This document shows, in pieces, positions 1-34,936 of a stretch of 34,936 bases of DNA. The notes beneath the pieces were generated by a model. The model searched no databases and was not told where the DNA came from. It was given only the letters and a program-made list of their open reading frames with translations. Every line of letters begins with the position of its first letter. Positions within the stretch are counted from its first letter, which is position 1. The position numbers and the translations under genes are program-made. This stretch comes from a virus: positions 1-34,936 of the IMG/VR virus record IMGVR_UViG_3300032285_000275; one strand, written 5' to 3'.

Positions 1-71
1 TAAAATAAAATTAGAATTACAAAGGAAGAAGAGTGTTATAGGAATATAATACAGACATTCAAAGACTCTTT

Positions 72-1457
72 TTGCGTATGATGCTGACTAATGCAGAATT
101 ATACACTAGAGTTATGAACATTATGAATCCACAAAACTTTGATAAGTCGTTAAGACCTGTCGCTGAGTTTATGTCGGAGTATAGTGAGAAATATAGTTTT
201 TTGCCAGACAATGAACAAATCAAAGCAACGACAGGAGTTGAACTTGAAATCATTGAAGATTTCGGTGACAAACATACTGATTGGTTTTTATCAGAGTTTG
301 AAAGTTTTACAAAGAGACAAGAATTAGAAAGAGCAATTCTTAAGTCAGCCGATATGCTTGAGAAGGGTGATTTCGGTCCAGTTGAGAAATTAATTAAAGA
401 CGCAGTACAAATAAGTTTACAGCGTGACATGGGTACAGATTATTTTGCTGATCCTAAATTACGTATCAACAAATATTTTAATAGTGGTGGACAAGTATCT
501 ACTGGCTGGCCACAAATGGATAGATTGTTGTATGGTGGATTTAGTCGTGGTGAATTGAATATCTTTGCTGGTGGTAGTGGTTCAGGCAAATCATTAGTGA
601 TGATGAATATTGCATTGAACTGGTTACAAGCAGGACTAAGCGGGGTATATGTTAGTTTAGAATTGAGTGAGGAATTAACTAGTTTACGCACGGATGCAAT
701 GTTAACTAGCATGAGTACTAGAGAGATCCGTAAAGATATTGATACTACAGAATTACGAGTTAAGATGGTAGGTAAAAAGTCAGGACAATATCGTGTTAAG
801 GGTTTACCTGCACAAAGCAATGTAAATGATATCAGGTCATATTTAAAAGAAGTACAGATACAGACTGGGATCAAAATTGACTTTGTGATGATTGATTACT
901 TAGACTTGGTTATGCCTGTTTCAGTTAAAGTTAATCCTAATGACCAGTTTATTAAAGACAAGTATGTAAGTGAAGAATTGCGTAATTTAGCAAAAGAGTT
1001 GGGTATATTAATGGTAACTGCAAGTCAGTTAAATCGTAGTGCGGTTGAAGAAATTGAATTTGACCACAGTCATATTGCAGGTGGTATCAGTAAGATTAAC
1101 ACCGCAGATAACGTGTTCGGTATCTTTACAAGTCGTAGTATGCGTGAACGTGGTAAGTATCAAATTCAGTGTATGAAGTCACGTAGTTCTACTGGTGTGG
1201 GACAGAAAATTGACTTAGAATACAACATTGAAACTATGCGTATCACTGACGAGGATCCTGACGGATATGCGGATCAGCAAGCAAAATATCGCCCAGCACC
1301 AAGTCCCAATCAGATTATGAGTCAATTAAAACCCCAGTCAACATTGACTTCTGATGCTCCATTTGACGGTGGAACAGTCGTAGATAATCCTGTAAAGGGC
1401 CCTGTAGACGTACAGGGAGCAAGATTAAAAGCTATGCTTAATGCAATGCGTAAGTGA
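72..1457 (+). CDS. 41: Replicative DNA helicase, DnaB/T4 gp41 family
   Basis: This is the hexameric 5'-3' helicase that unwinds DNA at the phage replication fork, working with a primase. Numbered from the TTG at 72, the protein is 461 aa, close to T4 gp41 (475 aa). An N-terminal helical domain (about 1-130) is followed by a RecA-like ATPase core. The Walker A motif GGSGSGKS lies at about 167-174 and a Walker B strand ending VMIDYLD at about 272-278; a TASQLNRS segment fits the DnaB H3/sensor region. The C-terminal 60 residues are proline-rich and probably disordered. The start is uncertain: TTG 72 and ATG 78 lack a good Shine-Dalgarno. The reading frame stays open and protein-like back to 42, where a TAG at 39-41 closes it. 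The family call is firm; the N-terminus is not. Confidence 0.93.
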   Translation: MRMMLTNAELYTRVMNIMNPQNFDKSLRPVAEFMSEYSEKYSFLPDNEQIKATTGVELEIIEDFGDKHTDWFLSEFESFTKRQELERAILKSADMLEKGDFGPVEKLIKDAVQISLQRDMGTDYFADPKLRINKYFNSGGQVSTGWPQMDRLLYGGFSRGELNIFAGGSGSGKSLVMMNIALNWLQAGLSGVYVSLELSEELTSLRTDAMLTSMSTREIRKDIDTTELRVKMVGKKSGQYRVKGLPAQSNVNDIRSYLKEVQIQTGIKIDFVMIDYLDLVMPVSVKVNPNDQFIKDKYVSEELRNLAKELGILMVTASQLNRSAVEEIEFDHSHIAGGISKINTADNVFGIFTSRSMRERGKYQIQCMKSRSSTGVGQKIDLEYNIETMRITDEDPDGYADQQAKYRPAPSPNQIMSQLKPQSTLTSDAPFDGGTVVDNPVKGPVDVQGARLKAMLNAMRK

Positions 1458-1463
1458 TAAATA
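1456..1463 (+). promoter_or_regulatory. T4-late-like promoter box
   Basis: GATAAATA, 18 nt before ATG 1482, followed by TTAGGAA as ribosome site. It matches the T4 late -10 element TATAAATA at 7 of 8 positions. A weak 5-bp pairing (ATAAA with TTTAT over the ATG) exists but is not convincing. Confidence 0.7.
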
Positions 1464-1481
1464 TAATTAGGAATCAACTTT

Positions 1482-1730
1482 ATGGAACGCAAAACCCGTA
1501 GTCTATTAGAAGAATTAGAAGCACTTGGTAGCAACCGTGACACTAAACATGTCATTGAAAGCCGTGCTCATAATATCATCACCAGCGCAATAAATCTCAT
1601 TGAAATGATTAACAAACATTACGATCCTGAACGTGCCGCTGTGTTAGAACGCAAACTATTAAGTGCTATCAAAGCTAAGGATCAAGCTAGATTCTCTAAA
1701 AGTTTGAGAAAACCAAATGAAACTGAATGA
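1482..1730 (+). CDS. Small conserved T4-like phage protein, function unknown
   Basis: An 82-aa charged, all-helical protein starting MERKTRSLLEELEALGSN. It has no membrane segment or catalytic motif that I can see. It resembles a small unnamed protein I associate with aquatic T4-like phages, though I cannot assign a role. ATG 1482 is preceded by TTAGGAA and by a late-type box at 1456-1463, giving an 18-nt gap typical of the leadered late genes here. Its last 14 nt overlap the next gene, which suggests translational coupling. Expression with late genes suggests a morphogenesis or head role, but this is inference only. Confidence 0.8.
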   Translation: MERKTRSLLEELEALGSNRDTKHVIESRAHNIITSAINLIEMINKHYDPERAAVLERKLLSAIKAKDQARFSKSLRKPNETE

Positions 1731-2478
1731 CATTCAGAATGAGGGTATCGGGGACTCATTAAAAACTGCGGGTCGAGCAGCCGCAGGATTAAGTGGACAG
1801 GTTGCTAGCGCAGTCGGTGGAAAATTAGCCTCTGCTGGCGGTGTACTTGCAAGTGGATTTGGTCGTGCTGTGGGATTTGACGCATCTCAAAATTGGGCGG
1901 CAAATCATCAAAAAGGTATGGCTAGACAGAAGTTTATAGGTACTTTTGTTAGCAAGATCCAAGGCTTTCTTGCTAGCACAGAAGAAGCATATAAAGACGA
2001 TATAGCATTAATTCAAAAGAAACAAGCCGAGGCTAGAGCCGCACAACAGGCTCAAGCGCAAGGTCAGCCAGTAAAAGAATCTTTTGACTACCAAATGAAA
2101 TTAAGAGTAGCATTAAAAGAGGATCAAGAAGTTGATAATTTTATCAAACAATATGCTGGAACAATTGAACAAGCAATAACCAGCTATATGTCTGGAAATT
2201 TAGGAAATTTAGCTACCACAGTTAAAAGTACATCACAGCAGATTGCACAAATGATATTAAACAAACAGAATCCTGTTAATTTAATACAACAATTAGGTGG
2301 ACAAATATTTGACCATTACTATAGCACACAGAGAAAAGACTTTGTACAATCACATCCAGCAGCCGACATTCCCCTAAGCTCTGACGGTGAACAAGTGTTG
2401 GCTGCACTAAAAAAACTCAATAAAAAAGAACAAGATATTGTTATTCAGAAGCTAAAACAGGGTGGAAATCTGTTCTAA
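1717..2478 (+). CDS. Probable virion or internal head protein, unknown function
   Basis: A 253-aa protein with an N-terminal leader MKLNDIQNEG followed by a Gly/Ala/Ser-rich stretch (about 15-55) that could form an amphipathic or membrane-active segment. The rest is helical with a Gln/Ala-rich coiled-coil-like part (about 85-125). The leader resembles the short capsid-targeting leaders of genes at 32528, 33339 and 34724, but IQNE|G does not strictly fit the (I/L)-x-E cleavage rule. It overlaps the upstream gene by 14 nt and shares its late transcript. After the stop, AAACCCAAG plus seven T looks like a remnant of a terminator. No function is assigned; a packaged or ejected protein is a guess. 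Confidence 0.75.
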   Translation: MKLNDIQNEGIGDSLKTAGRAAAGLSGQVASAVGGKLASAGGVLASGFGRAVGFDASQNWAANHQKGMARQKFIGTFVSKIQGFLASTEEAYKDDIALIQKKQAEARAAQQAQAQGQPVKESFDYQMKLRVALKEDQEVDNFIKQYAGTIEQAITSYMSGNLGNLATTVKSTSQQIAQMILNKQNPVNLIQQLGGQIFDHYYSTQRKDFVQSHPAADIPLSSDGEQVLAALKKLNKKEQDIVIQKLKQGGNLF

Positions 2479-2500
2479 ACCCAAGTTTTTTTAGAAATGG

Positions 2501-2508
2501 CATAAATA
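2501..2508 (+). promoter_or_regulatory. T4-late-like promoter box
   Basis: CATAAATA, 42 nt before ATG 2551, opening the monocistronic unit that ends at the 2961-2989 terminator. The predicted +1 is near 2514. Confidence 0.65.
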
Positions 2509-2538
2509 AAAGTAGAGCCTATATGGTTCAAACTTTTA
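2507..2538 (+). promoter_or_regulatory. Inverted repeat next to late promoter and ribosome site
   Basis: TAAAAGT (2507-2513) pairs with ACTTTTA (2532-2538), 18-nt loop. The 3' arm touches the AAAGGA ribosome site; the 5' arm ends just before the predicted late +1. Seven AT-rich pairs alone are modest evidence. Confidence 0.4.
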
Positions 2539-2550
2539 AAGGAAAATAAA

Positions 2551-2940
2551 ATGTCAAACAATCTATTACATACTCATGGTGACGTAAAGCCAGTATTTGC
2601 TATCGACCAATTGAATGGTTCTGGCGCAGTTGCAACTGGTATCCCAGTTCAAATCGCTGGTCCAAAATTAGACTTCTTCGTTATTGACTTAGGCGGTGAC
2701 GCTTCTGCTCAAGTAGGTCTTGATGGTGCAGTTGATTCAGTTATCAAGTGTATCACTCAATTAGCTACAACTCACTTCTTCCAAGTTGACGGTGACAAGT
2801 TGTCTATCGCTACTTATCCAGTAGCAGCTTGGGATCCAAGCGACCTACAAACTGCTATCCGTGCTTTAGGTACAGTTAACGGTTACAGCTTATCAGGCGC
2901 ACAAGTACAAAACAACGGTTTCAATCTATATTTTGATTAA
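2551..2940 (+). CDS. Probable abundant virion protein, monocistronic, unknown family
   Basis: A 129-aa, mildly acidic, beta-rich protein (MSNNLLHTHGDVKPVF at the start) that I do not recognise. It has a late box (2501-2508), an AAAGGA Shine-Dalgarno at 2538-2543 and a strong intrinsic terminator right after the stop (2961-2989), so it forms a single-gene unit. Codons are more uniform than in its neighbours (many GGT, GCT, ATC), which suits high expression. A private promoter, a private terminator and small size fit a capsid decoration or other abundant structural protein. Only the transcription-unit structure is seen directly; the role is inferred. Confidence 0.8.
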   Translation: MSNNLLHTHGDVKPVFAIDQLNGSGAVATGIPVQIAGPKLDFFVIDLGGDASAQVGLDGAVDSVIKCITQLATTHFFQVDGDKLSIATYPVAAWDPSDLQTAIRALGTVNGYSLSGAQVQNNGFNLYFD

Positions 2941-2960
2941 TCTGATTTAGAGAAATCACA

Positions 2961-2989
2961 AAACCCAAGATTTATTCTTGGGTTTTTTT
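2961..2989 (+). terminator. Intrinsic terminator
   Basis: AAACCCAAGA and TCTTGGGTTT form a perfect 10-bp stem with loop TTTAT, followed by a T run to 2989. It ends the 2551 gene and lies immediately before the next late box. Confidence 0.92.
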
Positions 2990-2995
2990 ACCTCT

Positions 2996-3003
2996 ATTAA
3001 ATA
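2996..3003 (+). promoter_or_regulatory. Late-like box placed at a leaderless start
   Basis: ATTAAATA, followed by only 4 nt before ATG 3008. With T4 spacing the +1 would fall on or next to the A of the ATG, and no Shine-Dalgarno is present. The first bases differ from the consensus. Confidence 0.5.
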
Positions 3004-3007
3004 CTGT

Positions 3008-3466
3008 ATGGGAACAAGAATTAGATGCTACACATTGTTTGATATCACTAAAACAGATATTACGAGTCGTAGACCTCCGCTAGACATGACAAACAAAGAT
3101 GCGTCAGAGTGGGAACAAAAAAGAAACACACAATGTAACCTAGATACTATCATACAGGTTATATCACTACGGGCACAGCCAGAAAACATAAACATAACAG
3201 TATGTGAATCAGTTGATTTGATAGAATTTGACAACTTTGGATTCTTAATTGAGTCTGCTGAACCGTGTAACATGTGGCATTTTGATTTCTATATCAATCA
3301 TTCAGGTGTATTCATGGAAAACGAGAACGAGTTGGGTGCATTATATACGGATTGTTCGGGCGTGCCCATGATAAAAATACATGACCGACAAATTACATTA
3401 CCAGACTTCTTAGATACAACCCCGGAATTACGCAACATTTACTTTGAGGTGCTTTCATATGAATGA
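3008..3466 (+). CDS. Conserved hypothetical protein of T4-like phages
   Basis: A 153-aa soluble protein beginning MGTRIRCYTLFDITKT, with four scattered Cys and a Trp/Asp-rich second half. It resembles an unnamed protein I associate with T4-like phages; no catalytic motif is visible. ATG 3008 was chosen over the in-frame TTG at 2978 because 2978 lies inside the terminator hairpin of the preceding gene. There is no Shine-Dalgarno; a TTAAATA box ends only 4 nt before the ATG, so a leaderless late mRNA is likely. Its 3' end overlaps the next gene by 8 nt. Confidence 0.8.
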   Translation: MGTRIRCYTLFDITKTDITSRRPPLDMTNKDASEWEQKRNTQCNLDTIIQVISLRAQPENINITVCESVDLIEFDNFGFLIESAEPCNMWHFDFYINHSGVFMENENELGALYTDCSGVPMIKIHDRQITLPDFLDTTPELRNIYFEVLSYE

Positions 3467-3923
3467 ACAAAAACTATACAATTCTCTACACAAACTATTC
3501 AGTATTGAGAATCTAAACAAATTAAAAGATAAAGCAGTTTATAAAGACGGCAACTCATATAAGTTGTTTGAACAATACGAGATAATTGCTATTCCCACTG
3601 GATTTAAAATAATGAAATTGGGTACAGATACTTCAAACATATTCTCTTCCCTGCAATATGCAGTGACATGGGCAGTTTTGAATAAACGCAATCTAATCTA
3701 TGAAGAAAATCGTGTGCGTGACTTGGATACTGAATTAGCAAGCTTAGAAGTTATTATAAAATCCGCTGAAAATGCTAAGAAAAAAGCAAAATTAGACTTT
3801 TTAAGATACAATAGACTAGCTGAGGCCAGATACAAAAAACAAGCAATTCTAGAGGAATTAAATAGCTATATGATTCAAACTAAACGCTGGCAACTTAAGA
3901 AATTTAAGGAATCTTCTCTTTAA
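3459..3923 (+). CDS. Coiled-coil hypothetical protein
   Basis: A 154-aa basic protein. An N-terminal mixed domain (about 1-85) is followed by a long charged helix (about 85-150) with heptad-like spacing and many Lys/Glu/Ala, so probably a coiled coil. ATG 3459 was chosen because GAGGT at 3446-3450 sits 8 nt upstream; a TTG at 3444 is in frame but has no such site. The start lies inside the end of the upstream gene (TATGAATGA), so the two are probably translationally coupled. No function is recognisable. Confidence 0.8.
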   Translation: MNEQKLYNSLHKLFSIENLNKLKDKAVYKDGNSYKLFEQYEIIAIPTGFKIMKLGTDTSNIFSSLQYAVTWAVLNKRNLIYEENRVRDLDTELASLEVIIKSAENAKKKAKLDFLRYNRLAEARYKKQAILEELNSYMIQTKRWQLKKFKESSL

Positions 3924-3938
3924 TTTTATTTGAAGAAA

Positions 3939-3946
3939 GATAAATA
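3939..3946 (+). promoter_or_regulatory. T4-late-like promoter box
   Basis: GATAAATA, 24 nt before ATG 3971, with TTAGGAAT as ribosome site. A TAGG-AATA-CCTA mini-hairpin covers the ribosome site in the leader but is only 4 bp. Confidence 0.7.
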
Positions 3947-3970
3947 CATTATCGTACTTTAGGAATACCT

Positions 3971-4690
3971 ATGAAACTAACCGAATTTAACCGTAAACCA
4001 TCAATGATGGCTAAGAAAGCTTTAAGAGAGAATTTTAATACCTCTTTGAACTTTGACAAATTGTCAATGTCTGACACAAGAACCATGTTACGTAAAGTAA
4101 AGGGTCTAATCAGCGAAACTAGACAATCAAATGCTATTCATTCTAGCGAACAAAATCCAGCATACTTGAAACTAGTATTCATGGAACAAGCTTTAGCACA
4201 TCACTATGGTGAACTAAAAGCACAACCAATGTACAACAGTCGTATCGTTGTTGAGAACGAACAAGTTGAGAAATCACAAGTTGTTCTAGCAGTTAAAGAT
4301 ATGGTTGACAGCGTACAGAAAATGGTTGAAGAAGTTTCTGATATGTTAGTAAAAGAATTGCCAGCTGTTATTGATAGCGTTAACAGCGAAATTGGTACTA
4401 ACGAAGGTGAGCAATTCAGTTCACAAGCCAATGAAGCACTAACAACATTGCAAGCCGCATTGACACAATCTAAGACAAGTTTACAAGCCGCACTAGGTGT
4501 TGTAACAGGTCAAGGTGGTGGATTTGACGCAGGCATGGGCGGTCCAGAAATGGGCGGTGGTATGCCTGATATGGGTGGCGAAGAAATGGGCGGTGGTATG
4601 CCTGATATGGGTGGCGAAGAAATGGGTGCTGAGATGCCTGAAGAAGAACCAGAAGCGCCACCAACAAGCGTAGGCCGCGCAAAAAGATAA
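3971..4690 (+). CDS. Late protein with Met/Gly/Glu-rich repeat tail; possible head/scaffold component
   Basis: A 239-aa protein. Residues 1-175 are helical and Gln/Ser/Val-rich. The C-terminal 65 residues are low-complexity Gly, Met, Asp and Glu with a 12-residue unit, EMGGGMPDMGGE, repeated in tandem, then an acidic stretch and a short basic end (VGRAKR). A late box at 3939-3946 and an AGGAATACCT leader precede ATG 3971. The stop and the next start share one base (TAATG), so both are probably translated together. Helical content plus an acidic flexible tail would suit a prohead core protein, but I see no specific homology to gp22, gp67 or gp68. Confidence 0.8.
   Translation: MKLTEFNRKPSMMAKKALRENFNTSLNFDKLSMSDTRTMLRKVKGLISETRQSNAIHSSEQNPAYLKLVFMEQALAHHYGELKAQPMYNSRIVVENEQVEKSQVVLAVKDMVDSVQKMVEEVSDMLVKELPAVIDSVNSEIGTNEGEQFSSQANEALTTLQAALTQSKTSLQAALGVVTGQGGGFDAGMGGPEMGGGMPDMGGEEMGGGMPDMGGEEMGAEMPEEEPEAPPTSVGRAKR
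4547..4645 (+). repeat. 36-nt tandem repeat in coding sequence
   Basis: Two copies of a 12-codon unit (EMGGGMPDMGGE; 4547-4582 and 4583-4618) with a degenerate partial third. The copies are nearly identical, so copy number could change by slippage without breaking the frame. Confidence 0.85.
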
Positions 4691-5016
4691 TGCGTCTTTT
4701 TGAGTTTGATAACAACGATCCGTTGAGAGTGAAGTTGACTGCGGTAACAAGTCAACTTCAATCCGACCTTCAGAATGCAAACTCAGAAGATCCAATGAGT
4801 ACAGACGCATTTTTAAATCTATTACGTAAGAACGAAATTGTAATAGATAAAAGTGATATCTATGATATCATTAAAAAAGAACCACTAGTTCACTTTATCA
4901 AAGACATTGAGGATGATAAAGTTATATTCAGAGGTCAAGTGTTAGCAAAACAACCTATCGATCCTGACCAATCAGAGCAAATAGTTGCTCAAATGGCTAA
5001 AAAAGCAGCCAAATAG
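4690..5016 (+). CDS. Hypothetical protein coupled to upstream late gene
   Basis: A 108-aa acidic protein starting MRLFEFDNNDPLRVKL. Helices at about 10-30 and 40-65 are followed by a short strand-rich part (FIKDIEDDKVIFRG) and a basic C-terminus (MAKKAAK). The start overlaps the upstream stop by one base (TAATG), a classical termination-reinitiation arrangement, and no other ribosome site is needed. It ends with TAG just before the sigma70 promoter of the exonuclease gene. Function is unknown; pairing with the 3971 gene suggests the two products act together. Confidence 0.78.
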   Translation: MRLFEFDNNDPLRVKLTAVTSQLQSDLQNANSEDPMSTDAFLNLLRKNEIVIDKSDIYDIIKKEPLVHFIKDIEDDKVIFRGQVLAKQPIDPDQSEQIVAQMAKKAAK

Positions 5017-5018
5017 AA

Positions 5019-5047
5019 TTGACAATTGGACTATAATCAACTATAAT
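5019..5047 (+). promoter_or_regulatory. Perfect sigma70 promoter of the exonuclease gene
   Basis: TTGACA (5019-5024), 17-nt spacer, TATAAT (5042-5047). A second TATAAT at 5032-5037 is too close to the -35. The -10 ends 7 nt before ATG 5055, so +1 falls at the start codon. This predicts host-polymerase (early) expression from a leaderless RNA. Confidence 0.85.
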
Positions 5048-5054
5048 TGATTAT

Positions 5055-5741
5055 ATGTACAATCCTAATAAATTCAAATACGAAGCATTAAAACGCATAG
5101 ACACACCTGAAGGGCGCAGATACGCAACACCCGATGGTAACAAACTACCCTCAGTCACTACAATATTAGACGCTACTAAGTCAGAAGAATCTAAACAAGC
5201 ATTGGCTAATTGGCGTAAACGAGTTGGCGCTGTTCAAGCACAAGCAATCACAACAGAAGCCGCAGGTCGCGGTACACGTATGCACAAGTGGCTTGAAGAT
5301 TATATTAAGACAGGTGAGATAGGTACACCCGGAAGTAATCCATATTCAATACAAAGTCATGCAATGGCAACTAGCATCATTGCACAAGGACTATCTAAAT
5401 GTAATGAATACTGGGGTACAGAAGTTCCGCTTTACTTCCCTTCAGTTTATGCTGGTACAACAGACTTGTGCGGGGTGCATGATAATGCAGAAGCTATCAT
5501 GGATCATAAACAGACAAATAAACCTAAAAAACGTGAATGGATTGATGACTACTTTGTTCAGTTAGCTGCCTACGCTAATGCACATAACGAAGTGCATGGT
5601 ACAAAGATACGTAAAGGTGTCATTTTTATGTGTTCAGCTGCCAATGAATATCAAGAATTCATCATTGAGGGTGCTGAATTTGACAAGTACACAGACATGT
5701 GGTTCAAACGATGTGAGGGATTCTATCTGAAATACCTCTAG
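5055..5741 (+). CDS. PD-(D/E)XK exonuclease, MGME1/RecB-like
   Basis: A 228-aa nuclease of the RecB/Cas4/MGME1 superfamily, expected to degrade single-stranded DNA ends in replication, recombination or host-DNA breakdown. Visible landmarks: PSVTTILDAT (about 32-41), RGTRMHKWLEDY (72-83, H77), GTEVPLY (E123), GTTDLCG with metal-binding D137, the D150-H-K152 active-site pair followed by TNKPKK, and QLAAY (Q169, Y173) of motif QxxxY. Length and motif order fit MGME1-type phage enzymes. It lies among structural genes but has its own TTGACA-N17-TATAAT promoter whose +1 falls at or within a base or two of the ATG. There is no Shine-Dalgarno, so a leaderless transcript is likely. Family is clear; the exact substrate is inferred. 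Confidence 0.85.
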   Translation: MYNPNKFKYEALKRIDTPEGRRYATPDGNKLPSVTTILDATKSEESKQALANWRKRVGAVQAQAITTEAAGRGTRMHKWLEDYIKTGEIGTPGSNPYSIQSHAMATSIIAQGLSKCNEYWGTEVPLYFPSVYAGTTDLCGVHDNAEAIMDHKQTNKPKKREWIDDYFVQLAAYANAHNEVHGTKIRKGVIFMCSAANEYQEFIIEGAEFDKYTDMWFKRCEGFYLKYL

Positions 5742-5759
5742 TCCAATCTACTTTAGATT

Positions 5760-5767
5760 GATAAATA
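5760..5767 (+). promoter_or_regulatory. T4-late-like promoter box
   Basis: GATAAATA, 31 nt before ATG 5799. The predicted +1 is near 5773. A TATAAT at 5771-5776 lies just downstream and could act as a host -10, but no -35 is evident. Confidence 0.7.
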
Positions 5768-5800
5768 GTATATAATCTTTCCTTAAGAAAAATATACTAT
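5765..5800 (+). promoter_or_regulatory. 9-bp hairpin hiding the fibre-gene start codon
   Basis: ATAGTATAT (5765-5773) and ATATACTAT (5792-5800) are perfect inverted repeats, 18-nt loop. The 3' arm contains the A and T of ATG 5799; the 5' arm starts in the late box and ends at the predicted +1. Only read-through RNA would carry both arms. Confidence 0.6.
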
Positions 5801-8800
5801 GGCCATAATTCAGATTTCAAAAATTCAACACCGTACAGGGGCAAATGTAGATTTGCCTCAACTGTCTGAGGGCGAACTAGGCTTTGCCACAGACGAGCAA
5901 AAGCTGTATATTGGTAACGATCCACTGTTACATCCCCCTGCAAACAACAGTACGACTACCCAAGTTGAAATATTAACAGAAGTATCCACATTACAATACG
6001 CTAAACTAGAAGGTGGTGCTAATACTGCTCTTAACTTAGCAAACACTTATCCAGGACAAGTAATGGTTCTGGCAGCAGACGGAAACACTTGGGTCAATGC
6101 TGGTGGAAATGTGTTAGATGCAAGTAATACTACAATTATACCAGGATATGGTGTACATTTAGGTGATGCGGCTAATATCAAAGTAACCGGTGGTATCAAC
6201 GGATATGTGTTACAAACAGACGGTCAAGGTAATTTATCTTGGACAAGCGCTGGTATTATCCAATATCAAATCACTAATATATCAAAAGCAAATCCTGCAG
6301 TTGTCACAACTAGCGCCAATAATCAAATTACAACTGGTGTGCCTATTACTATTTCTGGTATTGGTGGAATGACACAAATCAGAACAGCAGGTGAAAGCGG
6401 TACTAACAAGTTTTATGCCCAGCGTATTGATAATACTAGTTTTTCTTTGTACAAAGATACTGCGTTTTCAATAGCAGTTGATAGTACAAGTTTTACTACT
6501 GCTACTTATGATGCTAACAGTTTAGTAACAGTTTCATTCTATAGTCAAGGTACAGGTAGTCCAGGTGGTTCAAACAATCAAATTCAATTGAATGACGGTA
6601 CAGGCGGCTTTGCTGGTAGTGCTAACTTAACATTCAGTAGAATCACAAATCAATTAACAATTGGTGGTAACTTAGTTGCTAACGTAGTAACTGCTAATAG
6701 CTTTAGAGGTCCTGTAACAGGTAGTATTGGTGCAACTACACCTAATACTGGTGCATTCACTAGTATCACTGCTACAACGACAGCCGCTATTACTGGTAAT
6801 GTAAATGCAGGAAATACAAACATCTCAGGTATTGCTAATATAGTTGGTAATTTAAACGCAGGTAATATAAGAACAGCAGGTACAGCCAATGTAGGTAACT
6901 TAAATATTGTTGCTAATGTAACTTCTAATTTAACACCAAATGCTAATGTAACTATTAACTTAGGATCAAGTTCGCAGAATTGGAAAGATGTATTTGTTGG
7001 TAATTCAATTTCGTTAAACGCACAATCTATTACATCAGATGGTACAACTGCAACTATTGCGGGTAATTTAAACGTTGGCAATGCTAATTTAGGTAATATT
7101 GCAACTGCTAATTATGTTACGGGTACATTAACAACAGGAGATCAACCTAATATTACTAATGTCGGTACATTAGTTGACTTAACCGTTAGAGGTCCAGTTG
7201 ATTTAGGTAATGTAGGTAATCTAACAATAGGTGGCATCACAGCAAATTATGTATTAACAGTTAAATCTGATGGTTCAGGTCTTAACTGGTTACCAACACA
7301 ACAAGTTATTACTAACCCCGGCGGTGTTGATACATATGTTCAATTTAATGACAATGGTGTATTTGGTGGTAATGCTAGATTAGCATTTAATAAAGTTTCA
7401 GGCTTGTTAACTACATTGTCAGTAGCAGGTGATGGTGCAAACTTAAGTAATTTAACTGGTGCAAACGTCACCGGAACTGTAGGTAATGCAACTAAAGCAG
7501 GTACTGTCACAACAGCCGCACAACCTAATATTACATCAGTTGGTACATTGACAAGCATTGCAGTTACGGGTAATGCAAACGTAGGTAATTTAGGTACTCC
7601 TGGATTAATAGTAGCAGCCGGTAACGTGATTGGTGCTAATTTAAATACAACAGGAGCACTAAGTGTTACAGGTAATGCAAACGTAGGTAACATAGGTGCA
7701 ACAGCCGGTGTATTTACAAGCAACGTAAGTGGATTAAACGTTAGTGTTTCTAATTTAACAACTACTAATACACTAACTGTTAACGCTACTGCTATAATAG
7801 GTACCATTAACGCAGGTAATATCAGTACTACTGGTAACATAAGTGCTGGGGCAAATCTATACGCAACAGGTAATCTAACTGTTACTGGTAATGCCGCAGT
7901 AGGTAACTTAAACGTAGGTGCTGTTGTAGCAGTTGGCGCAATTAGTACTACTGATAATTTAACAGTAACTGGTAATATAACATCTGGTAATATTTCTACT
8001 GGCAGAGGCACGTTTAGTGGTAACGTAAGCTCTGGTAACTTATCAACTTCTGGTAATTTAACTGTAGGTGCAAATACATCTGTATCTAACTTAGCAATCA
8101 CTGGTAATATTACTGGTGCGTTGTTGCCAAGCGCAAATGTAACATACAATTTAGGATCACCAACACAGCGTTGGAAAGATTTATATCTATCTGGTAGCAC
8201 AATTTATTTGGGTGCTGCCGGAACACTATCTACTGATGTAAATGGTGCATTATCTATCAGTGGTAATTTATCAACTACTGCAAATGTAATTTCAGGTAAC
8301 TCTATAACCGGTAATCTTTCAGCTACTGGTAATGCAGACGTAACCGGTAATGTAATAGCCGGCAATGTATACGCTAACAGTGGTACAGTTGGTGCATCAA
8401 AATTAGCAGGATCATTAACAACAGCGGCTCAACCTAATGTAACTAGTGTGGGTAGATTGACTGACTTAGCAGTTGGTAATTCTACTGTTTATTCTACTTT
8501 TGGTAATGGTACTATATCTGCAAATAGCGTTAGCGTTGCGGGTAATATCTACTTGACAACTACTACACCAATTAATATCAATGGTTCAGTTGGAGTTAAT
8601 GGACAAGTACTAAGCACAACAGGTACGGGTGTACAATGGATTACATTAAGTCCGAATAGTATTTTCAACGGTACAAGTAACGTAAGCGTATCATCAAGCG
8701 GTGGTAACGTTACGGTATCAGTAGGTGGAACATCTAACGTAGCAGTAGTATCATCAACTGGTGTAAATGTTGCCGGTACACTAAGTGCTACAAGTTTAAA

Positions 8801-9977
8801 ATTACCCGGTGGTACTGTAGGACAAGCGTTAATATCTGATGGTGCAGGCGGATTGATATTTGGTAGTGGAAAAGCATATGCTGTATCTACAATCAATAAC
8901 TTAGTAGCAGGTTCTGCATTAGTATTTGATGTAGACTATAGCAATGTAACTTATCCAGCAGGTGTATTTACATTACGTCAATTAGGTCCAGTATCGTTTA
9001 GTATGTCAGATACATGGTCTAGTGGTGGTACAAGCAAGAACGCATACACTAATGGTGTAGCAAGTATTGTAAACACACGTGATATCACACTTACATTGAC
9101 ATTAGCCAATGCTACATTTGCAGTTAATACTGCTACTGATTCTATTGTTGTCGGTAGTACAGTAATTTCTGGTGCTAATTTAGCAAGCTTGAATATTGCA
9201 ACTAACGCAGGCGGAACTTATTCTATTCCTGCTAGTTTGTTTGCGGCAAGCGCACAAACAGTAGCACCAAGTCCAGTAACTATCTCTGCAACATTGACTA
9301 CAAATCGTGGTCAGTTTAATACATCTGGTACTAATTTAACAAACAACCCATACTCAGCATTTAATATTAGCTTTAGTGGAAGTTGGACATCTTCTTCTGT
9401 TCCTTTCTGGAACGTTAATCAATCATTCAACTGGAATTCATCGTTGACTGGTACAGTTAACAGTGGTAATGTAAAATATACACAAGTAAGTAATCCTACA
9501 GTAACAGGTACATTATCTTCAGTTGGCGGAACATCAGGTACATCTGTATCACTAGACAGTTCAGTTAGCTATACAATTAGTACAACCGATTATGTTGGTA
9601 TTGGTGCAAACGTCACTGCTGGAACATCAACAGTGGCTACATCTACTACATTGAATGCCGCAACTAAATACTATCCTTTATTCTATAAGATTACTGGAAG
9701 CAGTGCTAATCCTAACTTCATCACAGGTGATTCATATTTAACAAAGGCTTATGCAGTAGGTGACGGGGCAAATACTTCAACTACCGCATCTAACTATTTG
9801 TGGCTAGCAGTTCCTGGAGTAAGCACATCACATACATTCCAACACGTTGACCAAGGATTTACTGTAGCTGATACACCTGATGCAACATATCTAAATCAAA
9901 CTATTGGTGGATATACATATCAAGTATATGGATTTACCAACTTCAGTGCCGCACTAAAAATATCAGTGACTACATAA
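5799..9977 (+). CDS. Giant repetitive tail-fibre/structural protein (1392 aa)
   Basis: Residues 1-50 carry a fibre N-terminal signature also seen in Mtd-type proteins (IQISKIQHRTGANV, then LSEGELGFATDEQKLYIGN). The body to about residue 1020 is built of beta-repeat modules rich in Asn, Gly, Thr, Ala and Val: TGNANVGNL-like units, TTAAQPNITSVGTL linkers, YVQFNDNGVFGGNARL-type modules and two RWKDLYLSGS-type motifs. The last ~370 residues are a non-repetitive Ser/Thr-rich beta region, probably a head or tip domain. Very low Lys/Glu/Cys content fits a fibrous trimer. No S74 chaperone is seen. A late box (5760-5767) overlaps a hairpin that would hide the ATG. Followed after 17 nt by the even larger 9995 gene with the same repeats. 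Confidence 0.85.
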   Translation: MAIIQISKIQHRTGANVDLPQLSEGELGFATDEQKLYIGNDPLLHPPANNSTTTQVEILTEVSTLQYAKLEGGANTALNLANTYPGQVMVLAADGNTWVNAGGNVLDASNTTIIPGYGVHLGDAANIKVTGGINGYVLQTDGQGNLSWTSAGIIQYQITNISKANPAVVTTSANNQITTGVPITISGIGGMTQIRTAGESGTNKFYAQRIDNTSFSLYKDTAFSIAVDSTSFTTATYDANSLVTVSFYSQGTGSPGGSNNQIQLNDGTGGFAGSANLTFSRITNQLTIGGNLVANVVTANSFRGPVTGSIGATTPNTGAFTSITATTTAAITGNVNAGNTNISGIANIVGNLNAGNIRTAGTANVGNLNIVANVTSNLTPNANVTINLGSSSQNWKDVFVGNSISLNAQSITSDGTTATIAGNLNVGNANLGNIATANYVTGTLTTGDQPNITNVGTLVDLTVRGPVDLGNVGNLTIGGITANYVLTVKSDGSGLNWLPTQQVITNPGGVDTYVQFNDNGVFGGNARLAFNKVSGLLTTLSVAGDGANLSNLTGANVTGTVGNATKAGTVTTAAQPNITSVGTLTSIAVTGNANVGNLGTPGLIVAAGNVIGANLNTTGALSVTGNANVGNIGATAGVFTSNVSGLNVSVSNLTTTNTLTVNATAIIGTINAGNISTTGNISAGANLYATGNLTVTGNAAVGNLNVGAVVAVGAISTTDNLTVTGNITSGNISTGRGTFSGNVSSGNLSTSGNLTVGANTSVSNLAITGNITGALLPSANVTYNLGSPTQRWKDLYLSGSTIYLGAAGTLSTDVNGALSISGNLSTTANVISGNSITGNLSATGNADVTGNVIAGNVYANSGTVGASKLAGSLTTAAQPNVTSVGRLTDLAVGNSTVYSTFGNGTISANSVSVAGNIYLTTTTPININGSVGVNGQVLSTTGTGVQWITLSPNSIFNGTSNVSVSSSGGNVTVSVGGTSNVAVVSSTGVNVAGTLSATSLKLPGGTVGQALISDGAGGLIFGSGKAYAVSTINNLVAGSALVFDVDYSNVTYPAGVFTLRQLGPVSFSMSDTWSSGGTSKNAYTNGVASIVNTRDITLTLTLANATFAVNTATDSIVVGSTVISGANLASLNIATNAGGTYSIPASLFAASAQTVAPSPVTISATLTTNRGQFNTSGTNLTNNPYSAFNISFSGSWTSSSVPFWNVNQSFNWNSSLTGTVNSGNVKYTQVSNPTVTGTLSSVGGTSGTSVSLDSSVSYTISTTDYVGIGANVTAGTSTVATSTTLNAATKYYPLFYKITGSSANPNFITGDSYLTKAYAVGDGANTSTTASNYLWLAVPGVSTSHTFQHVDQGFTVADTPDATYLNQTIGGYTYQVYGFTNFSAALKISVTT

Positions 9978-9994
9978 TAACAGGAAAATAAAAA

Positions 9995-12900
9995 ATGGCA
10001 ACATTCACTTGGGGTACCCCAACACAGATTAAGAATATGTTAGACCCTTCTAGTAGTAGTGATGCTACTACTAAAAGTTATGTAGATGGAAAGATTGCTG
10101 GTAGTAACACACAAGTTCAATTTAATAATGCAGGTAACTTTGGAGCTAGCTCCAATTTTACTTTTAACAGTACCACAAGTTTACTAACGTTAGTAGGTAA
10201 TATTGCAGTAACTAATGCTAATTTAGGTAATGCTGTAACTGCTAATTTCTTTATTGGTAGTGGTAATAATTTAAGTAATATCCAAGGTAGTAATGTATCG
10301 GGTGAAGTTGCATATGCCGCAACTGCTAACAGCATTGCTGGTGCTAACGTGTCAGGTGCAGTTGCGTTTGCTACGACAGCCAATGCAGTAGCCGGCGCTA
10401 ATGTATCAGGTGCAGTTACATTTGCTACAACAGCTAATACAGTAGCCGGTGCTAATGTAAGTGGACAAGTAAATTTTGCCGCAACTGCTAATGCTGTAGC
10501 AGGTGCTAATGTAAGCGGACAAGTAAATTATGCGGCAACTGCTAATGCTGTAGCTGGTGCTAATGTAAGCGGACAAGTAAATTTTGCTAACGTAGCAAAC
10601 AATGTAGCCGGCGCTAATGTTAGTGGACAAGTAAATTTTGCCGCAACTGCTAATAGCGTAGCTGGTGCCAACGTATCAGGTCAAGTAGGTAATGCACTAG
10701 TAGCCGGAACAGTTTATACAGCATCACAACCAAACATTACAAGTGTAGGTACACTAACAAGTTTAGCGGTTACTGCCGTAGTAAATCCAAGTCTTGGTAA
10801 TGCAGTTACTGCTAACTTCTTTATTGGTAGTGGCAACAACCTAAGCAATATTCAAGGTGCAAACGTTAATGGTCAAGTATTATATGCCGCAACTGCTAAT
10901 GCTGTAGCGGGTGCTAATGTAAGCGGAGCAGTAGCATATGCAACAGTTGCTAATGCAGTAGCTGGCGCCAATGTGTCAGGTGCAGTTGCGTTTGCTACAA
11001 CAGCCAATGCTGTAGCGGGTGCTAATGTCAGTGGTCAAGTTACATTTGCCGCAACTGCTAATGCTGTAGCGGGTGCTAATGTAAGCGGAGCAGTCGCTTA
11101 TGCTACAACTGCTAATGCTGTAGCGGGTGCTAATGTCAGTGGTCAAGTTGCTAATGCATTAGTAGCAGGTACAGTTTACACTGCGGCTCAGCCAAATATT
11201 ACATCAGTAGGTACATTAAGTTCATTAGCAGTAAGTGCCAATGTAACAGCAGGTAATGTATATGCTAATTCAGGAACAATTGGTGCTAGTTTATTAACTG
11301 GTACATTAACAACAGCGGCTCAACCAAATATCACTTCGGTTGGTACATTGCGTGATACTATATTAGGGTCAAGCAATTCATTATCGGGTGGTAACTTAGT
11401 AAGTGCAACATACCTTGGTGGTACATTAACAACAGCCACACAACCTAATATCACTTCTGTTGGAACATTGAGTTCATTAGCAGTAACCGCTAATGTAATA
11501 GCCGGAAACGTATATGCTAATGGTGGGACAATTGGTGCTACATTAGTAAATGGTACATTAACAACAGTCGCACAACCCAATATCACTTCAGTTGGTACAT
11601 TGGGTAATCTAAGTGTAACATCTAATATCACTGCCGGAAACATTGAATCTACTGGCGCACTTAAGGGCGGCGCACTAACTGTACAAGATACAATCATTAA
11701 TGGTAACTTAACTGTCACTGGTACTACTGCTTATGCTGACGTAGCAACATTAAACGTTAAAGACCCTGTTATTGAACAAGGTGGCAATCCAAACGGTGTT
11801 GCATTATCAAGCAATGACGGTAAAGACCGTGGTCAATTACTACACTATTACACAACACAACCCGTTGATGCTTTCATGGGTTGGAAGAACAACAATGCTG
11901 AATTTACATTTGCTAGCGAAGCATCAATTACAACCAACAATGTAACAATTGCTAAATTGGGTAATGTTCGTGCTGGAAATGCTATATTCAGTAATTTAGT
12001 AACTGCTAATTATTTTACCGGTACACTAACAACAGCGGCTCAACCTAATATTACAAGTACAGGAACATTAACAAGTTTAGCTGTTTCGGGTGATGAAACT
12101 GTAGGTGGAAACTTAGGCGTTACTGGAAACATTTCAGTTACTGGTTATATCTCTACAAACGCTAATCTTTCAGTCGCTACTAATATAACTGCTATCAATG
12201 TTTATGCTAACTCAGGAACTATAAAAGCCACAAATATAACAGGAACATTGACTACTAACGCACAACCTAATGTTACATCAGTTGGTACATTGGATAGTCT
12301 AAGTGTTACTGGTAACATTTCAACTTCTGCTAATTTATCAGTTACATCTAACATTACATCTGGTAATATATATGCTAATGCAGGAACTATTAAAGCCTCA
12401 TTATTAACTGGTACAGTAACAACAAACGCACAGCCTAACATTACAAGTGTTGGTACATTATCTGAAATTAATATCACTGGTAATACTCTTACAGGTAATC
12501 TTACAGTAAACAATACATTAACGTTAAACACATTAACTGTAACAGATATTTCTATTAATGGTAATTTAGCAGTTAAAGATTCATTAGTTGAACTTGGTGG
12601 AAATCCTAACGGCACACCTCTTGCATTAAACGATGCAAAAGATAGAGGTACATTGTTACATTACTATACAACAACACCGGTTGATGCATTCATGGGTTGG
12701 AAAACCAGCTCAAGTGAGTTTGTATTAGCAAGCAGTGCTACAACATTAAACAATGCAATCACCGTTGTTACTTATGGTAATTTACGTGCAGGTAATGCAG
12801 TATTCAGTAACTTGATAACTGCAAATTATTTCACAGGTACGTTGACAACAGGTCAACAACCAAACATTACACAAACTGGTACATTGGGAACATTGAATGT

Positions 12901-15900
12901 CACTGGTAATATTCAATCCGGTAATGCAAGTTTGGGTAATCTAATCACTGGCAATTATATACAAGGTGTGTTGACTACAGCGGCACAACCTAACATTACA
13001 AGTCTAGGTACAGTAAGTTCTTTAGATTCTACTGGAAATATCACTGCTGGTAATGTATATGCTAACTTAGGAACAGTTGGTGCTAGCTTGTTAACAGGTA
13101 ACTTAACAACTGCAAATCAACCAAACATTACAAATATTGGTACACTGGGTAATTTAAATGTCTCCGGTAACACAGTATCTGGAAACTTATATGCTAATAC
13201 TGGCACAGTCAGAGGTAGTCTGTTAACTGGTACATTAACAACAGCCGCACAACCTAACATTACATCAGTAGGTACATTAAGTTCATTAGCAGTTACTGCT
13301 AATACAACTACAGGAAACATTAGCATTAGTGGTAATGCAAATACAACTAATTTAGGTGTCAGTGGTGTGTTAGTGATGACTGGCAATCTTTCTGCTGGTA
13401 ACATAAGCACTCCTGGAATATTAACAGTTACTGGAAATGCAAGTGCAGGTAATATAAGCACAGGTGGTTTATTAAACGTCACTAGTACTGCAACAGTTGG
13501 TAGCTTGAGCACTAGCGGTGTAGTAACGGCAACCGGTAATGTATCCGGTGGTAACTTAACTACAGGTGGTGCATTATCTGTTACAGGAAATGCTAACGTA
13601 GGTAATATTGGAGCAACAGCAGGTGTATTCACTGGTACTATTACCGGTGGTAACATATATGCTAACTCAGGTACAGTTAGGGGTAGTTTGTTAACTGGTA
13701 CATTAACTACTGCAAGTCAACCAAACATAACAAGCATTGGATCATTAAGTTCATTGACCGTTACGGGTAATATTGTTAGTGGAAATGCTAATCTTGGAAA
13801 TACATTAATTGCTAATTATATACAAGGTACATTAATCACAGCAAGTCAACCAAACATAACTGCAATAGGAACACTAACTACACTTACTGTTACTGGTACT
13901 GCTACTGTCGGTGGATTAAATCTAACAGGAGATTTATCTGCACCAAATATAACAGCAAGCGGTACGCTAACAGTTATTGGTGACTCTAACTTAGGAAATT
14001 TAGGATTAAGTGGGTTTACAACAGTTACTGGTGCAATCACTGGTGGCAGTTTAACTACTTCAGGTACATTAAGTGTTACTGGCAATAGTTCAATAAGTAA
14101 CTTGTCAGCAAGCGGTACAATAACAGCAACTGGAAACGTAACCGGTGGAAATTTAAGAACCGGTGGAAACATTACTGCAACAAATACAATTACTGGTGGT
14201 AATTTAACTACAGGCGGTACACTATCTGTCACGGGTAATGCAAGTGCAGGTAACATTAGTACAGTAGGAACATTTACTTCTACTGGTAATGCTAACGTAG
14301 GTAACTTAGGAACGTCAGGTTTAATAACAGCTACCGGTACTATTACCGGTGGTAATTTAACTACTGCTGGTAGATTAACCGTAACAAGTAACGCCAACGT
14401 AGGAAATATTGGTGCAACAGCAGGTGTGTTTACTGGTGCAATTACAGGTAGTACAACATTAAATGTCACCGGTAACGCTAACGTAGGTAACTTAGGTGCA
14501 ACCGCAGGTGTTTTTACAGGTAACGTGTCAGCAGGTAATATTACTGCATCAGGAGCACTGATAGTTACTGGTAATATTACGATTGGTAGTTCAGGTGTAC
14601 TACACGGACAACTTGGTGTATTGACCGTTGACGCAGACATAATTCCAACATCAAATATTACATATGATTTAGGTTCTGCTGTTAAGCGTTGGAATGACAT
14701 TTATGCTAACACTACAGTATTTTTAGGAAATGCATCAATTGTAGCATCTGATACTACAATTACAATGTCAAATGCGTTCTCGGCAAATGGAATAACATCA
14801 ACTGGAAATCTAAGTGTATCCGGAAAAACAAGTTTAGGCAGTGTGGCTAACGTGAGCATCACTGGCGGTAGCAGTGGACTTGTTCTAAGCACAGATGGTT
14901 CAGGTAATCTAAGTTGGATTAATCAAACCACACCTTCAGGTTCTAATACACAAGTTCAATTCAATGATAATGGATCGTTTGCTGGTAGCTCTAGTCTTAC
15001 ATTTAACAAAACTACAGGTAACTTATCTGCAACTTTATTAACAGGCACATTAACAACTGCGGCGCAACCTAACATTACATCAGTTGGTATATTAACAAGT
15101 TTGGGTGTGTCAGGTAATATTACTGGTGCAAATATAAAGAGTAATGGTTTAGCAAATATAACTGGTACTGCAAACGTAGGCAATTTAGTAACAGCGGGTA
15201 TAGTTACTGCTACAGGTAACGTTACTGGTGGTAATCTAGTAACCGGCGGTGATGCAAACGTGACAGGAACTGTAAGCGCAGGAACTATTACATCATCAGG
15301 TTCTATAACCGGAACTGGTAATATTGCTGGTGGTAATCTTACAACTTCCGGGAATGTAACTGCTAACAATATTTCAGTTACTAGTAATGTAACAGTTACT
15401 AAATCAGTAAATACCGGCGACCTGACTTCTGCTAACATAACTGGTTCTGGATATGCTAACGTAACAGGTAATATAATCTCTGGTGGTTTTATATTTGCTA
15501 ATAGTGGAAACATTCAAGGTAATAATATAACAGTTACTAGAACACTAACTACTGCCAATGTATCTGCAACAACAAACATCTCAACCGTAGATTTATCTGC
15601 TACAGGTAATATTAATTTTACTAGCACAAGCAATGTAAGTTTGGGTGCAGTTGCTAATCTACACATCTCTGGCGGCACAGCAAATTATATACTTAAGACT
15701 GATGGGTTAGGTAATCTAAGCTGGATTAATCCAGCAAGTACTCTAGCATCAGCAGGTAATACACAAGTTCAATTTAATGACTCTGGTAGTTTAGCTGGTA
15801 GCGGTTCTTTTACGTTTAATAAAAACACTGGGGTAGTAGCCGCAACACAATTCAATGGTAGTGGCGCAGGTTTAACAAATATCCCTTCAGCCAACATTGT

Positions 15901-17209
15901 TGGAACTGTGGCAAATGCAAACTATGCGGCATACGCAGGTAATGTAACTATAGCCGCACAATCTAATATCACTACACTAGGAACATTGGGTAATCTTTTT
16001 GTAACCGATGATTCAAACTTAGGTAATTTAACTGTAAGCAAGATAACAAATTTAGGTCCTGTTGCTAACGTAAAAATAACAGGTGGTAATGACGGATACA
16101 TTCTTAAGACAGATGGTACTGGTAATTTAACTTGGATAGCGGCACCGGATACACATCCAGGTGGAAGCACAACACAAGTACAGTTTAATGATGGTGGTGT
16201 GTTTGCTGGTAATTCAGGATTTACATTTGATAAATCAAGTGGTAAATTATTTGCTACACATTTCAGTGGTACTGCAGGTAACCTAACAAGTATACCGGCA
16301 GGAAACTTAACTGGCACAATACCAGATACAGTTACTATTGCAGGTACAGTTGCTAATGCAACACAATCAAATGTTGCTAATTATGCAAGTAATGTAACCG
16401 GTCATACACAATCTAATATTACAGCAGTTGGTACTCTAACTCGTTTGCGTGTAAGTAATGCAGGTTATAATGAAACTGATGCATTTGGTATTGTAGGCAC
16501 ACATCAGTCAGGATATTTTTCTACTACAACAAGTAGTTTCTGGATTACATCCGCACCAAATGCAATTGTTACTACTCCTGGAACACCACCAGTAAATCCT
16601 GGATCTGGTTTTGAAATTGACCACGATATTAATCAAGTTACGTTCTTAAATGCAGGTTATCAAACTGTTACAGTTAATCCTAAGGGTGACTTTAAACCTA
16701 AGACAAGTTCTGCTGGCGGAACATTAGTTAATAACTTGGGCGGTAAAGCAGGTGGAACAGACTATGTAACTAACATCACCGGAACTCCTGCAGCTCCAGT
16801 AGCATATGGGTTGACAGATTACTATCAAGTAACACAAGATGCAACAAGTGGAAGCGGTACAGGTGCATTGTTTGAAATTTATACTGTAACAGCTATTGGC
16901 GGACAAGCATACGCTGTTATTGTAAATGATCCTGGACATGGTTATGCTGATGGTGATACTGTTACTATCCATGGTGCTAACTTAGGTGGTGCGACTCCTG
17001 CAAATAATTTAACATTCACTGTATCACAGACATGGGATGCCTATTGGAGAAATCTATATGTCGGTGATGTTAATATGAATAATGGTACAGGTAACTGGAC
17101 ATTAATGGCAGGGTCAGATGGATTATACTTACGTAACAATGATAATGGTAACAAGTATAAGATAACAATGACTGCTGTTCCATCAGGTGGACCTACTCCT
17201 CTAGGATAA
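9995..17209 (+). CDS. Giant repetitive tail-fibre/structural protein (2404 aa)
   Basis: One uninterrupted 7.2-kb frame, with Shine-Dalgarno ACAGGAAAA before ATG 9995 and no separate late box, so it is probably cotranscribed with the 5799 gene. The N-terminus has ATTKSYVDGKI then the first NTQVQFNNAGNF module. Two arrays of 18-residue units (VAGANVSGQVNFAATANA type) lie at residues 99-238 and 289-392. Two copies of a VKDP..E.GGNPNG..KDRG..LHYYTT domain (about 589 and 861) follow, then many TAAQPNITSVGTL modules and three more QVQFND modules. The C-terminal ~260 residues are unique and end with a WTLMAGSDGLYLRNN-type segment known from phage fibres. Host recognition or a long structural filament is inferred from architecture. 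Confidence 0.85.
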   Translation: MATFTWGTPTQIKNMLDPSSSSDATTKSYVDGKIAGSNTQVQFNNAGNFGASSNFTFNSTTSLLTLVGNIAVTNANLGNAVTANFFIGSGNNLSNIQGSNVSGEVAYAATANSIAGANVSGAVAFATTANAVAGANVSGAVTFATTANTVAGANVSGQVNFAATANAVAGANVSGQVNYAATANAVAGANVSGQVNFANVANNVAGANVSGQVNFAATANSVAGANVSGQVGNALVAGTVYTASQPNITSVGTLTSLAVTAVVNPSLGNAVTANFFIGSGNNLSNIQGANVNGQVLYAATANAVAGANVSGAVAYATVANAVAGANVSGAVAFATTANAVAGANVSGQVTFAATANAVAGANVSGAVAYATTANAVAGANVSGQVANALVAGTVYTAAQPNITSVGTLSSLAVSANVTAGNVYANSGTIGASLLTGTLTTAAQPNITSVGTLRDTILGSSNSLSGGNLVSATYLGGTLTTATQPNITSVGTLSSLAVTANVIAGNVYANGGTIGATLVNGTLTTVAQPNITSVGTLGNLSVTSNITAGNIESTGALKGGALTVQDTIINGNLTVTGTTAYADVATLNVKDPVIEQGGNPNGVALSSNDGKDRGQLLHYYTTQPVDAFMGWKNNNAEFTFASEASITTNNVTIAKLGNVRAGNAIFSNLVTANYFTGTLTTAAQPNITSTGTLTSLAVSGDETVGGNLGVTGNISVTGYISTNANLSVATNITAINVYANSGTIKATNITGTLTTNAQPNVTSVGTLDSLSVTGNISTSANLSVTSNITSGNIYANAGTIKASLLTGTVTTNAQPNITSVGTLSEINITGNTLTGNLTVNNTLTLNTLTVTDISINGNLAVKDSLVELGGNPNGTPLALNDAKDRGTLLHYYTTTPVDAFMGWKTSSSEFVLASSATTLNNAITVVTYGNLRAGNAVFSNLITANYFTGTLTTGQQPNITQTGTLGTLNVTGNIQSGNASLGNLITGNYIQGVLTTAAQPNITSLGTVSSLDSTGNITAGNVYANLGTVGASLLTGNLTTANQPNITNIGTLGNLNVSGNTVSGNLYANTGTVRGSLLTGTLTTAAQPNITSVGTLSSLAVTANTTTGNISISGNANTTNLGVSGVLVMTGNLSAGNISTPGILTVTGNASAGNISTGGLLNVTSTATVGSLSTSGVVTATGNVSGGNLTTGGALSVTGNANVGNIGATAGVFTGTITGGNIYANSGTVRGSLLTGTLTTASQPNITSIGSLSSLTVTGNIVSGNANLGNTLIANYIQGTLITASQPNITAIGTLTTLTVTGTATVGGLNLTGDLSAPNITASGTLTVIGDSNLGNLGLSGFTTVTGAITGGSLTTSGTLSVTGNSSISNLSASGTITATGNVTGGNLRTGGNITATNTITGGNLTTGGTLSVTGNASAGNISTVGTFTSTGNANVGNLGTSGLITATGTITGGNLTTAGRLTVTSNANVGNIGATAGVFTGAITGSTTLNVTGNANVGNLGATAGVFTGNVSAGNITASGALIVTGNITIGSSGVLHGQLGVLTVDADIIPTSNITYDLGSAVKRWNDIYANTTVFLGNASIVASDTTITMSNAFSANGITSTGNLSVSGKTSLGSVANVSITGGSSGLVLSTDGSGNLSWINQTTPSGSNTQVQFNDNGSFAGSSSLTFNKTTGNLSATLLTGTLTTAAQPNITSVGILTSLGVSGNITGANIKSNGLANITGTANVGNLVTAGIVTATGNVTGGNLVTGGDANVTGTVSAGTITSSGSITGTGNIAGGNLTTSGNVTANNISVTSNVTVTKSVNTGDLTSANITGSGYANVTGNIISGGFIFANSGNIQGNNITVTRTLTTANVSATTNISTVDLSATGNINFTSTSNVSLGAVANLHISGGTANYILKTDGLGNLSWINPASTLASAGNTQVQFNDSGSLAGSGSFTFNKNTGVVAATQFNGSGAGLTNIPSANIVGTVANANYAAYAGNVTIAAQSNITTLGTLGNLFVTDDSNLGNLTVSKITNLGPVANVKITGGNDGYILKTDGTGNLTWIAAPDTHPGGSTTQVQFNDGGVFAGNSGFTFDKSSGKLFATHFSGTAGNLTSIPAGNLTGTIPDTVTIAGTVANATQSNVANYASNVTGHTQSNITAVGTLTRLRVSNAGYNETDAFGIVGTHQSGYFSTTTSSFWITSAPNAIVTTPGTPPVNPGSGFEIDHDINQVTFLNAGYQTVTVNPKGDFKPKTSSAGGTLVNNLGGKAGGTDYVTNITGTPAAPVAYGLTDYYQVTQDATSGSGTGALFEIYTVTAIGGQAYAVIVNDPGHGYADGDTVTIHGANLGGATPANNLTFTVSQTWDAYWRNLYVGDVNMNNGTGNWTLMAGSDGLYLRNNDNGNKYKITMTAVPSGGPTPLG
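10289..10708 (+). repeat. 54-nt coding repeat array 1 in fibre gene
   Basis: Seven 18-codon units of the ANVSGQVNFAATANAVAG type plus a 14-codon partial unit ending NALVAG. Units differ mainly at AVA/QVN/QVT positions and at silent sites. Confidence 0.92.
10859..11170 (+). repeat. 54-nt coding repeat array 2 in fibre gene
   Basis: Five units of the same 18-codon repeat plus the same 14-codon partial unit. The array and its flanks (NAVTANFFIGSGNNLSNIQG before, GTVYTAAQPNITSVGTL after) duplicate array 1 about 570 nt upstream. Confidence 0.92.
11759..12022 (+). repeat. Duplicated fibre domain, copy 1
   Basis: An 88-codon domain from KDPVIEQGGNPNG through KDRGQLLHYYTTQPVDAFMG to NLVTANYFTG, repeated at 12575. 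It is a known type of phage-fibre module, less repetitive than its surroundings and probably a globular knot on the shaft. Confidence 0.8.
12575..12838 (+). repeat. Duplicated fibre domain, copy 2
   Basis: Second copy, from KDSLVELGGNPNG through KDRGTLLHYYTTTPVDAFMG to NLITANYFTG, 816 nt after copy 1. The copies have diverged, so the duplication is not recent. Confidence 0.8.
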
Positions 17210-17212
17210 TAA

Positions 17213-17220
17213 GATAAATA
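17213..17220 (+). promoter_or_regulatory. T4-late-like promoter box
   Basis: GATAAATA, directly after the stop of the 2404-aa gene and 83 nt before ATG 17304. This is the longest late leader in the window. Confidence 0.72.
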
Positions 17221-17247
17221 ATAGTGTTCGCTCTTAAATGAGAGTTT

Positions 17248-17266
17248 ACGCGGAAGTCAACCGCGT
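17248..17266 (+). promoter_or_regulatory. GC-rich leader hairpin
   Basis: ACGCGG (17248-17253) and CCGCGT (17261-17266), loop AAGTCAA. It is not followed by a T run, so it is not a terminator. It lies in the leader of the 17304 gene and may protect the mRNA 5' end. Confidence 0.6.
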
Positions 17267-17303
17267 AGGCCTAGAACGCCAACTAACTTAAAGGAAAAAT
17301 AAA

Positions 17304-18521
17304 ATGGCAGCAAGATTAAACAAGAAATTCTTCGGTAACCGTAACATTGGTACCGGCGGTGACCAAACAGGATCACTATCAAACAGTCAAAACTACGGTG
17401 ATGACCGCATTGGTGGTGAAGGTGTAGCAAGTGTCACAATCAATACAGAAGGTACATATACTTCTGCATTACCTACAGTATCATTCTCAACACCCGATCT
17501 TCCAGGTGGTGTTCGTGCAACAGGTACAGTTCATGGTCATGCATTAACAGCAGTTGCAACAGCGGCTGGTAGTGGATACAACTTAGCTAATGTGTTGACA
17601 TTACCATCAGGTAGTGGTATAATTACACCTGCAACATTTACTGTTACTGCGGTTACAGTAGTTAGTATCACGTTAAACAACGGTGGTACAGCAAACGATG
17701 TGGGTGATGAATTTACATTTGCAGTATCAGGATTTGCAACTCCGTTGAGAGTTCGTGTTACAGCCGCAACTACCGGAACTGCTACAGCAGTTTCTATTGT
17801 CAACGGCGGTGTATGGACAAGTGGTGCATTACCATCTAACACAATTGGCATGACTCGCACACAAGTTGCAGCCGGTCAAGACTATAACGGTCAAAACTTG
17901 CAAGTTAATATCACTGGATGGGGTGTTGCTACTGTTGCGGTTGCCCAACAAGGTGACTATACCAGTATCTCTAGCGGTGCAAAAGCAACAACAGTTACAC
18001 CATCAGGTGGTTTAGGTGCTACATTGACTGTCACTTATGGTGTTAGCGGTGTTGTAGTTGATGAAAAAGGTTCCGGATATACAACAGTTGCAGATGCGGC
18101 TCCTACATTCAGTTCTGGTTCTGCAACAGCTACTTCAGTATTAACAACAGACAACGGTATTCCTTACAGTGCAGGTAATCAAGAGAATGCGTTGATTCCA
18201 TATGCATATATCGGTGGAAGTCGTAAGATTGTTGATATTATCGGTCAAAAAGGTGCACGCCGTTATAAAGTAACAGACGGTACTAACGTAGCATTATGCA
18301 ACTTAAAAACATCAGCCGCGGCAAATGCTGCTGGCGAAATGGACTTGACTGCATATGACAGTGCTGGTGGCGAGTATTGGGTTAAGAAAATCAATAACCG
18401 TCGTTGCACAGTTGTTCGTAAAGCATCAGGTGGCGGTACACAATTCGCTACAGATTCTAGTGTTCCATGGACATTAGATGCGGCAACACTTAACGTCAGT
18501 GTTAAAATCAATAACGCTTAA
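17304..18521 (+). CDS. Virion structural protein of aquatic T4-like phages
   Basis: A 405-aa protein. The N-terminus (MAARLNKKFFGNRNIGT) and C-terminal ~120 residues (PYAYIGGSRKIVDIIG, then RRYKVTD, GEMDLTAYDS and GTQFATDSSVPWTL) match a small virion protein I associate with aquatic T4-like phages. Between them sits a ~240-residue Thr/Gly/Val-rich insertion with repeats such as AGSGYNLANV, NNGGTANDVGDEF and KGSGYTTVADA, which look like short fibre-type units. It has a late box (17213-17220), an unusually long ~80-nt leader with a GC-rich hairpin, AAAGGAAAAAT before the ATG, and a terminator after the stop. All fit high late expression. Exact place in the particle is unknown. Confidence 0.82.
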   Translation: MAARLNKKFFGNRNIGTGGDQTGSLSNSQNYGDDRIGGEGVASVTINTEGTYTSALPTVSFSTPDLPGGVRATGTVHGHALTAVATAAGSGYNLANVLTLPSGSGIITPATFTVTAVTVVSITLNNGGTANDVGDEFTFAVSGFATPLRVRVTAATTGTATAVSIVNGGVWTSGALPSNTIGMTRTQVAAGQDYNGQNLQVNITGWGVATVAVAQQGDYTSISSGAKATTVTPSGGLGATLTVTYGVSGVVVDEKGSGYTTVADAAPTFSSGSATATSVLTTDNGIPYSAGNQENALIPYAYIGGSRKIVDIIGQKGARRYKVTDGTNVALCNLKTSAAANAAGEMDLTAYDSAGGEYWVKKINNRRCTVVRKASGGGTQFATDSSVPWTLDAATLNVSVKINNA

Positions 18522-18543
18522 TTTTTAAGCAACCAATAAAAAA

Positions 18544-18565
18544 GCCGCACTATGCGGCTTTTTTT
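18544..18565. terminator. Bidirectional intrinsic terminator
   Basis: GCCGCA-CTA-TGCGGC stem-loop with six A on the left and seven T on the right, so it works in both directions. It separates the plus-strand 17304 gene from the convergent Nudix gene, whose stop codon is the loop. Confidence 0.9.
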
Positions 18566-18975
18566 GTGAGACTTTCTAGTTTATCTTTTACTATATCAAA
18601 GTTAACTGTATTGAACAATCCGCTATGTAATGGTTTTGGATAATGATGTACGTCTACCCAACAATATCCCACATGTTCTTCATTTAATACAGGGATAAAT
18701 TCATCATCTATCTTACAAAAGAATGTATGATATGTGAATACGTTGTTTACAAATTTTTGAATGGGTATGAGTTTGGCATCTTTAGGAAAATAATCTATTT
18801 CTTCAATACATTCACGTTCTAGACCTTGAAACAATGTTTCTTCATCTTCAAGTTTACCACCAGGAATACCCCAAATGTTTACACCCCTTTCTTCATTGCG
18901 AAGTAGGAATAAAAATCTATTGGTATTATTTGCGTAGAAGAATACGCCTGCTGATATCTTTTCTTTTTTACTCAT
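18550..18975 (-). CDS. Nudix (MutT-type) hydrolase
   Basis: A 141-aa enzyme that hydrolyses a nucleoside diphosphate linked to another group. The Nudix box is clear: G40-x5-E46-x7-R54-E55-C56-I57-E58-E59, with the usual Gly two residues after EE replaced by Asp61. RFLFLLRNEERGVNIWGIPGG precedes it in the usual place (WGIPGGK). The substrate cannot be read; damaged dNTPs, NADH or capped RNA are all possible. It is the last gene of the minus-strand block after gp15. The ATG lacks a Shine-Dalgarno, lies 5 nt after a GATAAATT box, and sits in the 3' arm of a 7-bp inverted repeat. Its TAG stop lies in the loop of the shared terminator hairpin. Confidence 0.9.
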   Translation of the reverse strand: MSKKEKISAGVFFYANNTNRFLFLLRNEERGVNIWGIPGGKLEDEETLFQGLERECIEEIDYFPKDAKLIPIQKFVNNVFTYHTFFCKIDDEFIPVLNEEHVGYCWVDVHHYPKPLHSGLFNTVNFDIVKDKLESLTKKAA

Positions 18976-18997
18976 ACATTAATTTATCTTGTATGAG
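18971..18997 (-). promoter_or_regulatory. 7-bp hairpin hiding the Nudix start codon
   Basis: On the minus strand CTCATAC (18997-18991) pairs with GTATGAG (18977-18971), 13-nt loop. The 3' arm contains the ATG; the loop holds the late box. The 5' arm is upstream of the predicted +1. Confidence 0.55.
18981..18988 (-). promoter_or_regulatory. Late-like box at the Nudix start
   Basis: GATAAATT on the minus strand, 5 nt before the Nudix ATG. The predicted +1 is the A of the ATG. The last base differs from the consensus. Confidence 0.55.
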
Positions 18998-19005
18998 TTG
19001 TTCCA

Positions 19006-20376
19006 TTAAATTACTACAGAGAAGTCGCCGGCTGCATACCAGCCTTCGTATGATTTAACCCAAACACCATCTGTATATCTGTATTGTACATTGGTTGTTA
19101 AATTAGTAACAAACTGTACGTTTGCCTCTGCTTGACTGTTAAAACTTACATTCCATTTTGCACCGTCATATTCAATAATGTCATTGGCATTCGCAATAAC
19201 TTCACCCCAAGCAGGAGAAAAATCTGAATTAACTGCACCAATATTATCAATAATCAAATAACGTTGTCCGGCAGATGCAGTTGGTAAGCCAGCATCAGGT
19301 CCTTTATGTTGTGGATTGATGATACTGTTAACTGAACCAAGAGTATTCTGTGGTAATGTGTCAGTATCAATATTATAAGTTAGTAATCTATCATCAATAG
19401 GATTTATACTGATTGTACCTACAATGTCTGTATTCATATATGGGTTCTGTAACCAAATCTGACTGATACCTGATTTAACTTCTCCATATACGTTTAAGAA
19501 CGCACTCCATTTGATATCAGTAATAGGATTTTGTTCTGGGAAATTGATATCACTGTTGGGTGGAGTAAAAGGTTCATTTTCGGGTAATATTTGTAATGTG
19601 TTATTGATTAAGAATATCTTATAACCATAAGGTGTGATTTTTTGTCGTGTGCCCAATAACAAATGGTCATCTTGCATGTCTGTAATTGCGTGACCTTTAA
19701 AAATGCTTGCAATAACTTTATGAATAACACCCATTTTCTTAGCCTTAGCACTAGCACTAATCCATATAGGCATATAGAATTTCCAACTCATAATGTCAAT
19801 AGGATTACCTGACCCCATTGGAATTTGTCTACTACTAAATGTCAACCCGTCTTGATATACAACTGACAAACTTGTCCAGTCAATAAAATTATCAGTGCTT
19901 TGAATCTCCATACTTGGATTAAACAATATACCAAGTTGTTCAATCAACTCTAATTTTTGTTGATAGTTTGTTGTCCAAAAGTCTACATTGATACGTAATG
20001 TATATGGAACAGGCATTAATCGTTCAACAGTGAATGCATCACCTTGTACATTTTCAAATGTTTGAGTATCCTGATTAAATGCTCTACGGCGAACAGTCAT
20101 CTTATCAACGAATGTTGGATCCTGTGTACGTCTTTGGTCGTACTCTAATCCAGTTACATAATATGTAATCAACGGTGCACTAGGAAGACTACTAGGGCTG
20201 TTGTTTGCTTGTATGACAGAAGCTTGGCGACTAGAATCACCGTATTGAATGGGTACACGAACAATAATATCATTACCTGCAGGGTCTTTGCCCTTAGTAA
20301 CATTCCAGTCACTAAAGATTCTAGCAAACTGAATTAAAAATCTGCGTATTTGATTGTCGTAAAAGTAATTTGCCAT
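19006..20376 (-). CDS. 15: Tail sheath stabiliser/completion protein, gp15-like
   Basis: In T4, gp15 forms the terminator ring that caps the sheath and tube and joins the head. The N-terminus MANYFYDNQIRRFLIQFARI corresponds to the T4 gp15 N-terminal pattern GYFYNSSFRRY. GDAFTVERLMPVPYTL, NVDFWTTNYQQKLELIEQLG and NPSMEIQSTDNFIDWTSL are typical of the long marine-type gp15. At 456 aa it is much longer than T4 gp15 (272 aa); the extra C-terminal half ends in a Trp/Tyr-rich segment (YRYTDGVWVKSYEGWY) like those in gp14 and the sheath here. AAGGATATCA precedes the ATG. It follows gp14 by 8 nt on the same strand. Confidence 0.85.
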   Translation of the reverse strand: MANYFYDNQIRRFLIQFARIFSDWNVTKGKDPAGNDIIVRVPIQYGDSSRQASVIQANNSPSSLPSAPLITYYVTGLEYDQRRTQDPTFVDKMTVRRRAFNQDTQTFENVQGDAFTVERLMPVPYTLRINVDFWTTNYQQKLELIEQLGILFNPSMEIQSTDNFIDWTSLSVVYQDGLTFSSRQIPMGSGNPIDIMSWKFYMPIWISASAKAKKMGVIHKVIASIFKGHAITDMQDDHLLLGTRQKITPYGYKIFLINNTLQILPENEPFTPPNSDINFPEQNPITDIKWSAFLNVYGEVKSGISQIWLQNPYMNTDIVGTISINPIDDRLLTYNIDTDTLPQNTLGSVNSIINPQHKGPDAGLPTASAGQRYLIIDNIGAVNSDFSPAWGEVIANANDIIEYDGAKWNVSFNSQAEANVQFVTNLTTNVQYRYTDGVWVKSYEGWYAAGDFSVVI

Positions 20377-20384
20377 TGATATCC

Positions 20385-22025
20385 TTAATCAGGCGTAATT
20401 TTAAGTATTGATGATAGACCTTGCAATTCATTGATAGCACTTCCGTCAACTAATGTTGTTTGATTGTTGTTATTTATGAAGCTATTCAATAGGCTCTGAT
20501 TATCTGTGCTATTGAAGCCTGTATCTGTTTGTACTTTCTCAGATATACCAATCCATAAACTACCATCCCAACGGAATAGTTTCTGAGGTGCATAGTCTAA
20601 GCGCAAGAAATAATCTCCTACTTTTGGATTATCAGGGAAGGTAATTCCTGATCCAAAAGGTATTCCGTTTGGTGCTGTTCCGTCTCCTACCATATAACCA
20701 CTTGTATATCCTAATCCTCTTGGTGAAGCCTCTCCCACAAACGTGAATCTTGGATCCTCGTCTGCTCTAAAGTCCATGATGTTAACATCAACAATTGTTC
20801 CGGTAAAGCTAGGTAACGATGGGTCTTGGTCAGCAGTTGCATATGTGTTATCAGTTGTACCATAAGGTGCTGTAATATCACCTAATGCTTTTGCAGTCAA
20901 CACAATAGTCGGTTCTGTACTACCGCTACCGCTTGCTGTTTTCTCTGGCTCTATTTTTGCTAACTCTAAACTTAATTTAACAAAAGCTTTTAGCAGGTCG
21001 GATGCTTTAGCCTGTGAATTTATATCTTTAAGTGCAGAGATTGTAATTCTAATAACAGGGGAATTATTATAATCTGCTAAAGTAACTACACCTGGTCTTG
21101 GTGCAATTTTAGGAACTGTAACATTCTTTGGAGTTGCCGGTTTGTTGTTAGTATCGGTTGGTGCAACATATAATTGACTACGATTATACCCTGAGCTAGG
21201 TAATTGACGTTTAGCCTCATCAATCATTGCTTGATTGACTTTAATATTTTGATTGTAACGACCTAATATGTCTTTCAAATTGTCTGCCGCATCTAATTCC
21301 CAATACGTTGTATCAGTGCAGGGTGTACCAATTGGTACATTTGTTTTTGCAATGTAGTTTTTATTACCATAACTAACTACATACCCCGGAGGATAAGTAG
21401 CAGTCTTATCCCAGTCACCTAAATAAGTGTCTGTGTTTGTAGGTTGCTTTAATATATTACTAAACTCCTGACTATCTACTAACGGCTCACACTTGACACG
21501 CCATAGATGAGGGTACCAAGTAGCACTAAAACCTTCACTTGCGAAGTTAGCATCAGTTATTTGATAATATCTACGCAATGATGTTGGTATCAATTCATTT
21601 AATGGATGATAGTCTGTTAGATGCGGTAATTCAAACACATCGCCAACCATCAACTTGCGACCTATCAATTCAATCATCCTATTGTAATGTACTGTTACAA
21701 AGATAATGTCATTGTTCAAAAACAATCCAAACTGACTTAAGTCAAAGTCTAAGTTTGCAACATTATAATGACCACGCAATCTATAGATATTGGTATCATA
21801 CTTGCGGTCACGATTTTCTAAGAACAACAAGTCTTGTATCTTAGTCGGGTCTGCACTTGTGTATTGTGGTTGAGATAAATCTCTGCTAGGACCTGAATCC
21901 ATTACACCTAAGTATTTGTGTATATACAAATCGGTTCCTCCAACGTCAAACATTTCTGATATATTCTTATCAAAAAAGCGATAATCGTTGGATTTTTGAC
22001 TACGGTAAAGGGATAGTTTCGGCAT
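20385..22025 (-). CDS. 14: Neck protein, gp14-like
   Basis: A component of the neck that closes the packaged head before tail joining. IYIHKYLG-type text (about 34-40), PTKIQDLLFLENRDRKYD (60-77), YNVANLDFDLSQFGLFLNND (87-106) and GRKLMVGDVFELPHLTDYHP (122-141) are patterns I associate with the gp14 of aquatic T4-like phages. At 546 aa it is about twice T4 gp14 (256 aa). Inserted parts include a chitin-binding-like segment (about 202-245; W205, Y211, G214, Y219, Y224, W242) and a GDYFLRLDY..LFRWDGSLWI segment near 475-500. No Shine-Dalgarno is seen; a minus-strand GATAAATA box ends 8 nt before the ATG. Assignment to gp14 rests on remembered family patterns and its pairing with gp15 and gp13. 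Confidence 0.78.
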   Translation of the reverse strand: MPKLSLYRSQKSNDYRFFDKNISEMFDVGGTDLYIHKYLGVMDSGPSRDLSQPQYTSADPTKIQDLLFLENRDRKYDTNIYRLRGHYNVANLDFDLSQFGLFLNNDIIFVTVHYNRMIELIGRKLMVGDVFELPHLTDYHPLNELIPTSLRRYYQITDANFASEGFSATWYPHLWRVKCEPLVDSQEFSNILKQPTNTDTYLGDWDKTATYPPGYVVSYGNKNYIAKTNVPIGTPCTDTTYWELDAADNLKDILGRYNQNIKVNQAMIDEAKRQLPSSGYNRSQLYVAPTDTNNKPATPKNVTVPKIAPRPGVVTLADYNNSPVIRITISALKDINSQAKASDLLKAFVKLSLELAKIEPEKTASGSGSTEPTIVLTAKALGDITAPYGTTDNTYATADQDPSLPSFTGTIVDVNIMDFRADEDPRFTFVGEASPRGLGYTSGYMVGDGTAPNGIPFGSGITFPDNPKVGDYFLRLDYAPQKLFRWDGSLWIGISEKVQTDTGFNSTDNQSLLNSFINNNNQTTLVDGSAINELQGLSSILKITPD

Positions 22026-22033
22026 ATTACTAG

Positions 22034-22041
22034 TATTTATC
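22034..22041 (-). promoter_or_regulatory. T4-late-like promoter box for gp14-gp15
   Basis: GATAAATA on the minus strand, 8 nt before the gp14 ATG; the predicted leader is about 3 nt with no Shine-Dalgarno. Confidence 0.7.
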
Positions 22042-22063
22042 GTAAAGTATTACCGTTTTGCAC

Positions 22064-22092
22064 TTGACAAATAATGGACAATCATATATAAT
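22064..22092 (+). promoter_or_regulatory. Perfect sigma70 promoter
   Basis: TTGACA (22064-22069), 17-nt spacer, TATAAT (22087-22092), then AGGAG and ATG 22117. It drives the 22117-23886 operon and is back to back with the late promoter of gp14. Confidence 0.87.
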
Positions 22093-22116
22093 AATGAAAT
22101 CGTAACAGGAGTAACT

Positions 22117-23271
22117 ATGGCAACACGCAAACCCAAAGCAACATCAGACCACTTTATTAAAGCACTGAATCCTCGGGATGCAGACCAAAAGTACATGGGT
22201 GATGAACCCTACTTCCCATTGCAACCCACTAGTACTGGTCGCAAACTTATATTGAGTACAAGTTTCACATGGTACAATCGTTTCTATGGTAAAAAGGATG
22301 CTAAAGAACTATTGTGTCAGTATTTGGATCATCATGACCGAACTGCTGATGCTAAGTATTTGCGTAAGGTACATGAATCCGAATTCGTTATGACATTGTG
22401 CTGGTTAGCACGTATGAGTTTACGTGGTCTTGAACTGCTTGACCAGGAAGAACATACCCTAGAAAATGAAATTGCACGATTACTGAAACTGGTTCACAAG
22501 CCCGAAGTAGTAAAAGAGGTAGCACCTAGCAATCGTCCTAACATTCAGGAATTGATGCGTGAAAAAGCCGGTGAGGCAGCAGGTGAACTTGAAGGTTTAC
22601 TTGACGAGTACATGACAACAGGTAAGACCACACAAAAGGTCGTTGATATTGTCGCAAAATTCAATGTCATGCCACAGCATATTCCTATCATTGTTGAGAT
22701 ATGGAAACGCAAAGCAGAAGAATTTGCTGAGTTATCAGAGGGTAATGACAAAGACTTGAACGAGGCTTATGCTTTCTTAGGCAAAGTACAAGTACGTAAT
22801 CTTATTAAATTTGTAGATAATGTTCTAGGTGACTTGAACAGCTATATCTCAATTAAGAAAGCAAGCAAAGCACCTCGCAAACGCAAGGCAGTTCCTGTTG
22901 AGAAGATTGTTGCTAAACTCAAGTACTTGAAAGAATTCAAGGATCCAGTTAACAAACTTGACTTGATTAGTGTGCATCCAACTAAGTTGCATGGTGCAAG
23001 TGAGGCATGGGTCTATGACACTGCAAAACGTAAAGTGCATCACTATCTTGCAGACGAGTATAGCAAGGTATTCACTGTAAAGGGTAATACGATTCTAGGT
23101 TTTGATAGCAATACAAGTGAAATCAAAACATTGCGTAAGCCCGGTGAGCAAATTAAAGAACTAATGGGTAGCAAGCCTGCGGCACGTAAGTACTTTAAAG
23201 AGATTAAAGCAGTAGCAACTGCGCCTAATGGTAGGTTCAATGAGAATATGATTATTTTGAAAGCATTCTAA
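22117..23271 (+). CDS. Hypothetical protein, first gene of a sigma70-driven operon
   Basis: A 384-aa soluble, Lys-rich, mostly helical protein that I do not recognise. A helical middle (about 95-235) leads to a very basic linker (KKASKAPRKRKAVPVEK, about 246-262) that may contact nucleic acid. A beta-richer C-terminal third (KLHGASEAWVYDTAKRK, then VKGNTILGFDSNTSEIKTLR) follows. It has a strong AGGAG Shine-Dalgarno 5 nt before the ATG and a perfect TTGACA-N17-TATAAT promoter (22064-22092), with no late box. It is therefore probably an early or middle gene, unlike the structural genes around it. It is followed by a 60-aa gene and a MazG-like gene in the same operon. Confidence 0.8.
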   Translation: MATRKPKATSDHFIKALNPRDADQKYMGDEPYFPLQPTSTGRKLILSTSFTWYNRFYGKKDAKELLCQYLDHHDRTADAKYLRKVHESEFVMTLCWLARMSLRGLELLDQEEHTLENEIARLLKLVHKPEVVKEVAPSNRPNIQELMREKAGEAAGELEGLLDEYMTTGKTTQKVVDIVAKFNVMPQHIPIIVEIWKRKAEEFAELSEGNDKDLNEAYAFLGKVQVRNLIKFVDNVLGDLNSYISIKKASKAPRKRKAVPVEKIVAKLKYLKEFKDPVNKLDLISVHPTKLHGASEAWVYDTAKRKVHHYLADEYSKVFTVKGNTILGFDSNTSEIKTLRKPGEQIKELMGSKPAARKYFKEIKAVATAPNGRFNENMIILKAF

Positions 23272-23272
23272 C

Positions 23273-23455
23273 ATGACAGATATTGAAAAACGAATGTCAG
23301 AGTTGATAGAACCTATCGACCGACAGATTATGATGTGCGATGACCGACGTGATTTGCTTATGCTTAATTGCGCTATGCTACAACGAGTGATTGAACTCTT
23401 TGATATGCTTATCGGTGAAGAAGGTAGAAAAACAATGTTAAAGGATAAAGTATGA
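23273..23455 (+). CDS. Small helical protein, unknown
   Basis: A 60-aa acidic helical protein (MTDIEKRMSELIEPIDRQIM at the start) with no membrane segment. It starts one base after the upstream stop and its stop overlaps the next start as ATGA, so it sits tightly between two coupled genes. Spacing and conserved reading frame support it as real; the product is not recognised. A regulatory or adaptor partner of the flanking products is possible but not shown. Confidence 0.65.
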   Translation: MTDIEKRMSELIEPIDRQIMMCDDRRDLLMLNCAMLQRVIELFDMLIGEEGRKTMLKDKV

Positions 23456-23886
23456 GTGTAGATTTAAACAAATACAGTGATTTTGTTAAGGCTGTTACAA
23501 GTCAACCAAGTAATGAATTGACAACTTTTATGAATCGTTTAGATGAACTTGACGGTAGTTTTAACTCTGCTACTGACACACATGGACCTGATATTAATGT
23601 TCCGTTGTTGCTTACTGCATGTCTAGGGTTAGCGGCAGAGTCAGGTGAGTTTATTGAGATTCCTAAAAAGATGTTCTTCCAAGGTAAGCCCCTAACTGAT
23701 GATAACGTGTTTCACATGAAACGTGAACTCGGTGATATCATGTGGTACTGGATTAACGCTTGCAGGGCACTTCGCCTAGACCCTAATGAAGTCATTGCTG
23801 AGAACGTAGAGAAACTTAAAGCACGATATCCCGGTGGTGAGTTTAACGTGTTTAACAGCGAAAATCGCAAGTCCAACGATATCTGA
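23452..23886 (+). CDS. MazG-like nucleotide pyrophosphohydrolase
   Basis: A 144-aa all-alpha NTP pyrophosphohydrolase-type protein, expected to hydrolyse nucleotides (dNTP cleaning or ppGpp-type signals in phages). The metal-binding pattern is clear: E63-xx-E66 in GLAAESGEFIE, then E92-xx-D95 in RELGDIMWYW, with a 25-residue gap normal for the fold. It overlaps the upstream gene by ATGA and ends the sigma70-driven operon. The late gene gp13 follows from its own promoter. Substrate is not deducible from sequence alone. Confidence 0.82.
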   Translation: MSVDLNKYSDFVKAVTSQPSNELTTFMNRLDELDGSFNSATDTHGPDINVPLLLTACLGLAAESGEFIEIPKKMFFQGKPLTDDNVFHMKRELGDIMWYWINACRALRLDPNEVIAENVEKLKARYPGGEFNVFNSENRKSNDI

Positions 23887-23892
23887 TATCCC

Positions 23893-23927
23893 TGTTTACC
23901 TGATAAATACATATAATCAGGTAAACA
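23893..23927 (+). promoter_or_regulatory. 12-bp hairpin hiding the gp13 ribosome site
   Basis: TGTTTACCTGAT (23893-23904) and ATCAGGTAAACA (23916-23927) are perfect inverted repeats with an 11-nt loop. The 3' arm contains the AGGT ribosome site; the 5' arm lies before the predicted late +1 (about 23915). No T run follows. Confidence 0.75.
23902..23909 (+). promoter_or_regulatory. T4-late-like promoter box for gp13
   Basis: GATAAATA, spanning the end of the 5' arm and the loop of the 12-bp inverted repeat, 21 nt before ATG 23931. Confidence 0.75.
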
Positions 23928-23930
23928 AAT

Positions 23931-24695
23931 ATGGCAACAGCACTTTCCCTACATGAATTAAAAGAAGGATTATTTAAAAGTCTAGAATTGCGTCTTGGCG
24001 GCGGAATGATAGATTTAGAACTTGATCCTGAGCACTACGAAGCGGCATACAAGTATGCATTACAAGTATATCGCCAACGTGCTCAAAATTCTACAATAGA
24101 AACCTATACATTAATGACGTTGACAGCACATGTCAACACTTATACTCTTCCCGACGAGTATGTTGGAGTCAGGCAAGTCTTTCGTAGAACAATTGGTTTA
24201 GAGACAGGTCCTAGCTCTAGCAGTTTTGACCCGTTCAGTAGTGCTATTCTTAATACATATTTGCTTAACTATAACTTTGCTGGTGGTTTAGCAACTTATG
24301 ATTTCTATGCAGGATATATTGAGTTAGCCGCACGTATGTTCGGTGGATATGTGGTATATACATTTAACCCTGTGACAAAACAAATCAAATTAGTACGTGA
24401 TGTTAAAGCTACCGGTGAACAGATATTGATTTGGGCTGATATGCAACGACCCGAAGCTGAATTATTACAGGATCCTGGCTCTGGAGTTTGGATAGGTGAC
24501 TTTACATTAGCTACATTAAAATTAGCATTAGGTGAGGCACGTGAAAAGTTTGCTAGTTTAGCAGGTCCAGGTGGCGGCACTACATTAAATGGAACTGCAC
24601 TTAAATCTGAGGGAACTGCATTGCAGACACAACTCATTGACGAATTGAAACGATATGTTGACCATAGTCAACCATTGACATGGATTCAAGGTTAA
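23931..24695 (+). CDS. 13: Neck protein, gp13-like
   Basis: T4 gp13 forms a neck ring with gp14 after DNA packaging. This 254-aa product (T4: 309 aa) carries patterns I associate with gp13: an N-terminal helix pair (LHELKEGLFKSLELRLG, then DLELDPEHYEAAYKYALQVY), TYTLPDEYVGVRQVFR, and a C-terminal DFTLATLKLALGEAREKFA helix. A GATAAATA box lies inside a 12-bp inverted repeat just upstream. The Shine-Dalgarno AGGT (23919-23922) is in the 3' arm, so long read-through transcripts should not be translated well. Pairing with gp14 and gp15 across the divergent block supports the call. Confidence 0.82.
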   Translation: MATALSLHELKEGLFKSLELRLGGGMIDLELDPEHYEAAYKYALQVYRQRAQNSTIETYTLMTLTAHVNTYTLPDEYVGVRQVFRRTIGLETGPSSSSFDPFSSAILNTYLLNYNFAGGLATYDFYAGYIELAARMFGGYVVYTFNPVTKQIKLVRDVKATGEQILIWADMQRPEAELLQDPGSGVWIGDFTLATLKLALGEAREKFASLAGPGGGTTLNGTALKSEGTALQTQLIDELKRYVDHSQPLTWIQG

Positions 24696-24703
24696 CCTAA
24701 ATA
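24675..24703 (+). promoter_or_regulatory. Possible dual promoter of gp1
   Basis: TTGACA (24675-24680) lies exactly 17 nt before TAAATA (24698-24703). The latter is part of a CCTAAATA late-like box but is a poor sigma70 -10. It could serve host and late polymerase, giving early and late gp1 transcripts. Confidence 0.4.
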
Positions 24704-24752
24704 CTAGCATATGTCATCTCAAAGTAATACAATCAGTACTACAGGAGAACGT

Positions 24753-25415
24753 ATGATTATAGGAGTCACAGGCTTAATCGGAAGCGGCAAAGACACAATT
24801 GCCGATTATCTAGTAACAAACCACAAATTTAAACGCATTAGTTTTGCATCCAGTCTAAAAGATGCAGTGTCAAGTGTTTTTGGTTGGGACCGAGAAATGC
24901 TTGAAGGTACAACAAAGAGCAGCCGCAAATGGCGAGAACAAGTTGACCCTTGGTGGAGTGTCCGACTAGGCATTCCCGAACTTACACCACGCTGGATATT
25001 ACAGCAATGGGGCACAGAAGTATGTCGTGCTAACTTCCATGATGATATTTGGGTAGCAAGTGTAGAAAACAAACTACGTCAGACTAAAGACGATATTGTA
25101 ATCACTGACTGTAGATTCCCCAATGAAGTCAATGCTATCAAAAATGCAGGTGGTATTACTCTACGAGCAAATAGAGGTCCTGAACCTGAATGGTATGATG
25201 CGGCAAAAGCATACAATCTAGGACCAAATGGTAATAGTTTATGGTCACTGAGCAAATCTAAGTTAGATAAAGCCAAGATTCATGCAAGTGAGTACAGTAG
25301 TGTTGGGCTAAATTACGATTACCAGATTGATAATAACGGTTCTATTGATGATTTACACACTAGAATCAGTCAACTTCTAAGTCACCACGACGCCAAGGAA
25401 CGTCTTTCCGCTTAA
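24753..25415 (+). CDS. 1: Deoxynucleoside monophosphate kinase, T4 gp1 family
   Basis: Phosphorylates dNMPs for phage DNA synthesis in the cytoplasm. The start MIIGVTGLIGSGKDTIADYL holds the P-loop (G-x4-GKD) as in T4 gp1. RISFASSLKDAV, LQQWGTEVCR and VITDCRFPNEVNAI are typical of the family. The 220-aa length fits. ATG 24753 was chosen because AGGAG lies 5 nt upstream and the P-loop then sits where T4 has it. An in-frame ATG at 24711 would add 14 residues without a Shine-Dalgarno, but lies 7 nt after a TAAATA box and could be a leaderless start. The last 50 nt overlap the antisense HNH-type gene. Confidence 0.9.
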   Translation: MIIGVTGLIGSGKDTIADYLVTNHKFKRISFASSLKDAVSSVFGWDREMLEGTTKSSRKWREQVDPWWSVRLGIPELTPRWILQQWGTEVCRANFHDDIWVASVENKLRQTKDDIVITDCRFPNEVNAIKNAGGITLRANRGPEPEWYDAAKAYNLGPNGNSLWSLSKSKLDKAKIHASEYSSVGLNYDYQIDNNGSIDDLHTRISQLLSHHDAKERLSA

Positions 25416-25707
25416 CTACTTCAATACAGTTAAGACATACAGTGCGTAAATTATTAAATGTAGTATGCTCTAAGTTTCCATCTATGTGAAACACTGTAGT
25501 TTGACTGGGATATAAACTTCTAAAGCCACATAAATCACATGTGGCTTTTTTCTTGTATCCCGCTTTTTGCCAACTAGGTTCTCTTGGCTTAAGCTTATTC
25601 TTCTTACGACCACATTCATCACACATGCTACGATAATGTGTTACTCCGTCACGTTTATAATTTACGGCAGTATTATTCTTTCCGCATGTTTTACATATAG
25701 GTCTCAT
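25366..25707 (-). CDS. HNH-type zinc-ribbon endonuclease-like protein
   Basis: A 113-aa basic protein with four Cys pairs (C5/C8, C29/C32, C57/C60, C91/C94) and an HNH-like core: H74-I-D-G-N78, then NNLRTVCLNC. This combines two zinc ribbons with an HNH/endonuclease VII-like fold; similar small proteins occur in T4-like phages. It may nick or resolve DNA during packaging or recombination, or only bind it. It is convergent with gp1 and overlaps its 3' end by 50 nt. A minus-strand GCTAAATA box ends 4 nt before the ATG and no Shine-Dalgarno exists, so the mRNA is probably leaderless. Confidence 0.85.
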   Translation of the reverse strand: MRPICKTCGKNNTAVNYKRDGVTHYRSMCDECGRKKNKLKPREPSWQKAGYKKKATCDLCGFRSLYPSQTTVFHIDGNLEHTTFNNLRTVCLNCIEVVKRKDVPWRRGDLEVD

Positions 25708-25711
25708 CAGT

Positions 25712-25719
25712 TATTTAGC
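25712..25719 (-). promoter_or_regulatory. Late-like box at the HNH-gene start
   Basis: GCTAAATA on the minus strand, 4 nt before the ATG; predicted +1 is within a base of the start codon and no Shine-Dalgarno exists. Confidence 0.5.
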
Positions 25720-25725
25720 TAAAGA

Positions 25726-25737
25726 ACCTTCGAAGGT
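25726..25737. repeat. 12-bp perfect palindrome in divergent intergenic region
   Basis: ACCTTCGAAGGT, between the HNH gene and the tail sheath gene. It is gapless and may be a protein-binding site or small hairpin; it lacks an adjoining T run. Confidence 0.5.
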
Positions 25738-25766
25738 ACGCTAATTGACCGTTTTTTAGTATTATT

Positions 25767-25774
25767 GCTAAATA
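25767..25774 (+). promoter_or_regulatory. Late-like promoter box of the sheath gene
   Basis: GCTAAATA, 52 nt before ATG 25827, in the loop of a 6-bp inverted repeat (GTATTA/TAATAC, 25759-25781). The leader holds a small AGGG/CCCT hairpin and AAAGGAAA before the ATG. Confidence 0.6.
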
Positions 25775-25826
25775 TTAATACGACTAGGGCGTTAACCCTC
25801 ACAATCATAACATAAAGGAAATCAAA

Positions 25827-28800
25827 ATGGCATTAGTATCACCAGGAACGCAAGTAACAATTATTGACCAAAGTCAATATTTACCAGCCGCTTCTAGTTC
25901 TGTACCCCTATTATTAGTAGCAACAGCTACAAACAAATTAAATGCTGCCGGAACAGCAGTAGCTGCCGGAACAACGGCAGCAAATGCAGGTAAATTATAT
26001 CAGATTACAAGTCAACGTGACTTGACAACATTGTTTGGTAATCCGTTCTTCTACAAAACAACAGGCGGAACACCAATTCATGGATATGAATTAAATGAAT
26101 ATGGTTTATTGGCTGCTTACTCATTATTGGGTATTACAAATCGTTGCTATGTTTTAAGAGCAGACGTTGATTTAGGTAGCTTAGTTGGTACATTGGTTCG
26201 TCCAAAGGGCGATCCAGTAGACGGTACTTACTGGTTAGATACAACTAATTCAGCATGGGGCATCTATGAATTTAATGCTTCTACTGGTAAATTTGTTAAC
26301 AAAGGTCCAATCGTTATTACAGAAGATGCATTGTTAGACGGTGCAGGAGCTCCGTTAACTAGTGTTGGTAATATTGGACAATATGCAATTGATTCTTTAT
26401 ATCAAGCATCTAGCAATCCTATAAATGACGGACAATATTGGTACAAAGCACCAAGTAATGTTTGGGTAAGATTAGGTTCACCTGAATGGAAAAAGTCTAT
26501 CCCAGCAGTAGTTTCAGCAGTACCAATGAATTCACTAGTAAACGGTATGTTCTATATTACATACAATGTAAATGGTGTCAATGAATTTACTACTACTGTA
26601 GATATCGGAACAGGTACTACTGTAGGTGATGTTGCTGACACAATCAACGGTTTAGGTATTTCATATTTAAGTGCTAACGTAGTTCAAGGACGTTTATGTA
26701 TATACTCAAGCAGTCCAGAACCATTTACTAAATTAACTTTTACTGCTGACAGTTCTTCTCCTAACATCTTAGATAGTGATTATCTAGGTATTAGTTCAAC
26801 AACAGTTTACTGGCAACCAGCAGTTCAATATGGTACATCAAGTCAAATGCCATTATGGACATCTAAACAAGATACACCAAGACCAACAGGTAGTGTATGG
26901 ATTAAAACAAGCACACAAGGCTCTGGTGTTAATTTAGTACTATCACAGTTTAAGAAAGCATCTGGAACATTTGTATCTAAGAAATTAACAGTATTTGCAT
27001 CAATTGATGAAGCAAATTATAAGTTAGACTCAGCTGGTGGTAAGAACATCGCTGCTGGAACAATCGTTGGTGATTTTGGATATGAAGCAGTATCTCCAGG
27101 AAGTCCTATGTACTTCTATGAAAGAGCATTTGCAGGTCCTACAATTATAACTGGTACTACACCATACCCAACATTTGCACAAGGTGCAAGTTTTATTGTA
27201 GTAGTTAGTGTTCCTAATTCATTAAATGGTTCAAGTGTTTATACAGTTACTTTACCAAGTTCAGGTTCACCCGGACCTAATGAGTTTGTAACAGCATGGA
27301 CACAACAAAATATTCCTTATACAACTGCTAAAGTTGTTAATGGTTATATTCAATTGACACATACTGAAGGCGGTGAAATACTAATGGGATTGGCTGGTAA
27401 TAATACTAATCCTACAGTATTGAACACAGCAGGTTTTCAACCAGGTGTAAATCCTAAAGTTATTAAAGGTACTGTAGCTGGCGCAAATGCAACAAATGCT
27501 CCTCAGTATTCAAGCAGTAATTCTGGTTCAGGTGCATACTTTAATGTAAGCGCAATTGGTAATTATTATCGTGTAAACAGCATTGTCTCTGGTGGAACAG
27601 GATATAGTGTTGGTGATACAATTACTGTAAGAGGAAGCAGTTTATTTGGTACTAACGGTACACATGATTTAGTAGTTAAAGTTGTTGAATTAGTTCCTAC
27701 AACTACAACAATTCAGTCTGTTGCATATGTATCAGGTGCACCTAACATGGGTTATTTGTATCAGTTAACAAACTGGAAGAGAATTACTTACGTTGCAAAC
27801 GAAGGTGCTCCTTATGCAAACCCTCCGCAGAACACTAACTGGTATTACAGTGCTGTTGACCAAGTTGATATCATGGTACAACGTGGTGGTGTATGGAAAG
27901 GTTACAGAAACGTAGCATATGAAAGTACAGGACATCCTGTATCTGCTGGTAACCCTGCACCAAATACAACTGATGTGAATGGTGTTATTATGGCAACAGA
28001 CGCACCAGAAACACAAAGTGATGGTATTACAGCATTACATTACGGTGATTTGTGGTTAGATACTAATGATTTAGAAAACTATCCAGCATTATATCGTTGG
28101 CAAGCAGTTGAAGGTGTTGATAAGTGGGTTATGATTGACAACACAGACCAAACAAGTTCAGCAGGTATCTTGTTTGCAGACGCACGTTGGGCAACAAATG
28201 GAACAACTGATCCAGTAAATGATCCGATCCCAACAACTAAGAGTTTACTAACAAGCAATTACTTAGATTTAGATGCACCAAGTGCAAACTTGTACCCACA
28301 AGGTATGTTGTTATTCAACACACGCCGTTCAGGATACAATGTAAAAGCATTTAAGAAAGACTGGTTCTCAGCAGCCAAGTATCCAGATTCACAATTACCT
28401 GTTGTAACAAATGCATGGGTAAGCGTAAGCGGATTGAAAGCAGATGGTTCTGCATACATGGGTCGTAAGGCACAACGTAATCTAATTGTTCAAGCTATGA
28501 AGGCAGCAATTGGTACAAGCATGGCAGTTCGTGAAGAAGATACATTTATGAATCTAATTGCAGCTCCTGGTTACCCAGAACTACAACCTGATATGGTTGA
28601 ATTAAGTAATGAAAGAAACAACACTGCATTCGTTGTTGGTGACACACCAATGCGTTTACCAGATGATGCTACTGAAATTACAGCATGGGCTAACAATACA
28701 ATGAATGCTACTGCTACAGGTGAAGATGGATTAGTTGGACGTAGTGAGTATATGGGTATATTCTATCCAAGCGGTATTACTACAGATTTGACTGGCGCGG

Positions 28801-29405
28801 CAGCAGTTGTCCCAGCAAGTCACATGATTCTACGTACAATTTTACGTAACGATACAATTGCTTATCCTTGGTTAGCTCCAGCAGGTACACGTAGAGGTAC
28901 AATTGATAATTGTACTAATATTGGTTACATTGATGCGATGACTGGTGAATTCCAAGTAGTTAAGAATCGTAACAGTATCCGTGACGTATTGTACAGTAAT
29001 CAAATCAACCCAATGGCATTCTTTACAGGCGTTGGTTTACTAAATTATGGTAATAAGACAAGTAAAGATACAATGAGTGCATTGGATCGTATTAACGTAG
29101 CTAGATTGATATGTTATATCCGTGAACGTCTACAAGTTGTAGCTCGTCCGTTCATCTTTGAACCAAACGATGCTTTAACACGTAGTCAAATACAAGGTGT
29201 TGTACAAACATTGTTTATTGACTTAATTGCAAAACGTGGTTTATATGACTTCTTAGTTGTATGTGATGACAGTAATAATACTGCTGACCGTATCGACCGT
29301 AACGAATTGTATATTGATATTGCAATCGAACCTGTCAAGGCAGCAGAATTTATTTACATTCCAGTTCGTATCTTGAATACTGGTGGAATCGCTAAATTAA
29401 AATAA
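25827..29405 (+). CDS. 18: Tail sheath protein, gp18-like, greatly enlarged
   Basis: Contractile sheath subunit. The N-terminus (SPGTQVTIIDQSQYLP) and the C-terminal ~370 residues are typical of gp18: PDMVELSNERNNTAFVVGD, YPWLAPAGTRRGTI, QINPMAFFTGVGLLNYGNKT, LDRINVARLICYIRERLQ and FIYIPVRILNTGG. At 1192 aa it is nearly twice T4 gp18 (659 aa). The extra ~500 residues (about 110-800) hold several W-rich segments (GTYWLDTTNSAWGIYEF, GQYWYKAPSNVWVRL, GSVWIKTSTQGSGVNL, GDLWLDTNDLENYPALYRW), probably surface-exposed decorations. Late box 25767-25774; AAAGGAAATCAAA before the ATG. Confidence 0.93.
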   Translation: MALVSPGTQVTIIDQSQYLPAASSSVPLLLVATATNKLNAAGTAVAAGTTAANAGKLYQITSQRDLTTLFGNPFFYKTTGGTPIHGYELNEYGLLAAYSLLGITNRCYVLRADVDLGSLVGTLVRPKGDPVDGTYWLDTTNSAWGIYEFNASTGKFVNKGPIVITEDALLDGAGAPLTSVGNIGQYAIDSLYQASSNPINDGQYWYKAPSNVWVRLGSPEWKKSIPAVVSAVPMNSLVNGMFYITYNVNGVNEFTTTVDIGTGTTVGDVADTINGLGISYLSANVVQGRLCIYSSSPEPFTKLTFTADSSSPNILDSDYLGISSTTVYWQPAVQYGTSSQMPLWTSKQDTPRPTGSVWIKTSTQGSGVNLVLSQFKKASGTFVSKKLTVFASIDEANYKLDSAGGKNIAAGTIVGDFGYEAVSPGSPMYFYERAFAGPTIITGTTPYPTFAQGASFIVVVSVPNSLNGSSVYTVTLPSSGSPGPNEFVTAWTQQNIPYTTAKVVNGYIQLTHTEGGEILMGLAGNNTNPTVLNTAGFQPGVNPKVIKGTVAGANATNAPQYSSSNSGSGAYFNVSAIGNYYRVNSIVSGGTGYSVGDTITVRGSSLFGTNGTHDLVVKVVELVPTTTTIQSVAYVSGAPNMGYLYQLTNWKRITYVANEGAPYANPPQNTNWYYSAVDQVDIMVQRGGVWKGYRNVAYESTGHPVSAGNPAPNTTDVNGVIMATDAPETQSDGITALHYGDLWLDTNDLENYPALYRWQAVEGVDKWVMIDNTDQTSSAGILFADARWATNGTTDPVNDPIPTTKSLLTSNYLDLDAPSANLYPQGMLLFNTRRSGYNVKAFKKDWFSAAKYPDSQLPVVTNAWVSVSGLKADGSAYMGRKAQRNLIVQAMKAAIGTSMAVREEDTFMNLIAAPGYPELQPDMVELSNERNNTAFVVGDTPMRLPDDATEITAWANNTMNATATGEDGLVGRSEYMGIFYPSGITTDLTGAAAVVPASHMILRTILRNDTIAYPWLAPAGTRRGTIDNCTNIGYIDAMTGEFQVVKNRNSIRDVLYSNQINPMAFFTGVGLLNYGNKTSKDTMSALDRINVARLICYIRERLQVVARPFIFEPNDALTRSQIQGVVQTLFIDLIAKRGLYDFLVVCDDSNNTADRIDRNELYIDIAIEPVKAAEFIYIPVRILNTGGIAKLK

Positions 29406-29413
29406 GATAAATA
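29406..29413 (+). promoter_or_regulatory. T4-late-like promoter box of the tube gene
   Basis: GATAAATA, 19 nt before ATG 29433, merging into the palindrome TAAATATATTTA. The predicted mRNA begins at AAGGAG, so the ribosome site is at the very 5' end. Confidence 0.72.
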
Positions 29414-29432
29414 TATTTAAGGAGACATAAAC

Positions 29433-30062
29433 ATGGCATCAGTATCAGCGGCATTATTTAACATGACAGTGGGGGCAGACAATGCGCCGAGCGCCCAAGG
29501 TCTGTTGATGCCCAAACTACAATATCGTTTCAGAGTATTGTTTGATGGATTTGGATTAGGTGGTGCAACATCAGAATTAACCAAACAGGTTATTGATGTT
29601 GCAAGACCTCAAGTACAGTTCACAGAAATTACAGTACCAATTTACAACTCAACGTTGTATTTGGCTGGTAAACATGCTTGGCAAACGACTACAATCAATT
29701 TACGTGATGATGCTCAAGGCAACGTTGCTAAATTAGTTGGTCAACAATTACAGAAACAAATGGACTTTGTTAACCAAGCAAGTGCAGGCAGCGGACAAGA
29801 CTATAAGTTTACAGTTCGCTATCAAGTACTTGATGGTAACAACGGTGCAAGTGCTCCTGGTGTATTAGAAACATGGGAATTATATGGATGTTTCTTACAA
29901 ACAGTTAACTATAACACATTAAACTATGCAACAAACGAAGCAGTTACAATTGCTTTAACTGTTCGCTTTGATAACGCAGTTCAATCTCCAGTTGATTCAG
30001 CTGGCGTTGGTATTAATGTTGGTAGAGGTGTTGGTACATCAGTCACTGGTTTTGGTAGCTAA
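29433..30062 (+). CDS. 19: Tail tube protein, gp19-like
   Basis: Forms the inner tube through which DNA passes. A 209-aa beta-barrel-type protein (T4: 163 aa) with LQYRFRVLFDGFGL, a conserved tube strand, QVQFTEITVPIYNSTLYLAG, HAWQTTTINLRDD and ETWELYGCFLQTVNYNTLNY. The position directly after sheath is the conserved gp18-gp19 order. AAGGAG precedes the ATG, 19 nt after a GATAAATA box. The C-terminal 25 residues are Gly/Val-rich and look flexible. Confidence 0.92.
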   Translation: MASVSAALFNMTVGADNAPSAQGLLMPKLQYRFRVLFDGFGLGGATSELTKQVIDVARPQVQFTEITVPIYNSTLYLAGKHAWQTTTINLRDDAQGNVAKLVGQQLQKQMDFVNQASAGSGQDYKFTVRYQVLDGNNGASAPGVLETWELYGCFLQTVNYNTLNYATNEAVTIALTVRFDNAVQSPVDSAGVGINVGRGVGTSVTGFGS

Positions 30063-30075
30063 TATCTAACATCAA

Positions 30076-31197
30076 ATGGCTGGACTTTTTGAGCAAATCA
30101 TAGGAGAATCCCCTAGTAGTTTCATTCATGGAATTTCTAAGGGATTTTTCAGTAATGACTTTCTACGTGATTACCAACACGCATCAAAAACATTTAGGTC
30201 AGCAGGGTATGCAAACAGCCCTAAATACAAATTTCTCTTTCACGTATACTTTGACATAAATCCACAATTAAATGCTCCAAACATTCCTTATGGATTAACT
30301 GTAAAGACTGTTGATTTACCTAGTTATACATTTGATACTCATGTAATGAATCAGTATAATCGCAAACGTGTAATTCAAACTAAAATCAAATATAGTGATA
30401 TCAATATAACTTTCCATGACGATAACGCAAACACAGTGCGTAACATGTGGTATAATTACTATACATATAATTACAAAGATCCTGGCAACTTTACAACTGA
30501 TGGTAAAACTAAAACAAGCTATCATGGTGTAAGACTAAACCAACAAAGAAATATATATGATAACTTAGACACAGCCAACGAAGGAATTTCTTGGGGCTAC
30601 GATGGAAGTCGTAGTGAAAACAGTGATGGTTTCAAACAAGACTTTTTTAACGTAATTAATATCTATGGATTCAATCAAAATAGTTTTGTTTGCTATCAGC
30701 TAATCAATCCTATTATTACAAGTTTCAAACACGATAGTTATGACTATGCACAGTCTAATGGTACAATGACTAACACAATGACTATTGCTTACGAGTCAGT
30801 AAAATACTACGAAGGTGGTATTGACGGTAAAGCATTACTATCCGGTGGAGGCGGCGGAAACGCAACTACTGATGACTTTGTGTCTGGTGGCGGATATGAC
30901 AAAACACCAAGCCCATTAGGTTCAGCAGTGTCATCTAGTATCATGGGTCCTAATGGTTTGCTAGATAGTGCAGGTGGTGTGCTGTCTGATATTCAAAATG
31001 GTAATTATTTAGGTGCACTGAAAAAAGCAGGAAGCATTGCACAAACATTTAATAGTAAATCTGGTATTGTTAATGCAATTAAGAGTGACGTAAAGAGTTA
31101 TGTAGCACCAGCATTAGCACAACAAGCACAGTCAGGTGCAAAGGCACTATTCCCTTCAGGAAAGAATAGTACGAATAACCCATCAACAATACAATAA
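30076..31197 (+). CDS. Tail-tube-fold protein, likely baseplate-tube adaptor (gp48/gp54-like)
   Basis: A 373-aa protein whose middle (about 45-230) repeats the tube fold: YKFLFHVYFDINPQ, LTVKTVDLPSYTFDTHVMNQ, YNRKRVIQTKIKYSDINITF and HDDNANTVRNMWYNYY. The C-terminal 120 residues are Gly/Ser-rich with a helix. Its place after gp19 and its tube-like core suggest the ring that starts the tube on the baseplate (gp54) or its cap (gp48), or a second tube protein; I cannot choose among them. It lies 13 nt after gp19 with no late box of its own and a weak ribosome site, so it is probably cotranscribed. Confidence 0.75.
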   Translation: MAGLFEQIIGESPSSFIHGISKGFFSNDFLRDYQHASKTFRSAGYANSPKYKFLFHVYFDINPQLNAPNIPYGLTVKTVDLPSYTFDTHVMNQYNRKRVIQTKIKYSDINITFHDDNANTVRNMWYNYYTYNYKDPGNFTTDGKTKTSYHGVRLNQQRNIYDNLDTANEGISWGYDGSRSENSDGFKQDFFNVINIYGFNQNSFVCYQLINPIITSFKHDSYDYAQSNGTMTNTMTIAYESVKYYEGGIDGKALLSGGGGGNATTDDFVSGGGYDKTPSPLGSAVSSSIMGPNGLLDSAGGVLSDIQNGNYLGALKKAGSIAQTFNSKSGIVNAIKSDVKSYVAPALAQQAQSGAKALFPSGKNSTNNPSTIQ

Positions 31198-31201
31198 TAT
31201 C

Positions 31202-31552
31202 ATGGCAACTACAGTAGATTCAAGCAAGAACACGATTAAAACATTTGATGAAGTCTATAATAATTCATTAAATATCAATGGTGCAGAATATGATATTGTC
31301 TATAGCTATTTTAGAACTATATCTACTTCAAATACAATAGCAAGTAATTTTACTTTATATTTGTTTAGAATTTCTGCCGCAACAGGAATTTCAGTAATTG
31401 AATTACTAGATAATTTTAAAGGTAAACCGTCATTTCAAGTTACAGGTGAAATGGCTTATTATCTTAATACAATGAAATCTAATGCTACATTGTATGGCAT
31501 AACACAATTGCCAACTCCTAATCAACCTATTCAACGCAACATCGTAGTATGA
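31202..31552 (+). CDS. Conserved hypothetical protein between tube and gp4 genes
   Basis: A 116-aa protein (MATTVDSSKNTIKTFDEVYN at the start). A helical core contains FRISAATGISVIELLDNF, which looks like a small helix-turn-helix-like pair, and a polar C-terminus follows. ATG 31202 lies 4 nt after the upstream stop; an in-frame TTG at 31136 was rejected because it would read 62 nt into the previous gene. The stop overlaps the gp4 start as ATGA. I associate a small protein in this position with aquatic T4-like phages, but the role is unknown. Confidence 0.75.
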   Translation: MATTVDSSKNTIKTFDEVYNNSLNINGAEYDIVYSYFRTISTSNTIASNFTLYLFRISAATGISVIELLDNFKGKPSFQVTGEMAYYLNTMKSNATLYGITQLPTPNQPIQRNIVV

Positions 31553-31986
31553 GCAAGTTTGCCCAAGGTATCTTTGAAGTTAAAAATCCAGAGAAATATT
31601 TAGGGAATCACAAACCTAAATACAGATCGGGTTGGGAAATGACCTTTATGATGTTCTGTGATAACAACAAGAGTGTTATTAAATGGGCAAGCGAATCAAT
31701 TCGTATTCCTTATCGTCATCCATTCACAGGTAAAGTCACTACATATATACCTGACTTCTTTATCGTCTATCAAAACAAACATGGACAAACAATAGCAGAA
31801 GTAGTTGAAATCAAGCCTAAGAAGCAAAGTCTTATTGAAAGCAAAGCGGCAAATGCAAGAGATAAGATGGTAGTTGCAATCAATCATGCTAAGTGGCAAG
31901 CAGCCAATGCATACTGTAAAGCACAGGGGTTTAGCTTTAGAGTAATCACCGAAAACGACTTGTTTTACAACGGCAGAAACAAGTAA
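31549..31986 (+). CDS. 4: Head completion protein, gp4-like nuclease
   Basis: T4 gp4 (gp50/65) completes the filled head before tail attachment. This 145-aa product (T4: 150 aa) begins KFAQGIFEVKNPEKYLGN and carries the PD-(D/E)XK pattern: R26-S-G-W-E30, Y66-I-P-D69 and V86-E87-I-K89, with KPKKQS after it. The fold is that of a small restriction-type endonuclease (TnsA-like). Translation is coupled to the upstream gene by ATGA. The gp16 gene follows with its own late box. Confidence 0.9.
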   Translation: MSKFAQGIFEVKNPEKYLGNHKPKYRSGWEMTFMMFCDNNKSVIKWASESIRIPYRHPFTGKVTTYIPDFFIVYQNKHGQTIAEVVEIKPKKQSLIESKAANARDKMVVAINHAKWQAANAYCKAQGFSFRVITENDLFYNGRNK

Positions 31987-31992
31987 TAAATA
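31985..31992 (+). promoter_or_regulatory. T4-late-like promoter box of gp16
   Basis: AATAAATA, 18 nt before ATG 32011 and overlapping the gp4 stop region. Confidence 0.65.
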
Positions 31993-32012
31993 CTGCTATA
32001 TGGAAGCAGTAT
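31990..32012 (+). promoter_or_regulatory. 7-bp hairpin hiding the gp16 start
   Basis: ATACTGC (31990-31996) and GCAGTAT (32006-32012), 9-nt loop. The ribosome site GGAAG is in the loop and 3' arm and the A and T of the ATG are in the 3' arm. The predicted late +1 (about 31998) removes the 5' arm. Confidence 0.65.
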
Positions 32013-32496
32013 GACCAAAAAACTAACAGAATTATTTGAACTAGCAGAAGACAATTCCTCAGTGAATGAGGAAATGATTCAGTCTGCTGAAGCAGATATT
32101 ATCACGCAAGAAGCGTATGATACACTACAAAAGATAGAGAATGCATTGCCTCAAGTGCGCGGGTTAGAAGCCAGCGATACTGAGATGGATGAGTTAGCTA
32201 AGTCAGCCACAGATAGCTATAAAGACTTGATGGATTTAGGTATGCAAGTGGATAGTCGTTTTGCAGCCGAGATATTCAATAGTGCAAGCAGTATGCTAGG
32301 ACATGCTATCACTGCTAAGACTGCAAAGATTAACAAAAAGCTGAAAATGCTTGATTTACAGCTTAAAAAAGCACAATTAGACCACAAGATTAACAGTAAG
32401 ACAGAAGAAATTGAGTCTACTCCGTTGGGTGAGGGTAGCTTAGTAGACCGTAACGAACTACTTAAGACTATATTAGCCAACAATAAAAAAACGTAA
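32011..32496 (+). CDS. 16: Terminase small subunit, gp16-like
   Basis: Recognises phage DNA and stimulates the large terminase during packaging. The 161-aa product (T4: 164 aa) has a variable acidic N-terminus, then LPQVRGLEASDTEMDELA, SYKDLMDLGMQVDSRFAAEI and SASSMLGHAITAKTAKINKK, patterns I associate with gp16 of aquatic T4-like phages, followed by a coiled-coil-like basic helix (KKLKMLDLQLKKAQLD). No large terminase gene is in the window. The ATG and GGAAG ribosome site lie in a 7-bp hairpin whose 5' arm is upstream of the predicted late transcription start. Confidence 0.85.
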   Translation: MTKKLTELFELAEDNSSVNEEMIQSAEADIITQEAYDTLQKIENALPQVRGLEASDTEMDELAKSATDSYKDLMDLGMQVDSRFAAEIFNSASSMLGHAITAKTAKINKKLKMLDLQLKKAQLDHKINSKTEEIESTPLGEGSLVDRNELLKTILANNKKT

Positions 32497-32500
32497 AAAA

Positions 32501-32508
32501 GATAAATA
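32501..32508 (+). promoter_or_regulatory. T4-late-like promoter box
   Basis: GATAAATA, 19 nt before ATG 32528, first promoter of the internal-protein cluster. Confidence 0.72.
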
Positions 32509-32529
32509 TTACATAGGAAAACATAATAT
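32506..32529 (+). promoter_or_regulatory. 6-bp hairpin over the start codon
   Basis: ATATTA (32506-32511) and TAATAT (32524-32529), 12-nt loop holding AGGAAA. The 3' arm contains the A and T of ATG 32528. All pairs are A-U, so stability is low; the geometry matches the stronger examples. Confidence 0.4.
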
Positions 32530-33133
32530 GAAAAGCCTTCGCTCTTATCTAACAGAAAGTGTACGTACATACCGTTACACTATCAAAATCGCCGGTGATG
32601 TAGACAAAAACTTTGTTGAGATGTTCAAATACAACCTGAACAAATTTGATCCTGTCTCAGTCAGTGATCCAAAGTCTACACCTATTGTGAAATCTCCAGC
32701 AGGTTTCCCTCACTTAGAAAATGAAGCAGTTCACATCATTAAAGCTGAATTCAAATATCCAGCAACAGAACCTCAAATTCAACAAATTGCTCAGTTATTA
32801 GGCAAGAATATCAACACAGTTAGAGTTATGACAACTGACTATGATGATAGCATCAATGCAGAGAATGACAAGTATGCAAATCAAATCTCTGATGAAAAGA
32901 AAAAAGCCTTACTAGACACACCTGAACTAGAAGATAACGGCAAAGAAGCAAGCAAAGAATATGCAAATCAATACTTAGATAAAGTACTTCCTAAGAAGCC
33001 AAGTATTGATATTCCTTTCTCAGGTAAGAAAACAGCAACAGTTAAAAACACATCCAAAGATGGCATCCAAACAAAGAGTCCAATGTCTAACATGAAAAGA
33101 CCACCAAAGCCATCTACTGGAGCACACAAATGA
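32528..33133 (+). CDS. Probable capsid-internal protein with targeting leader
   Basis: A 201-aa basic protein. The N-terminus MKSLRSYLTE|S has the same length and cleavage position as the T4 internal-protein leader (10 residues, then (I/L)-x-E|small residue). Residues 15-105 form a mixed domain (TYRYTIKIAGDVDKNFVEMF, NTVRVMTTDYDD), and the C-terminal 70 residues are Lys/Pro/Ser-rich and disordered. It is conserved in aquatic T4-like phages to my memory, without a known function. A late box (32501-32508) and AGGAAA precede it, with a short hairpin over the ATG. The stop overlaps the next start as ATGA. Confidence 0.8.
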   Translation: MKSLRSYLTESVRTYRYTIKIAGDVDKNFVEMFKYNLNKFDPVSVSDPKSTPIVKSPAGFPHLENEAVHIIKAEFKYPATEPQIQQIAQLLGKNINTVRVMTTDYDDSINAENDKYANQISDEKKKALLDTPELEDNGKEASKEYANQYLDKVLPKKPSIDIPFSGKKTATVKNTSKDGIQTKSPMSNMKRPPKPSTGAHK

Positions 33134-33342
33134 TTGACTTTAACACAAGCCAACTGACTTGGATAGTAATAGGTGCATGTAGTTTAGGTGGCACGGGCTA
33201 TCTTACCGTCAATTCTAACATGGCAACTATAGATAAAAAAGTTGAAATATCTAATACTAAAATGGACGACATGTCCGTAAGAGTTGCTGAACTTCAAAAA
33301 CAACTAAGCCGTATTGAAGATAAGTTAGACAAGAGAAAATGA
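33130..33342 (+). CDS. Small single-pass membrane protein with coiled coil
   Basis: A 70-aa protein. One hydrophobic segment (about 9-27, LTWIVIGACSLGGTGYLTV) follows a short polar N-terminus. The rest is a charged heptad-like helix (about 38-68, with VRVAELQKQLSRIEDKL). This topology is seen in small phage membrane anchors, including some holin or spanin-like proteins, but there is no lysis gene nearby to support that. It is locked between two probable internal head proteins by ATGA overlaps on both sides, so it may act with them, for instance at DNA ejection. Confidence 0.72.
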   Translation: MIDFNTSQLTWIVIGACSLGGTGYLTVNSNMATIDKKVEISNTKMDDMSVRVAELQKQLSRIEDKLDKRK

Positions 33343-34721
33343 ACATAAAAGAAATTATTATCAATGAGGCAGGGGGTTTTAAGCCTTCTTCACCTCCTCC
33401 CCGTGATAGTGATAGCCCATCTGCCTTTAAACAAGCCGCTGACACTGTTGGTGGGTTTGTTAAAGATGTCGGCAATGATATGTACGATACTGGTAAATTA
33501 GTATATGATGCTGGAAAAGACGTAGGGACTACTATTGGTAATGCGATTAGTGATCCAAAACAAGCCGCACAAGATTTAAGTAAATGGAAAGACAAACAGG
33601 GCGAAAAAATTAATTGGGCGTTAGACAATCCAGGACAGGCTGCAAAGGCTGTTGTTCAAACAGCTAAAGATTCCGCTAGAGCAACATCTAACGCCGCAAC
33701 TTTAGGTTTAGCTACACCGGCATACGCTGGACTAAAATCAGCAATTAAAGGTACGCCATTTAAAGACGAATGGCAAAAACAAGATGATGCTAATCAAGAG
33801 GCATTTAAAAGAAGTCCAATATCCTCTACTGTAGGAACTATAGGTGGAACTTTCATTGACCCTGTATTCATGGCAGGTGCTAAAGCAGGAAAAGCAATTG
33901 TAAATCCATTGCTTAAATCTATTCCAAAATCAACTACACTTGCTGGTAAAGCAAAACGAGCAGTACCGACTTTTGCCGCATCACAAACTACAGGGTTTGC
34001 GGCAGATAGAGCAGGCTATAATGCCGCAAACGCTGGACAAGAAAAAGCCGCAAAAGAACTTTATGCACCGGAAAAAGAAATTAATGAATTGCAAAAATTA
34101 GCAGGACGACCAGTGTCAGAAGGTGATCCTCATATTGAAGGTGGTGGTATTCATGCCCCAAGAAGATTTACACCTATGGCTGATATAGGTAATTTAGATC
34201 CAAATGCAAGAACAGCACAGGGACGTAATCCTAGTGCAAGCTATCAAGAAAGAGTAAGAGCCGCACAGCAACAAAAAGATGCGGCAAAAGCATCAGGTCC
34301 AGTAGATCCAAAACATATTAATGATCCGGAAAGAGCGGCACAACAAAAACAAATTCAAGCATTATCTGATAAGATGGCTGCACAAGAAAAGGCAGCATCA
34401 GATGCTAAAACTAGGTCAAGAGCTATGAAAATAGCTGCCGGTACTGCCTTAGTTGGTGGCTCATTATATCTTAAAGATAAATTAAAACCTGAAACTAAGT
34501 GGGATGATCCAAGCGAAGATCCCTTTATGCAAAAATATAAAGCCGATCAAGCTGCCGCAAAAACTTCAGATAAACAAGAAACACCTGCAATAAATACTAC
34601 TAGCACACCGCAATCAACTGATACTGATAACGGTAACATGTTCAGTAAAGAAACATTTAAGACAAATGAAAGCAGTAGTGAATTGAACAGAATAAGAGAT
34701 TTAATAGGTTATAGGAAATAA
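33339..34721 (+). CDS. Probable internal/ejection virion protein with targeting leader
   Basis: A 460-aa Ala/Lys/Gln-rich protein. MNIKEIIINE|A gives a 10-residue leader ending in I-N-E|A, as in T4 capsid-targeted proteins. A helical region (about 25-130) is followed by SNAATLGLATPAYAGLKSAI and a KQDDANQEAFKRSP stretch with Gly-rich hydrophobic segments (about 150-205), a layout seen in phage ejection proteins. Near 265-283 is PHIEGGGIHAPRRFTP, repeated in the next gene. A hydrophobic segment (about 365-380, AAGTALVGGSLYLKD) may cross a membrane. The C-terminus SSELNRIRDLIGYRK echoes INELQKLAG near 250. Role in the head and at ejection is inferred. Confidence 0.75.
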   Translation: MNIKEIIINEAGGFKPSSPPPRDSDSPSAFKQAADTVGGFVKDVGNDMYDTGKLVYDAGKDVGTTIGNAISDPKQAAQDLSKWKDKQGEKINWALDNPGQAAKAVVQTAKDSARATSNAATLGLATPAYAGLKSAIKGTPFKDEWQKQDDANQEAFKRSPISSTVGTIGGTFIDPVFMAGAKAGKAIVNPLLKSIPKSTTLAGKAKRAVPTFAASQTTGFAADRAGYNAANAGQEKAAKELYAPEKEINELQKLAGRPVSEGDPHIEGGGIHAPRRFTPMADIGNLDPNARTAQGRNPSASYQERVRAAQQQKDAAKASGPVDPKHINDPERAAQQKQIQALSDKMAAQEKAASDAKTRSRAMKIAAGTALVGGSLYLKDKLKPETKWDDPSEDPFMQKYKADQAAAKTSDKQETPAINTTSTPQSTDTDNGNMFSKETFKTNESSSELNRIRDLIGYRK

Positions 34722-34723
34722 AA

Positions 34724-34936
34724 ATGAAAATTAACGAACTTAACGAAGCTGAACTTCCGCATCCAGAAGGTGGACATATTGGGCCTGTCAAAAGATTTAC
34801 CCCGCCGGCAGTAGTAAAACCCAATGCAGTATCTACAAAGGTTAACACTCCTAAAAAGGTAGATCCAAATGTTATTGACGTTACAGCTAAAGAAAAATTT
34901 CCTGTAGCAAATCAGCAAACAGGACCTAAGGCAGTA
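34724..34936 (+). CDS. Partial gene, probable internal head protein (5' end only)
   Basis: An open frame starting ATG 34724, two bases after the upstream stop, with ATAGGAAAT as ribosome site, and still open at the window edge (71 codons). The leader MKINELNE|A again fits (I/L)-x-E|A at residue 8. Residues 12-27 (PHPEGGHIGPVKRFTP) match an internal segment of the 33339 product (H-EGG-I---RFTP). The rest is Pro/Lys/Val-rich and probably disordered. Product unknown; it looks like a member of the same packaged group. Confidence 0.7.
   Translation, partial: MKINELNEAELPHPEGGHIGPVKRFTPPAVVKPNAVSTKVNTPKKVDPNVIDVTAKEKFPVANQQTGPKAV

Follow-up and report, generated by a model that had tools for sequence, protein, structure and literature searches.

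Box-to-ATG spacing points to a leaderless class of late genes in uncultured relatives of phage T4

The leaderless mRNAs most familiar in phages are isolated cases, among them that of lambda cI, which, like the mRNA of transposon tetR, is naturally leaderless; primary transcripts carry a 5' phosphate. In E. coli, a 5'-terminal AUG suffices for 70S ribosome binding and the start of translation, AUG is strongly favoured over GUG, UUG and CUG at the 5' terminus, and initiation at a 5'-terminal AUG needs a 5' phosphate (PMC4965119, PMC9031893). In phage T4, the late box of the promoter spans positions -13 to -6 (PMC1524935). A search of the open-access literature found no description of leaderless late genes in T4-like phages.

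Here, we describe the late genes of a 34,936-base virus record (the window) whose genes are T4-like (tail tube, sheath, neck, dNMP kinase, sheath stabilizer and NUDIX), together with those of its relatives. Using the spacing between the box TAAATA and the start codon as a guide, we consider it likely that these genes form two classes, one leaderless, with the ATG at the start of the RNA and no Shine-Dalgarno (SD) sequence, and the other with an SD-bearing leader. No match to positions 1–20,000 of the window was found among cultured phages by DNA search, and in a protein search the 546-aa structural protein of the window is 37–44% identical to proteins of the jumbo phages Paride, PA5oct, Atu_ph07 and Phosso. 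Close relatives of the window are plentiful among uncultured viral contigs; genome contigs, scanned for relatives that could identify the host, yielded none.

The main gap count covered 252 relative loci (2.39 Mb), many orthologs of the query genes included. Since two of the genes under study had served to pick the loci, separate counts were also made for each family and each genome. IMG/VR contigs are fragments, and genes were called on them by a simple ORF rule; the larger relatives are G003 (171 kb) and G001 (264 kb). Nine cultured phages were compared (T4, KVP40, S-PM2, P-SSM2, Aeh1, Paride, Atu_ph07, Phosso and SCTP-2). Genes are named below by the position of their start codon.

Distribution of box-to-ATG gaps

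Among the 252 loci, the gaps between TAAATA and ATG are bimodal and sharply bounded. Counting an ATG only if it opens at least 70 codons, there are none at 3 nt, 143 at 4 nt, 82 at 5 nt and 5 at 6 nt; the counts stay low through 15 nt and then form a second hump at 16–22 nt, highest at 19 nt (90 cases). The abrupt limits of the 4–5 nt peak are consistent with selection to keep the ATG in step with the RNA start, and the 16–22 nt hump fits the space taken by an SD. Matches to the SD of at least 4 nt precede 4.6% of the starts at gap 4–5 versus 70% of those at gap 16–30. The division of late genes into two classes by presence of an SD, as put forward in the original prediction, is real and reaches well beyond the window. 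The ATAAAT and TATAAA controls peak nearby only through their overlap with the box.

That this spacing is spurious, with TAAATA falling beside ATG through AT-rich composition or with the start codon misassigned, is scarcely credible. Although this explanation does hold for one start in the window (24711, + strand; see below), the peak is missing with unrelated control hexamers at the 252 loci and with permutations, chance is excluded for genes 3008 and 25707, whose spacing is conserved in orthologs down to 46% identity, and in the main families the explanation is already refuted. Genes with a gap of 4 or 5 nt number 2 in the window, 16 in G003 and 14 in G001, against averages of 0.08, 0.46 and 1.62, respectively, when the hexamer is replaced by its other permutations. 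Counted over whole records, the pattern TAAATANNNNATG occurs 53 times versus 20 for the reversed pattern in G001–G005, and 21 versus 71 times in the nine cultured phages; the contrast is weaker for the 5-nt spacing (55 versus 32 and 78 versus 59, respectively).

The short-gap class spans several families, those of genes 3008 and 25707 and the 32011, 31202 and 22025 types. Gaps of 4–5 nt were found in 28/55 box-linked cases of the 32011 family and 17/42 of the 31202 family within the 252-locus set, and the former alternates between two designs, with TAAATActtttATG in some members and a hairpin leader bearing GGA in its loop in others. In the two larger relatives, short-gap genes make up about one third of the box-linked genes: G003 has 21 with gaps of at most 8 nt, 2 at 9–13 nt and 22 at 14–30 nt (18 with SD), and the corresponding figures for G001 are 24, 5 and 29 (21 with SD).

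The leadered class is illustrated by the tail tube gene of the window:

29408 to 29413, + strand: box of the leadered example GATAAATA, followed by 19 nt, with AAGGAG, and then the tail tube ATG at 29433

The gap of the tail tube gene is 16–23 nt in 84/87 distinct orthologs, with GA ahead of the box in 79, and that of the 32528 gene is 17–27 nt in 49/49. TAAATA boxes precede the tail tube, neck, fibre and other genes, and the remaining late genes of the window have gaps of 18, 18, 19, 19, 21, 24, 31, 42, 52 and 83 nt, mostly with an SD, in agreement with the gaps of 18 nt or more and the SDs originally noted for them. The short-gap genes of the window and G003 to which a name could be given encode HNH-like, NUDIX, DnaJ-domain and Rieske-domain proteins, a phosphoesterase, a peptidase, a second HNH protein and two virion structural proteins, and the leadered ones are tail tube, neck and fibre-type genes. 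This suggests that high-copy structural genes have SD leaders and that many lower-copy genes are leaderless.

Start codons at gap 4–5 comprise 246 ATG, 6 GTG, 10 TTG and 4 CTG (266 NTG starts of ORFs of at least 100 codons), compared with 294, 22, 25 and 7 at gap 17–22. The preference for ATG fits the leaderless reading and supports it weakly, the leadered class being mostly ATG as well. Weaker structure at the 5' end was rejected as a mark of leaderless genes, the difference in mean folding energy (-2.0 versus -2.4 kcal/mol) being small and driven by composition. A purine preference at the transcription start of the leadered class was also discarded as start-site evidence: 5–6 nt beyond the box, A has a frequency of 0.47 and T of about 0.42, which is uninformative and not specific to A. 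Base context ahead of the box was likewise rejected as a mark of the classes: the leadered families of the tail tube and 32528 genes have GA there and those of 3008 and 25707 mostly do not, a striking contrast, but within single genomes the difference is not significant (p 0.12–0.19).

Short-gap genes of the window

Five starts of the window had been assigned to a leaderless or near-leaderless class. The two with the strongest evidence have TAAATA, 4 nt and ATG, and the first of them follows a terminator:

2962 to 2989, + strand: intrinsic terminator of the preceding gene, ACCCAAG-atttatt-CTTGGGT plus a T-run, with its end about 8 nt from the late box
2998 to 3003, + strand: late box TAAATA, 4 nt 5' of ATG 3008; sequence TAAATActgtATG
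3008 to 3466, + strand: predicted leaderless late gene, 152 aa, with no PHROG or Pfam match
25712 to 25717, - strand: late box TAAATA, 4 nt 5' of ATG 25707; sequence TAAATAactgATG
25366 to 25707, - strand: predicted leaderless late gene, 113 aa, with a double CxxC, HNH-like (Pfam HNH E=0.0044, under the curated cut-off)

All 65 distinct orthologs of gene 3008 (46–100% amino acid identity) have a box-to-ATG gap of 4–6 nt (42 of 4 nt, 21 of 5 nt and 2 of 6 nt), so that box and ATG stay in register, and the short-gap class accounts for 63/64 box-linked cases of this family among the 252 loci. The start is fixed because conservation runs from the N-terminus (IRCYTLFDIT). A hairpin with a U-run precedes the box in 57/65 orthologs, and the stems differ in sequence yet pair (CCCAAG/CTTGGG, CCCGAG/CTCGGG, CCCCTAA/TTAGGGG); since such a terminator limits read-through, mRNA for this gene probably comes from the box alone. 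No homolog of gene 3008 was found in the cultured phage records.

For gene 25707, TAAATA, 4–5 nt and ATG recur in 100/102 distinct orthologs (61–100% identity), the other 2 having TAAGTA at the same spacing, and 93/98 box-linked cases among the 252 loci are of the short class. Five of these 100 were scored by the script as gap 1, and the printed examples start with ATGATG, the second ATG lying at gap 4. Orthologs with a longer N-terminus (MLNQRPIC...) have the box shifted upstream equally with the ATG. In both families the bases of the spacer vary (ctgt, gtgt, tagt, gatg) and its length alone is held.

Two further starts have a longer gap or a variant box:

22034 to 22039, - strand: late box TAAATA, preceded by GA, 8 nt 5' of ATG 22025; sequence GATAAATActagtaatATG
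20385 to 22025, - strand: virion structural protein, 546 aa (phrog_11591 E=5.9e-81)
18981 to 18986, - strand: variant late box TAAATT within GATAAATT, 5 nt 5' of ATG 18975; sequence GATAAATTaatgtATG
18550 to 18975, - strand: NUDIX hydrolase, 141 aa, candidate leaderless gene (phrog_1198 E=5e-22; Pfam NUDIX E=9e-14)

Gene 22025 has no alternative in-frame start upstream, and a near-leaderless start with an expected leader of about 2–3 nt is plausible. The short gap is not consistent among its orthologs, which have gaps of 4–8 or 16–35 nt; within the 252-locus set, 8/67 box-linked cases have gaps of 4–5 nt and 9 more of 6–8 nt, and a close ortholog (L004) has CTG where the ATG stands. No TAAATA lies ahead of ATG 18975, but GATAAAT[T/C] is found about 5 nt ahead of the ATG in most of a dozen NUDIX orthologs, and one of them (L011) has the full TAAATA, 4 nt and ATG. 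Its original placement in the leaderless class is thus probably right, by way of a variant box kept in relatives. The NUDIX gene starts 30 nt downstream of a sheath-stabilizer-like gene on the same strand, and it may simply be read together with that gene.

The fifth start lies ahead of the dNMP kinase gene:

24698 to 24703, + strand: TAAATA within TAACCTAAA, in the tail of the preceding gene, rejected as a class member; region TAAATActagcatATG
24743 to 24749, + strand: SD AGGAGAA of the dNMP kinase, preceding start 24753

Relatives rule out ATG 24711 as a leaderless start. ATG 24753, in frame and 42 nt further downstream, matches Pfam DNMK and is kept in relatives along with its SD, several close relatives have TAAATG in place of the box, and more distant ones have TTGTCA and TAATATAAT where the supposed long form sits, its ATGTCA aligning with the TTGTCA -35 element of a sigma70-type promoter. 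The TAAATA at 24698–24703 is thus probably not a late promoter, and the dNMP kinase starts at 24753. As to the class as originally proposed, comparative sequence data strongly support its spacing and its missing SDs, with 24711 refuted as a member.

It is decidedly unlikely that the short-gap boxes are promoters whose genes are nevertheless expressed mainly from upstream mRNA, by early promoters or read-through, with the leaderless form a minor one. The position of the NUDIX gene behind its neighbour would suit this explanation, as would the dNMP kinase gene, once counted in the class, which in relatives has an SD and a sigma70-like promoter to itself. Against it stand the terminators directly ahead of gene 3008 in 57/65 orthologs, the orientation of genes 25707 and 22025, which diverge from the next gene and have no near same-strand gene upstream, and the SD that translation of read-through RNA needs, none being kept ahead of the short-gap ATGs.

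Position of the RNA start and mode of translation

In the leaderless reading, which we favour, TAAATA would be recognised by a gp55-type late sigma factor like that of T4, with the RNA starting about 5–6 nt beyond. The mRNAs of the leaderless class would start with the AUG (leader of 0, at most 1–3 nt) and would be translated by recognition of the 5'-terminal AUG, most likely by 70S ribosomes, without an SD, while in the leadered class the ATG would lie at least 16 nt downstream, with the SD built into the leader. Both the use of the boxes during infection and the mode of ribosome binding are what we infer from this arrangement. Homologs of gp55 were detected in G001 (E=2.6e-6) and Paride (6e-5) but not in G003; the window is itself only a genome fragment.

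The predicted position of the 5' end at the ATG follows T4 geometry. Given a box at -13 to -6 (PMC1524935), the ATG would stand at +1 for a gap of 5; for a gap of 4, strict T4 numbering places the A of the ATG at -1, and the RNA would have to start one base sooner than in T4. An RNA start a few bases off, leaving a near-leaderless message with a leader of 1–6 nt, is possible if on the unlikely side, and overlaps with the leaderless reading in all but leader length. Promoters often shift their start by 1–2 nt toward a purine, which would favour such short leaders, as do the gap-7 and gap-8 cases (22025 and genes of G001 and G003), but the abrupt cut-off of the gap distribution below 4 and above 5 nt suggests register with a fixed start.

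The original prediction further held that leaderless translation might need altered ribosomes or initiation factors. That the phage modifies either one, favouring leaderless late mRNAs late in infection, is very unlikely: homologs of bS21 occur in G001 and G003, but equally in Paride, which is without the class, and in Atu_ph07, without a gap-4 excess, a search of G001–G005 found no IF3, which was present only in Atu_ph07, and E. coli 70S ribosomes need no modification to translate leaderless mRNA (PMC4965119, PMC9031893). The bS21 and IF3 genes are not linked to the short-gap class in these genomes, where altered ribosomes appear neither needed nor supported. A scheme of two parallel late regulons under one sigma factor, one SD-leadered and the other leaderless, their balance shifted in the course of infection by the state of the ribosomes (70S availability, phage bS21 or altered factors), is unlikely.

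Comparison with known systems

The late promoters of T4 (gp55/gp33/gp45; TATAAATA at -13 to -6) resemble those described here in the TAAATA ahead of late genes, the gp55 homolog in G001 and the SD-leadered late genes. They differ in that the T4 late region at 70–119 kb has no gap of 8 nt or less among 15 genes and a gap-4/5 count of 0, and TAAATANNNNATG is absent from the whole T4 genome. Among cultured jumbo relatives, Paride, PA5oct and Atu_ph07 all have a homolog of the 546-aa structural protein, and the order of sheath-type and NUDIX genes in Paride is that of the window; however, neither Paride (1 gap-4/5 gene versus a permutation mean of 1.62) nor Atu_ph07 (TAAATANNNNATG 2 versus 17 for the control) has an excess of short gaps. 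The short-gap arrangement without an SD is kept across very diverged members of a large group of uncultured T4 relatives; none of the cultured T4-like phages that were checked showed it. The 5'-uAUG mRNAs of E. coli (PMC4965119) share the possibility of 70S recruitment by a 5'-terminal AUG but there the main gene has its own leader and SD, whereas here the 5' AUG would be the gene's own start.

If the leaderless reading is right, a common group of uncultured phages has a conserved, genome-wide leaderless class under one promoter motif, which would offer a natural test bed for the competition of leaderless messages for ribosomes late in infection. In practical terms, start codons miscalled by gene callers can be fixed from the box-to-ATG spacing. 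The closest likeness is to lambda cI and tetR, with the start predicted within 0–3 nt of the 5' end, a strong preference for ATG and no SD; each of those is a single repressor gene, whereas here a whole lytic late class would be read from a phage-specific late promoter.

Phage-encoded bS21 homologs and long repeat proteins

Homologs of ribosomal protein bS21 are encoded by two larger uncultured relatives, G001 (264 kb) and G003 (171 kb):

G001:C1:256387-256536, phage-encoded ribosomal protein bS21 homolog
G003:C1:58374-58526, phage-encoded ribosomal protein bS21 homolog

In the window, positions 5799-17209 encode two very long proteins of 1392 and 2404 aa, both built of degenerate GNANVGN-type repeats and fibre-like.

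Promoters, leaders and start codons of individual genes

In relatives, the region of the dNMP kinase gene (window 24704-24753) contains sigma70-like -35 and -10 elements along with a Shine-Dalgarno sequence, an arrangement that suggests that this gene, though surrounded by late genes, is expressed at early or middle times. The leader of gene 32011 forms a small hairpin (CTGCT-atatgga-AGCAG, window 31987-32013) with GGA in the loop, immediately 5' of the ATG; relatives either retain the hairpin with altered stems or adopt the leaderless design. At L004:6001, in a relative locus, the near-leaderless start of the ortholog of virion structural gene 22025 reads CTG rather than ATG, representing either a non-AUG start or a sequencing error.

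The divergent genes 25707- (HNH-like) and 25827+ are separated by the palindrome ACCTTCGAAGGT (window 25726-25737), which may be a component of a plus-strand terminator. Most gene 25707 orthologs carry this palindrome, and G001 and G003 each contain one copy at the equivalent position; it is absent from the cultured Pseudomonas jumbo phage Paride.

Bases preceding the late box

Among the late boxes (TAAATA) of the window and relatives, GA is preferred 5' of the box (GATAAATA) in leadered late genes and is mostly absent from the leaderless 3008 and 25707 families. The T4 late boxes differ from those of the leadered genes in that TA is preferred at this position.
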